In this document: positions 1-64,000 of the stretch, piece by piece | Position numbering within the stretch: position 1 is the first letter of the stretch | Layout: every line of letters begins with the position of its first letter | NCBI RefSeq assembly: GCF_010183535.1 | Contig: NC_071331.1 | Span: 19,406,001-19,470,000 of the forward strand | Direction: 5' to 3' | DNA length: 64,000 nucleotides | Source of the DNA: Caenorhabditis remanei | Taxonomy: Eukaryota; Nematoda; Chromadorea; Rhabditida; Rhabditidae | Notes under the pieces: generated by a model | The model's database searches: none | Seen by the model: the letters and a program-made list of their open reading frames with translations, nothing else | What the model was told of the DNA's origin: nothing | Program-made: the position numbers and the translations under genes

Positions 1-98
1 TTCAGATCAAAAAACCATCAAAAAGAGCATAGAAATTGCTGAAATTCTCACTAAAACTCATGATCCAGGTATTTCATTAAAAACAGATTTCAACTCAC

Positions 99-3000
99 TT
101 TTCGATTATCTCTCAGTTTTCCAACATCCGCCGGAATCTCATCAATATTCGATTGTCGTCTCTGTTGTGTTGATGGTTTATTTCCATTATTGTTTCCGTT
201 CACTTTTTTGTTGCCACCTCTGAAGAAATTTATGGGAAATTTATGAGATTTTGCATTGCGAATTTCAGATTTTTTCAGAGGAAATATGAAATGGCGGAAA
301 AACATCAATTTAACATTGAAACGGTTAATAGAAGTTTTTGAAACGGAAAACTTTTCAATTGATATTTCGAAAGAAAAAATTCAGATTTTTTTTTCACGAA
401 TTTCCTGACTTTTGCATCATAATATGATGTGGAAAATAGTGGTGATACAAAGAGTTAAACGAATACAACTCAACATTTAAACAGTACAACTTTGTAATAA
501 TTGGTTTCAAAAAATTACTGTTTCATTGTGTTCGTTTATTGTTTTTGAAATTAAATTTTCATTCTTTATAAAAAAAGAAAACGAAAATACGGCCAATTGA
601 CTATTTGAAAATTTTTCGAAATTTGTAAATCATTGAAACAGTAAAAAAAATCGGGGGTATTTGAGTTTAGAACTCGGAAGAATAGAACTGCGACAAAATA
701 AAACTGTGAAAATATAGAACTGACTAAAATAGAACTGTTACAAAGTGGAACAGTGGAAGTTAGAACTGCTACAAAATAGAACTCTAGTTCGAATGGAGCG
801 CGTTTGCATTTTTTTTGCATTACTTCAATTTTTCATCGAATAATTGTTCAAATTCTGTCTAACGACTTAACGACAACGACAGAACGACTTTTTTCAATTT
901 GAACAATTATTCGATGAAAAATTGAAGTAATGCAAAAAAAAAATGCAAACGCGCTCCATTCGAACTAGAGTTCTATTTTGTAGCAGTTCTAACTTCCACT
1001 GTTCCACTTTGTAACAGTTCTACTTTTTCCTGTTCTATATTTTCTCAGTTTTATTTTGTCGCAGTTCTATTCTTCCGAGTTCTAAACTCAAATACCTTCT
1101 TTTTGTTCTCGGCCAGGCCCAGCCCGGCCCGGGGTTTAAAATTCAAAAAATTGTTGAATTTTTTTTTTGAATTCTTTCTAAAAATGTCAAATTTTCGACT
1201 ATACTTCAGGGTTCAATTTAAAGCTAGCTATGCATCAAGAAATTGGACTTTTTTGGATGTATTTAAAATCTATAAAAAATTTCAAAAAGCCGAAATTTGA
1301 CAAGTTTGATTAATACAAGAAATGCTCGTGCCGGAGTGATCGAAAGTTCAAAATTTTCTCGTTATAAAAAATCTGAAACAGTAAAATTTCAAAAAGTTTC
1401 AATAAAAATTGTTAGGAACAGAATATTAGCTCGACACGGTTCTCACAACTGCGCTCCACCGAAATGCTGTTGAAAAATGTCTTTTTTCTCTGAGTCTCTC
1501 AATTTCGCACACTATTTTCTTCGGTTTCGGTAGAGCGCGGTTGTAAGCAGCGTGCCGTGGTAACAGGAACAGGATAACTTGGAACAGATAATACGAGGAG
1601 AAACTGTTGCTTCAATAGCTGTGATATAAAACAATGGAACTTGAAACAGTAAAAAAAAACATTTCGAAAAATGTTCCGACCTAGCAAAAAGAGCCCTTCC
1701 CTTGCTCACCTCACAAACAAATGCTCCATTTCATGCATAATTTCCGAATGAGTCGTCGCCACCGCCGTCGTTTTCCTATCATTCCGCGGGAGGGGTAACT
1801 CATCGAAATCGTCTTCATGTCGATGACGTCGAAGATTCTGATGAGACGTCGAGTCGACTGTTGACTCCTCATCTGATGCAGAAGTGTCACCGTCGTCGAA
1901 TTCATCACTGACTTGGGAAAGGGTGGACACTTGGGATATTGGTCTGGAATAAGGGATGGGTTACTGTAGGATTACTGTATGTCTGTGGAGGAAGATATCC
2001 GGATGTCCGTTATGCATGTCTGTGTGTCTGTGAATCCGGATGTCTGTATTCACGAAATTCAGACTTTCAGAGATCGTTTTTTTGGTCATTTTTTAGATTT
2101 CCGTCTACATGTGTGTTCATTTAAAACGCTTAAAATTGCGATTCTTCAAAAATCGAAAAATGTAAAAAATTTTGGCTCAAAAACGCTGAAAAATCTTGAA
2201 TTTTCAGTTAAAAACCGTGGTTTTTTACATTAAAATTTCGAAATTCTTCGGAAATTTTCTGAGAAAACGCGTCAAAGGCACGCCAAACATTTGAAAATAG
2301 CGAAAAATGGATTCTATATGTGTGTTTGTGTCCGGATGTCCACCTAACTTTCAATGTTCAAGCCTGTCTGTATTTCCGAATGTCCGGATGTCTGCGATCT
2401 CAGAAAATACTGAAAATGTGACGTATGTCCGGATGTCCGCGCGTTTTTTTCACGTTTTTCTTCTATTCAAAACTTAAAAAACACAGATTCACGTGAACTG
2501 AAATCGATGACCGTTCCAGTGACCTCTCCTCATTTTTTCTATTCAATTTTTGTCTATTTAAGAATCAATTCAAATCGATAAATCAGTTTAGTAATCGATA
2601 ACAAATCGACAATCGATAAAATGATTCCAAATATGTTACTCTCTAACAAGGTAAGCCCCTCCCCCCTGTCTTCTCTCTTTCAGTTCCCCCTAATTTCAGA
2701 TGTTTGGTTATAAACCTCTCCTGCCGGTGGCTCATTACGAAGTGGAGTTGAAGATGGATAGAAAGGTAAGGGTCCCTACGAACATGGTAGCGCAGAAAAA
2801 CTGGATTTATTTTCAGATTTTCCAGCCGAACCTCACACTACAGTAATCCTCTCTACAGGATGGATTCAATCGAACACAATCAGACCAGTGACCTTTTCTT
2901 TTCTAGAATAAAATGATTTATTTGTATTTTTTGGATGTACAGAATAAAGCCTAGAACGACGACGACGACCACGCAGTTTTCGCTGAAAAAACGCGCCAAA

Positions 3001-6000
3001 GGTGCGCCCGACATCAAATTTTGAAGGAATTTTCGCAGTTTTCGCTGAAAAAACGCGCGAAAGGTGCGCCCGACACCAAAAATTAATTACTCAAAAAGCG
3101 GCGGGAACTCCATTTCTACTATCAGAATCGACTAATTTTTAGTCTAGATGTGTGTTCACTTAAAAACGCTTAAAATTGTGATTTTTCAACTGAAAAATAA
3201 TGCGTCGGAGGCACGCCAGACTACACAAAAATCGGGAAAAGCCCTGAAAAATCAGAATTTTCAGTTAAAAACCGTGGTTTTTCATAAAAACCTCGAAATC
3301 GTTCGAAAACTTTTTGAGAAAACGCGTCAAAGGCACGCCAGACACTTAAAAACGATGAAAAAAGTCACAAAATAGGGGTTTTCGAGCTCAACAATAAAAT
3401 TTTTGACACATATTTCTGGTTCTTACCTCTCAATCTGTCCTCCTCCATTATTAACTCTCGGTACGAATCCCATATTAACCAACTGTCTCGCTCGATCTTT
3501 TACATTTCCATTGCCATTTGAATCAAAGAATCCACCGTTCGAATAGTCCGACGTCGCTGGAGACACCAGAATAGTTGGTGTCGTACAGGAAGAATGGGGC
3601 GGAGCTTCCGGACGGTGGGATGGAACGTCCGGAGTGGAACTTGAGGTGGGTAGCTGGAAAAGAGAAATGGGAGTGAGAAGTTGAGAAAATTATTATAATT
3701 CAACTGGGCTCCACCGAATCCCCCTTGATAAATGTCTCTTTTTCTCTGAGTCTTTCAATTTCACACACTATTTTCTTTGGTTTCGGTAAAGCGCGGTTGT
3801 AAGAAGCGTGCCGTTCTAATACAATTGATTCCGATTATCCTGACTCTGATGTTTGACGCCTAAAGTTTTTACAATTTTTGGTGGAAAATTTCCCATGGAA
3901 ATCAACAATAATATTAGATGACATCATTTCTTGCCCTTTGGGATGACTAACAGACAAAATCCCGAGGGAGAAACGGTTGTAAACAAGGTCAGATTGGACT
4001 GGAAAAGTGCAGATGGCACTATGGGGTTCCGGGTTTTTGGAAATTTACAGATGCACTTGTCGATATAAATAAACTGCATTGTGTGCAAAAATTTGAACTA
4101 AACTGAAATAACTGATAGGAGTTAGGACTGTGAGAAGAAATGTTCGAATGACACACTGCTTATAACCGCGGTCTACCAAAACCCAAGAAAATTGTGTGCG
4201 AAATTGAGAGTCTCAGAGAAAAAGAGACATTTTCAAGCGGGTTTCGGTGGAGCGCAGTTGTATGAACTGTGTTGAGCTAATAGCTTTTTAGTGTTTGGCA
4301 CTACACCACAGGGATGCAAAACGCAAGGTCACGTAAACGCGCTCCGTCTCACAGCGGTTGGCACGGTGCCAAAAACGGACTTGGCTGAGTGCCAAGTTCA
4401 AGTTTAGCGTGTGTTTATCGTATCTTTCAATGAAAAGCGCGACGCACACGCATCGCGACTCGGTCGGTAAATTCAAAACTTTTCGTTGAGGACCTTACGC
4501 CTCGCACCCCTGTGCTACACTATACAACATCTTCCTGTGAACTTAATTTGGTTAAAAATTAACATTTTCCCAACAAAAATTATCACTTTTTCCGAAAAAA
4601 AGTGGTTTTTTTCTAAAAAAAAATCTACTGTTTCATCAGAAATTTCAGAAATTTCTAGAAATGCATATAACTAGTTTTCTTTTTGTTTGAACTGTACATC
4701 CCTTTCAGATCCATAGATAACAAAAACAGTAAAAACTAGACCTGAATTCTAAAAAAAAAGTGATTTTAGCAAAAAAAAAATTACAGTTTCAACGAATTAT
4801 TTTCAGTTTCTTCACAAAAATTGTTATATTGACTTAATTCCAAAAAAATTAGATTATGAGTTTTATAAACAATTAAACTTCTAAATGTTCTGTTGATCGA
4901 ATCATGACTTTTTTTCCGTTTCCTGATAAAAAAGGCAGAAATCGACAAACTAGGGATGACTCTTTATTAGAGGGGCCCTTCTAGTCTCCTCTGAAAAACA
5001 GCGATTCAGAAAAAATACAGTTTCAAAAAGAGATCTTAAAATTCTCAATTTCCACATTTTCAATACGACGCCCAATAGGTTTGTTTTCAATCCCGTTTAT
5101 CCATAACTAACCTCAAAATTCATATCTTTTATGCAGCAAGTGTGACCAAGTTTCTAAAATTGAAAAAAGTCGAAAAAAGTTTGTATAATATGAAAATGAA
5201 GGAGGGGGAGGTCGAGAAAAGGAGGGCCAAAAAGGCAAGCACTTATTGTCGGATTATCGTCCCTTCCGTGTGTGTGTTTTGTGACCAGAGGGAGACAGAT
5301 TTGGAGGGAGAGAAAGAATATTATTTCAAATGGGACACAGAATGGAATATAAAATAGAAAAGGAAGTGAAATTTTTGGAAGGGTAGAGAGGAAGGGAAGG
5401 ACATCCGGATACACAAATGGGGGAGAGCGTCATCTAGAATGCAGGACATCTGGACTCCTAGACACACAGTTCTCAAAACTGCGCTCCACCGAAATGCCCT
5501 TGAAAAATGTCTCGTTTTCTCTTAGTCTCTCAATTTAGAACACTATTTTCATTGGTTTCGGTAGAGCGCTGTTGTAAGAAACGTGCCGTGCTAATGAACA
5601 GTGTTCTGATGTTCTTATCCAGAGTTGCAAAACATGAAGTGTTGTTAATGCTACAAAATTGCTCAAAATATTTATAAATATTTTGAAACAGTAAAAAAGA
5701 TAGATGACACTATGTTGCGAATTGCCTTAATGAGGAAATTGATCACAGGAGTGGACATCTGGACAACCGGAATTTCGGATGAATAGAAATAAATATACAG
5801 AAGTGAAGAGTCAACAGAAAACGTGTAGAACCTTGCTGAAGTCTAATTTGTTTTAATGAGAAATCTTTGAAACAGTTAAAAAATTTAGAAAATTAGTCAA
5901 AATCATTCTTCTTGATGCACCGGAAATCTCCGGACATCCAGATACACAGACAAGCAAAAAGAAGAGAAAGTGCAACACCTGGCTACAGAAAAATTCTATT

Positions 6001-9000
6001 TGAAATTTTGCTGAAACAGTAAAGAGAAAAATCCCAGAAACAGAGAGACCTTGATCATTCAAGGCTATTAGCCCGACACGCTTCTTACAACCGCGCTCTA
6101 CCGAAACTGAAGAAAATAGTGGGCGAAATTGAGAGACTCAGAGAAAAATAGACATTTTTCAAGGACGTTTCGGTGGAGCGCAGTTGTAAGAACTGTGCCG
6201 AGTTAATCGTTTTATTGAAATACGGACATCCGAACAAAACCTACAGACAGACAGACTTTACCACTTCTATATACTTCACTGAAATCTATAGATTTGAGTC
6301 ACATCATATGACGTTTTATCGAACCCTTTATAACAACTTTAAAAAAAGGAAACTAGTGAAACAGAGAAAATTTCAGATTTCCATATGAAAAAATGAAATA
6401 AAAAAGGGATTCAAGAGAGTAATAGAGACACGAGAGAAGCAGAGAAAGAAGTATAACTAGTCAGACATAAAGTGTCCATGAACTTGTTCTATTCTTCTCT
6501 TTTTTTGCCTCGGTTTTACAATCGGAACAATTTTCTCTTCTCTTTCTTTTTCCGAAAAGGGGCGATTTTCAAGTGTTTGAAATTTGGACAGAGAGGTAGA
6601 GCTAATGATCGAGGCGGAGATTATTTGCACATCTGCACTATTAAAATGGGGGGAAATGTATTGGAAATTGAAAAATATGGCAGAAAAATATTTGGAAAAA
6701 GTTTGAGGAGGAGTGAAAAATATTTCTGTTTTTGATTTTTTTTTAACTACGGCCGGTACGCTTCTTGTAACCGCGCTCTATCGAAACAGAAGAAGGGAAA
6801 TTGAGAGACTCTGAGAAAAAGAGACATTTTTCAAGGGGGATTTCGGTGGGGCGCAGTTGTAAGAACTGTGATGAGTTAATAGGAAACTGTGAAAAAAAGA
6901 CCGACTGAAATTGAAGAAATTTGTGAAAAAATATATTGATTTCCTGTTTTTTAATAGAAAAAACTATATTTTTAGACTGGAAATGTGGGGTCAAAGAGAT
7001 CTAGATTTCACAGGATGAGTATTATGCCCGAGCAGTGATTTTTGAAAGTTTTACTGAAAAAATCGCCGAAATTCCAGATTTTAACCGGAATATGTATCAA
7101 AGTCAGATCGAACCGATAAAAATTGACAAATGTGAAATTCTACACATTTTTAACCAGTTTTATCTGGAAAAACTGAAATTTTTGTCTGAAACTGGAGCGA
7201 AAGAGAAACTGAACAGTTTTAATTGAAAAGAAAGAACGAAAGAATACGTAAACTATGAAAAACTCCTTAGTTTCTTCGTCAATTTACAGAAAAACTGGAA
7301 TTTTCGATGTCCGAAGAGAAAAATGAGTTTCAAATGGGTTTTTTCGCGAAAAGTTAGGATATTAAAAACATAATTTTTCTTTAGTTTTGACAAATTGCTG
7401 AAACAGCATAAAAATTTGGAAACACCGTTTTGAAATTATCCACTTTTAGATATTTTAATGAGTTTTTAGTGCGTAATTGACGTTTTTTGAAGACTATTAT
7501 TCACTTTTTAATCCCAAAACTCACCAATCCGTTCAAAAACAGCGGTTTCGGTGCGACTTTCGGTTTCGGACCCAAACTTCTTCGCAGTGAATTCGAATTT
7601 ATTTCCGTCGGCGGAGGGTCTTCTGGATACTCTTCCGGTCGTTTCAGTGTTTCTTCTTCTTCTTCTGCTTCAGTTCTTGGTAGAGGAGATGACTGGGTTG
7701 ATGGTTTACGGTGTGGTGGTGGTGGGGGAGCACGACGCGGCGCTGGAAATTGAGATTTTAGAAAAAACGGTATTATTTGATGTTAAAAACGAGTCAGTTT
7801 TTTTTTGTCTTTTTCCCATTTTTCTATTAGCTCGGCACGTTTCTCACAACTGCGCTCCACCGAAATGCCATTGAAAAATGTGTATTTTTCTCTGAGTCTC
7901 TCAATTTCGCACACTATTTTCTTCGATTTCTCTAGAGCGCGGTTGCAAGAAGCGTGTCGTGGTAATATGTTTCTTTGTTTGTTCTTTTTAAAATTTCACT
8001 GTATTAGTCACCTCTCCCTTGCCTTCCGCAGACTTTTGAAGGTCATCTCCTCTTTTTTCAAAATTTGCATATCCTGATTCCCTTCCCCTCCCATCATAAT
8101 TATCTTCTCAAATGATCAGTTTCGCAAAAAAATGAAAAACTAAAAGTTCAATTTCTTCTCTCTCCCACTAATTTACACACAACAAAAAGTGAGTCATGAT
8201 TGACTCCCATAGATTAAACACTGAGAGAACAGACACTCTGACACATACACTCGTCGGAAAACAGTAGGAAGAATTTGGGGGGTTTCGAAAGATTTTTTGG
8301 GAGAAAATTTGTGAAAATTGGTAAAAAGTTGGAAATTTCAAATTTCCAGCTTTTCAGATGATTTTTTCAATAAACTTTCACAATTCTAGGTATATTTTAT
8401 ATGATTTTTATGATTATCAACATTATTTACTTTCATTATGCTTAAAAACCCCAGAAAACCCTCGAAAAACTAACCAGAAATCCGATTTTTGAGCATTTTC
8501 GGCTGAAAGTTCAGTGGAGCGCGTTTGCAAAATTACAGTATTTTAGGAAAAATTTGACTTTTTCCGGGAGTAAAATTAGATTTTTGGGTGTAAATTGCAG
8601 AGTTTTACGTGAATATTAATGATTTCTTGCAGAAAAGGAGCTTTAGCACATAAAAAACAAGTTTTCGATTCAAAATTCAGTGAAAAATTCGAAAAAAAAA
8701 CAGAAATTTTAGCGAGGCAATTCGATTTTTGGATTTTCAAGTGAGAGTGGTTTAAACTCTGATTTTTACATTTTCTTTCATTAGAAATTAATTAATTCTC
8801 AGCAATTACCCAATTAAGGTTTCATTTTCTTTGCCTTTTCCTTTCTGATCCAGCCGAAAACTTCCAATTATTCCCTTCTTTTCTTATCATAAATTATCTA
8901 ATTTTCTCAGCAGGGGGTCATTTACATTTGACCTTCTTTCTCTCCTTTTTCTCCCAATTTTCTCACATTTCTCGTGGAATTTAATAGGGGGCGAAAGGCG

Positions 9001-9827
9001 ACAAAAGAGTAAGTCAAGTGGCACTTTTGAGTAAACAGTAAGACGGCTTTTAGCAGCTTTTTTGATAGAAAAATCGGGAAAAGTCACGCTTGTTTTTTTT
9101 CTATATGTGATGATAAGCTGGAATTATTTTTTCAGATTTTTTTCAGGTGGAACTGCAATATTTACAGCCAAAAAAGGGAGAAAACGAACAAAAAAATACA
9201 CATCTTAAGTAAACAAACAAGGTGGTTTTGGCAGGGGGAAAATTGATGGGAATAGCTGGAAATTGGGTGAAAATGTGCAACAAATTTGAAAAGAATTACT
9301 CAAAAATGGGTGAAAATTGTTATTTTCAGCTCTAAAATTGTTATTTTCACCGTTTTTAACGGGAAAAACTGATTCATTGTGATTTCTGCGCTGAAATTAG
9401 TAAAACTGCAGAATTTCAGTGGCCAAAACCTCATAATTTTTTTTAGCCGAAAAATTCGAAAAACCCATTTTTTATGTTTTTTCCTTCAAAAAATACTTTC
9501 TTCACTGCCAAAACCCTCTTCTTTCTATTTTCCAGGTTTTCCATTGTTTCCCCAACCCAATTGTTTGCCAAAACATTTCGTAACTTTTGTGCCCAACTCA
9601 AATCACAATGTCACCTGATAACAAATGAAACTTTTAAAGCTATTTTCGATCAATTTTTCCAGAAATTTCCAGATTTTTCCAGACTTACAAGGTGGCGGTG
9701 GCTTTCGAAACCGATTATCATCACCGTCGAGCTTATTTTGAAACTCGGCGAGCATTTCCTTGACGGACTTCGCCGGCGACGGAGAGGAATCGGACTCTTT
9801 TCGATGGTGGCTCATGTCATATTTCAT
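99..9827 (-). CDS. Proline-rich/acidic low-complexity protein, multi-exon, 3' end uncertain
   Basis: Five exons reconstructed on the minus strand: 9827-9689, 7742-7525, 3653-3427, 1943-1710 and 219-99. Every junction has a consensus donor and acceptor, and the phases agree, giving 313 codons without a stop. The start is ATG at 9827, five bases after a TTTCAG acceptor at 9833-9838, which looks like an SL1 trans-splice site. The protein begins MKYDMSHHRKESD and has a helical stretch (KSVKEMLAEFQNKL). It then runs into proline-rich sequence (RKPPPPSPRRAPPPPPHRKP), a poly-Glu run, KPKVAPKPLF (an SH3-ligand-like core), GFVPRVNNGGGQIE and an acidic Ser/Asp region. After 219-99 a possible last exon (41 down to about 23) would add six residues and a stop; otherwise the gene runs off the left edge. 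I do not recognise the family. It looks like the N-terminus of a cytoskeletal scaffold or Rho-GEF-type protein, but no catalytic domain is visible here. Confidence 0.7.
656..1096. repeat. 440-bp foldback (long inverted repeat)
   Basis: The left arm from 656 (GGTATTTGAGTTTAGAACTC) is the reverse complement of the right arm ending at 1096. The arms are about 200 bp with a short loop around 855-885 (repeated ACGACTTAACGACAACGAC). The arms repeat the word TAGAACTG many times. A non-autonomous DNA transposon or similar hairpin is likely. The ORFs in it are palindrome artefacts. Confidence 0.8.
1105..1230. repeat. Truncated GGCCCGG-type hairpin element
   Basis: Begins with CCAGGCCCAGCCCGGCCCGG and is followed by the same AT-rich interior type as the complete hairpin at 62,508-62,886. 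Only one arm is present, directly abutting the foldback at 656-1096. Confidence 0.55.
1424..1563 (-). mobile_element. ~140-bp palindromic MITE, copy 1
   Basis: The family is an imperfect palindrome of about 140 bp. One arm reads ACAACCGCGCTCTACCGAAACC and the other ACAACTGCGCTCCACCGAAAT (each read inward). The centre is GAGAGACTCAGAGAAAAAGAGAC, and the ends are TATTAGC and GCTAATA, consistent with TA targeting. Strand '+' means the CTCTACC arm comes first. This copy is complete, with the CTCCACC arm first. Confidence 0.85.
1975..2445. repeat. TCCGGATGTC degenerate tandem repeats
   Basis: The words TCCGGATGTC, GATGTCCG and TGTCTGTG recur at about 1993-2070 and 2330-2440, within the intron of the minus-strand gene. 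Related single words occur near 5403, 5446, 5755, 5930 and 6226. No coding potential. Confidence 0.55.
2105..2310 (+). repeat. Dispersed direct repeat, unit 1 (pairs with 3146-3370)
   Basis: About 200 bp of diverged similarity to 3146-3370. Shared stretches include TGTGTGTTCA, AAAACGCTTAAAATTG, CAGTTAAAAACCGTGGTTTT and GAGAAAACGCGTCAAAGGCA. Both copies are intronic. Confidence 0.7.
2621..2846 (+). CDS. Small 41-aa protein, nested in an intron of the opposite-strand gene
   Basis: Three short exons, 2621-2650, 2700-2765 and 2817-2846 (stop TAA), give a 41-aa product starting MIPNMLLSNKMFGYKPLLPV and ending KIFQPNLTLQ. The ATG has a good Caenorhabditis context (GATAAAATG). Both introns are about 50 nt, with GTAAG donors and TTTCAG acceptors, and both fall between codons. 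A poly(A) signal AATAAA lies at 2907-2912, 60 bases after the stop. The gene sits inside intron 1944-3426 of the minus-strand gene. I do not recognise the product; no strong signal peptide or membrane span. Splice sites, Kozak context and poly(A) signal together make a real gene more likely than chance. Confidence 0.55.
2971..3083 (+). repeat. Short tandem duplication
   Basis: Two units of about 55 bp, each containing GCAGTTTTCGCTGAAAAAAC followed by GCGC(C/G)AAAGGTGCGCCCGACA, at 2971-3020 and 3034-3083. Confidence 0.75.
3146..3370 (+). repeat. Dispersed direct repeat, unit 2
   Basis: Partner of 2105-2310. The ORF through it is not supported as coding. It lies in the intron between exons 3427-3653 and 1710-1943, downstream of the nested small gene. 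Confidence 0.65.
3704..3822 (-). mobile_element. ~140-bp palindromic MITE, copy 2 (left end lost)
   Basis: The CTCCACC arm starts directly at GGGCTCCACCGAATCCCCCT without its outer ~20 bases. The right arm is intact to GCGTGCCGTTCTAATA. Confidence 0.8.
4148..4283 (+). mobile_element. ~140-bp palindromic MITE, copy 3
   Basis: A diverged left end (GACACACTGCTTATAACCGC) and an intact right end (GTGTTGAGCTAATAG). It lies about 20 bp from the CACAGGGG element at 4307. Confidence 0.8.
4307..4514 (+). mobile_element. CACAGGGGTGC-ended MITE with 6-bp target duplication, copy 1
   Basis: 208 bp, ends CACAGGGATGC and GCACCCCTGTG, flanked on both sides by CTACAC (4301-4306, 4515-4520). The same element occurs in the opposite orientation at 38,646-38,852. 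The TIR resembles hAT ends, but the visible duplication is 6 bp rather than 8. Confidence 0.8.
4521..5460. other. Intronic AT-rich stretch without recognised genes
   Basis: Lies in the 3654-7524 intron of the minus-strand gene. It holds one exact CTGTTTCA core (4628), several near matches (ACAGTTTCA), a GAGGGA-rich purine tract near 5200-5410, and no supported exon. Confidence 0.6.
5463..5595 (-). mobile_element. ~140-bp palindromic MITE, copy 4
   Basis: CTCCACC arm first, full palindrome, right end GCCGTGCTAAT. Preceded by ACATCTGGACTCC words of the GGATGTCC repeat type. Confidence 0.85.
6066..6207 (+). mobile_element. ~140-bp palindromic MITE, copy 5
   Basis: Complete copy from CTATTAGCCCGACACGC to GTGCCGAGTTAAT, CTCTACC arm first. 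Confidence 0.87.
6753..6882 (+). mobile_element. ~140-bp palindromic MITE, copy 6
   Basis: CTCTATC arm first, with a small internal deletion (the AAATTGTGTGCG segment is lost). Right end GTGATGAGTTAATAG. Confidence 0.82.
7824..7966 (-). mobile_element. ~140-bp palindromic MITE, copy 7
   Basis: Complete, CTATTAGCTCGGCACG to GTGTCGTGGTAAT, in the intron just upstream (minus sense) of exon 7742-7525. Confidence 0.85.
7967..9688. other. Intron of the minus-strand gene, no internal feature seen
   Basis: AT-rich sequence between exons 9827-9689 and 7742-7525. It contains CAGTGGAGCGCGTTTGC near 8510 (a common Caenorhabditis repeat word) and poly-T tracts. I see no exon, foldback or Ruby core. Confidence 0.5.
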
Positions 9828-9832
9828 ACAGT

Positions 9833-10751
9833 CTGAAACTGTGGAGCTACCTGATTGATTAGTAGAGAAAAACGGAGAAAATGAGGCGTCTTGTGAAATA
9901 AAAATTAGTAATGAACGGTGACTTGTGTCTGGGAGAAAATGGGCGACAAAAAGACCACCGCAAGCCAACAGAAGAAGAAGAACAGGTCGGGACGAGTGTG
10001 TGGAGACGCAGACAATCAAAGGGAAGTGAGTCAGCAGGCCAGATGAAGAAGAAGACAAATACACACAAACATCATAACGGAAAATAGCAAGAAGATATGT
10101 CTGGAAAACAATTGATATATCTGGAACAATTCTATTAAAAGAGAAACGCTGAAAAAATCTGAAAAAACTGCAAAAAAAGTTTATTTGATAAGAAAAAACA
10201 TGAATAATATAATTTTACAAAACATCTGCTAGCCAAAATCATTCAGATCCTAGCAAACTATTTCCAATTCCCCACATCTTCACCCCTTTGGGATCCGGAA
10301 GAAGTTTCCGACACCGACAAGTGCCACTTGACGGCGATTTTATAGAATTTATACATTTTCCCCTTCTTTGTGATATTTTTTAAGTTTCAAATCCGCAAAA
10401 TCCGCAAAATTTTCTTCTAATTCTCTTTTGAAACATCAAAAAACATGGAAAACCAAAGAATTCCGCCAGAAATAAAAATATTTTTTAAAGGCGCACGCAG
10501 TTTTCGCGTCGACGGGTCTCGCCGCGATCGTCGTTTCTCAGTGAAATTTGAATGACAAAAACGCGCGAGCGCCTTTTTTTCGATTGTTTTTCGTCGATTT
10601 CGGCTGAAAAATTGCAGATTTCTCCCATTTTATTCATTTTTCACTCACAAATTATATAATTTATCGATTTTAATCACTTTTCACCCCCACTCACCCCCAT
10701 TTTACTCCTAAATCTATTGTTAACCCCCCGCCAAACGCGCTACCATTAAAA
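9833..10751. promoter_or_regulatory. Divergent intergenic promoter region
   Basis: About 920 bp separate the minus-strand gene start (9827) from the mes-6 ATG (10752), so the genes are transcribed head to head. Notable words are AAAGGCGCACGCAGTTTTCG and GGGTCTCGCCGCGATCG at about 10488-10532; similar words occur at 18,182-18,232 upstream of a coiled-coil gene and inside the MITE at 17,207. The ORFs at 9855-10068 are not supported as coding. Confidence 0.55.
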
Positions 10752-13449
10752 ATGGAACACATGAGAAGATTCAAAGAACTAAACCTTCAAAATACTGAAG
10801 GCAGTCAAGGTGATTTTTCATCTCGAGCATTCACGAATACTGCAAGTGTTCAACAATATCAAAAAGGCGAACTTCTCGGAGCCGTTTTCAACCCGTATGC
10901 TGCTCCAGAAGCCGAGCAACATTTCGCTGTTGTCGGTGGAGAATACGTAAGCGATTTTTTGTGTTTCTGAATTCATTTTTCACGGTTTCAGGTTCAATGC
11001 TACCGAGTCGTCAAGGAAGTGAACAATTTGGAGCATGTTTGGGGAATTCATTTCCCGAATAGCCCTGATGAAAAGAAATCGCACCGCAAACCGGATGATC
11101 CCACATCCGAAGAACTACCAGTGGATGACCGAAAGGAGATTCTCTACTGTGTTGCTTGGGCTTTTGATACGTTTGATCATAAAAACGGCGGCGATCCGTA
11201 TAAAATCATCTGTGGTGGTGTTCTCGGATTTATTTACGTCGTCGACTTTGCCACAAGACAGCTCGATAATGTAATTGTATTTTTTGCATTAAAAATTCCA
11301 TCAGTTTAATTTCAGCGTCTTCAAAGCTTTGGTGGTGACATCAACGAAATCAGAACATGTCCAACGAATTCCGATTTGATTGCATGTGCTTCATCCGATC
11401 AATCGATTCGTGTTCTTCATATTCGAAACTCGCAATGCCTCATCTGTATCGGCGGACTCGCTAGTCACCCTTCCATGGTTCTTTCTGTGGTAAAAGAGCT
11501 TGAAATAATCTAAAATAACTAAATACCGTTATTCAGGACTGGCATTATACCGGTGAATATCTCGTGACGGGTGGAATGGATCATCAAGTCATGAAATGGG
11601 ATCTGTCAACTTTTATAGTCAAAAGTCATTTGAAATATACATGCGATGAGCTGGCAAAAGGAAAACGGAACATTTTCGGTCCACAAGTGACTAAACCTCC
11701 ACAGTATGCAAACGAATTTTCGGAACAGATTCACCATTTTTCAGTGTTTTCAGGATAAAGCCGGTACCTCCTAGAAAAATGTGCCCCGATGACACGGGAA
11801 AGGTGAAACAAGTCATGGAGTCTCTCGATTATGCTGTGTACGTTTTTAAGAAATTTTCTCGAAAAAATTTAGCTTGAGAATGAATAATTAAGTAGTTGCC
11901 AGTACTGAATCTACATCTTTGCACAGCTGATTCTGTTTAGATTACTTCTAACTGACAAGGGAACCTTTTAAGTGGTCCTTAACGCCAGCAAAAACGACCT
12001 ATACAGGGTGAAAGAGGATGTTTGAAAACCTATAAATCAACTTTCAAAAGTTGCTTACGTGACCTGTAAGTGTCTGAAATCTCGACCTGAAAATAGACCA
12101 TTTTTACCATTGATTTGGTGTATCTCCTACCACGTTTGTGAAGACTACGGCGGCAGTATAAAAACGTGTTCGAATGGCGCAGGTGGTTAGCGCCTAGTAG
12201 GAGAAAACTTTTGCGCTGGTTCGACCCCTGCACCATATTTTCTTTTTTTTGTTATTTTCCTTTTATATAAATGTTTTTTGGAAGCTATCATACAAGTTTT
12301 TTGTATCACCATCAACGTGATTCCCTTCGGAATCCATTCAAACAATGATTATAAGAAAGATCTGCCGGCCGACAGATGGAAGTGCCTCCAGGTGGAAATT
12401 TATAATTTATGATAGCTTCCAAAAAATATTGAAAAAAAAATGGAAAAAAAAAACAAAAACAAAAAAAAAGAAAAGATAGTGCAGGGGTCGAACCAGCGCA
12501 AAAGTTTTCTCCTACTAGGCGCTAACCACCTGCGCCATTCGAACACGTTTTTATACTGCCGCCGTAGTCTTCACAAACGTGGTAGGAGATTCACCAAATC
12601 AATGGTAAAAATGGTATATTTTCAGGTCGAGATTTCAGACACTTACAGGTCACGGAAACAACTTTTGAAAGTTGATTTATAGGTTTTCAAACATCCTCTT
12701 TCACCCTGTATAGGTCGTTTTTGCTGGCGTTAAGGACCACTTAAAAGGTTCCCTTGTGAGGGATTTGGGACTAGGACAATTTTTTGACTGAAATTTCAAA
12801 AAACGGTTTTTGTCCTCGTATTCCTGGAATTTTTGAAGATTGAATTGAATATTTTTAATCTAAACGATAACAATTTTTTTTAATTTCAGTGATAAAGTCT
12901 ATCACATCTACACTCCAATTGCCGTTTGCTCTGATTTGCACACCAACTACGTGGATTGTGTTCGATTTCTTCCTGGCTCGGATGTGATTGTCTCCAAAGA
13001 TTGCGGTGAGCAGCCGACTGTGAACATTTTCCGTTTCGGCGCTGGTGTTCCGAGAAATGAAGACGCAATTCCCATGAAGGAACCAGAAACGTGCACAACA
13101 AAAATTATGAGCGTTACGAATGATAACGGTGAAGTATGGTTCACCAAGTTCGCTATCGATCCGAGGAGACGTTGGTTGGTTTGTGGTTGTACTCGTGGAA
13201 TCGTCAATTTCATCGATTTAAAATACCGTGATCGTCCGAAAATGTATGCTGTCACCACTAATTTCATCTGAAACGTTCAAAATTTTCAGTAACTTCTCTC
13301 TCACTATCTGCCAAAATACCATCCGACAAGTCGATTTCTCACCATGTGGCCGATTCATGGTTGCATCTGGAGATGATATGCGGATTGTTCGACTTGATCG
13401 AGTCCCGGACACAGTCGATGTCTCTCTTCTGGCGAAATTCAACAAATGA
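10752..13449 (+). CDS. mes-6: MES-6, EED/ESC-type WD40 subunit of PRC2
   Basis: Seven exons: 10752-10946, 10992-11270, 11316-11489, 11537-11703, 11754-11837, 12890-13243, 13290-13449. Phases agree and give 470 aa, close to the C. elegans protein as I remember it (about 460). WD40 blades are recognisable: EQHFAVVGGEYVQCYRV, KIICGGVLGFIYVVDFATRQL, INEIRTCPTNSDLIACASSDQSIRVLHI, YLVTGGMDHQVMKWDL, VDCVRFLPGSDVIVSKDC, VDFSPCGRFMVASGDDMRIVRLD. ESC/EED proteins form a seven-bladed propeller that binds trimethylated H3K27 and, with MES-2 and MES-3, methylates H3K27 to silence germline chromatin. The start has AAAAATGG context. It is the first gene of an operon: the next start codon is 107 bp downstream. 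The fifth intron (11838-12889) is inflated by an 801-bp foldback transposon. Identification rests on the WD40 sequence plus the linked cks-1. Confidence 0.93.
12168..12236 (+). repeat. tRNA-derived sequence in the left foldback arm
   Basis: Contains an A-box match TGGCGCAGGTGG (12175-12186), a D-arm GCGC-AGGTGGTTA-GCGC, and a B-box match GGTTCGACCCC (12218-12228), 31 nt apart, with CACCA just after. The acceptor stem does not pair, so it is not a functional tRNA. It looks like a SINE-type remnant with both pol III promoter boxes preserved. The inverted partner is at about 12,478-12,545 on the minus strand. Confidence 0.6.
12478..12545 (-). repeat. tRNA-derived sequence in the right foldback arm
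   Basis: Mirror copy of the segment at 12,168-12,236, read on the minus strand, with the same A- and B-box words. Its near identity to the left arm shows the foldback is young or homogenised. Confidence 0.6.
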
Positions 13450-13555
13450 ATCAATATTTCTTATCCTCTATTTCTGTTCGTGTACCATTTCTTCGTTTTC
13501 TTCAATCCTCTTCTTCGCGTAGATCTCTTTTTTGTTTTCTTTACAGTTTTTGAAT

Positions 13556-13884
13556 ATGTCATCCCAATCTTCATCTCCTCTCACAATCACCGGTTACAGT
13601 TTCATTCGTAAGTTATGGAATCACGTTTGCAATGATTCTAATCATCGTAATTTCAGTTGCCGCTGATAATCATCTCCAAAACGGTGAAAAGACGACATAT
13701 TTGAATGTGGAGTAAGAATTTTCTCACTGGTCAACCCATATCGAAGCTTCGTACTTCCAGATATTCATATTCTGGTTCCACCCATCACGCCCAAATTCCA
13801 ATGCACAAAGACGAGTTTGCCGAAATTCGTTGTGACCTGAATTCGAGCAGAGTTATCGATTATTTGAAGGCGAAACATCACTAG
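13556..13884 (+). CDS. 76-aa protein, second gene of the mes-6 operon
   Basis: Exons 13556-13607, 13657-13711 and 13761-13884 (stop TAG), phases consistent. The product starts [20 protein letters not shown] and ends [13 protein letters not shown]. It follows mes-6 by 107 bp, with a TTCTTTACAG acceptor at 13537-13546, which fits SL2 trans-splicing. The position between mes-6 and cks-1 matches the small C09G4.4-type gene I recall from C. elegans. I do not recognise a domain; it is soluble, with an acidic/histidine-rich middle ([20 protein letters not shown]). Confidence 0.8.
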
Positions 13885-14150
13885 CTATTCACTATCTGAT
13901 CGTACCGTTGTTGACGTCGTTTCGGTGTGCTCATCGATCGAGCACGTCTACCGTGTGCGCGCGCGTATTCCTTGTCTTTACATTGCCATATTGTCCCCGT
14001 TCACCTCTCATTTACTCTCCCATTTTTTTACCGTTTGCCGTCTCTCTTTTTTCGTTTTGTATTCTTGTCCACTGTGTTCATGTCAATAAATTTCTTCATT
14101 TTTCAGAGCCACCCTTCCTCGAACTCCTACCGCCCACGGTCATCGACAGA

Positions 14151-14486
14151 ATGACAACCGGATCGAACGATTTCTACTATTCAAACAAATACGAGGACGA
14201 TGAGTACGAGTATCGACATGTTCACGTCACCAAGGATATTGCCAAATTGATTCCAAAAAATCGACTCATGTCGGAGACTGAGTGGAGAAGTCTCGGAATT
14301 CAGCAGGTATGTAATTCTCAATAGATTACAACAATCCTAACTTTTCTTTTTCAGTCTCCAGGATGGATTCACTACATGATTCACGGACCAGAGCGTCACG
14401 TTCTTCTCTTCCGCAGAGCTCTCGAAAAAGCAACAACATCGAAGACGGGAGTGCGTGGTGGTGGAAATCCTGTTGGAGTTCGCTAG
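14151..14486 (+). CDS. cks-1: CKS-1, cyclin-dependent kinase regulatory subunit
   Basis: Exons 14151-14306 and 14355-14486 give 95 aa, the normal length for CKS proteins. The N-terminal signature [17 protein letters not shown] and the C-terminal signature [16 protein letters not shown] are both complete, including the HxPEPH-type hinge region (here HGPERH, a variant). CKS subunits bind CDK and phosphorylated substrates and are needed for M phase. The start lies 44 bases after a TTTTTCAG acceptor (14099-14106) suited to SL2. This is the last gene of the operon; AATAAA at 14961-14966 is the probable poly(A) signal. The basic glycine-rich tail [14 protein letters not shown] is typical of nematode CKS-1. 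Confidence 0.95.
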
Positions 14487-14966
14487 TGTGCTCTCACTCG
14501 GGCACTGTGCCCCCCTCCCTTATGTGTTTCTCAAAAAATGGGATCTCTCGAATCAAAACGACTTCTCCTTCTTCATCATCGTCTAATTGTCTATCCATTT
14601 ATCCAAAACTTTATACACAAAACAACTCCCAAATGTAAAATGTTATTTTCCGTCTCTTTCTCTCTAATTCTTCATTTTACTTCCGATTCTTTTCGTATCA
14701 TTGTGTTCATTTCAAATCAAATTTGACTTCTGGAGGTGATGAAGCTCCGCCCACAATTTCACTTATCCCACTTTCCACTGAAACATTTGTAAAATGGTAC
14801 ATTCAATTCTCTTTCTTTCCCTCCCCAACAATCTAATTTTTATTCATATCTTTTTCTTCTAATACTAAAATTAAGCGAGGTTTTCTTTTATTTGGCACCG
14901 TGTCTCTTTCTCCCCCCATCCTCAAATCAAAGTTACAGACTTATTCGTGTGTTCTATATAAATAAA

Positions 14967-15434
14967 CTCTGACCCGCATGAAGAATATCATTGTTTTTGT
15001 TGTGCCTTCAGGCATTTCAAGTTTTTACATATTTTAGTACTCGAAACTATTCATTTTGAGATCTTTTTTGCTAAAAAGATGAACAAAAGCATCGGGAAAA
15101 AATTTTCAGACCCACCAACTGTTTTAATAAAATTTGTTCTTTGATCTTCCCGGGGTTTTCTGAATTTTTGAAGTTCAGATTATCATTATTCTTCACTTTC
15201 TCTCTGTTTCTTCATTTTTCGCCTTATTTTTCATTTTTTGCTGTTTTAACTCGAGCGAAACACTGATTTTCAGAGTTGAAAGGCGTAAATGAGCGTTCTT
15301 TTACAAATTAATAAAGTTTTTCGAACAGACACGTTAATTGTCATTAAATGTTGTATTGCTTCATAATTTTTTATCAGATTTCCTCGAATTTTGAGCTCTC
15401 GCTTCTCTTTATCAGGCCCTAAACTTTTCGGTTA
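14967..15434. other. Intergenic, no feature seen
   Basis: AT-rich sequence between the cks-1 poly(A) site and the palindrome starting at 15,435. No exon, core motif or repeat was recognised. Confidence 0.5.
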
Positions 15435-15977
15435 AAGGAGGACTGAAGTCATATTTTTTTATTTCAGATTCTGATACTTCAGAAAATTCTGAACAACTTT
15501 CATCATTGGAGCATGTGCTAAAAATCGCTCTAAACGCCCTAAATTCCCGTTTTCCCGGCTCAAAAGGAGCCTGGGTGGAAGAGTTTTCCCACGCGAATTT
15601 TCGCCCCCGTGTAGTCCTCTCGGACAAAATTATGTCTTTTTATTTCTCGATTTCTCGTTTTCTTGCTTTTTTCAACAAAATTTTGTGTTTTTTTTCAATT
15701 TATATCGTTAAAAAAGAAGAAAAACACAACATTTTGTTGAAAAAAGCAAGAAAACGAGAAATCGAGAAATAAAAAGAAATAATTTTGTCCGAGAGGACTA
15801 CACGGAGGCAAAAATTCGCGTGGGAAAACTCTTCCACCCAGGCTCCTTTTGAGCCGGGAAAACGGGAATTTAGGGCGTTTAGAGCGATTTTTAGCACATG
15901 CTCCAATGATGAAAGTTGTTCAGAATTTTCTGAAGTATCAGAATCTGAAATAAAAAAATATGACTTCAGTCCTCCTT
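15435..15977. mobile_element. ~540-bp near-perfect palindrome with TA target duplication
   Basis: Ends AAGGAGGACTGAAGTCATA and its complement, flanked by TA at 15,433-15,434 and 15,978-15,979. Arms of about 250 bp are nearly identical and meet around 15,690-15,720. The mirrored ORFs (MSERTTR..., MEHVLKI...) appear in both arms and are artefacts. TA target and long TIRs suggest a Tc1/mariner-type non-autonomous element. Confidence 0.85.
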
Positions 15978-16155
15978 TAATCAGTTTTCACCGTAAATGT
16001 AAGAAAAGTTTCTGAAATGTGCTCAAGATGATGAAATTAGTCAATTAGCCTCCAAAATTTGAGAAAATGTTGAGTTTAGGACTATTTTTGACTTTTTTCT
16101 CCGCTTTTCCTCTCTCTTCGGTCCCTATTTATCTTCTAAATTTTCCAGATTCGAA

Positions 16156-17618
16156 ATGTCTCATCTCCCAAATCCATCGTCATCAAGTTCCAACGAGACG
16201 AGTCCTCAAAAAGTAAGAAATCTCTCTATTTTATTATTTCAAAGTATCATTTCTCTTATTTTCAGACTCCCAGAGCATTCAGTGAATTCGAATTGTTCAA
16301 AAATGCACTCCGACTATGGTATATTCCATTGAGATCAACAGATAAGGACTACAAAGTGGCGGATACTTACAACGAGTGCGTTTCGACTGAAAATTTACAT
16401 TTCTCATTGAATTATTTTTTCAGATTCCTCGAAGACGTCCATAAACATCTCCATATCGGCTTTAGAGATATTAGGCATCAACTCTACAACCAAATGTGTA
16501 TGAATTTCGAAACTGAAAGAAAAGGAGAGATTCTCGCTGAAAATTCTGAAAATTCTCCGATAAAACTGCCGAAAGAAGTTCACGATTGGATTCATACCGA
16601 TACTGACAACTGCTACCCGAAAATTGATGTTAAGATGCTTCATTTTCCTGCTACGAAACTTCCAGAATCAGAATTCAGTGGCGACGAAACTGGCGAAGAA
16701 CTTCTGAAGTCCGACGATTCGCGTCGTCCGTACAAGACGACTGCTCAGAATCTCAGACTCAATAATCCGTATTTTCTCGAGCATCCGAAAAATCCAACGG
16801 GTCAGACACGTGCCGAAATTCTTGAAAGATTGAAACGATTTGGTGAAGAAAATGACAGAATTCTGAGGGAGATGAATCAAAAGAAGACGGGCGGTCGAAT
16901 CAGGAAAGAGGTTACTGAAAAGAAAAAGAAGATGCCGAAGGGAATTGGATATGATGAGGCTTATAGATGTCTGGCGAGAGAAAAGGAGGGCATGGATGGA
17001 TTAGAGGAGCTTCGGAAGCTGAGGGAAGAACTTGAGGAGTCCGAGAAGTGTCAGAAGATTTTAGATGAATCGCTGGCGAAAGATGAGAAAATTGATGATT
17101 TGGAGAAGAGATTGAAGGAAAAGGAGCGAGAGAATGAAGAGTTGAAAGCGTCGATTCGAAATATGATTGTTTCCGATCGAGAGGCTTTCAAAATGGTCGA
17201 TAATCATGCTGCGTCCAAAGTAACTTTTCCGCGGAAAATCCGCGCGGAAAAGGTGTCCAAAGTAGCCATTTCTTTTCCGCGTTTTCCTCTGCGCCTTTAA
17301 GCTAATCGCGGTGAGACCAGCTCACTTTTTTGGAGGGAATTCAAAAAAAAATTTTAATTTCGAAAATTTAACTTTCCCTCTTAAAAAATGCGCTGGTCTC
17401 GCCGCGATTAGCTTAAAGGCGCAGAGGAAAACGCGGAAAAGAAATGGCTACTTTGGACACCTTTTCCGCGCGGATTTTCCGCAGAAAAGTTACTTTGGAC
17501 GCAGCATCACTACAAACTGAAAATGGAGGAAGAAAAGAAAATGAATTCGGATCGAATCGACGAACTGACTGCTCAAATGGAGAAATTGACCAAATGCGTT
17601 GAGAAATTGATGAAATAA
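16156..17618 (+). CDS. Coiled-coil protein 1, last exon split by a MITE
   Basis: Exons 16156-16212 (57 nt), 16266-16375 (110 nt), then 16424 onward. Exon lengths 1 and 2 equal those of the neighbouring paralog (18502-20162). The N-terminal part (residues 1-60) is shared weakly. The C-terminal third is a charged coiled coil (LDESLAKDEKIDDLEKRLKE, KERENEELKAS). At codon DNH the reading frame enters a 300-bp MITE (17,207-17,506) and stops at 17,298-17,300 after about 31 foreign residues. The original C-terminus (YKLKMEEEKK...ELTAQMEKL) resumes intact at 17,510 and ends at 17,616-17,618, with poly(A) signal AATAAA at 17,669. Either the protein is truncated or the MITE is spliced out (see findings). 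I do not recognise the family; no enzymatic domain. Confidence 0.75.
17207..17506. mobile_element. 300-bp MITE with TCA target duplication, inside a coding exon
   Basis: Ends TGCTGCGTCCAAAGTAAC and its complement, flanked by TCA at 17,204-17,206 and 17,507-17,509 (3-bp T-N-A, Harbinger/Tourist type). The paralog at 20,047-20,060 is the empty site. The arms include AAGGCGCAGAGGAAAACGCG and the loop is about 17,330-17,390. Element plus duplication is 303 bp, so the frame is unchanged but stops are introduced. Confidence 0.92.
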
Positions 17619-17719
17619 TTGTACTAACTATTACTCACTTATTTTGGTTTCACTTTGTGATGATTGTAAATAAAGAAACTTGTCAAATTGATGATTGTGT
17701 CTTTGTGTTGATAATCTAT

Positions 17720-18501
17720 GCTAATGGCCGCCGATGTTTGCAACTTTCTATTTTTTTTTTCATTAAATTTTACCGCGAAACTTCTTTCCGTGGCAAATTT
17801 GTACAGAAACTCATCAAAAAGTTAGCGGAAAGCTGTCAGTAAAACCATTTAAAATTTTCTAGACTCACCGGTTACATGTCTCGATTCGATCTACGCGGTT
17901 ATCCGCTTATTTTCATTTGTTTGCAATAAATTTGTTGTTTTTCTCTTTCATTTTTCGCTTTTTTCTGTGTTTCAAGGCGTTTCGAAACTCGCGAATGAGT
18001 CGTCTCTTCGTTTTTGAAATGATCCGTTATTATTCGGTTTTCTCTAACACCTGTAGTGTCTTTTTCACTTTACTTTTGCAGTTTTAGCAGGTTATTTCTG
18101 ACAAAAACGCCGGCTTTTTCGTGAAAAGTTTCTAAAAACTTCTAAAAATTTTACCGTCTCCCGTAAATCCACACACGGAACTTTAAAGGCGCACACATTT
18201 TTCCAGCAGCGATATCTCACCACGATCGTGTTTTTTCAGCATTTTTACTGTAGTGGCGGCAAATTTTTGCAATGCGGCGGCAATTTTTGTTTTTTTTTTC
18301 GAATATTTGAAGTTCGTAACGTCTTGAAACCCAAAAAATCACTCTTTCATTCCATATTCAAGCTTTGTTGCTTCCAAATTGTCGACTCCTCCGTATTGAA
18401 CCGATTTATTCGTTTTAATCCTAAAAATATTCGTCTATTTTTTCTGTCTCATCAATGCACCACTCCCTAATATTTCTTCACTTAATTATTCCAGATCCGA
18501 A
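17720..18501. other. Intergenic between the two coiled-coil genes
   Basis: Presumed promoter of the second coiled-coil gene. It includes AAAGGCGCACAC and the ATCTCACCACGATCG word at 18,184-18,232, also seen upstream of mes-6. No gene seen. Confidence 0.5.
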
Positions 18502-20162
18502 ATGTTTGAAGATCAACATCAGCTAACATGGATGCTCAAAGAGACGCCTCTGCCCAAAGTAGGCGTTTTTCTTCTTATTTTTTCAATAAAATCTCTTTTC
18601 AGTTGTTAGAAATTGTATATGACAACTTCAAAAACCATGGTAATGCTCTGCATTGGGTCAATAAAGTCAAAACGACAGAGGAAGAATACGTGATGCCAGC
18701 GACTTATCAAGAGTGAGTTTTCGGAGAAAAGTGCATTATTGAAAGAAATTTTTAAAGGTTCGTCGGTGATCTCAGAGGAAAGCTTGGCGCTGATTTGGAA
18801 GACGTTTGTCGGCAAATCAATGAAAAAATCAATGAGGAAATCAGGAAAACTGGGAAGCCTCACAATGAAATGACCGTTTCGAAACTTTCGATGATTCTGG
18901 ATTGTGTGAATCATATGGATTCAAAAGATTTGGAGAATAAGCAGAATCTGCCTTCATCGAGTTCAAGTGATAAGGATCAGACGAAGGTGAGAGTGTCCCC
19001 ATTTGCATTTATTCAAATTTTGTTAAAATCCCCAAATTCATGTTTTCAGATTCCAAACGAAGATATGACCAACGACGAACCAATATCGGAATTAGTTCAA
19101 CATTGGATTAACAACATAAAATCAACCGATGAAAGCCATGACAACCAAACAAAAGTTGGAACTGAAAAGAAAAAGATAGACTGGGCAGAATATATTCGGG
19201 AGCCACTGAACAGGTATCAGGATTTTATCGATAAGAAGAACAACGAAGTTCCTGTTGCGAGTGTTCCGAAGAATCATCATTCTGCAAGACTTTTGCCTTC
19301 GCAACGTCTCTCTGAACCAACAACCTCTTCCAAATCTGCGGATTCTATTCAAGCTTCTGTTTCAAAACTTCGGAAACTGAGTCAAAACAAGGAGGAAGTT
19401 GATAGAAAGGTCTCGAAACTTCCGAAGTGCCTGAAATCGAATGGAAATAAGGAAAAGGTTCTGAAAGAAGACTCGAAACCTGATGATCCGATTCAGCATC
19501 CGTCTCACAAAAATGCTATTGCCAAGGTTCAAACGAAGAAGAAAGTGCATTCAAAGCTGACGAAGCCCTTTCATAGTGAAAGTCTTGAGTTGAAGAAATT
19601 GTTGAAAGATATTGGATACGATGATTCTTATCAACGATACCAGAAGAGAAAAGAAAAAGAAGTCGAAGAATTGAAGGCATTGAAACTCGAAATTCAGAAG
19701 AAAGATGAAAAAATCGAGGAACTCGAGAAGATGATGAAGGATTCATCGCATCTGGCAGCTGAGAATTCGGAGTTGAGAGAGGAGATTAGAAAAAAGGACA
19801 GCTATATTCTGGACCTCGAATGGGAACGAGATCAACATATTTTTATTCGAGAACAACAGAAACTGAAGGATGATCGTCTGGAAATGCATTCCGAAGATCA
19901 GAAGACTTCAGATGAATCGCTGGCGAAAGATGCGAAAATTGATGATTTGGAGAAGAGATTGAAGGAAAAGGAGCGAGAGAATGAAGAGTTGAAAGCGTCG
20001 ATTCGAAATATGATTGTTTCTGATCGAGAGGCATTCAAAATGGTCGATAATCACTACAAACTGAAAATGGAGGAAGAAAAGAAAATGAATTCGGGTCGAA
20101 TCGACGAACTGACTGCTCAAATGGAGAAATTGACCAAATGCGTTGAGAAATTGATGAAATAA
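18502..20162 (+). CDS. Coiled-coil protein 2 (502 aa), intact paralog
   Basis: Exons 18502-18558, 18603-18712, 18758-18986 and 19050-20162 (stop TAA), phases consistent, 502 aa. The N-terminal ~130 residues are globular (HQLTWMLKETPLPKLLEIVY...). A basic Ser/Lys-rich linker follows, then a long coiled coil from about residue 330 (KKLLKDIGYDDSYQRYQKRK, LEWERDQHIFIREQQKLKDD, LEKRLKEKERENEELKAS). The motif IGYD(E/D)(A/S)Y is shared with gene 1. It ends ELTAQMEKLTKCVEKLMK. The start ATG follows an ATTCCAG acceptor by 7 bases; poly(A) signal at 20,213. Its 3' end is nearly identical to gene 1. Function unknown. Confidence 0.85.
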
Positions 20163-20229
20163 TTGTACTAACTATTACTCACTTATTTTGGTTTCACTTT
20201 GTGATGATTGTAAATAAAGAAACTTGTCA

Positions 20230-21240
20230 AATAGATGATTGTGTCTTTGTAATTTATGTTTCTCATTCGAGTCTACCCCTACAGTCTCTACGTGTCTGCG
20301 AAAAAAATGCGAACGTTCAGTCAGTTCTTAACATTAAATGTCGAATGATAGCTTCGCAAAAAAAACGGATTTTTGATTTAGGTTGTCGTTTCTGAGAAAT
20401 TTATCAAAAACCCTAAAAAGAAACCACATTTTCCAATGTAATACTGACTATGAGATTTGTTTCAATAAACAGATCGGTATTTGTGGACAATTTTTGACGT
20501 TTTGAAATGGAAAATGATTAAGATCAAATTCTCTACAAACCGCAAGATGATTTTTTCGTTTTTCAGTGGCTAAAGCCGTAAAATGTGACAAAAAAATTCA
20601 TAAACTCCGTGATTTATATAGCTTGAACAAGGAGAAACATGATATTTTCGTGTTATCAAAGGATTTTAGACATCAGTATATAGAATACAAGACTTGAAGT
20701 ATTTAACTTCAGGATGCCTCTGAAGCACTCAAAATCGCGAATCTGATTGATCTACGTCTCACGAGCCTCCGGTGGAAATTTTGCAGATTTTTTCTATTAA
20801 AAAAATAGTTCAGTTTTTCATTCATCTCGTTGATAAACTTTTATTCTTCTAATTTCAATTTTCCTTGATTTTAACGTCTTCAAAGTGTCCTTCCAAAAAC
20901 GGTGTTACAGCAACGTGCGAGAGTTCGAGACGCACAACACATCCTACAGTAATTTTTCGCGGAAAATTTTCGCCGCAAGAGGTCATGCCATGCTTATGGT
21001 TTTGGTGGCCGAAGTCACTGACTTTTTTAGGCCACGAGTAGAAAAATTCGGGCTATGGCAGATGAGGCAAAGAAAAAAACCTAGACAATTTCCCACTTTT
21101 TCTGTCAATAAAGGGACGCTACGCAGACACGCAACGCAGGTGTTTGGCAATTATTACCCATGAGAATCAATGAACGACTATCCGATTGTTGCTCCATTAA
21201 TCCTTTCCCCCGTCTTTATTGAATTTTTATTTCTTTCAGA
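20230..21240. other. Intergenic, with a fragment of the 1.15-kb element
   Basis: Between the coiled-coil and F-box genes. At about 20,980-21,055 it contains GTGGCCGAAGTCACTGA and AGGCCACGAGTAGAAAAAT, a remnant of the right end of the element at 27,623-28,775. No gene is supported; the ORF at 20,885-21,163 runs through the repeat. Confidence 0.5.
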
Positions 21241-23295
21241 ATGCCTCCTCTAAAATTCATGAGTTTTCCATCTCTGGTCCAAGAAAACGTTCTAAAACAT
21301 ATGGAGTTTGTCGAGGTTTTTATGATGTCTTTGTGTTCGAAACGAACCAAAAATTGTGCGGTTCGTGCAAGAATCGAAATTCCACAAGTCTATTTCACAG
21401 TAAAAGAAACGGAGCAAAAGATAGGAATTAGACTAGGAGAAGGGAAAGAGGTAACCAAAACAATTATTAGAGTATTGGAATATTTAGAAGAACGGATTAA
21501 ATCTGCTGATAAAGTTAAATACGGAGATTTTGAGAGGTAAGTCTTATGGGACTAGTCTGAGTGGTTTGAGCATAGCACGGGGTCTGGTATTGAGTACTAA
21601 AATCAACTGCGCTCTGCTGAAATCAGCTAAAATTTTAGCGCGAGATTCAAAACAAATGTGTTATTTAAACATTTTTATCATTTTTAAAAAATAGAATTGA
21701 CAAAATAAAACTGGCATTTCATTTCTAAAAACATTTTGATCCTAAAGTTCTTATAATACCCAGAAAAAAAACATATCAAAAAATCAGCCAGAACGGATAA
21801 GTTAGTTTGAAACGTAACATGACCTGGTGGCTTGTGCTTGAGCCAGTCAGATAATATCTTTTAAATAACCAAGCTCGATTATTACTTTTATGAAATATAT
21901 AAATTTTGGATCAACGTTCCACAGTGGGACTATTATTCTGTGGAACAACAGACATTTTGAATAAGGAAACTTTACAAAGTTCAGTTGTGATCAAAAATTT
22001 CGTTGTACCCTTTGAGTCAACAATCTGTTGTACCCTAAGAGCAACTTACTCGTTGTACCTTAAAAGTATAGTACCTTCTGAGTCATGGTACCCTCTGAGT
22101 CATGGTACCCTTGGAGCCTGCGTAGGCGGTTCAAAATGCCACAACGAAAAGCGAGTCGAAATAATTTGAATTTGAATTTGCCTCCAAGTCTAGTGGGGCG
22201 CGTTGCATTTCTGTACTCACCCTCAGACCCTGTGAGAAAATCAAAAAGGTAATAATGTAATTTTGAGCGAAAACAAAACGACATTTGTTAAATATTTTGG
22301 TTATTTTTTCTTGCTTTTATGAAGTTTACCTGTTTTTTGTGTTATCATTGATTGAGTGACAGCACCAATCCGAAAGAAAAATGAAGAAATTACAATAGGA
22401 AAAGAATTGAACCAGAAAGTCTCCGACTCTCGACCAAAACCGATGAGGAGAGGGTCCAGAGGGCGGGCGGTTCAGTTTTTGAGATTTTTTTCTTTTTTCA
22501 GTGTTTGTGCAGCTATCAAACCTTACAAAGGAGCCTGTGTGATACAAATCAAACAGACTGAAGAAACATTCATGGCGGGATTGTACCACTATTTCAAAGC
22601 ATTGTTCCGTTTAACAGAACCAAGTTATCTGGTAATGAATGTTAACAGACTTTCCGAGAGAATGTTGTTCGTTGAAGATGTGAACAAAGCTTACATCACC
22701 GGGCAAACACTGGAAGTCAAGAATTTGGAATTGTTTCTGACTAAGCATCCGAATCTGGAAGTTTTAAAGATTGAGTCATCAATCAATGGAGAATTAGACG
22801 ATATTTCAAGAATACTCAGCGTTAAAAATCTTCGTTTATCGAATGCTGGACACTTTGGAATGCGCGTGCTCTCAAATTTTACTGGCCGAAACATATGTTT
22901 ATTTGAGTCTGTTCTCGTGGAGACGGAACTTAATGCAATCATCAAAAAATGGATAAACGGTGAAGAATTTCAAAATTTGGAGGCAGTTCTTGCTCAAAAT
23001 ATAAGACCTACTGTAAGAGGGATGAATCTAGATCAAATATTTGATGGGTTTGCAGTTGAAAGATTCAATCCAGCAAATCGACCACAATACTTTCAATTTG
23101 ATAAAAAGTGAGTCGACCAATGAATGATTTTTGTAAATGGGTTTTAATACACATTTTTTCAGACTATTCGGACATCGTTGCAAACCTTACAGTTTTAGTG
23201 GTTCATTCTGTTATGATGTCATCAGAAAAAGTGATGGAAAGAGAGCTTCGGTTTTAGCTATACACATGCTTTTCAAGTTTGTCGTTTGGAATTGA
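21241..23295 (+). CDS. F-box / FBA-type nematode protein (344 aa)
   Basis: Exons 21241-21536, 22502-23107 and 23163-23295, phases consistent (2,2). The ATG directly follows a TTTCTTTCAGA acceptor. Residues 1-45 match the nematode F-box (FPSLVQENVLKHMEFVEVFM, SLCSKRTKNC). The second half resembles the FBA_2-type F-box-associated domain (NLELFLTKHPNLEVLKIES; TELNAIIKKWINGEEFQNLE). Such proteins are thought to be substrate adaptors of SCF ubiquitin ligases, with the FBA domain choosing the target; the family is large and fast-evolving in Caenorhabditis. Intron 1 is 965 bp and carries a GTACC minisatellite. It is the last intact gene before the 21U-rich region. Confidence 0.82.
22000..22125 (+). 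repeat. Degenerate GTTGTACCCT minisatellite in the F-box gene intron
   Basis: Six units of 17-25 bp beginning GTTGTACC or GTACC and containing GAGTC, getting shorter from left to right (25, 25, 19, 17, 17 bp). Confidence 0.7.
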
Positions 23296-23919
23296 TTTCT
23301 AATGTCTATTTTTAAAAACTCATTCACATTGCCCAATATTTTTTCGTAGCGCGCTGAAGAAAGATACAGAAATTCGATGGAAAGTTAGGTTTTTTGTGTT
23401 GAAACCTAAATACTCTATCCATTTTCCAGCTGAAATTTGTATCACAATAATAGCATAACCAGACCTGCCATTTGACAAAAGATAGGAACAAATGCGGTGT
23501 TCAATTTTTTGAGAACGTAGAAACGGCTGGATGGAAGTCTTAGTAATCTGGAACAAACTTGTACTGAGTTTCTTTGTCGAATATAATAAAAACCCATCCA
23601 GCTTATCATTTTATTGAATAAGTTTCAAGAAGTCCTAATGTTAATATGTAGCAATAGTTTAACCTAGTTTAGTCTCAAAACGGGAAAATGTACTTTTAGT
23701 TTTCTGAAAATTTGACCTCGAATTTCACCTGCTCAGAGTTCTCGTAAGCAGAATTTAAAAACGGATGTCTAGGTTTACAAAAATCCTTTTTTTTTAAGCT
23801 GTGCTATTCGTTTTTCTTAGTATCGATCTCAAGTTATACAGTACCGGTCAATAGGTTGTATTTCAGTTGAAATCGTCCAACTTTGAAAGTGTGTCATGGT
23901 AATACTGGTTGTCCCATCA
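23296..23919. other. Intergenic, no feature seen
   Basis: AT-rich sequence after the F-box gene stop; no exon or Ruby core recognised. Confidence 0.5.
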
Positions 23920-24010
23920 AATAAAAATGATTGTATTGCTAATTATTACTCACTTATTTCTATTCTTATTATGATGATTGTAAATAAATTACTTTTTGAA
24001 TTAGAAAAAA
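23920..24010 (+). pseudogene. Orphan 3'-UTR-like remnant of the coiled-coil gene family
   Basis: ATTATTACTCACTTATTT followed by ATGATGATTGTAAATAAAT resembles the 3' UTR of both coiled-coil genes (17,620-17,700; 20,165-20,240) and of the fragment at 47,600. No matching coding sequence lies upstream, so this is a relic that marks the left boundary of duplication copy A. Confidence 0.55.
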
Positions 24011-24827
24011 GTTTTCATGAAAGATTCTAAAAGATCAAAACTCATTTCTCCCTTCCTTCCATTTTTAGCACTTTTATCCATGTTTTGTTCTTGTTTTCTA
24101 ATTGGTTTTTCCTTTTTTTATGACGTTAGAGTTGAGGAAACCGCCTTTTTTCAACAGCTTTGGATATACTTCTGGACTGATTTCTTGAAATGTTTGTACT
24201 TTTTTACTGTTTCACCTGGAACAGTATATTGGACAATGATAACAACAGGCCAATCGTCTGCGGAATTTCGTTTGGAATATACAGGATAACGGCGAACAGA
24301 ATCCGATCGTCGATGGATGAAATCCAGTTTTTTTTCAAGGTTTCACGTAAAACAGAACATTTTTTCAAATAAAAATTTAACGGTTTCTCAGAACTGATAG
24401 CAAGTTTCTCACTCATGGCAATGCAGCAACGTTCTCCAATTCATGCCCTTCTAACAAAATAATTATAAAATGTTACAGTTTCAATACGAAAACTTTATCT
24501 TTTTTCTGATTTTGAGTGGTGATACCAAGCGTGCGCAGGACTCGTAGTTGAAAAAGATTAAATCTCATGTTTTTGAGCTTCGCAGGTCTGAAAAGAACAC
24601 CCCTTGACAAGAAAACCGATAACAGATGATTCCAAAGTGAACGCATATTTCCGGGACAGTGCACCAGACCATTTGTAGATAACATTCGGTTTTAAGTGAA
24701 ACAGTAGATTTTTTGAAGTTTATTTTTTTTGGTAGCTTCGCCACTTTTGCATTCACCACATTTTTCCGGTTTTTACAAAATTTCTCTACTGTTTCAAAAT
24801 TAAAATTTCATCTCTTTCGTGTTTTAA

Positions 24828-24848
24828 TGATGCTTCCGTTTCGCGATA
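24828..24848 (+). ncRNA. Predicted 21U-RNA (type I piRNA)
   Basis: Core CTGTTTCA at 24,789; the YRNT start signal is TAAT with its T at 24,828, 39 nt from the core C. The predicted RNA begins TGATGCTTCCG. Its duplicate counterpart is 49,448-49,468. The exact 5' end is inferred. Confidence 0.55.
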
Positions 24849-25567
24849 ATATGGTTCTCACATCATTTTATTATTTCTGAACTAGTTTTACTGTTTAGAT
24901 GAGCACGTGTATGGAAAACTGAGCAAGTCGATGTTGATGAATCAATCGCAGATAATCTCCAGTTTTTAAAAATATTTCTTGAAACAGTAACGTTTTTACC
25001 GTTTCACGGAACACTGATCTGAAACAGAATTGAAAACGAACTGTTCACATCAAAATATTTGATTCTCTTGTTTTCCTATCCGATTCTACCAAAAAAGATC
25101 TACTGTTTCAAAACAGAAACTTCATCTCATTCAGATTTTGAATCACGCTTGGATTTTGCAAATCATAGATACACAATTCTGATCGATTTCTGAAAGTCAT
25201 GAACTAACTACTTTTTCTCGCTGTTTCAGCAAAAAATGATAACTTTCTATCTTATGATTAGGGTCAATTGTCGAATCATTGAAATGGTTAGCAATATTGA
25301 GAACACATGTTACTTCGATTTTCTGAAACTGAACTACTCGATAATCTCAAGATAGGGAGCAACGAATTCCAATTCAGTCAACTTTTTTATTCAAACAGTT
25401 ATCATCTTTGAAAAAAGTATCCAGTGTTTCACAGACTATTCGTTAAAACGGATAACAAACAGTTAGTAGTAGCGTAAGTGGTTTTTATGCTTTCCTAATG
25501 ATATCCTTTCGAACTAAAAATTTACTGTTTCAAAGTGATAATTAAATCTCATTTAGACTTTGTGTGA

Positions 25568-25588
25568 TGTTTTCGTCTTGCAAAAATA
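25568..25588 (+). ncRNA. Predicted 21U-RNA
   Basis: Core at 25,525; start signal TGAT with T at 25,568 (+43). The predicted RNA begins TGTTTTCGTCTT and is nearly identical over its first 12 nt to the counterpart at 50,347. Confidence 0.5.
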
Positions 25589-25942
25589 AGCTATTCTTTT
25601 AGAATTCTAGTAATCAATATTCACCACTTTTTCTCATTTTTTCAGGGAATGTTGTTAGTTTACAGTATGATAAGTGGATTCGATCAAGAGTGATCAAGAG
25701 AGGACACTTATATTGATTTTTTACTGTTTCACTGGGCAGTAATCTGTTTTGACGTTTTTGTTGGCAGTTATTTGTCAGTTCTGACCAGAAGTAAGATACA
25801 ACATTGTAATAGAGTTTTGATTTACTGTTTCACTGGAATCGAAAAAAATCTTCCGAATGAAAAAAAAAAGTTGATGATTAGTTGTGTTTCATTTGAAACT
25901 TACTGTTTCAATATAACAACTTCATCTGTTTCATAGTTTTAA

Positions 25943-25963
25943 TGATGATCCCGTAATCGGTGT
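25943..25963 (+). ncRNA. Predicted 21U-RNA
   Basis: Core at 25,903; start signal TAAT with T at 25,943 (+40). The predicted RNA begins TGATGATCCCG. A second core lies between at 25,926, so two overlapping units are possible. Confidence 0.5.
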
Positions 25964-26699
25964 TCACAGCTTTCTATGAATTCTGAAAACAAGTCAACTT
26001 CACTCACCCAAAATAAATACGGAACGTGCAAATAGATCGTTGTCAGTCATTGCTATGAAATTAAAAAGAAAACAGATAAAATGAAATGTCCTCCTAACCT
26101 GTAAATGTTCAATGTGTTGATGGATTTCCATTACTGTTCCACAGAATACTCATCAGAACTGATAATCAATAGTTGACAGTTTACAATTCGAATTAAAAGT
26201 TACTGTTTCACAACAAAAACTTTACATTGTTGCGATTTCGAAAGATGATTGGTATAGTCGCGACAAAAAAGTTCCGACATTTTTTATTTCGATAATATGT
26301 TGCACAAGTGTGGTACTCTTATAAATTTTCTCATTGTTTCATAGTGCGTTAGTAATCAAAAAGCTAGAGGAGGAACTCACTCTTTGAACACCTCTAGCTA
26401 ACAATACAGACTATTTTTCCGAAAATTTGAACCGTGGGCTATTTGTGGGTCCTCCAGTTCAGATTATATATTCAATCAACCCTTTCTCGTTGTATGTTAT
26501 GTTATTTTTTGCGTAGAGTTCGATAAGAATGTTGAGAAAAAACTGAAACCGAAAATTTATACTGCTTCAAAAATTAATTTGTTTTTTTTTGTTTTTAATT
26601 TTTTCCGAATTAGTTAGTTACTCAATGCATGATTATTAAACTTCATACAGATCTCTCTGCATATGTTTAAATTTCTAGTCATTTCTACTATTCTAAAAC

Positions 26700-27486
26700 A
26701 TTCAGAAATTCACTTTGTGATTTCATTGAAACTTTATTTTCATTTACAAAGTTTTTTACGTGACTAGAAGCCTGGACATCTGTGGGAGGGGCTTAACGTG
26801 CTGTGCTCATGGTTTTTTTGCGAAAATTCCTATGCGGCGCAAAAAAGTGTGCGGCAAGTTGCAAAAGGTGTGAGGAGCTGAGACACGCCCTGCTCTATTT
26901 TCTTGAAATTCAGATGTTTATGGATTAATCCGAGGTAAGCTTATAATTTTGATGAAACAGTAACATTTATTTCTGTAATTTTGATGGTCTAAAACTGATT
27001 GAAAATAATTTTGAAGGCAATTTACTTACAATGATGCGGATTTTTTCATTCTGGTACTTACTAATATCAAATTTTCAAAATATATAATCTAACGTTCTTG
27101 AAACAGCAATCAGAAGAGTTTTTTAAACCGATATGTTAGGAATAAAAGAGTAGCCAATTACTTTACAGTACAAAAATAAATAGTCTTGAAACAGCATTTT
27201 TTTTTCGAAAAAATGATTCGCTGTTTCAAAAATTTATTGTTAAGAAGAAATTCATCGTAAAGGTAATTATATTCTCGATAAAACATATTTTTGCGGCACG
27301 GAGAAAGTGGGATGTCCCGGCTCCTCCTACTTTAGCAACATGCCGGGCACTCTTTGGCGCCGCAGTTAAATTTCATTTTCGATTTACCTTTTTTGTAGCG
27401 AAATTTATGAAAAACTGTGGTCTTTTTGAAAATTTTCCGCGAAAATCCAGCTCGAAAGGATCGGAAAAGAGGCCCTCCATAGAGGA
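26700..27486. repeat. Segmental duplication copy A, block 2
   Basis: Aligns with about 60,480-61,535: shared TTTACGTGACTAGAAG / TTCACGTGACTAAAAG, GTGTGCGGCAAGTTGCAAAAG and TTTTGATGAAACAGTAA. It lacks the MITE seen in copy B at 60,721. Confidence 0.75.
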
Positions 27487-27622
27487 CTATTAGCACAGCA
27501 CGCTTCTTACAACCGCTCTCTACCGTAACCGAAGAAAAGTTTGTGAGAAATTGAGAGACTCAGAGAAAAAGAGACATTTCTCAAGGACATTTCGGTGGAG
27601 CGCAGTTGTAATACACGTGCTG
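27487..27622 (+). mobile_element. ~140-bp palindromic MITE, copy 8 (interrupted)
   Basis: CTCTACC arm first. The last bases (CTAATA) are displaced to 28,776 because a 1.15-kb element inserted at 27,623. The counterpart in copy B (61,536-61,672) is uninterrupted. Confidence 0.85.
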
Positions 27623-28775
27623 CGCACGGCCGGGATTTTACTACTCGTGGCCTAGAAAATAGTGCGACGAGTTACGCAGTAAGCAGCGAAATTTGTCTGC
27701 ATAGATTGCGTCACGGTGTTTGCAGACTGCGTACCGTAATCGCATGAAAAATTCAGATTTTCTGGCGAGTTTTTCGGAAATTTGACGCAGAAAAATAATA
27801 AATGTATTTAAAAAAGCGAAAAAATGTACCAGAAGATAGAAGAAGGCTTTATCGACGTGAGGAAATGCGAAATTTCGATGTCTGACCAACTCAATTCACA
27901 TTCTGGGCAAAAACTCCTCTAAGTTTCAAAATCGGCCATTTTCTTTGAAAAATAACATTAGCGAATATTATATTTTTTACAGAAAACGTCAAATTGCGTC
28001 TGGTTTATCTTTCTATCCTGCTCCGAATTTTTTTAGTCACAAAACGACGAAATTATGAAGGATTTGGAGCCAATTTTCGACATTTTTCAATTTTTCTCGA
28101 AAACGAAGTCATGAACCTCTACTTTTGAACATGTCAAAACGTCAAGAACGCAAAGGCGGAACTTTTGGCAAATTTTTTCAAAATTCGAGGAGAGCATCTT
28201 CGAGAAAAGTCATTTTTAGCTGTTTTTGGCCCATTTTTTGCATGTTTTTGTCTTATATCTCGAAATTGAGTTCATGAACCCCCATTTTTGAACATGAAAT
28301 ATTGTAGAGCACGTGGCTGTGCACGTTCTGGTAAATTTTTAAAAATTTTGAGGAGAGCATCTTCGAGAAATTTAAGTTTGAAGTGTGTTTTTTCGAGTTT
28401 TTCGAAGATTTTCCGTTTTCTCGAAACGTGAGAAATCAAATCCGAGAGTTTTAGCATATTTTTACGAATCGGACGTGACTGGCGACGTTTCTGAATTACT
28501 CTCGCTTTTCCAACAACTATTCTGAGCCTGAAATTGAGCAACTTTTACACAATTTGTGTTTTTGGCTACATACGGTGCAATCTGTAATTATTTTCAAAAC
28601 TTTCCGGTTTTCTGTGATGTTTCATCGATTTTCAACAACTCAGCATTAAAAAAATTCCGGAACAATGATCAAAAACACCGATTTTTTGCTCCGAAAGTTT
28701 GCAATGCTTAAGGTCACGGTGGCCGAAGTCACTGATTTTTCTAGGCCACGAGTAGTAAAATCCCGGCCGTGTGCG
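27623..28775. mobile_element. 1.15-kb element with CGCACGGCCGGGA inverted ends
   Basis: The left end reads CGCACGGCCGGGATTTTACT; the right end is its near complement (AGTAAAATCCCGGCCGTG then TGCG), with ~35-bp TIRs including CTCGTGGCCTAGAAAA. The interior has a direct repeat (about 28,090-28,215 and 28,260-28,385, both with GAGGAGAGCATCTTCGAGAAA). No transposase is seen. Absent from copy B, so it inserted after the duplication. A fragment lies at about 20,980-21,055. Confidence 0.8.
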
Positions 28776-28777
28776 CT

Positions 28778-29393
28778 AATAAAAAATTTTGAAACAAATA
28801 AAACAACTATGTCTCATTGTTCCCAGACATCCACCCACTTCCTGTTCCATTTTCCATTTACTTCTCATCAAAAATTCCTCAAAAAACTTGTCTCCCCCCA
28901 TCCACCCTCAATAAAATGTTCTACCAAATTCTCCCCCCTAAAAAAAGTCAAAAGTTGAAAATCTCCTCTTTTTGTCTCAAAAATGCTCCCAATGGAACTC
29001 ATTCATTGCCTTCCCCTCCCCCTTTTTCCTCTTTTTCTCACCAGAAATTTCTCAGTTTTTTTGTTTCAATATTTTCTGATTTTTGGTGCCCCTATTCTAT
29101 TCCTTTTGATTCATAAGATTTCTTTCACATATTCTTCTTTTTTCTGACGTTTTTACCCTTCATTCAATACTTTTCTCGGTGTCAAACTTGTTGTCTTCCG
29201 TTCCAAAAAGTGAGAATTCTGTTTCGAGGTGAGGTAAGAAACTACTGTTTCACTTCGTTGAGATACACGATATTTTTCCACGGTTTTTAATTTTTGAACT
29301 ACTAACGTACGAATTTTAGTACCTTGTCTTCTTTCGCAATCAATGTCGAAAGTTGGCAAACTTGTAGTTTTGAAACGTCCCGGAGACACCATA
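28778..29393. repeat. Segmental duplication copy A, block 3 (best conserved)
   Basis: Very similar to 61,685-62,400: shared CCATCCACCCTCAATAAAAT, GAAAATCTCCTCTTTTTGTC and CAATGGAACTCATTCATTGC. Roughly the first 400 bp are far better conserved than the rest of the duplication, so this stretch may be constrained or converted. It is mostly C/T-rich and has no convincing ORF. Confidence 0.8.
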
Positions 29394-29651
29394 CTGTCGA
29401 AAAAATAAAGTTTCGACAAGGATTTTCTAAAAAATTTTCGCGGGCTGGAACACGCAAGCGCATGAAGCTGTGGGCGGAGCTTAAACTGCAAGCTTAATTA
29501 AGCGGCGCGGTTCTAATTCCAGTTGTTTTTTTCCAAATTAAGAAGCGCGCCTCTTGCACTTTAAGCTCCGCCCACAACTTCATGCGCTTGCGTGTTCCAG
29601 CCCGCGAAAATTTTTTTGAAAATCCTTGTCGAAACTTTATTTTTTCGACAG
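29394..29651. mobile_element. 258-bp foldback with TA target duplication
   Basis: Ends CTGTCGAAAAAATAAAGTTT and its complement, flanked by TA at 29,392-29,393 and 29,652-29,653. The corresponding site in copy B (about 62,390, ACTATACAAT) is empty, so it inserted after the duplication. Tc1/mariner-like target. Confidence 0.88.
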
Positions 29652-29919
29652 TACACAACTTTCAAAATCAGTAGCATTTACAGGCATAGGAAATGTCTAT
29701 TACAGGATAATCATGAAAATTGTGATAAAAGCATATCATTTTCTTACTTCTCAGAAACAGTAACTCAAAACTTACTGTTCCATCAAAACATTTATCGACA
29801 ATCAGCATATTGAAATCATTGTGCATATGAGATAAAACTTTGGGATTCAATATTTTTTGAAACATTTTTTTTGAAATAGGTGATTAATGTAAGTTTTGAT
29901 TGATTATAACAAAACCATA

Positions 29920-30180
29920 CTTGCCATTTGACGGGCCGGCCCGGTCGGTACAGGGTGGAATTTTTTTAAACTTTAACACTTCAAAAATAATTTTCAATAA
30001 CTTTTCACCGCAAAATTAACTGTAGAACTACTCATATTCGTCAATTTACTCAAATTATAGTTCAAAATGCCCCAAAAACTGTTTATTCAAAAATCACTGC
30101 TGAAAAAACTTGTTTTTCGGGAAAAGGTCGCTTCACCCGGGCCTGGCTGTTGAAAATTTGGAAATAGTCCCGGCTCGTGA
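29920..30180. repeat. GGGCCGG-containing repeat, copy 1
   Basis: CATTTGACGGGCCGGCCCGG followed by sequence like that at 52,560-52,830 (CTGTAGAACT, CAAATTATAGTTCAAAATGCC, TTTTTCGGGAAAAGGTC). An old dispersed element sharing its GC-rich tip with the hairpin at 62,508. Confidence 0.6.
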
Positions 30181-30287
30181 CAAGTATGTAACAAATACTT
30201 CTGTTTCAAAAGTTTATCAATAGTGACCGATTGGAGCGTGTTAAGAATAAATAAGGTAAAGAAACAGTTATTTTGAAACAGTAATAT

Positions 30288-30832
30288 TGTCGTGGAATTA
30301 AAAAGTCTTAATTCACGACCTTGAGTATTAAGCCTGGTCCATTGCCAGATTTACACAATTTACTCAAAATATAATAAATAATAAAATGAACACTAACAAC
30401 TGCGTGAAACGTGAACCGTGACCAACCATACTGCAACCAATACAGTTCTGGACGTGCTCTCCTAAACTCAACCTGATGACCTTACGATAAGGATCGCTCT
30501 ACATTCAGTGCATAAAAGGAAGAGGAAGCCGTCAGAAGTCGTCCTCTCTCAATCACTCACTCTCCGATGTTCTACCGTGTCTGCCGAAGGAACCTTGGAA
30601 AACGGATGTGTGAATCTCTACATGGAGTGCCGGCGGATGAAGCCTACAAGCTTGGATCAGGGATCAATCCAACACCTTCACCGCCAACTACGGCAGCTCT
30701 GGAGAAGCCTGATTTCAAGTGCAAGTGAACTATTTCGGTCATTCATGTAAAGTTGTTAGTTTTCTCCTCTTTCTGTTGCTCTCATATACTTAGTTTGACA
30801 CGGGCCCACCGTCCCTCAAAGGTGTCATTACA
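30288..30832 (+). mobile_element. Solo LTR with perfect 5-bp target duplication
   Basis: 545 bp, starting TGTCGTGG and ending CATTACA (TG...CA), flanked on both sides by AATAT (30,283-30,287, 30,833-30,837). It has a TATA-like GCATAAAAGG at about 30,510. Copy B at 63,470 has the uninterrupted site (AGTAACATTTCCAGAAG). No internal retroelement genes remain. Strand is a guess from the TATA-like word. The ORF at 30,508-30,750 lies in the LTR and is not supported. Confidence 0.85.
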
Positions 30833-31539
30833 AATATTCCCAGAAGTTAGTAAGTAGAAAAGCATAAGGTGAAAGTGCTCAAAACAAGGTGAGAAACCTT
30901 TTTTGTTCTCTTCTCAGCCACACATTTGATGTTTGTAGCTAGAAAATTTCACAGATTTTAATACAAAACTGATATCTAGAATTCAATTTTATCGACAATG
31001 CGATATTATTTTTGTCTAACAAGAAATAAGGTTGACTGATTGTGATATTTCAATTATATCTCATGTTTCCTAGAAAAATCCACGAGTGGTGATGCTGATC
31101 TCAGACTAAAACTTCACTGTTTCCAATTAATTAGTTCAAAACTTTTTTTTTCAATATGGCCAGTTTTCCTATAATTGATTCACCAGTTTGTTCTGCTCTG
31201 AAATGAACTTTGACTACACACCTCACAATTGTTTCAAGGAAATTAGACTTTTTCATTCACTTTTCAAAATTAATTAATTAATTTTTGTTTAGAAAGAGAT
31301 TGACATTTCAGCTTTTCACAGTGGTGTTTCGATTGGAGCTCTGGTTTTTTTGGCTAAAAAACTTCTCTCATCTAGTTGTGAATAACTTCAGTGGTTTTGA
31401 CGTCATAAAAGGAAGAATCATACTAACATTAATTTAATATTACAAGCGTGGACACAGCAATTTATTTCATTTTTTACGGTTTCAAAATATTTTCTAATCG
31501 AGTCACGTTTTGAGTGAGGGATTACGTTGTTGTCTGATG

Positions 31540-32241
31540 CACAGTCTCCCAAACCCCGAAAAACAACTGCAAGCGAAAGTTCTCAGTGGAGCGCAAAGGC
31601 CGCGCGCTACAGTAGTCAGAAATAATTTTTTTTATTAATTTTTCAACTGAAAATTTTGATTTTGTTCAAATTACGAACAATAAAGGAAATAAAAAGTGAA
31701 AATTGTCCATAACAAAAAACGAGAAAGGCAAAAGCAACATTTCGGAAAAAAGAAAACTATTTTTGAAGCAAAAATAAAAGCCCTGATACAGATCGAAGTT
31801 TTGGCCTGAAAAATCGGTTTTTCCATTATTTCTCGAAACTTATTCGGCAAAAAAGTGACTCATCCATAATAAATGAAGATCTATTTATTGCGGATTTTTT
31901 GAGCTATAATAGAGGTGGAAACGTCAAGAAATAGAGAGCTGGATACAGTTTGAAGCCGAGAATTCGCCAAAACATTTTCAGTGGAAAATGATGTTTTCTT
32001 AGAAAAATTATCAAATGCAACACACAAATGACATGATATCATGGTTTTTAGAAAAATAATTGTTTTTCCTTGATGTATTCATCACATTAGTCTTTATTGA
32101 AGTGGTTTTTTCATCTTTAGCTTTACGCTAAAAATTTAAAAAATTCAATTTTAGACCTGCAAATTTCTCAAATTTTTCGTTTCGTGAGGGGAGATCGAAA
32201 ATTTCCTTGCAGTTCTTACTCGGACTTTGGGAGACCGTGTG
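31540..32241. mobile_element. ~700-bp DNA transposon remnant with 36-bp TIRs
   Basis: The left end CACAGTCTCCCAAACCCCG pairs with the right end (complement CACACGGTCTCCCAAAGTCCG), both running on to CTGCAAG. ATG flanks both ends. The interior is AT-rich without ORFs. Confidence 0.7.
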
Positions 32242-32730
32242 ATGTCGAAAATTTTCATAAATAAATTAACATATTTTCTAACAAAAATTTAAATATTAAA
32301 AAAATCTATTTAATCTTGAAAGAAATATGCAAAGATGATACCAAAAACGTTTATTCATCCTATTTAATTTGTGGAAGGTGATATGAGTGACGAATTTCAG
32401 TTTTTTTTTCTGTTTCAAGCAATTTTGAATTTAATTAGAATTTTTCCAAACTGTTTTAGGACAGGAAAAATGAACTTACTCGGAAAAATTCATAATTGAG
32501 AGCCCTTTCGTTAAACACCCCTTATATCTGTTTCAAATTGCGAAATTAACGCTGTGCTGAAAATTCTTTGCTAATTTTCTTATTCAACTCCCTTGACTTG
32601 AAAAATCTGAAAAAATTTTGTTCAAATCATTAAAAACCTAGCTACCTTAAAAATTTAAGGCTCGGGTGTGAAACAGTAAACTCAATTTTTTGAGACAATT
32701 TTCGTCTGAGACTTGTCTACAGTGGTATCA

Positions 32731-32850
32731 GTATGGCACGCTTCTTACAACCGCGCTCTACCGAAACCAAAGAAAATTGTGTACGAAATTGAGAGACTCA
32801 GAAAAAAAGAGACATTTCTCAAGAGGATTTCGGTGGAGCGCAGTTGTGGA
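32731..32850 (+). mobile_element. ~140-bp palindromic MITE, copy 9
   Basis: CTCTACC arm first; both extreme ends eroded (starts TATGGCACGC, ends CAGTTGTGGA). Confidence 0.82.
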
Positions 32851-32919
32851 GTCCGCATTTTTATATCTTAGATCAATTATCGATTTCGACATAAAAATCA
32901 GGAACACTATCAAGAATAC

Positions 32920-33012
32920 AACATATTTATATATTTATTGACATAAGAAGAATAACGAAAGGAATACATTAAAAAAGGGGAGACTAGATACATCCCTCAC
33001 GAGATGGACTAG
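32920..33012 (-). mobile_element. 3' fragment of the CR1-type LINE family
   Basis: ATTTATATATTTATTGACAT followed by ACATCCCTCACGAGATGGAC matches the 3' end of the LINE at 34,437-34,520 (ACATATCCCTCACGAGATAG), with the same (AAAT)n-like tail. A severely 5'-truncated copy. Confidence 0.6.
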
Positions 33013-33796
33013 TAATAAAATGAAGGAAAATGTTCGAGAATTGGAATAAGGGGTAAAAAAACCGGGAGAAAAAATCAGCTCCTTTTGAAACAGTAATTTT
33101 TGTAAGAATTTTCAAATGTATTTCAAATATAGGGGTTTCAAAATAGTTCCCATGAAAGAAGAAAAATTTAACAAGCTCAATGTAATAGAACGGAAAAAGT
33201 ATTATGAAAGGAAAAACATGGGTTGAGATCATTTGATAATGTTTTGATTTTCTCTTCGGCAGTTGTGAAACAATGTTTTTTAAACGTTTTTTAAAAGTGA
33301 AAATATATCAAGATTATCAACTAGGAGTAGGAATTAAAAATTGAACAAGATGGATTGAAACAGTAACTTTAAAAAATATTTTCTAAAATTATGAAACATG
33401 AAAATAATTTTCACCTTGAGCTAACAAGTTTTTGAAAGATATCAAATCAAAAATATTGTCTGGAACTCTGTGAACTGATTGGAGAATTACTTTTGGCATT
33501 TTTAAAACAGTAAAGTTTCAGCGTTCTGTAACTAGTAAGAACATTTGAGAATCTGCTTTAATATTGAAGAATATAGCGCTACTTGAAATTCGAGAAACAC
33601 TTTCTCCTACTCTACGATCTTGGCTTATTTTTTTAAATGAAATAGTAATTTTCGAAGTTTTTTTGCTCATCACATTTAGGTGAAGACCAACGACTTTCCA
33701 TTTCTTTTGAAACAGTACATTTGCAAAAAAAAATTTTGATGTTCCGGAATTCCAGTTTCAAAACAAATACTTATTAATGAAGCATATGTTCTATGT

Positions 33797-33936
33797 ATTA
33801 ACACGTCGGCCCTCTTACAACCGTGCTCTACCGAAACCAAAGAAAATTGTGTGCGAAATCGAGAGACTCAGAGAAAAAGAAGGATTTTCTAGGGAATTTG
33901 GGTGGAGCGCAGTTGTAAGAACTGTACCGAGTTAAT
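33797..33936 (+). mobile_element. ~140-bp palindromic MITE, copy 10
   Basis: CTCTACC arm first, right end TACCGAGTTAAT. It is followed by a GAGA-rich microsatellite (about 33,964-34,010). Confidence 0.83.
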
Positions 33937-33963
33937 GTTTGTCTTGATATTTTTTCAACTTGA

Positions 33964-34010
33964 TAGAGAGGGAGAGAGAGAAAAAGAGAGAGCAGAGAAA
34001 CGAGAGTGTA
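33964..34010. repeat. GAGA microsatellite
   Basis: GATAGAGAGGGAGAGAGAG and following purine-rich sequence. Confidence 0.7.
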
Positions 34011-34436
34011 TTTTTCTCTCCCACCTCTTTCTCTTTCAAAGTCAACGTTTCAAAAACTTGGGCTGTTTTTTGTGGCACTTCCGGTTTTCCTTATAATGAT
34101 TAATATTAATTTTTTGAAACAGTAGAAAAAACAAATTTCCATCAAAATTCCCATTTGTTTTCTGAACCCATCTATTTTCTTCTCTTTCATAAGCTCTTTC
34201 CCTCCTCATTTGCATATTTTTCATAATTTTTCTCTTTCTATAATCACCTCTCTCTCCCCAATTAGCCATCCGTATCCCCTCCTCTTCATCAACATTTTTC
34301 TTTTCGAAAATAAAAATTTCCCTTGCTGTTTCAACATCATCATACCTATTCTGACCTCTTATTCTTTTGCTATTCCATATTTCTGAAATATTATGAACAA
34401 CCGTTTCCGTTATTCAGTGATGGATTTCACACGTTT

Positions 34437-36218
34437 TTTTATTTATTTATTTATTTATTTACTTCAAGGGATAGGAGGCTATAAGATACAAAGAAGACTT
34501 GAAACATATCCCTCACGAGATAGTCTCAAGTAAAGAAAAAAAAATGGACTAATAAGGTGCATGTCATAAAAAGAGTAACGGGGGGGAAGGCAACAATTGA
34601 AATGAATACAACGGGTTCGAACTGAGATATGGAATTGCGATCAAGGGGAATTAAAGGAACTAGGCAATTAAAGGCAGGGAATAGAAAAAAAACTGTTAAT
34701 TATGCAACAAGAAGGGAGCAAGAAATATTAGAACCGGGTGATTGAGGAATCAAGTAAAATGATAAATTGTGAGGGAGAAAGAAAAATATTTACATTGTAG
34801 GTAATGGCATTCCAAAACGGAACAGTAAAAGAGAAAAAGTTATCAGATAGAGGAGATAGATAGACAAGAGACATGGGTCTTCTGGGAGAGTTTGAGAGTC
34901 TGACATAGGTGTTAAGGAAGGGGAAGTGAGATGCGCCAGCAATGAATTTGTAAAGTAAGAGTAATTGGGATTTGAGTCTACGGTGTCTAATGGAGTGCAT
35001 TGAGAGGAGTTCCAGACGTTGCGAGTAGGAAGAGAAAGAGATGTTGCAACGCTGGAGAGTTTTTCTAGAGTATACTCTGAGGGTGGATTCCAGAAGTCTA
35101 GAGAGATGAGATGAGGGGGAAAGGCAGAAAATAACAGAGCAATACTCCAAGATAGGAAGAACATAAGTTTTAAATAAGAATGAGTAGAAAGCAGGATTAT
35201 TAGACTTGAAGGATTTTAAAATCTGGGAGCAACGAAGTCGGGCAAGAGCCACGGTTCGACTAATGTGAGCACGGAACTTGAGATCAGGTTCAACAAGCAA
35301 GCCAAGATCACGAACGGAGTTTGAGTCCAGAATGGGAGAACCCGCGATAAGGAACTGATGATGAGGGTTGAGAGAACCTAAGCGAAGTAAACCCGTTTTG
35401 GAATGAGCAAGAGGAAGGAAATTGGATTCAGCCCATGTAGAGACTAAATCAATGCCTGCTTGAAGACTGGACGGGAGGTGAGAGTAGATTTTAATATCAT
35501 CAGCATAGGCAGCCACATGCAGGTGAGGAATATCATTCAAACTGAGTAACAAATCGTTGATGAACAAGAGAAAGAGTAAAGGGCCAGATACGGAACCTTG
35601 GGGAACCCCCGAGGAGATAGATGCGGAAGAGGGATCAATGAAGCTGTTGACTTTAACGGAAAAGGATCTAGAGGAAAGAAAGTCAGAAAACCATGCTACA
35701 AAGGGAGGGGAAATGCCAAAAGAGGAAAGCTTGTTGAGAAGAAGGTTGTGGGGAACTTGGTCAAAAGCTTTCTGGAAATCAAAGAACACTACATCAAGGG
35801 TTTTGTGAGTTTTAAGAATAATATTGTAATTGGATATGACCTGAACTAAAGAAGAGGCGCAGGACCGTTTAGCTAAGAAACCATGTTGATGAACTGAAAG
35901 CTTATGAGCAAAATCAGATTTGATGCGATTACAGATGATGCGCTCGAAGATTCTAGAGAAGGGATCAGTAAGGCTTATCGGACGGTAGTTATTAGGAAAA
36001 CTGGCATTACCTTTCTTGAGGACAGGGGTCACTACGGCTTTTTTCCATGATTGTGGGACAGTAGAGGTGCGGAAGGAATCATTGAAGACAATGGATAGGG
36101 GAAGGGCAAGAGTAGTGGCGCATTTCTTGATAAGAAGAAATTTGGCAAGATGGGGTGAGAAACCACAGCGGGGCGGCAGTTTACGTAAGGAGTTCTCAAT
36201 TACCCACGGCGCAAACAA
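34437..36218 (-). mobile_element. 5'-truncated CR1-type LINE retrotransposon
   Basis: One open frame on the minus strand, 36,218 to 34,728 (496 codons), encodes a LINE reverse transcriptase: NYRPISLT (residues 78-85), FFDFQKAFD (145-153), GVPQGS (204-209), AYADD (237-241), then the thumb and the conserved HRRLKSQLLLLYKF region. No endonuclease domain is present, so the element is 5'-truncated. The 3' end is an (AAAT)n tail at about 34,437-34,463, as expected of CR1/LINE target-primed insertion. The frame has no stop, suggesting a fairly young copy. The 5' junction (about 36,195) lies directly against the PKG leucine-zipper exon; the first ~8 codons (MFAPWVIEN) may be flank. Confidence 0.9.
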
Positions 36219-39200
36219 ACACGTGAAGCATTGTTGGCTGAGTTGGAGCTGAAAGATGATATCATTGATCAGTTGAGAAAAGAGTTGGCTGAGTATCGAA
36301 TGCAGAATTCAACGAGAAAGACGGCAATTTCATCGGAACCCGATGTTCAAGTCAAACGACCGATTATTGGGAAGAGTGATGAGTGAGTTATACTTTTCTC
36401 AGTAGTTGTTACAACTGTGCTCCACCGAAATGCCCTTGAAAAATGTCTCTTTTTCTCTGAGTCTCTCAATTTCGCACACAATTTTCTTCGGTTTCGGTAG
36501 AGCATGGCTGTAAGAAGCGTGCCGGGATAATACACTGAAAAACAAAAATTTTCTGTTTCAAGTGGAGTAGGAAAATAAAGGAAACTAATTTTCTCACTGT
36601 TTTTTTCATGATGCTGGCTTAAAAATGTTCAATCTTATTTAATCTAATTTTTCTGTTCTCTAGACTATAATATGGCATCATGAAACCAAGAAAAATTGAA
36701 ATATATATTTCTCATGTAGGGATAGGATACGGACTGAAGCGATCTCTTTCATATGATATTTTAAAAGTTGGTGAAATAGTAAATTTTTATGTGAATCTTT
36801 TTGACAATCTTTTGACACTTCACCAATTTTCGCAACTCGAATTATTATATTCTGAAACTCCCAAACTGTTGTAGATTGCGTTAGAAGTGGACAACATACG
36901 GAAAAGTTAGATTTGAATGCCTTGTTGATAGCAAATATAAACGGGATGTGGTTGCGAAACGACGAGTTTCAAAGCGTCTTAAATTGATATAAAAACGATG
37001 AAAGTGAAACCGAAAAGCATTTGCGTATTAGTTGTTCTTATATTCAATTGAAACTTGATGTTTTGATGAAACAGAAATTGAAAAAAAAAGATTTTCAAAA
37101 GAGGAAGCTTGTTTTTCGTATTTTTTCCCATGTTCTGAATCTATAATTTACCGTTTCAATAAAAGCTAAACAACAATTTAGAAATAGAACAATAGAGAGG
37201 CTATCCGAGTTACTGTTTCAATTTAAAAAAATGTTTAGTGAAACAGTATATATCATTCTTATATATAAAAGACAAGTGGGCATTGTCTGAGGCGTTGTCC
37301 GCAACGGATTCTGAAAGAGAAGAGAAACTGAGCCAGCGGGCAAAACCTAACCAGCGTGCCTTGGACAACGACCGTCGCTTTAACGGAACGAAAATAAAAA
37401 ATCCCGGAACGAAAAAAAAATCCCGGAACAAGAAAAAGATCCCGGAACGAAAATGTTCAATCTATTCCTTGAATTTTTGCGGAGTTATATTGTTCCAGAG
37501 TACCGAAAAGAGTAGACGCGGGTTTGAATCCTCCCGGGTTAGAAATCAATAAAATTATATTTGAAATTCCTAAAAACAGGACTTTTGTAAATCTAGAAAT
37601 CAATAAAATTATGATTGAAATTCCTAAAAACAGGGTACTTTTTATAAAATTAACTTCCCCCACCATTCTTATCTGTGTCGGTACCGGATAGACTCGTCGA
37701 TCAGAGGATGTAGTAGTCTATAATACGCGGGCTGAAGTTTTCTTCAGTAGACGCGGGTTTCTGTATACAGGTGTACGGTATACAGGTGAACAGGTAAAGA
37801 GGTATACCGTAGGGGGTACGGTAGGGGGTACGGTATTCAGAGAGTTTTTAATTATAGGTGAACAGGTACACAGGTAAAAACAGGTCCCCCGGTGTGTGGT
37901 ACTTACCTGGAAACTATGAACAGAGGTATGATGAATTACAGGCCTTTTTTCAGAGAGGTAGGTATTGCAGGCCTTTTTTTCAATTACAGGTACACAGGTG
38001 ATGACGTCACCCGTAGGACGGAAAATTCTTCTAGAAAGGCAGGGTGGAAAGTTCCTCCTCCATTCTACTTACTGTCAACAGTTGATTTTTTTCGGAAATA
38101 CAAATTTAACACGGAAATCAACGACTGAAAATTGCTTCTACCGCAATTGGTTTTCGATGGATTTCAAGGACATGACTGCCGGACAAACTTCTGATTTCTA
38201 AGTCTAATTCGTTATGTTTTCTTCTGATTTTTATCATTTTTAGTAGTTGAGTTTTTTTTCAATTCCTCAAATAGAATTTCTTTATCAGAAAACAGTGGAA
38301 AATTATTACTGTTTCAAGAAAAACCTCCAACAAACAGTCTTTGTGACTTTTATTATTTTTTTGCATTTTACACACACATCAATTTACTGCAACGCAACGT
38401 ATTAAATTGAATTTGTTACATTGGTTCAAAAAAACATCAGCTTTGATCCAGTTAACTTTCGTTTTTGACGGAATAGTCCGAATTCTCACTGTTTCAGAAA
38501 TTTTAAAAAATTGATCACGATCTGATTAAAACATTGCAAAGTTGTGTTAAAAAATTGTAAGAATTGAACGCATTTTTTTTCAAAAACGTACTGTTTCAAG
38601 GAACAATCACAGCTCGGGCAAAGTTATTATCTTTGATCGCATACTCACAGGGGTGCGAGGCGTAAGGTCCGCAACGAAAAGCTTTGAATTTACCGGCCGA
38701 GTCGCGATGCGTTTGCGTCGCGTTTTTCATTGAAAAATACGACAAACACACGCTAAACTTGAACTTGGCACTCAGCCAAGTCCTTTTTTGCACCGTGCCA
38801 ACCGCTGAGAGACGGAGCGCGTTTACGTGACCTTGCGTTTTGCACCCCTGTGCATACTAAATTCTATTCCAGTGTTCAACATGTCGACGAGTTGCAAAGC
38901 GTCTAAATTGATATAAAAAGGATAAAAGTGAAACTGGATTTGTTTATTAGTTGTTCATATTCCAATTGAAAATTGATGTTTTGATGAAACGGAAATGTTT
39001 AACAAATTTTATTTTAAGAAGAAACTTGATTTTTCACAGTTTTCTCATGTTCAGAATCTATAATTCAATGTTTTAATGAAAAATTGAGTAACAACATAAA
39101 AAAATAGAAAAACTATCATGCAGGAGAACTAGAGTCACTATTCAAATTATTGTTTCGATTTAAAAATTAAAAATTGTTTAGTGAAACAGTATATATTAGT

Positions 39201-42200
39201 TATAAGGCAATTGCCTTTCGGATAGTGAATCTATTCCACGACTCAATAAATTATTCATTTCTGGAATATTTCTTTTACTGTTTCAAAAAAAAACTTGAGT
39301 TTTTTGTTCAAATTTACTCAATGTTGCGTCGTTTTTCACACGATTCACAGTTTCAAAAAAATTCAACCCGAGTGTGAAGTATTGCAAAGTAGTTATTTTC
39401 CAGTAATCCGTTACTAAATTTAACAGAATAAAAAAGAGCAATTTCTGTTTCAACTTTTTCTTATCTCCCTTCACAAGTTTTCTTATCCAGTGTAGCCAAT
39501 AATATAACTCCGGTATTCAGAATAACATTTACTGTTTCAAAAATCAAGTATCTAAAACGATTCTCATATTTGATATTACTCCGGCTAAATAAGTCCATGA
39601 TAAATACAACCTAATTTTTCGGTTTCAGTAATATTTTCTTTAAATGATCTGAATTCATATAATGATTTCTTCACGTCATTGTCGATTTTTTACAATTTCA
39701 ATAAGAAAAACTCAAAAATAACTCTCAAATCACATCATTTCGTTTGTCTATTTCTTCTATTCGAATTACATGATATTGAGTCCTCAAAAACTTTAATCCG
39801 TTAAGTCAAGAGTAAAAACCAGACGAATTCCGTTAAGAAAGAAAAAACATGTGCTTTGCCCTCATGGTATCATGTCATTCTGCTTCCGAAAATAAGACGC
39901 TTCGAACGGGAAAAAAGAGACATAGAGGGAGGGAGAGACTTTGCTCTTTGCACGAAATTTTTGTGCCCTCAGGGAGAACTCTCTCGGGGGGTCAAACAGA
40001 TTACTGTCTCCTCCTTTCAAAAGGGGCGGGGCTTAGGGAAGAGAGTATAGGAAGAATATTATTTCATTTTATCAGAGAGAATTCTGTGTCACACAGTATT
40101 TTATATTTGAAACTGAAAATGAAAGCTCTCAGATATAGAAGAGATTTATTCCGTAACCGGACTCAACGTTATGTTCCAAAGAGGTTTGTGCTTTTTTGTT
40201 TGCTTTGGGAATTCTTGCAAAATTTCAATTTTTTTGTCTGTGTCTTGTAATTTGAACTATAGCGAAAATGCATTCTCAAAAAGGTTATGGTTTTTCAAAA
40301 GCTGTTGAAACAGTGAAATTTTTTTAAATCGGTTTGACTTTCAGGGGAGTTTAAAATATTGTTGGTTGTTGTTTCAAAAAGTATTGAATCTGAAATCTTT
40401 AGAAGTCTAACTGATGAGAAGACCAATTTTCCTTCTGTATAACTACTGAAACAGTGCAATTAAAAAAATATATTTTGTGAAGTATCCTACATTTTACTGG
40501 ATTTTGAAGTGATTAAAGTGTATTCTCATTATAATGGAATTCTCTCTTTTATGAAACAGCAAAAATTTTCTCTGAAAATAAACTTCTGTCAACTTTTGCA
40601 CAAAACCTTTGCAGAATTTTTTTGTCTGTGTCTTGGTTACAGAGCGAATTTCACTGCGTTCTCAAAAGATGTATGACTTTTCAAAAATTGTTGAAACAGT
40701 GATATTTTGAAACATTGATCCGACTGTAAAGTATTGGGGGTTGCTGTTTCAAAAATTATTAAATCTGATATTTTCAGAATTCAAACCGATCATAAAACCG
40801 GTTTTTGCACAACTTTACTAATTTTCAAACACTGAAAATAATTTATTTGGAAAAGTGAAATGATTAAAATTTATTCTTATAGTAGCCTTTTATGAAACTG
40901 TAAAAAAAAAACTTCTGCCAGTTTTTTCATTTTTTGCCAGTTTCAACAAGCTTCGAAGAGACGTTCGAGATGACCGACAAAGACTGAATCCTGAACTCAT
41001 CGAAAACATAATGATTGGATTCTTTTATTCGAACAGCTACAAATAGGTTCTGAAGATGTTTCTGTTCTTATGTATTTATGAATTTAAGAGTTTTCTCTTT
41101 CTTTCCTCTTTTTTTCCTAGTTCCACTCTTTCTCTTTCTCTTTCTCTCTTTTACGGAAGAAGAAAATATGATTCTTTTTTTGTGAAATTCTTTTAAACAC
41201 AAAACTAAAAAACGGCATTTTTACCGCTTGGAAAATGAAACGCGTCAAAAATTGCCGTTTTAAAAACAGGCGAAGGCGGCCTTCGCCGGAAATGAAAAAA
41301 GCGAAGGTTGCCTTCGCCTGAAATTATACAGGCAAATATCGCCGTAGGCGAATATCGCCGCCGGCGGAAATGAAAAAGGCGAATGTCACCGTAAAACGCA
41401 TTATTAACAAAATATAAAAAAATTATTTCAATGATGGTAATCACAAAAAAAAAGTTTGCCACTTTTTTTGACCGGAGATAGATCTTCAATGTTGGTCCAG
41501 AATTTGTAACATGGAAAATCTGCCCCGTCCATATTTATGTTTTCTGTCCAATTTTTATATTTTAATAAATCTGCTCCATCTTTTTCACTTAAATATGTGG
41601 TTTGCTAAGATAAAAAGGAAGTTGTTGAATTTGGAATAAATCTGCTCTATATTCTGTTTTCTAGCGGATAAAACACGGGAAAGAAAATAAAACAGTATTA
41701 ATGGAGTGGTCCAAAAATGCTTGAATTTTTTAAATTTTTCTTCAATTATCTGAACTTTTGAAATTTCAACCGTCTTATATGGAAGAAATAATTATCAAAT
41801 ATTGTAATTGTTTATTACGACTTATCGACTTATCAATATCATTTCGATTATTTTTTTATCACTGAACATGTCTCCATGAAACAGTAAAGAATTCAGAAAA
41901 ATTTCTGTTACATAAATTGTTATGTTGTGACGGAAACACTAATCTAATGATGAAGTTTTGATTGTTGCAGTTTTCACAAGTGCTTTTAGCCGATCAGTTG
42001 GTCGATTATGAATCTGAACATCACAGTTATTCTAACCAGACACCTAACATACCCCTGAAACAGTGAAATCTCATTCCAGAGCCTTCGAAACCATCGGAAA
42101 TGCTCTCCGTCTCAACACGTTTCTCCGTAATCAGGATGCAACTCAAATCGAAAAAATCTCGTCGGCAATGTATCCGGTCGAGGTTCAAGCCGGAGCAATT

Positions 42201-45200
42201 ATCATTCGTCAGGGAGATTTGGGGTCAATTATGTATGTCATTCAAGGTTAGTTTTTATTTAAATGAAAGAGTTTTTTGTTGGGAAAGAAAAATTAATTTC
42301 TGTTCCGAAAATAGGTATGAGTCTGGGAGTTATGCGAATACCATTGGGACGGTCATATATGAATATGTTATGTTTTTTTAAATATATTCTTTTCCATAGA
42401 ATTTTTCTAAATTCATCAAAACGCATCCAAACCACAAATGTAAATACTTTTCGTAAAAACAGTAAGTTTTTTATTGAAATTAGTTTTTTTTTCATGCTTT
42501 TAGTGATAATGTACCTTGTTGAGTTCATAAAACTTCCAATTTTTAAATCTGTTTTAAATAAAAACTAGTTAATTTTCAGAAGGAAAAGTGCAAGTTGTGA
42601 AGGATAACCGATTCGTCCGTACAATGGAAAGGGAGCTCTTTTCGGTGAACTCGCCATTCTTCATCACTGTGAGAGGACTGCAACTGTTAGAGGTGAGAAT
42701 ATTGTGAAGCTCAAATGAAAAAAATTATTATGGGGCTCAATTACATATAATTATAATAAATTAGACATCAATCATTGTAAGCCTATGTATCAGCGTCAAG
42801 AAATATTTTTGTTCACAGTAACTTCGAACAATTACTGTTTCAGTGAAACAGAAAGCATTTCAAAGAAATTTCCAATGTAATTTTCTTCATTGTGTCTATT
42901 AGCATAGCACGCTTCTTACATCTCCGCTCTATGGAAATCGAATAAAATTGTGGGCGAAATTGAGCGACTCAGAGAAAAGAGACATTTTTCAAGTGCATTT
43001 CGGTGGAGCGCAGTTGTAAGAACTGTGTCGAGCCAAAAAATTTGAGAGCACACCAAATATATTACTGCAACAGCATTTTGAAGTTTCTGTTTCAACAACC
43101 TTTGATCAGATGAAGTTATTTTGTGTTTTATTGATTTCTCAAACAGTTCATAGAAAGGAGACAGAGTGACTTTTGTAAAATTTCCATTTTTGGAATAAGA
43201 ATTTTGAAATAGTAATTTTTTTGTTATTATATAGAAGAAGAAATCTATATTATTTACTGAAAAACTATTGTAGACTCTTCATAAACCTTATAACAATTTT
43301 TTAAAACAGTAAGAATACGATGTTTTTGGGCAGATAGCACGAAGCTGTAAAAAAATTGTCGCATTTTTTTAAACATGCATTTTTACCCATTGTGAACGAT
43401 TCCAGAATGTTCTATCATCAATCAAGTTGACCTTTCCCGATTCTATTTTTATCACTGATTTGATTATTTTCGGTGTCATTCGTACACATTTCCATACTCG
43501 ATTGATTAGAACTGTAGAATAGAAATTTCTGAAGTGGAATAGCTGAAAGAGTCAAAATTTTTAATATGAGATTTTCTTCATAGATTTGGAGCACCATTGT
43601 AAATAACAACACTTAAAAAACTAGTTCTAGTTTTGAAACAGTAAGAAAAAATTGTTCTAAAACGTAAAAATGTCCAGTCCTTTTCCCAATTTCCCCCTTA
43701 ATTTTCCCTTTCTTTTCTCTCTCAACCCGATACGGAAATGACCTAATCAGACCAATTTCCAACCGTCCCAAACTATCCCAATTCGTCATTCTAGATAGAA
43801 GACAAGGGGGTCCAGTTCTTTTTAGAAACAAAACAACAAAAATCAACAAAAGAAGGAAAAGTGACGATACCAAAGCGCCAAGATTCAAAATGACGTTTAA
43901 ACGAGAACATGATGTAATTTATGCTTCTTTGGTTTTAGAATAGATTGTGATATTCTGAAAATCAAAGTGACATTGAGTGGTCAAGTACCTGATTTGTACT
44001 GAGGTTACTGTAGCAATTTGAAGCGATAAGTGGATATTCTGAAAGATTCATTATTTCAAAACGTGTGGAAACAGAAAACATAATTACAGTTTCAGATTTT
44101 TTCAATTCAATAAACGATAGGTTTTTAATGTTGATTCTTGAAGTATAAGAAACAAAAACATACGGTATTTACATACATAGCATACTTTTCCTTTTCAAAA
44201 ACTGTGGAATTTTGTACTGTTTCAAAAAATCATTTCCAAAAGTTCTGGATGCCTGAATTTTGCTTGGGACGCGGTATTTGATATCAAACAATTGTATTTG
44301 CTTTACATTAAAATCGTTGAGCTTATTTGCTTCCAATCAAAAATCAAAATGACTGCTCAAGTACTCAATAAGTACTGTAACTGTAGTTATTTTCTGCAAA
44401 AATTTTAAGAAAAACATACATTTTTGCTGTTTCCCAAATTTTCAAAAAGTTATTCAAGTTAATTAGATTTGATAGTGAGAGAATACTCATTGGCTGACTG
44501 AATAATCATTTCGAGGAATAGGATTTATTGCTGTTTCAAAAGCTGATTGTTTTCAGCGCCAAAAAAATGGATAGCCAATGTTTCGATTTTTTCTTGACAA
44601 TGAATTTATAAAATACTTTTTCCAAGTTTCCAGTTCAGTTTTAATCTAATTTGTGAATGCAATATGACAATTTGTGAGTTATCGTTGCTTTTTAAAATAT
44701 AAATATTTTCTGTTTCACAATTTCCAAACAAGGACAGAGTTGTAGACAATTTTCAGTAATGTTGCTGACTCATCTGAAATATTTCTGATTTTTTGTTGTC
44801 GCGACCATCCTTCGGATACTCACGACCTTAGATGCAGACACATATCTTCACAGCTAAATCTCATCACTTAACCAAAGGCAAACCAACAATCTAGTATGAT
44901 TTCTCTCAAACGAGAGAAACTCATATTCAAACTGCCGCCATGAAGTATACGAAGAAGGATGCAAGTGCGCCCCGCCGGACGCAGGTCGCGCCGGCGCGCA
45001 TAACTCTACACTTCGCCTTCTAGAAGCTTCCGAGAAATGGCGCGAAACCACCAACGCATCAACGGAACAAGCTACAATCGTCAGTCTTCAACTCAAGTCG
45101 ACTCACGTTGACACCTCAACATCAGCTCACGTCGGAGGACTAACTTCCATGTGTTCTCGCTGAGAAGCGTGTGTCCAGCCGTATTGGTGCACCGCTTCAA

Positions 45201-46264
45201 AGTGAGACACACACACACACTCCGACTACCAGCTCGCCTTCAACCGAGGACAACCAATACCAGCATGCACTAACCTACCAGCTACTTATTCCAATAAAGG
45301 GTTTATCGATCTCTCTTTGTGCACCGCTTTCAGATCACAATACACAGATAACAGTCAGTGAAACATCCTTAGGGTTGAGGGGCAGGTTTCCACCAAACCT
45401 ACATAAAAACCCCCTCGTCACATCTGTTTCAGTAAATTGAAAATTCATAAAGACCGATTATGTCCAATTACTTTTACTTTTAACCTTCTTCTTTATGAAA
45501 TCTTCTAAAATTTCACCGTTTCAGTGGAAGCAGTAAACTTTTCCAAATCTTTTCGTAATTTGTTCTCATAGCCCCCCAATTCTTCAAATATTTTCTGCTA
45601 CAACCAATTTTTGGTCTCTGTATCCATTTCCTTATCAATGTTTTCTATTTTTAATAACAATTAACTGATCGAAAGGATCAAATAGTTACCGAATAACAAC
45701 TACAAAATGTTATTCGATATGGGAGGGGTGTCTAGTCAATATTATTTCAGACTGATTTCTGTTATACTCACCGATGTTTTCTCTTGACTCATTAGTGGTG
45801 GAAACAATCCGGTTTAAGATCTAAAAATGTAAAAATCTCGAGAGAATAGATCATCTCATTGCCTAATCGATTTAAATAGTTTTTTTCAAAAAAAATTACA
45901 GTTTCAGAGATTTTTGTTATATATTTTAAGGGTTTTGGTTATAGTGGTTCATGTGCAATGTTATGAAAATTCTAAAAAATTTTCCTTCTTCGGTCATAAT
46001 GTTTCTCAAAATTCCGCATTTTCAGCCATCGAATCGTGTCATTTATGGGCAATCGAACGCAACGTATTTCACGCGATAATGATGGAATCAGCACGTGAGA
46101 AAACAATGACAATGAAGAGATATCTGAAATGGTCGAATCGTTTCTGTGGTTATCCAGAAGAAGTTTTGTTGAGAATCGCCGAATTTTGTACCGAAATGAG
46201 ATATGAGGCAAGGGAGGAGTTGGTGGTGAAGCCGCAGTATGTCTACTTGATTTGCAGAGGATCG
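36195..46264 (+). CDS. pkg-2: cGMP-dependent protein kinase (PKG), partial, regulatory region, frameshifted
   Basis: Four exons recognised. About 36,195-36,382: N-terminal leucine zipper (REALLAELELKDDIIDQLRK...KRPIIGKSDE). 42,080-42,246: start of cyclic-nucleotide-binding domain A (AFETIGNALRLNTFLRNQD, YPVEVQAGAIIIRQGDLGSI). 42,580-42,692: EGKVQVVKD...RTM then, one frame over, GALFGELAILHHCERTATVR, the phosphate-binding cassette. 46,026-46,264: AIESCHLWAIERNVFHAIMM and the start of domain B. Junction phases 2, 1 and 1 agree only if one base is restored in the third exon near 42,628-42,634. The rest of domain B and the kinase domain were not found by 64,000. Introns are 5.7, 0.33 and 3.3 kb and filled with Ruby cores and repeats. 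PKGs phosphorylate Ser/Thr on cGMP binding. The symbol rests on linkage to cks-1/mes-6. It may be a pseudogene, or the frameshift may be a sequence error. Confidence 0.65.
36401..36532 (-). mobile_element. ~140-bp palindromic MITE, copy 11
   Basis: CTCCACC arm first; left end GTAGTTGTTACAACTGTG eroded, right end GCCGGGATAATA. In the first PKG intron. Confidence 0.83.
36961..37265 (+). repeat. Local duplication unit 1 (pairs with 38,885-39,205)
   Basis: Shared AGCGTCT(T)AAATTGATATAAAA, GTTTTGATGAAAC(A/G)G, TCTATAATTT/C and GTTTAGTGAAACAGTATATAT. About 1.6 kb of other sequence separates the two units. Confidence 0.8.
37266..38204. repeat. Insertion with ACAGGTA minisatellite
   Basis: Holds AATCCCGGAACGAAAAA words (37,395-37,455), a ~55-bp tandem pair (37,545-37,635, TAGAAATCAATAAAATTA), and many ACAGGT(G/A)(A/T)ACAGGTA-like units at 37,760-37,890 and 37,985-38,000, with CCGTAGGGGGTACGGTA. 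It looks like foreign repeat sequence between the two duplication units. No gene is supported. Confidence 0.6.
38646..38852 (-). mobile_element. CACAGGGGTGC-ended MITE, copy 2
   Basis: 207 bp, opposite orientation to 4,307-4,514, flanked by CATACT on both sides (38,640-38,645, 38,853-38,858). Confidence 0.85.
38885..39205 (+). repeat. Local duplication unit 2
   Basis: Partner of 36,961-37,265. Of the cores in unit 1, the minus core 37,239 is kept (39,182), plus 37,213 is changed (ATTGTTTCG), and minus 37,067 is changed (TGAAACGG). Confidence 0.8.
40119..41046 (+). CDS. Possible 56-aa basic protein nested in the PKG intron
   Basis: Exon 40119-40183 (ATG in AAAATG context, MKALRYRRDLFRNRTQRYVP) ends at a GTTTGT donor in phase 2. 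Exon 40941-41046 starts after TTTTTGCCAG and reads FNKLRRDVRDDRQRLNPELI...SNSYK then TAG. Phases agree. Highly basic, not recognised. The first exon is also phase-compatible with the PKG exon at 42,080, so it could instead be an alternative PKG first exon. No clear poly(A) signal. Confidence 0.35.
41235..41390. repeat. GGCGAA-rich short repeat cluster
   Basis: Alternating GGCGAAGG, CCTTCGCC, GGCGAATATCGCC and GGAAATGAAAAA words; an imperfect set of nested hairpins just before the CNB-domain exon. Confidence 0.6.
42000..42020 (-). ncRNA. Predicted 21U-RNA, antisense in the PKG intron
   Basis: Minus core 42,063-42,056; start signal TGAT (minus strand) with T at 42,020, 43 nt downstream of the core C. 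Inferred. Confidence 0.45.
42896..43034 (+). mobile_element. ~140-bp palindromic MITE, copy 12
   Basis: CTCTATGG arm first (diverged), right end GTGTCGAGCC. Confidence 0.83.
44797..45422 (+). mobile_element. Probable solo LTR
   Basis: Starts TGTCGCGACC, ends CCTCGTCACA, about 626 bp, GC-richer than its flanks. It contains AATAAAGGG (about 45,296) and a (CA)n run at 45,207-45,220. Flanks TTTGT / TCTGT match at 4 of 5 positions. Start and internal CACGACCTTAGA resemble the solo LTR at 30,288 (TGTCGTGG, CACGACCTTGAG). In a PKG intron. Confidence 0.6.
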
Positions 46265-46516
46265 GTTTGTTTATTTTCGGCTCTAATACAGTTTAGATGT
46301 CCTTTGAAAACTTGAACGTCCCAAAAAACACTTAGACGTCCCAAAATACGTTTAGACGCCCCTTGAAGTCCGAAAATTTGGTTTTAAATAATTAGACGTC
46401 GAAAACTTTCCTATTGCTCTGATATAATTTGCGTTGGCAATTGGTAATTAACAATTACCTATTCTTTAAAAACTTCACTGTTTCATGAAAAATCTGAAAC
46501 AACTTGATTTCTGTAA

Positions 46517-46537
46517 TTACGTAATGAACTTGTTCTA
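46517..46537 (+). ncRNA. Predicted 21U-RNA
   Basis: Core at 46,478; start signal TAAT with T at 46,517 (+39). The RNA would begin TTACGTAATGAAC. Inferred. Confidence 0.45.
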
Positions 46538-47103
46538 TTATTTCGAAACAAAATTTTTTTCAACTCCCTGTTTCAAAATGTTTTATTGAAAAAGCATAGA
46601 AAATTAGGATTGATCTTTTCATAGTTTTTTATACGAAACAACTTTCCAGTTACAAAAAATGGCATATGTGAAACTTCGCATTTTCCAAGCGTTACTGTTT
46701 CTCAAAAATCTGAAACAGTAGATTGCAAGAGTGCATTGTACTGTTTCAAAACTTCATACCGACTGACTGATGACTTCATCTACGAGAAGTAATTACTTTT
46801 CAAGCAAAAAAATTTATTGTTTCAAAATGCTTTGTTGAATAACATAAAAACAATCAGAATTGATGAAATACGTTTTCCACCACAAACATTAGAGAACACT
46901 TTTTACGGAACAGTTTAGTAGTTCAGCTCATTTATTTCATTTTTCGATCATAACTAAGTAACTGCATCAGAAAACTCCTTTTTTAGAATTCGATTGCAAT
47001 GTGAATTACCTTCTTCATATTGAAAAAGATTTTATTGAAATCTGATACAGTAGATTTTTTTGATATCCATAAATCAAAAATCAAAAGTTTACTGTTTCAA
47101 AAA

Positions 47104-47596
47104 ATATTATAGAAGAGTTTCAGAAATCAAAGTTGATGGACCCTATTCTAATGAGTTGAAAGTAGAAAAAGTTGTTCGCCGTAGAATTTATGGTATCGAC
47201 TCATCTGGAATAGTATGTATTCGATTAAAACTAACTTACTCTTTCAGAAAATTCGTACAAGTCAAAAAATTGAAATGGATGCGAGGGACTGGATATTGGA
47301 ATTCAGATGAATCAAATCGAATAAGTGAGCAGGTCAGAAAGACTTCTAATATTTGAGAGTCATTGAAAGTGTAACGCAAGGAAGTTCGTTTTGAACTCGA
47401 TCAATTCTATGATGCCCATAAGAAATCGTGTGATAAGATCCAATTGTTGGAGGAACGAAATCAGGAATTGACAAAGGACATTGCGGAGATTCAGTCAATG
47501 AATAAGGTCTACTTACAAATGATAGAGTATAATTCGGATTGTATCGCGGGACTAACAGCTCAAATGGAAAAGTTGGTCACATTTGTGAATAAATAA
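47104..47596 (+). pseudogene. Degenerate coiled-coil gene fragment
   Basis: From about 47,390 a frame reads EVRFELDQFYDAHKKSCDKI...LLEERNQELTKDIAEIQ and ends IAGLTAQMEKLVTFVNK before TAA (47,594-47,596). This matches the C-termini of the genes at 16,156 and 18,502 (ELTAQMEKLTKCVEKLMK). Upstream pieces (EIKVDGPYSNELKVEKVVRR; KIRTSQKIEMDARDWILEFR) are separated by a 35-nt pseudo-intron and stops. The 3' UTR word GTGATGATTGTA is retained. A third, decaying family member. Confidence 0.6.
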
Positions 47597-48280
47597 GGGG
47601 AAATGATTGTATTATATTTATATTGTGATGATTGTATATAGAATGTTTGCCAAATTAAAAGCGTTTCCATTCTAAAAGATCAAAACTCATTTCTCCCTTC
47701 CTTCCATTTTTAGCATCCATGTTTTATTCTCGTTTTCTAATTGAATTTTCCCTTATTTTATGACGTTAGAGTTTAGAGCAGGTGGAATTAATGTCGACTT
47801 TTATGTGTTTCTTGGAATTTCCTCTAACTTTTTCTGTTTCACATCCATTTTGTTAGCTTTTTGGTAAGCCCCATACCGAAATAGCATTAGAGCGTACATT
47901 CCAAAACCCCTTAATCCAGCGGCGATCTCATTAGAAATCCGGTCGGAAAAAACAAAAAAATACACCCACTTGATAGAAAAGGGTCCGGGAGTAATCTGGC
48001 AGAAATGCTTCCCCCGCCAAACCACCAATTTGTTTTTCCCGCTTTTTTTTTCTCTTTTCGGCTTGTTTTGAAACTGAAATTTTTTTGGTTTTTGTGTTAA
48101 TGTTTCAATTTTTGGGCGGGAAAATATCTAGCTTTTTTGCGGGAATGCATATATTCATTGAACCGGAAACAAATATTTTTCTTCAAAAACTTGTGTAGAC
48201 TAGACTAGAGGAAACTGCTTTTTTCAAGAGTTTTTTATATACTTCAGGACTGATTTAAAAAAATTTATTTACTGTTTCAC

Positions 48281-48400
48281 CTATTAGCACGGCACGCCTC
48301 TAACAACCGCGCTCTAGCGAACCCGAAGAAAATTGTGTACGAAATCGAGAGACTCAGAGAAAAAGAAACATTTTTCAAGGGGGGTTTCGGTGGAGCTAAT
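48281..48400 (+). mobile_element. ~140-bp palindromic MITE, copy 13 (3' arm deleted)
   Basis: CTCTAGC arm first; the right arm jumps from GGTGGAGC straight to TAATAA. It inserted one base after the core at 48,272-48,279, so it separates that core from its original 21U-RNA. Absent from copy A at 24,215. Confidence 0.85.
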
Positions 48401-48564
48401 AAATCAGAAATTTCTTTCGAAATATCTATTATAATGGTGACCAATCGTATGTGGATAAAAAAATTTTCAAACTTTCTCGTGAAACAGTAAATTTTTACAA
48501 AGTGAAATTTTACAATTTCTCCGAACATTGATTACCACTGATTGTATGTTTTCATTCTTACTTA

Positions 48565-48870
48565 CTAGGGAATGGTCAGGACTGACTTTGGAGTTCAGCA
48601 ACGAGACCTAGCAGAATCACCCCTCGACCACCGATCGCTGGCCGAAAGATATCTTCAGGTGCTGTGATATTCGGGGCGAAACACAGCTAAATTTAGGTGG
48701 AAAATCGAGTAAATCACATGTATTAAATTTGCATTTTCAGACAAGGATATCTGGATTCTGGAGGGTCGTCAGCAGTTTTTGAAAACTGATTTTTCATCAG
48801 AATTCGATTCTCTATCGATTCTGCTAGGTCTCGTTGCTGGACTCCAAAGTCAGTCCTGACCATTCCCTAG
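48565..48870. mobile_element. 306-bp foldback MITE with TTA target duplication
   Basis: Ends CTAGGGAATGGTCAGGACTG and its complement, flanked by TTA (48,562-48,564, 48,871-48,873). It shares the CTAGGGAA tip with the element at 54,599; Harbinger/Tourist-like. Confidence 0.9.
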
Positions 48871-49447
48871 TTAGTGCTGCATTTCTAAAAAAAAGATCAT
48901 CAAATTTTACTGTTTCAATACAAATACTTCACATCTTCCTTAATTTAAGTGATAATATTAGTATGAATTTTTAGTCGTAGGCTAACAATATTGTTAATGT
49001 TTCAATGAGTACGTTTCTTGAAAACTGAGTTACTACTAGTGATCTACGAAGTCATGACTTTCGGTGTTAAAGGCGCATCTAGTTCATTCGAGATTTCGCG
49101 GAACGGTCTTGTAGTTGAAAATATCAAGTACCATGTTTTTGAACATTGCAGGTCTGAAAAGAACTGCAAATCATGTTTTCCGCTTCGAGACCATTTTGTA
49201 CAAAGTAAATGCGCCTTTAACATCTCCGGAAATGTGTTCGTGAACCGATAATAGATGATTCCAAAAAGATCGAAAGACGATTTATAGATAACCTCCAGTT
49301 TTTCGTGAAACAGTAGATTTAAAAAAAATTAAATTTTTTGGTAGTTTTGCCACTTCTCCAGTCACTGTAATCATCCGATTTTTGCAATATTTCTCAACCA
49401 AAACCTACTGTTTCAAAGTTAAATTTTCAACTCTTTCATGTTTTTAA

Positions 49448-49468
49448 TGATGCTTATGTCGCGCAATA
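49448..49468 (+). ncRNA. Predicted 21U-RNA
   Basis: Core at 49,408; TAAT with T at 49,448 (+40). The RNA would begin TGATGCTTATG; paralog of 24,828. Confidence 0.55.
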
Positions 49469-50346
49469 CTAGGCATGGTTTCTAAATAACTTTATTATGT
49501 CTGAATAACAACATATTCATGAATGCATCGTAGATAAGCTCCAGGTTTTAAAACTATTTCCTGAAACAGTAATCAAAAAAGTGTTTTTTTTTGTGTTTCA
49601 CGGAGCACTGATCTGAATCGGAATCTACTGATATTTGAATATTTGCTTCTCTTTTTTTTATTGATCTGATTCTTCAAAAAATCTACTGTTTCAAAGTAAA
49701 AACTCAATTTCTTTCAGTTTTCCAATGATATTTTTGTTTTACAGAAGTAAGATTCAATACTTTAAAAAAAATCTTTTTCTGAGAGTAATAAATGGAACAA
49801 TTTTTCTCGCGGTTCCATCAGAAATTTGTTATTTTCGATCTAATACTCATAAAATGGAGCATAACATTTCTGTTGATTTTTACTGTTTCACGTGAAAATT
49901 TTAGACATTTCGGAACTGACTAATTAAAATCTGCCGAAAAAGATGAATTACCTCCAAACAAACTCAAATTTTCAATAATGCTTTTTTTGAAATAGTGTAA
50001 CTTTTATAAACACTGTTTCACGAAAAAAAGATTTATAATGAAATGAAATTGTTAGTGGTTCTCCGAATTGAGGCTTTAGATAATTTTTGAATATAATTGA
50101 TTAATAAAGAGTAACATTACCGCGAATCATTCGCAGACGAGTTCCTATTCAATCAACTTTTTGATTCAAATTTTTATCATCTTTTCAACTAAAAATTTAC
50201 TGTTTCACAACCTATTCATTTGAACGGGTAACAAATGTTTTATTGTTTTAATGTTTATTTTTCAAATAATCTCATTCCACCAAACACTTAAACTAAAAAT
50301 TTACTGTTTCAAAGTGATAATTTCATCTCATTCAGACTTTCTGTAA

Positions 50347-50367
50347 TGTTTTCGTCTTCCAAAAGTA
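50347..50367 (+). ncRNA. Predicted 21U-RNA
   Basis: Core at 50,304; TAAT with T at 50,347 (+43). Begins TGTTTTCGTCTT; paralog of 25,568. Confidence 0.5.
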
Positions 50368-51102
50368 TGATATTCTTTTAGAATTCTAGTAATCAACATT
50401 CAACATTTTTTCTCACTGTTTCAGCAAAATAGTTTGCAGTCTGATAAGTGGATTCAATCAAAGCGGGGTAGTTCATATTTGCTGATTTTTTACTGTTTCA
50501 AAGGACAGTAAACTATTTTGACGTTTTTGTGGGAAGTTAGTCGAATAAATTGTTGTTCAGTTCTGTTTCACCAGGAGTAAGATACAATATTCTAATGAAG
50601 TTTTGATAAACAGGACTTCAATAAACAAGGAGTTTTTACACTGTTTCAGGAAACACTGCGGATTACTCACTATTTAATTTGAAAGTAAATTATTTAAACG
50701 TGTTTTCTATTTTCCAAGTAGAATGGAAACAAGAATTGGCAAACTCGATGAGTACAATATCATCTCTACATAAAATCTTTCTTCTTCAAATTTTTCCCGA
50801 AACAGTAATATAAATTCACACGAATAAAAGAGACAGCAAGATTTTTCACACTGTTTCAGCAGAAGTTGTTAATTTTCAATGTGATAAGTTGCTTCAACAT
50901 ATATATGATGTAATATTTCTGCCGATCATTTTCTGTTTTACTGGAATCAGTAAAAACTTCGTAGTTCCAGTTTAGTTGGAAATTTTCCGATTGAAATTGA
51001 GAACTGGTAATTTTTCGAAGGTAACGATGGTTGATTGTTGTTTTTGTTTCATCTGAAACTTACTGTTTCAATAAAACAAGTTAATCTTTTTCATGTTTTC
51101 GA

Positions 51103-51123
51103 TTATACTTTTAAATTGAATCG
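51103..51123 (+). ncRNA. Predicted 21U-RNA
   Basis: Core at 51,063; CGAT with T at 51,103 (+40). Positional paralog of 25,943 but with a diverged RNA sequence (begins TTATACTTTT). Confidence 0.5.
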
Positions 51124-51679
51124 TTCGGTGTTCACAACTTTCTTATAATTCTAAATTACAAACAACATTCTATCTTCACAAAATTGTTTTCCCCTGTTTC
51201 ACAAGACCTAGATTTGAAATGCAAAATAAGTGATAATGATAATTAGACTGTAGCAATAGTTCACCAAAAACACTACTTCACTCTAGCAGAATGAATACGG
51301 GACGTGCAAACAGGCAGTTGTCAGTCATTTCTATGGAATATTAATTTCACTTGTTCATGAACAAATTTAAAAATGAAATGCCTTCTAAGCACAAGCTTTT
51401 TAATTTGCTGATGGTTATTTTTCCACTGTTTCACAGAGTACTGATCAGAACTGGTAATAAATAGTTGGCTGTTTTGTAATCTAAATCAACAGTTACTGTT
51501 TCACCACAAAAACTTCATATTCTTGTGATTTTAAAGGATGATTGATGAGGTACTGTTCTATCATAAAACATCAAGAAAGTATTTATTCTCTCTTTTATTG
51601 TTGTTTGTTATTTCATTTTTCGCATAGATCCTACTTTTTATGACACAACAGGAATTGAATGAAGAAATAATTATTTTTA

Positions 51680-51823
51680 TTATTAGCACGGCACACGTCT
51701 TACAACCGCGCTCCACCGAAATGCCTCTTGGAAAATGTCTCTTTTTCTCTGAGTCTCTCAATTTCGTACACTATTTTTTTGTTTTCGGTTGAGCGCGGTA
51801 GTAAGACGTGTGTCGTGCTGATA
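51680..51823 (-). mobile_element. ~140-bp palindromic MITE, copy 14
   Basis: Complete, TATTAGCACGGCACACG to GTCGTGCTGATA; the left arm reads CTCCACC. Confidence 0.85.
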
Positions 51824-52559
51824 ACTACATAGTGAAATCTAATTTTGCGATTAAAATTTGCTGTTTCAGTAAAGATTTTTTAGAATTACTTAACCTAACC
51901 AAAATGATTGAAGACGGTAACTTGGAAGAATAATAGTTTGAAACACTCAATTAAAAATGCAATCAAAGTATCACCCGATTCCTCCTGGGATTTTTTTCCG
52001 TCTAACCCGCATTTTTATAATATTTCTCAGTCTGTCAACACCCACCAGTTAGTTTTAGCAGCTTATTATGTTTTGTCTCTCATCTATCTCCTCTCGTTCA
52101 TTTTTATTGATTTTTTGAAAAGATTCAGAATTTTACTGTTTCCAAAACTTGAGAAATATATTATTCATTGTTTTATTCAATGATAACAAATGTTTAGGTT
52201 TTCGAAAATCTGCAAAACTAATTTAGAAAAATTCTATATTCTTTAAACTGAAACTTGCGAAACTGTGAAATTTTACAAATTCAATATTCCTTCACAGTTT
52301 TGATTCCAAGTTAAGCGAAATTTTAGAAATTAAAACTGTTCTTATGTTGTTGCTGTTTCTAGTAGGGAGAAATTAATTCTGATAGCAAACAGTTTTTCTA
52401 TAGACTATAGTACACACCATTTTAAAATTGGAAAAAATTCAACTGTTTCATCAGAAATGTATATTGTGGTGTTTAGAAATCCATACAGTGATTCATCTCA
52501 ACCGAATGTTGCAACATTGAAAATCTTCATCAGTGAGAATGTTGATTGAAGTAACACCT

Positions 52560-52830
52560 GTGAATTGCATACTTATCATTTGGTGGGCCGTCACTGGTCG
52601 AAATTTTTTTGAATTTTAGGACCTTAAAAATAATTTTCAACCATTTTTTGTCACTAACGTCACTGTAGAACTTCTTTAATATGTCAATTTATTGGAATTA
52701 TAGCTCAAAATGCCAAAAATTCCTTTTTCAAAAATTACTGTTTAAAAAAACAGTTTTCCGGAAAAAGATCATTTCAGCCGGGTCGGATCGGTGAAAAAAA
52801 AATTTGGTAAACCCGTTACGAATATGGTGA
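52560..52830. repeat. GGGCCG-type repeat, copy 2
   Basis: Diverged copy of 29,920-30,180 (TGGTGGGCCGTCACTGG, CTGTAGAACTTC, TTATAGCTCAAAATGCC, GGAAAAAGATC). Confidence 0.6.
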
Positions 52831-53739
52831 ATTGTAACATTACATTTTGTGTGAAACAAAATAACTTTTTCCACTGTTTCATAGAATTTTGTTCAGATAA
52901 TTTTTTAATTGCTTGTATTGGTAGTCGGTTGTCTTCAATAGGATCAATAAATAATATCTGCCACAACAGCAATGCAAAGTATCTCTGATACTTAGATAGT
53001 GAGTAAGTTTAATTTTCATTTGAAACGGTGAATTCGATGATTCCTCATCATGTTGAGACAATTCACTGTTTCAAAGATTTTCCATTTAGGGATATTTGGT
53101 GATAATTTATATCAGATTCTTTGGAGAATTAATATTTCAGAATGATAATCCAGAGTTTCCAGTTTTGTCTGTCTCTCCCCCACTTCATCTTATTCCAAAT
53201 TTAGAAAAAATGCAACATTTCCTATTTATTTCTCACCTCTTGATCCCTCTTCTCCTTCAGTTTCTTTCCCGGAAACAACGTGCAAAACAAGCGAAAAAAA
53301 CAGAAATACACATGAGAGAAGTGGGCGGAGTCTATTTTTCTCATATGAGAGAACTTGGATTTTGTTGGGTAAAAAAGAAAACATGAGTGCGGTTTTTTGA
53401 GTTTTTTAACTTTTAATGGTTTCAGTTGTTGGAGAATTAAATTTCTCATCAAGACAAGTTTTGGAAAGGTAAGTTTTACAGCCTAGTTGAAACAGTAATT
53501 TTATGTTTTTACTGTTTCAAATTTTTCAAGAGCTCTTTAAGTTTTAATTATCAGTACTGGACAAATGTAAAATTAAGCAAATATCAGAAATTACAAGGAG
53601 TATTAAACAAAAATAAAATCACTACAAGAATTATTAGTTTTTTGCTGAAACAGTAAATTTTAAAATATAATTTCTATTCCCAAACCCTCAAGTTTGTTGC
53701 TTGAACCCCTTCTCGAAACTGATGTACTTTTCTGAAACA

Positions 53740-53866
53740 CTATTAGCTTGGCACAGCAACTACGCTCCACCGAAAATCCTTTGAAAAATGTCTCTTTTCT
53801 CTGAGTCTCTCATTATTGCACACTATTTTTCTCGGTTTCGGTAAAGAAGAGTGCGGTGCTAATAGC
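53740..53866 (-). mobile_element. ~140-bp palindromic MITE, copy 15
   Basis: CTCCACC arm first; small deletions in both arms; ends CTATTAGCTTGGCAC and GTGCGGTGCTAATAG. Confidence 0.82.
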
Positions 53867-54523
53867 CTTAGATATAAAAAATTTCCACGGGAAATACCAA
53901 TTTCATAATCTCAGAATTGATGTATTGAAAAAGTTTTGTCTTAAAGTTTATGACTGAAACAGTAAATCTTTTTGAATTCTCACTGTTTCAAACTTTTGAA
54001 GACAAGAAAATATCCATAGCTCACTATCAGCATTAACAACTCCAGATAATTTCAAGCAATATTAAAATGTTGTTGAAACAGTGATTTTTTTCTTTTTTTC
54101 TTGTCCAGAATCCATTTTTCTTATTCCCCTTCCTTTTTCTATCTCCCAATCCAGATTCCAATCGATGACGTCTTCTTCTTCTCCCATCCCATCCCCTTCC
54201 ACCCACAACTTCTTATCCCCCAGAGAGACTATTCCCAGAAATCTCGAAAAAAAAAAGTTATGACGTACTTAGAACACTCTAGTGATACACTAGACGATGT
54301 GTGTATTCTCAAAAAAGTGCGATTTTCGAAAATAATTCCCGTGGGAAACGAAAAGAGATGTGGAGTGAGAGATAGAGTTAGGGGAAAGAAGTGTGAAATT
54401 TTAAGCAAAGATTTCGAACGTTTTGTTTTTCTGTTTCACTCGTTTTATTTGTATTATACTCTGTGTTTGAAAACTCAATTAATTTACGGATGGTACCGCT
54501 AAAACAGTGTATTTAGAGAGTTG

Positions 54524-55047
54524 TATTAGCACAGCACGCTTCTTACAACCGCGCTCTACCGAAACCAATGAAGATAGTCTGCGAAATTGAGAAGCTCACT
54601 AGGGAAGGCCTCGGGGTGACCGTGGAGTTATGAGATGTGAGCTATATCGTTGGAAAGCTGGGAAAACGCTGATTCCAAATATATATTCAGTTTTTGCCCT
54701 CGAGGCCTGGTATTCGAGAAAAACAGGGTCAAAGTAAAGAAAAATGACTAATTATTGCCTTTCTAACACGCGAAAAAATTTTTGCAATTTTTTTGCAATT
54801 TTCGCGTGTTAAAAAGGCAATAATTTGTCATTTTTTCTAACTTTGACCATGTTTTTCTCGAATACCAGACCTCGAGGGCAAAAACTGAATATACATTTGA
54901 AATCAGCATTTTCTCAGCTTTCCAATGATATAGGTCACAACCCATAACTCCAGACCGAGTCCATGACCTTCCCTAGTCAGAGAAAAAGAGACATTTTCAA
55001 GAACATTTTGGTGGAGCTCAGTTGTAAGAAATATGTTGAGCTGATAG
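54524..55047 (+). mobile_element. ~140-bp palindromic MITE, copy 16, split by a nested MITE
   Basis: The left part 54,524-54,598 and right part 54,980-55,047 together form a normal copy, interrupted at AAGCTCA by the foldback at 54,599-54,976. Confidence 0.88.
54599..54976. mobile_element. 378-bp foldback MITE nested in copy 16, TCA target duplication
   Basis: Ends CTAGGGAAGGCC and CCTTCCCTAG, flanked by TCA at 54,596-54,598 and 54,977-54,979. Arms include CTCGAGGGCAAAAACTGAAT; the loop is around 54,780-54,800 (two AATTTTTTTGCAATTTT-like runs). Confidence 0.9.
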
Positions 55048-55049
55048 AA

Positions 55050-55250
55050 ATAGCAGTCAATTTTTTTCGATTACAGTTTCAACAACACAGCATAACTGAA
55101 ATATATTTTTTTGCTCTGTTAATTCCAAAGTTCTTTGGAAACCGTATCATCTAGACACTATGTACAGTAAGATTATTCAAAACAACTACTGTTTCTTTAC
55201 TTTCTGGTAATCCAGTTTAGTTTTGAATTCTGTTCCCAATAAAAGAAGTC
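55050..55250 (+). repeat. Local duplication unit (pairs with 59,110-59,300)
   Basis: Shared AGAAATAG(C/T)AG, TTAATTCC..AGTTC, AAACCGTATCATCTAGACA and TATGTACAGTAA(G/A)ATTATT. The core near 55,190 is changed (CTGTTTCT) while unit 2 keeps it (59,242). Confidence 0.8.
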
Positions 55251-55794
55251 CACTGTTTCTACAATGCTTCATAGCTTTTACAATTCTTTTGTTTTAATGC
55301 TATTTTTACGAGCGTTGCGAACTGTGCCGAGCTTAAAAAACATGAAAAATAATTCTATGAAGTCAAATACTTCAAATATCATATTACTGAGACCGAAAAA
55401 TTAGGGAATTTTTTTTCGCTATTGCAATATCAAATTTGAGAATTGTTCCAGAAAGTAGATATTTGAAACAGTAAATGTTCTTGTGAACATTCATTTTTGA
55501 AACTGGAACTCTAGTATTTGCAACACTGGAGTAGAAAAATTGTGAAAGAATATAAAGAAAAGTCGAAACGGTTTTTTCTCTTTTTTCTCTCTTGTTTTTC
55601 CTTATCTACTACACAAAAACGCCCACTGCCAGGTTGAACTTTTTTGAAACGGGGAAAATATTTAGCATCGTGTAAAAAGCGACGCAACATTGAGTGAATT
55701 TCAACAAAAAACTCAACTTTTTGTGAAACAGTAAAAGAAATCTTTCAAAATTTATATATTTACTGAATCACTATTTCTCAGTTCTCAAATCTTT

Positions 55795-55937
55795 TATTAG
55801 CACATCACGTTTCTTTTAACCGCGCTCTACCGAAACCGAAGAAAATTGTGTGTGAAATTGAGAGACTCGGAGAAAAAGAGACATTTTTCTAAGGCATTTC
55901 GGTGGAGCGCAGTTGTAAGAACTGTGTCGAGCTAATA
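55795..55937 (+). mobile_element. ~140-bp palindromic MITE, copy 17
   Basis: Complete. Duplicated with its flank (ACTATTTCTCAGTTCTCAAA) as copy 19 at 58,092. Confidence 0.87.
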
Positions 55938-56419
55938 CGACAAATTTTAAACTAAAATTTTCAAGGGTGTAATATCTTTTACTCTTTCAAACACTACTGA
56001 AAATAAAATGTTCCGGCTAACAGCAATGAAATGCGATAATTTTCTCAAATAGAAAAAAACATGCTCACATGAAATTCGGAATATACTTACTGTTTCAAAA
56101 CAAGTATTTGAATTAATTATGATAGTCTATGAGAATTTCTTGTAGCAGTTATTTGCCTCTCTTTAAGTCTCGAGTATGGTCCCGGTAGGTAGTTAGTTAC
56201 AGCTTTGAAAATTTCATAAAACGTTTTATGTGTGCAAAACAAATACATAATTTAGAAACCCTGCTCAGGGTTACTGTGGTACCACATCAAATATCAACGT
56301 TTACATTTATAAATTTGAAGAAAAGTTATTTTTTCAAAGTATGTACTATTTCACTAATCACAAAAGAAATTTCCATTTTTATAAGAAGGAGTTTTTATAG
56401 TACATATATGAAACATACC

Positions 56420-56990
56420 AATTTACTTGAAAAGGCGAAATATTTTTCCTGTTTCAAAAAATTAGAAAATAATTGTTTATAAAGTTTCATCATTGCTCGA
56501 AATGGTCAAATTGTTACTAACTTGAAACTAGTCATTTTTCAAATATTCTTGTTTTCCGCTGTAAAAACTCTCCGTTTCAAAAGTTCTTGAAAACAAGTTG
56601 ACCAGTTTGAAAGCTGATTTTTTTTTACTGTCGTCATTTTTCGTATTCGTTTTCTCAAAAACAACTGTTTCAAAATCAATTTTGTAAAAGTTGGTGATTT
56701 TGACTAAAGCCGTTCACAGAAATCTAGAATTTATCAAATTCGGTTATGACACAATGAGTTCAAGTTTCCCAAATGGTCAGTAGGATTTAATTCTTTTCAA
56801 TATGGAAAACATTTAAAATAAAGTTGAAAGAGTATACAATGGGGAACTTTCCAGACAAAGCAAAACTAATTTTACTGAAACAGTAATATTTTTACTGTTT
56901 CAAAAAGTTTGAAAATTATTTCATAACAGAATAGTTTTGTTGCGCAGTGTATTAGTATGCTGATTGGAATTTTAGATTTGTTACTCTTTC
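56420..56990 (+). repeat. Tandem duplication unit 1 (pairs with 57,180-57,660)
   Basis: Shared GAAATATTTTTCCTG, ACCAGTTTGAAA.CTG and ACTAATTTTACTGAAACAGTAA. Confidence 0.82.
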
Positions 56991-57093
56991 ATCTGCGCTC
57001 CACCGAAATGCCCTTAAAAAATGCCGCTTTTTCTTGAGTCTCTCAATTTCGCACACAATTTTTTGGGTTTCGGTAGAGCGCGGTTGTGAGCAG
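56991..57093 (-). mobile_element. ~140-bp palindromic MITE, copy 18 (ends lost)
   Basis: Starts TCTGCGCTCCACCGAAATGC and ends GCGGTTGTGAGCAG; outer ends missing. Confidence 0.8.
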
Positions 57094-57179
57094 TTTCATT
57101 TTCACAAAACACAAAAGAAAATTATTTTTTCCAAAAAAGAAATTTATGTGGCAATATGCAGAAGATCATTTTCCTTCAA

Positions 57180-57660
57180 AAATGAAATATTTTTCCTGCT
57201 TCAAAAAAATTAGGAAATAATTTTGTATAACTTTACATTATTACCATTTGTTAGTATCTTTCAACTAGTCACTCTTCAAATATTTTAGGTTTCCACTGTT
57301 AAAATTTTCTATTTCAAAAGTTTTTGAAGACAAATCTACCAGTTTGAAATCTGCTTTGTTTTGTTCTCGTCATATTTTCTTTTAAAAAAATACTGTTGCA
57401 AAGCAAATTTTTGAGAAAAATTATGATTTTGACAACAGTGGTTCATAGAAATCTAGAATTTCTAGAATTTTTTCTGTTTCCAAATGGAAAGTAGGATTTC
57501 TTCTTCATGGAAAACATTTCAATTAATGTTGCAAGTCAGGGAGAGGAATAATAGGGAAGTTTCCTAACAAAGCGAAACTAATTTTACTGAAACAGTAACA
57601 ATTATTACTCTTTCAAAGAGTTTGAAATTAGTTTTATAACAGAATGGTTTTGTTTATTAG
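57180..57660 (+). repeat. Tandem duplication unit 2
   Basis: Partner of 56,420-56,990. The divergent core pair 56,876/56,895 is reduced here to one exact core (57,588) plus CTCTTTCA. The two units are separated by MITE copy 18. Confidence 0.82.
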
Positions 57661-58091
57661 TATGTAACTGTAGTAATCAAAAGTAGTTTATAAAACCTTT
57701 TTTTGAAGGTGCAATAATAGTGAAACGTCAAATTTGAATTTAAATTTAAATAAAACAACTTTTTCCTTTTTCAAAGTGTTAATGAGACATTTTCACTTCA
57801 ATAGTTCGAAGTAACAACTTTTTGATATTTGACTAACATCGTCGCCTTCTCAGAAAACTTTTACTGTTTCAAATGCTATAAATCATATTTCTCATTTCTG
57901 AAATACCCATTGCTGATGGCAGAAGAGTTACTGTTGCAAAGAACTTTTGAATATAACGGTATTTAGTTTGAAGATAGTAAAAACTGGAATTAATAACCAA
58001 TCCAAGATAAATATAGACATTCGTGATTCATATAAAGGCACAATTTTGTAATTTGGAAAAATTGACACTATTTCTCAGTTCTCAAATCTTT

Positions 58092-58235
58092 TATTTGCAC
58101 ATCACGATTCTTACAACCTCGCTCTACCGAAACCAAACAAAATTGTGTACGAAATTAAGAGAATCAGAGAAAACGAGACATTTTTCAAGGGGACTTTGGT
58201 GAAACGCAGTTGTATGAACTGTGCCAAGCTAATAT
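58092..58235 (+). mobile_element. ~140-bp palindromic MITE, copy 19
   Basis: CTCTACC arm first, diverged right arm (TGGTGAAACGCAG). Duplicate of copy 17 with flank. Confidence 0.82.
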
Positions 58236-59109
58236 TGAAAACAATTTTTCTGTTTCAAACCTTGAAAATAAAACTTCTAAAGTTCGTATGATGATTGGTA
58301 AATACATAGAATTTTTCCACTATTTCAAAAAACTTTGATTATTCGATCTCTTCAATAATAATCGATCAACTATTTCTAATCTTCTATGCAATTACGTGCA
58401 AAACTCCTCAATAATTTGTTTCCCACGATAATCTTCTCATTCAAAAGAAGAGATGACTTTAACCCCAAAAATCAAACACTTATTCTCACAAGGTTTCATT
58501 CATTTTTTTCCGAGAAAAAGATTCGGAAAACGGAGAAAAAAAGGGGGAGGGGGGAAGTCGAGTCAATTTATCAAAAGAGGAAATGAAGAAGACGAATCGG
58601 CGGAAAAAAAGAGAAGGTGTCCTTTTTCTTCTTATTTTTAAAGAAAGTGTGTTGTGCACTTGCTATTAGTTTTCTGTTTCAATGGTTTCTTAATTATCTG
58701 GGGGTAATCTGAAAGTGATATCTAGCAAGTAGGTCCTCTATTTTTCCTATTTCAAAAGTTTGATTCAAAAAGCTTACTGTTTCGGAAAACAAACATAAAT
58801 TTACTGTTTCATAAATTTTTCTCATCTTGCTTCGATACTTTTCGAACGATTCGAAGTCCTTTTTATATTCGTTATCCCTCATTTTCCATTTTATACTTGA
58901 AATTATAAAAAAAAATGTTCCAAATACTTATTAGTCTCCTACAGAGCCAATAATTGTCTGAGAATATTTTTTCCTGTTTCAAAAAGTTCTGTAAAAACAT
59001 TAGGTGTATCATCATTGCTCAATATTGAAATTGAAGATTGAAACTTCTGAAAAATTGCTTGCTGTTCCAGATTGGTTCAATGTGTTATAGAGATTCGACA
59101 AGGCTTTAC

Positions 59110-59300
59110 TGCGAGATAGAAATAGTAGACAATCTTTTCTCGATTACAGTTTCAGCAAATCTGCATAACTTTGTTAATTCCGGAGTTCATAGAAAACCGT
59201 ATCATCTAGACATTATGTACAGTAAAATTATTATGAAATTACTGTTTCATTAGTTTTTGATGATTCAGTTTAGTTTTACATAAAATATTTACTGTTTCGA
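59110..59300 (+). repeat. Local duplication unit 2
   Basis: Partner of 55,050-55,250; includes the exact core at 59,242. Confidence 0.8.
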
Positions 59301-59456
59301 ATGAGTTTGAAGTTACTAGTTGATTGAAACATTTGGTTCTCCTCTTAATTTGTAAAGAAAACAAAACCACTTCGAGTGTCCTGTTTGTGAGGCTTCACAA
59401 GAAAGACCCAAAAATATTATTTACTGTTTCAACTAATTTTGAAAGTAATTTGTGGT

Positions 59457-59520
59457 ATTTATTTATTTATTTAAATACGTCCGTGAAAATACGTACTAGG
59501 GTCAAGGGGGTATAAAATTA
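59457..59520 (-). mobile_element. Possible LINE 3' fragment with TTTA tail
   Basis: (ATTT)n at 59,457-59,480 followed by ACGTCCGTGAAAATACG...TCAAGGGGGT; resembles the tail end of the CR1-type LINE in structure only. Confidence 0.35.
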
Positions 59521-59530
59521 TGCTCTGACA

Positions 59531-59661
59531 CTATTAGCTCGACACAGTTCTTACAACTGCGCTCCACCGAAATCCCTTTTTTTCTCTGAGTCTCTCAATT
59601 TCGCACACTATTTTCTTTGATTTCTCAAGAGCGCGGTTGTGAGAAGCGTGCCGTGCTAATA
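59531..59661 (-). mobile_element. ~140-bp palindromic MITE, copy 20
   Basis: CTCCACC arm first, short central deletion, ends CTATTAGCTCGACAC and GCCGTGCTAATAC. Confidence 0.86.
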
Positions 59662-60144
59662 CTGTCTCAATTTTAATTCAAATCACTTATTTTTTCTAGT
59701 AACTCTGCTCCATATCCACTCCCCAAGTCCCTCCGTTCCCCTCCTTCATCTCCATCTTTCCAACATTCAATCCGTCAAAAATCCTGTTTTCTTTCCCACA
59801 TAAATTGTAGTTTTAAGACGGAAATCATTTTCGTAAAAGGAAAATCCAAAAAATTGTGTTCTGAAGAAAAAAAAGTAGTTGAAATTGTAGGTTCCCTTCG
59901 AGAAGAAGGGAGGAGCTGTCACTCAAATCCATTTCATTTATTGAGTTAGGAGAGAGATGGGACACTTTTCGAAATGAATTCTGTTACGAGTAGTAATTCC
60001 TTCTAGAAATGTCAATATCAATGGAAAAGTGTATGGTAGAGTTCGATAAGAAAGTTGAAAAAAATTTGAAACAGAAAAATTCTACTGTTTCAAAAATTAA
60101 GCAATTTTTTTTGTTTGAAATAGTTAGCTACTCAGTGGCAATTA

Positions 60145-60424
60145 TTATTAGCCGAGCAAATTTGTTACAACTGCGCCCCGCCGCAAACGAGAGAGTATCG
60201 GCGAGAGACGCAGATTTTTTTCTCGCGCCAACAATTATTTTCACAGTTTTTGACCTATTTTCACTATTTTTCGAAAGTTTTTATGTAATTTGTTCTTAAA
60301 AACAGCGAAAATAGGTCAAAAATGGTAAAAATATTTGCTCGCGCGAGAAAAAATTCTGCGTCTCTCACCGATACTCTCTTGTTTGCGGTGGGGCACAGTT
60401 GTAAGAGGGGATGGGCCGCTAATA
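60145..60424. mobile_element. 280-bp variant relative of the palindromic MITE
   Basis: The arm tips (TTACAACTGCGCCCCGCCGC and complement) resemble the CTCCACC arm of the family. The arms extend to about 130 bp with AACGAGAGAGTATCGG and TTTTTGACCTATTTTC. Copy A (about 26,625) lacks it. Confidence 0.75.
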
Positions 60425-60720
60425 TACAACTTCAAACTTATTTCTTTATGTATGTTCCGTGAAATGTTTAGTCATTTCTAGTATCCTAAAACATTCTCAA
60501 GTTCACTTTCACAGTTTGTGATATCAATGAAACAGTATTTTTTCTAAAAATTTTCACGTGACTAAAAGGGGAGGGGCTTAACTTGCTCCTTCCACTTTGG
60601 CATTAGCGTCGCATGGTTTTGTTGCGCCTTCTTTTTAGACCGTTTCCTAAAATTAAGCGAAACAAAATACTGAACTGAATGGTTCCTAACTTTGTTTAAA
60701 AGTGGATAAACAGATAAATT

Positions 60721-60863
60721 ATTATCTCGGTACAACTCATACAACTGCGCTCCACCGAAATCTCCATGAGAAATGACTCGTTTTCTCTGAGTCTCTCAAT
60801 TTCACACACTATTTTCTTCGGTTTCGATAGAGCGCGGTTGTAAGAACTGTCCCGAGCTAATTA
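60721..60863 (-). mobile_element. ~140-bp palindromic MITE, copy 21
   Basis: CTCCACC arm first; ends ATTATCTCGGTAC and CCGAGCTAATTAG. Absent at the matching point of copy A (about 26,840), so it inserted after the duplication or was lost there. Confidence 0.86.
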
Positions 60864-61535
60864 GCTGCCGCGGTAAAAAGTGTGCGGCATGTTGCAAAAG
60901 TAGGAGGAGCTAAGACACATCCCTGCTTTACTTTCCTAGATGTAAAATTTTAGAGGTTTTCCAAACAAAGTCAATGTTTATAGATTAACCCGGGCTAAGT
61001 TATAATTTTGATGAAACAGTAATTTTTTTTGAAGTTTTAATGTTCTAAAACTTCTTGAAAATACATTTTAAACAGATTTACTTACAATGATTCGGATAAA
61101 CATATATTTTGATTTTCATGTTTTTACAACTCACTAATATCATAATTTCAAAATATAAAATCTAGCATTCACTTGAAACATTAATCAGAAAAAATTTTTT
61201 TAACCGATATTTTAGGAATCACGAACATACGAGTAGCCAATCTTCTTCCTATTAATACTTTACTGTACAAATAATAAATCTTCTTGAAACAGTAAAAAAT
61301 CGCTGTTTCAAAAATTAATTGTAAAGAAAAAATTCATTGTAAAGGTAATGTAAGGCACAGCGGACATCAGAGATAGTTTCCAATAAAACATAATTTTTGC
61401 GAGAAAACTGAAAATTTGGAAGTCCTTTGCAACTTCTTTGCGCCGCAGTTGAATTCCATTTTTGATCTGCTTTTGTTGTTGCGAAATTAAGGAAAAATAG
61501 TTGTCTTTTTGAAAATTTTCCGTAAAAATCCAGCT

Positions 61536-61672
61536 TGATAGCACACTTCTTACAACCGCGCTCTACCGAAACCCAAAAATTGTGTGCGAAATTGAGAGAC
61601 TTAGAGAAAACGAGTCATTTTTCAAGGAGATTTCGGTGGAGCGCAGTTGTAAGAACTGTGCCGGGCTGATAT
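61536..61672 (+). mobile_element. ~140-bp palindromic MITE, copy 22
   Basis: CTCTACC arm first, left tip lost; same position as copy 8 in duplication copy A, so it predates the duplication. Confidence 0.86.
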
Positions 61673-62507
61673 ATGGAAGACATAATATATAATTTTTGAA
61701 ACAATAAAACAAGTATGTCTCATCCTGTTTCCAGACATCCCTCCCCCATTTCCTGTTCCATTTTCCATTTACTTCTCATCAAAAATTCCTCGAAACTCTC
61801 CCTCTCCCCCATCCACCCTCAATAAAATGTTCTAGCAAATTCCCCCCTAAAAAGAGTCGAAAAGTTGAAAATCTCCTCTTTTTGTCTCAAAAGTGCTCCC
61901 AATGGAACTCATTCATTGCCTTCTCTCCCCCTCTTTTCCTCTTTTTCTCACCAGAAATTTCTCAGTTTTTTTGTTTCAATATTTTCTGATTTTTGGTGCT
62001 CCTATTCTATTCCTTTTGATTCATAAGATTTCTCTCACATATTCTTCTTTTTTCTGACGTTTTTACCCTCCGGCGGCGCAAAAAGAGATTTCTTCTTTTC
62101 AAAAAGATTCCTTTCAGTAGAATACTCGCTTCCCTTTTTCCATATATCTATTCAATACTTGTCTAGGTGTCAAATTTTGTTGTCTTCCGCTCCAAAAAGT
62201 GAGAATTCCGTTTTGGGATGAGGTAAAAATATCACTGTTTCACACGATATTTTTCCACAGCTTATTAATTTTTGATAGACCTTTCATCGTCATAATTTTA
62301 GTACATTCTTCCGCAAATCAGAAGAGATTAAATTTGAAAGTAACGAAATGCCTCAGTTTCATAAAATGCGGTTTTGAAACGTCCGGAGCCACTATACAAT
62401 ACCAAAAACCGCCTTTGAAAATGTTTTTCAAAATATAGCTAGAAAACCGACGTTGATAATGACCTACAATTTTCTTACTTCTCAGAAACAGCAACTCAAA
62501 AATTACC

Positions 62508-62886
62508 ATAGTTGTCAAGGCCCGGCCCGGCCCGGCAAGGCCCGGCAAGGCCCGAAGGCCCGGGCCGGGCCGGGCCGGGCCGGTAGAAAATTTTCAAGGC
62601 CCGGCCCGGCCCGAAGGCCCGGCTTCAAAAAATGGCCCTTTTTTTCCCAATTTTTTTTCTCGAAATTTTTTCAATTTTTCATCGGAAATGTGTCCATTTT
62701 TGACTATTTTTCAGAATTTCTTCTAATTCTGACTGATAGTCGAAAATTTGACTTTTTCGCGAAAAAATTCAAAAAAATTCAAAAACTTTGAAAAAATTTG
62801 AAAATTTGACTTTCGCGCCAATTTGCCCGGGCCTTCGGGCCGGGCCTTAAGCCCGGCCCGGCCCGGGCCGGGCCTTGACAACTATG
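62508..62886. repeat. GGCCCGG hairpin element
   Basis: Ends CATAGTTGTCAAGGCCCGGC and its complement GCCGGGCCTTGACAACTATG. The left arm contains many tandem GGCCCGGC/AAGGCCCGGC units and an internal AAAATTTTCAAGGCCCGG repeat. The interior is AT-rich with TCAAAAA and TTTGAAAA words. The ORF through it (PGPARPGKARQGP) is repeat sequence. Flanks are AATTAC / AAAATTAC. Confidence 0.85.
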
Positions 62887-64000
62887 AAAATTACTGTTTC
62901 ATCAAAAACTTTTATTGACAATCTATAAATCGGATACATTTCGCAAACCCTATAAAAACAAAATAGCGAAAAAATAGTTTTGACATTACCAGCTTTGAAA
63001 TGTAAATAGTTTTTGAAAAAGGTGATTAGTGTAGATTTTTATTAATTACCAGCTTAGTCTGGCGCGTCTTTGGCGCGTTTTTTCGCGGCTACGCCACTCG
63101 AGTTCACGTGAAAACTTTTTTGATGATAATTTGTATTCTTGGAAATTAAAATGAAATGCCGAGATTGTTACAGAAATTCGGGCAAACCCCACATGTGTTT
63201 TATATAGAAGAATGATAACAAACACTTCTGTTTCAAATATTTATCAACAGTTATCTCGTCGCGTTTATATGTATTGATTTTAACATAGAAGTTTTTTTGA
63301 ACATTAGTCTTAACATGATTTTACTGATACATCATCTACAGAACATTTTGGATATCAGTTTCAAACTTTCTCATTTAAAACCGACATCAATAATAAGAAA
63401 CTCAGGAGCATGGAGAAATTCCAACACGTGGACATTAAATGAAGAGAAGAAACAATTATTTTGAAACAGTAACATTTCCAGAAGTTAGTAATTAGAAAAG
63501 CATAGAGTGAAAGTGCTCAAAAGAATAATTGAGCAATGTTTCTTTCCTTTGTTCTCGCCACACATGTGATATTTGTTGCATACAAATTTCTAACATTTTG
63601 ATACAAAACTGATCTCTGAAAATCAGTTTCATTAGCTCAAGTGAAATTATTATTTCACTGTTTCCAATCAATTAGTTCTAAAATTATTTCAATTTGGCCA
63701 GTACAATCTTGTTCTGATCAGAAATGAACTTTGATTGAATTTAGTTTGTAGACCCTAACTTTTTATAAAGTTGTGAGTTTAAACTTATGTTTTTGTTTCA
63801 AATCTACACACTTCATAATTTTTGCTGTTTCATTTGGATTAAATTTCATAAAAGATTAACCTTTTTCATTAATCGAATTTAATAAAAAAGGTTAAGATTT
63901 TGAACATCCGATTTCCGACTTACAATTAAACACAATCTACCGCATTCAAAGTATTGTTATTGCTTTTTTTGAGTCACTAGCCTTCAGAATTACGAATCAA

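Follow-up and report, generated by a model that had tools for sequence, protein, structure and literature searches.

The window analysed here, a 64-kb stretch of Caenorhabditis remanei DNA, contains 128 exact copies of the octamer CTGTTTCA, the core of the Ruby motif, and judged from the sequence these cores most probably act as promoters of single-unit type I 21U-RNA genes within a clustered piRNA domain (probability about 0.96). At the level of sequence, the evidence comprises an excess of the motif, an exact distance between core and initiator, a weak AT-rich dip, clustering interrupted by a core-poor island, and PIWI-clade genes in the genome. By comparison with known systems, the window very probably belongs to a known kind of locus, a clustered type I piRNA domain. 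We estimate that about 80 of the exact cores are real promoters and that degenerate cores contribute some more, though fewer. The inference of dozens to more than a hundred piRNA genes in the preliminary description is supported.

Counted on both strands, the 128 cores (80 + and 48 -) make CTGTTTCA the most frequent octamer of the window when strands are pooled. Markov models of order 1, 2 and 3, which were trained on the window and simulated 30 times per order, yielded 4.1, 6.7 and 10.1 expected copies, respectively, with a maximum of 16. The 839 other permutations of the octamer averaged 2.8 copies, and the most frequent of these, ACTGTTTC (102 copies), overlaps the motif itself. The preliminary description had counted about 127 cores by eye, and about 117, one about every 340 bp, between positions 24207 and 63832. 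Exact counting gave 128 and 117 (77 + and 40 -; one per 339 bp), and the control check named there resulted in 128 observed vs 4-10 expected copies. The limits that it had set to the cluster do not hold, as the window's initial 7.4 kb do not differ in kind (10 cores, 8 with initiator), and 327 further cores are found in the 100-kb flanks on either side. The form given as usual, TTTACTGTTTCAAA, stands only in part: the exact 14-mer accounts for 11 of the 128 cores, but TTA 5' of the core and an A-rich stretch 3' of it are indeed the consensus (TTA-CTGTTTCA-AAA).

Each core was then scored for a YRNT initiator whose T lies at +45 to +47, counted from the first base of the core, i.e. 37-39 nt past the core's end, which falls within the roughly 35-42 nt expected of type I genes. 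Such an initiator was present at 93 of the 128 cores in the window, while control offsets gave 30.4 +/- 4.5 (largest 39). For positions 24207-63832, where YRNT had been claimed about 40 nt downstream, 84 of 117 cores scored (control 28.3 +/- 3.9). The same was observed in the flanks alone (228/327; control 77.7 +/- 8.5) and in the window plus 100 kb on either side, subsequently designated the 264 kb, which holds 455 cores or units (321/455; control 108.1 +/- 9.6, largest 128). Permuted octamers carried an initiator at this distance in 2091 of 8795 cases (23.8%). The mode of the spacing is +46 (z 19.2), identical to C. elegans, for which passages of PMC3597512 place the core's G most often at -44, i.e. 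its C at -46. Thus, raw sequence sufficed to recover the spacing between core and initiator in type I piRNA genes, which is the same in both species.

Variants of the last base of the core (CTGTTTCC and the versions ending in T and G) retained the initiator signal (z 4.5, 4.3 and 3.2, respectively), whereas all 15 single changes inside GTTTC gave z <= 2.0. The core set is nevertheless impure, since about 30 chance matches are to be expected and 35 of the 128 window cores (27%) have no YRNT at +45 to +47. Downstream of the predicted 5' U (U1), GC content dips weakly, from 0.325 at 60-90 nt to 0.283 at 22-43 nt, and a fainter dip (about 0.31) is also present at cores without initiator. This is the same direction as the low-melting pause signal downstream of piRNAs described in parts of PMC6436959. 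The predicted 21-mers of the window are 93 distinct sequences (58 + and 35 -), none of which recurs within the 264 kb. They provide targets that can be checked in existing libraries; 21U-RNAs of C. remanei have been sequenced previously, according to sections of PMC6468775.

The piRNA domain is broken by a core-poor gene island with EED/mes-6-like and cks-1-like genes and one core (Table 1). Frame 10971-11309, which matched nothing in searches of PDB and Pfam, is taken by us to belong to the mes-6-like gene. The reverse transcriptase frame within the cluster presumably derives from an element of the non-LTR type. A scan of the window against Rfam at the gathering score returned 0 matches, as expected for piRNA genes.

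Table 1. Positions of cluster segments, genes and selected core pairs in the window.
Feature	Position	Strand	Remarks
Left cluster segment	518..7406	2 + / 8 - cores	8/10 with initiator at +45..47
Gene island	7407..24206		single core (19357, +), with initiator; EED/mes-6-like exon, cks-1-like exon, two coiled-coil paralogues, F-box-associated frame
mes-6 (EED, PRC2 subunit)-like gene, presumed exons	10971..13271	+	similarity of frame 12864-13271 to EED chains of known structure, E 1e-6
CKS-domain frame, cks-1-like	13836..14324	+	E 3.8e-21
Main piRNA-gene cluster	24207..63832	both	117 cores, 84 with initiator at +45..47
Divergent pair	27187..27228	27187 - / 27221 +	initiator at both
Reverse transcriptase frame within cluster	34728..36308	-	RVT_1, E 5.6e-35
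Divergent pair	46711..46748	46711 - / 46741 +	no initiator at +45..47 on either
Example unit	49408..49474	+	core 49408-49415, predicted U1 49454, predicted 21-nt RNA ends 49474
Divergent pair	53488..53519	53488 - / 53512 +	initiator at both; illustrates a putative bidirectional piRNA promoter
Divergent pair	53955..53990	53955 - / 53983 +	initiator at - core
Divergent pair	56876..56902	56876 - / 56895 +	initiator at both
Divergent pair	60067..60092	60067 - / 60085 +	initiator at both
Divergent pair	61285..61310	61285 - / 61303 +	initiator at + core

This arrangement resembles the type I (Ruby-motif) 21U-RNA genes on chromosome IV of C. elegans, for which the portions of PMC3597512, PMC6317315 and PMC6436959 at hand give the same core CTGTTTCA, the T of YRNT most often 46 nt from the core's first base, and clusters that are likewise AT-rich, use both strands and are separated by piRNA-poor gene regions. 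As in the window, the piRNA clusters of C. briggsae feature the Ruby motif and a YR initiator; three large clusters are known there, two of them on chromosome IV (parts of PMC9683057). Type II 21U-RNAs share the 5' U and YRNT with the units of the window but are described in extracts of PMC6317315 and PMC9683057 as devoid of the Ruby motif, which the window units have.

Genome-wide, 381 copies of TTTACTGTTTCAAA were found vs 25 for the reversed control. Among the first 100 of the 381 places in contig order, 96 fall on the contig carrying the window (C4), two each on C1 and C2 and none on C3; the 96 form two groups, one ending at 13.52 Mb and the other beginning at 18.86 Mb. The window's cluster very probably resides on chromosome IV, with C4 inferred to be this chromosome, which carries the large domains of type I genes in most Caenorhabditis. 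C. briggsae also possesses a chromosome I cluster, whereas in C. remanei only 2 of the 381 14-mers are on C1, which was covered completely and is assumed to be chromosome I. Matches to Piwi_N exceeded the cut-off at 4 places in the genome, each adjoining PIWI-domain matches.

Factors, transcript, loading and germline function are carried over from work on C. elegans. By this analogy, each core would recruit an SNAPc-related upstream complex with PRDE-1, SNPC-4, TOFU-4 and TOFU-5, on which the genes would depend within an H3K27me3 domain. RNA polymerase II would start at the R of YRNT, two nt before the T, and terminate a few tens of bases later. Trimming of this short capped transcript would leave a 21-nt species beginning with U, which PRG-1-type PIWI proteins would be expected to load.

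An alternative source of the octamer excess is a dispersed repeat or transposon that accumulated in this region without having promoter function. Core-bearing repeats do exist in the genome, namely a palindromic element on C1 and C2 with arms of ~309 bp and a core in each arm, and an array of diverged repeats on C2 (locus L029, C2:1139501-1149500) whose 10 kb contain 55 exact cores, i.e. 2.75 times the mean core density of the window. Moreover, 156 of the 455 units in the 264 kb have a relative of at least 50 nt among the units. However, of the 55 cores of L029 (one of these 55 being too close to the locus end to be scored), only 2 have the initiator at +45 to +47, vs 93/128 in the window, and the palindromic element has no match within the 264 kb. 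For the remaining 299 units, comparison with all other units in the 264 kb yielded no relative (at least 50 nt, E 1e-6), and the largest related group has 5 members, a pattern resembling ordinary duplication of piRNA units on a local scale. We consider the repeat explanation extremely unlikely, and the refutation by one transposon family that the preliminary description had named is not borne out in the 264 kb, given these unrelated units, the lack of recurring 21-mers and the unmatched palindromic family. The C2 array (1.140-1.149 Mb) was also considered as an off-cluster piRNA island, but was discarded on account of the 2/55 cores with initiator and its composition of diverged repeats. The contrast illustrates that core counts alone are insufficient; distance to the initiator filters well.

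Alternatively, the cores might be bound by forkhead or other regulatory factors and serve as enhancers or domain marks rather than as piRNA promoters, and in vitro binding of forkhead proteins to a CTGTTTCA probe is indeed reported in a section of PMC3597512. A binding site by itself, however, would lead one to expect neither a YRNT placed 45-47 nt away, on one side and at constant distance, nor so few same-strand cores at 60 bp or less from each other (8 tandem pairs, vs 31 at 61-100 bp), rendering this role in place of promoter function exceedingly improbable. Decay of a formerly active cluster, whose promoters would now be relics, could account for the 27% of window cores that lack an initiator at the optimal offset. 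This is nonetheless very unlikely, as core and initiator are retained together at 93/128 cores, and at the same rate nearby (321/455).

One feature of the otherwise ordinary cluster is unusual, that is the back-to-back pairing of its promoters. Of the 42 pairs of cores spaced 17-47 bp apart in the 264 kb, 35 are divergent, while shuffling of strands gave a mean of 9.6 divergent pairs (maximum 20 in 5000) and two position shuffles gave means of 8.8 (maximum 18 in 500) and 8.5 (maximum 17 in 500). Cores in these divergent pairs have an initiator in 49 of 70 cases, the same share as all cores. The window by itself shows a modest surplus: at 17-47 bp, divergent orientation was seen in 7 of 10 pairs, and 14 of 5000 shuffles yielded at least 7. 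Throughout the genome, 342 divergent, 142 tandem and 47 convergent pairs were counted at this spacing, vs 151 divergent pairs spaced 100 bp wider. Tentatively, and with somewhat less than even odds, we propose from these patterns that type I piRNA genes in C. remanei may in many cases be arranged as bidirectional promoters, in which back-to-back Ruby cores with 9-39 bp between them would fire outward from a shared open stretch, so that the unit would often be a divergent pair rather than a single autonomous cassette.

So far as the literature was searched, the excess of close divergent pairs is apparently undescribed: no description of divergent or bidirectional type I promoters was found among the papers listed, although the papers were mostly non-subscription ones and this is no proof of absence. 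Look-ups of terms for such promoters in the accessible parts of PMC3597512, PMC4015492, PMC6317315, PMC6436959, PMC6468775 and PMC11262695 gave none. Bidirectional transcription, at ordinary start sites, is given for type II 21U-RNAs only (same parts of PMC6468775). Should the divergent excess also be present in C. elegans, it would inform how a single upstream complex makes chromatin accessible for two piRNA genes, and also how such genes originate.

In the 264 kb, the initiator signal was confined to cores beginning with C ("male-type"), as cores starting with A, G or T had an initiator in 33 of 129 cases vs 29.1 in the control. C. elegans, in contrast, also has female-enriched 21U-RNAs with other first bases (parts of PMC3597512). 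A neighbourhood of purely male-type, C-first cores may be indicated, albeit as a weaker reading.

Of 401 adjacent core pairs with a distance above 60 bp, 255 share their strand (206.4 +/- 9.7 after shuffling). When related neighbours were left out, same-strand counts were 83/134 at 60-200 bp (68.9 +/- 5.6), 80/125 at 200-500 bp (64.4 +/- 5.5), 34/57 at 500-1000 bp (29.4 +/- 3.8) and 30/56 beyond 1000 bp (28.8 +/- 3.8). Since the excess is smaller without related neighbours, old local duplications may explain the clustering of strands.

By exact matching, the window contains 128 copies of the Ruby-motif core CTGTTTCA, 80 on the plus and 48 on the minus strand; Markov models of the window predict 4.1, 6.7 and 10.1 copies at orders 1, 2 and 3, respectively. 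The main cluster, positions 24207–63832, carries 117 of these cores (77 plus, 40 minus). In 2-kb bins, 4, 0, 3 and 3 cores were counted over the first 8 kb, one core altogether between 8 and 24 kb (bins of 0 or 1), and 1 to 13 per bin from 24 kb onward. In the 264-kb neighbourhood, i.e. the window plus 100 kb on either side, core number per bin ranged from 0 to 59 (27 bins of 10 kb, the last one of 4 kb). Aligned cores are preceded by T-T-A and followed by A-rich sequence. The exact 14-mer that the preliminary description regarded as usual is not the common form of the core: 11 of the 128 window cores have it. The window itself corresponds to C4:19406001-19470000.

Type I piRNAs of C. elegans begin with the T of a YRNT initiator located at a fixed distance from the core, whose G is most often at −44 from the 21U-RNA start (available portion of PMC3597512). 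The core's first base thus falls at −46. For each of the 455 cores of the neighbourhood, YRNT was scored at offsets from +8 to +99. A single dominant peak was detected at +45, +46 and +47 (83, 146 and 92 cores; z 8.2, 19.2 and 9.8), followed by offset +79 as second-highest (z 3.2); the high value at +9 is produced by the core's own letters and was set aside. With 32 triplets of other offsets in the 264 kb as control, the initiator was present at +45..47 of 321/455 cores in the neighbourhood (control 108.1 ± 9.6), of 228/327 in the flanks alone (77.7 ± 8.5) and of 93/128 in the window (30.4 ± 4.5). Permutations of the octamer that differ from it by four or more changes possessed it in 2091 of 8795 cases (23.8%), and correction of the 72.7% of the window for this background leaves about 64%, corresponding arithmetically to about 82 of 128 cores. 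The 93 predicted 21-mers are all different, none being repeated within the 264 kb. The recognition of a piRNA cluster from the letters alone is borne out by an initiator at 84 of the 117 cores in 24207–63832 (control 28.3 ± 3.9); judged by its sequence, the locus is of a known kind, a type I piRNA cluster, and was rightly recognised. 21U-RNAs of C. remanei have already been sequenced and are reportedly 2–3 times as many as in C. elegans (review PMC6468775, in the portion available).

GC content downstream of the initiator T (U1) was 0.383 at first, 0.276–0.292 across 22–43 nt and 0.335 again by 50–60, yielding 0.283 at 22–43 nt (6741 bases) as compared to 0.325 at 60–90 (9630 bases). The dip was fainter at cores without initiator (0.303–0.323 at 22–43 nt versus 0.339–0.350 at 60–90). 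It has the same direction as the low-melting pause signal of nematode piRNA loci, which is reportedly weak in clustered species (PMC6436959, as far as its available text goes), but is non-specific.

Two core-bearing repeats were used as negative controls for cluster calling. Locus L029 (C2:1139501-1149500) contains 55 CTGTTTCA cores in 10 kb, 2.75 times the mean density of the window. It was rejected as a piRNA cluster, because the initiator is found at 2/55 cores (one being too close to the end for testing) and its sequence is pieced together from diverged repeats. Among the matches listed, pieces of L029 also occur at C4:23.7137 Mb and on contig C79. The second control is a palindromic MITE-like element (loci L030 and L031) of ~735 bp, whose ~309-bp arms are 97–99% identical and on C1 and C2 carry one inward-pointing core, TTACTGTTTCA, each; it had no match anywhere in the 264 kb. 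Core pairs of similar spacing (481–488 bp) were noted from positions alone, among the places listed, at C2:4123004, C2:12890506 and C3:3127618. Eight further 3-kb loci (L001–L008) were also scored: the initiator was present at 8/10 cores of L005–L008 in the left part of C4 and at the single core of L004 on C2, and at 0/2, 0/1 and 0/22 cores of L001 and L002 on C1 and of L003, which overlaps L029.

Close core pairs are preferentially arranged back to back. Among pairs with starts 17–47 bp apart in the 264 kb, 35 are divergent, 5 tandem and 2 convergent, while random orientation would yield twice as many tandem as divergent pairs. Shuffling of strands (blocks of 20 cores, 5000 trials) gave 9.6 divergent pairs on average and 20 at most; randomisation of positions (500 trials) gave 8.8 in 10-kb bins and 8.5 in 2-kb bins, with maxima of 18 and 17. 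In the window alone 7 of 10 such pairs are divergent, a number reached in 14 of 5000 shuffles. Genome-wide counts, covering 130,466,896 bases in 186 contigs, revealed 342 divergent pairs (reversed control 2), which overstates independent events as some pairs are mutual copies, at least 5 of the first 50 listed residing in L029 repeats. Tandem pairs numbered 84 + 58 (controls 19 + 8) and convergent pairs 47 (control 2), 38 of the latter on C4. Divergent pairs spaced 100 bp wider amounted to 151 (control 8). Since close divergent pairs are 2.3-fold more numerous than these, their excess is genuine. A separate effect is the scarcity of tandem pairs up to 60 bp (8 in the 264 kb), which would follow from a need for units of ~75 bp to stay clear of one another. 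The 35 divergent pairs have the initiator on both sides in 18 cases, on one side in 13 and on neither in 4; the resulting 49/70 equals the rate of cores at large. In the simplest mechanism, the upstream complex would make one nucleosome-free stretch common to both cores; at piRNA genes this complex is reported to dictate where nucleosomes are positioned and how accessible the promoters are (available part of PMC11262695). A search of literature available largely without subscription found no description of back-to-back core pairs. Neighbouring cores more than 60 bp apart share the strand in 255/401 cases versus 206.4 ± 9.7 (C4:19306001-19570000), and detectable duplication explains part, not all, of this bias.

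The 1528 GTTTC pentamers of the 264 kb display an initiator excess of ~270, for 246 of which CTGTTTC accounts; CAGTTTC, CCGTTTC and CGGTTTC contribute ~25 more. ATGTTTCA, GTGTTTCA and TTGTTTCA together have the initiator in 33/129 cases (control 29.1). In C. elegans, the C-first core is associated with male-germline 21U-RNAs, the canonical GTTTC core occurs in 88% of male versus 54% of female 21U-RNAs, and transgenes with the ATGTTTCA core lead to female expression (PMC3597512, available portion). As the initiator excess resides with C-first cores, this male link would make the neighbourhood look male-type only.

Coding features of the window
Feature	Position	Strand	Remark
EED-like exon	12864-13271	+	match to EED chains, E 1e-6
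CKS-domain frame, cks-1-like	13836-14324	+	E 3.8e-21
Coiled-coil frame	16140-17300	+	C-terminal block common to both coiled-coil frames
Coiled-coil frame	18756-20162	+	C-terminal block common to both coiled-coil frames
Reverse transcriptase frame, probably non-LTR-type element	34728-36308	-	inside cluster

The nearly core-free gene island is consistent with the C. elegans layout, in which piRNA domains form clusters of clusters with active piRNA-poor chromatin between (PMC6436959, available text). An F-box-associated match in one island frame is barely above cut-off (23.3 bits versus 22), and the coiled-coil frames had no Pfam match above cut-off. The frame at 18756–20162 is 96% identical to hypothetical protein GCK72_015257 of Caenorhabditis remanei, and the three proteins listed for it are each from this species; both coiled-coil frames are perhaps a young lineage-specific duplicate pair. 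We take the EED-like exon to be mes-6; with the cks-1-like frame after it (12864–14324 together), the order is presumably that of the C. elegans operon. A candidate gene for the H3K27me3 writer is located in this core-poor island among clusters said to carry H3K27me3. Within the cluster, a second frame (34790-35215) overlaps the reverse transcriptase frame.

C4 comprises 25,790,997 bases and is presumably chromosome IV, the assembly strain being, we assume, PX506. Among the places listed, exact TTTACTGTTTCAAA is absent over 5.3 Mb of C4 (13.52–18.86 Mb) between two stretches bearing it, and this gap recalls the two-domain layout of C. elegans. Piwi_N matches exceeded the cut-off at four places in the genome, of which C1 has three and C3 the fourth, with PIWI-domain matches close to each.
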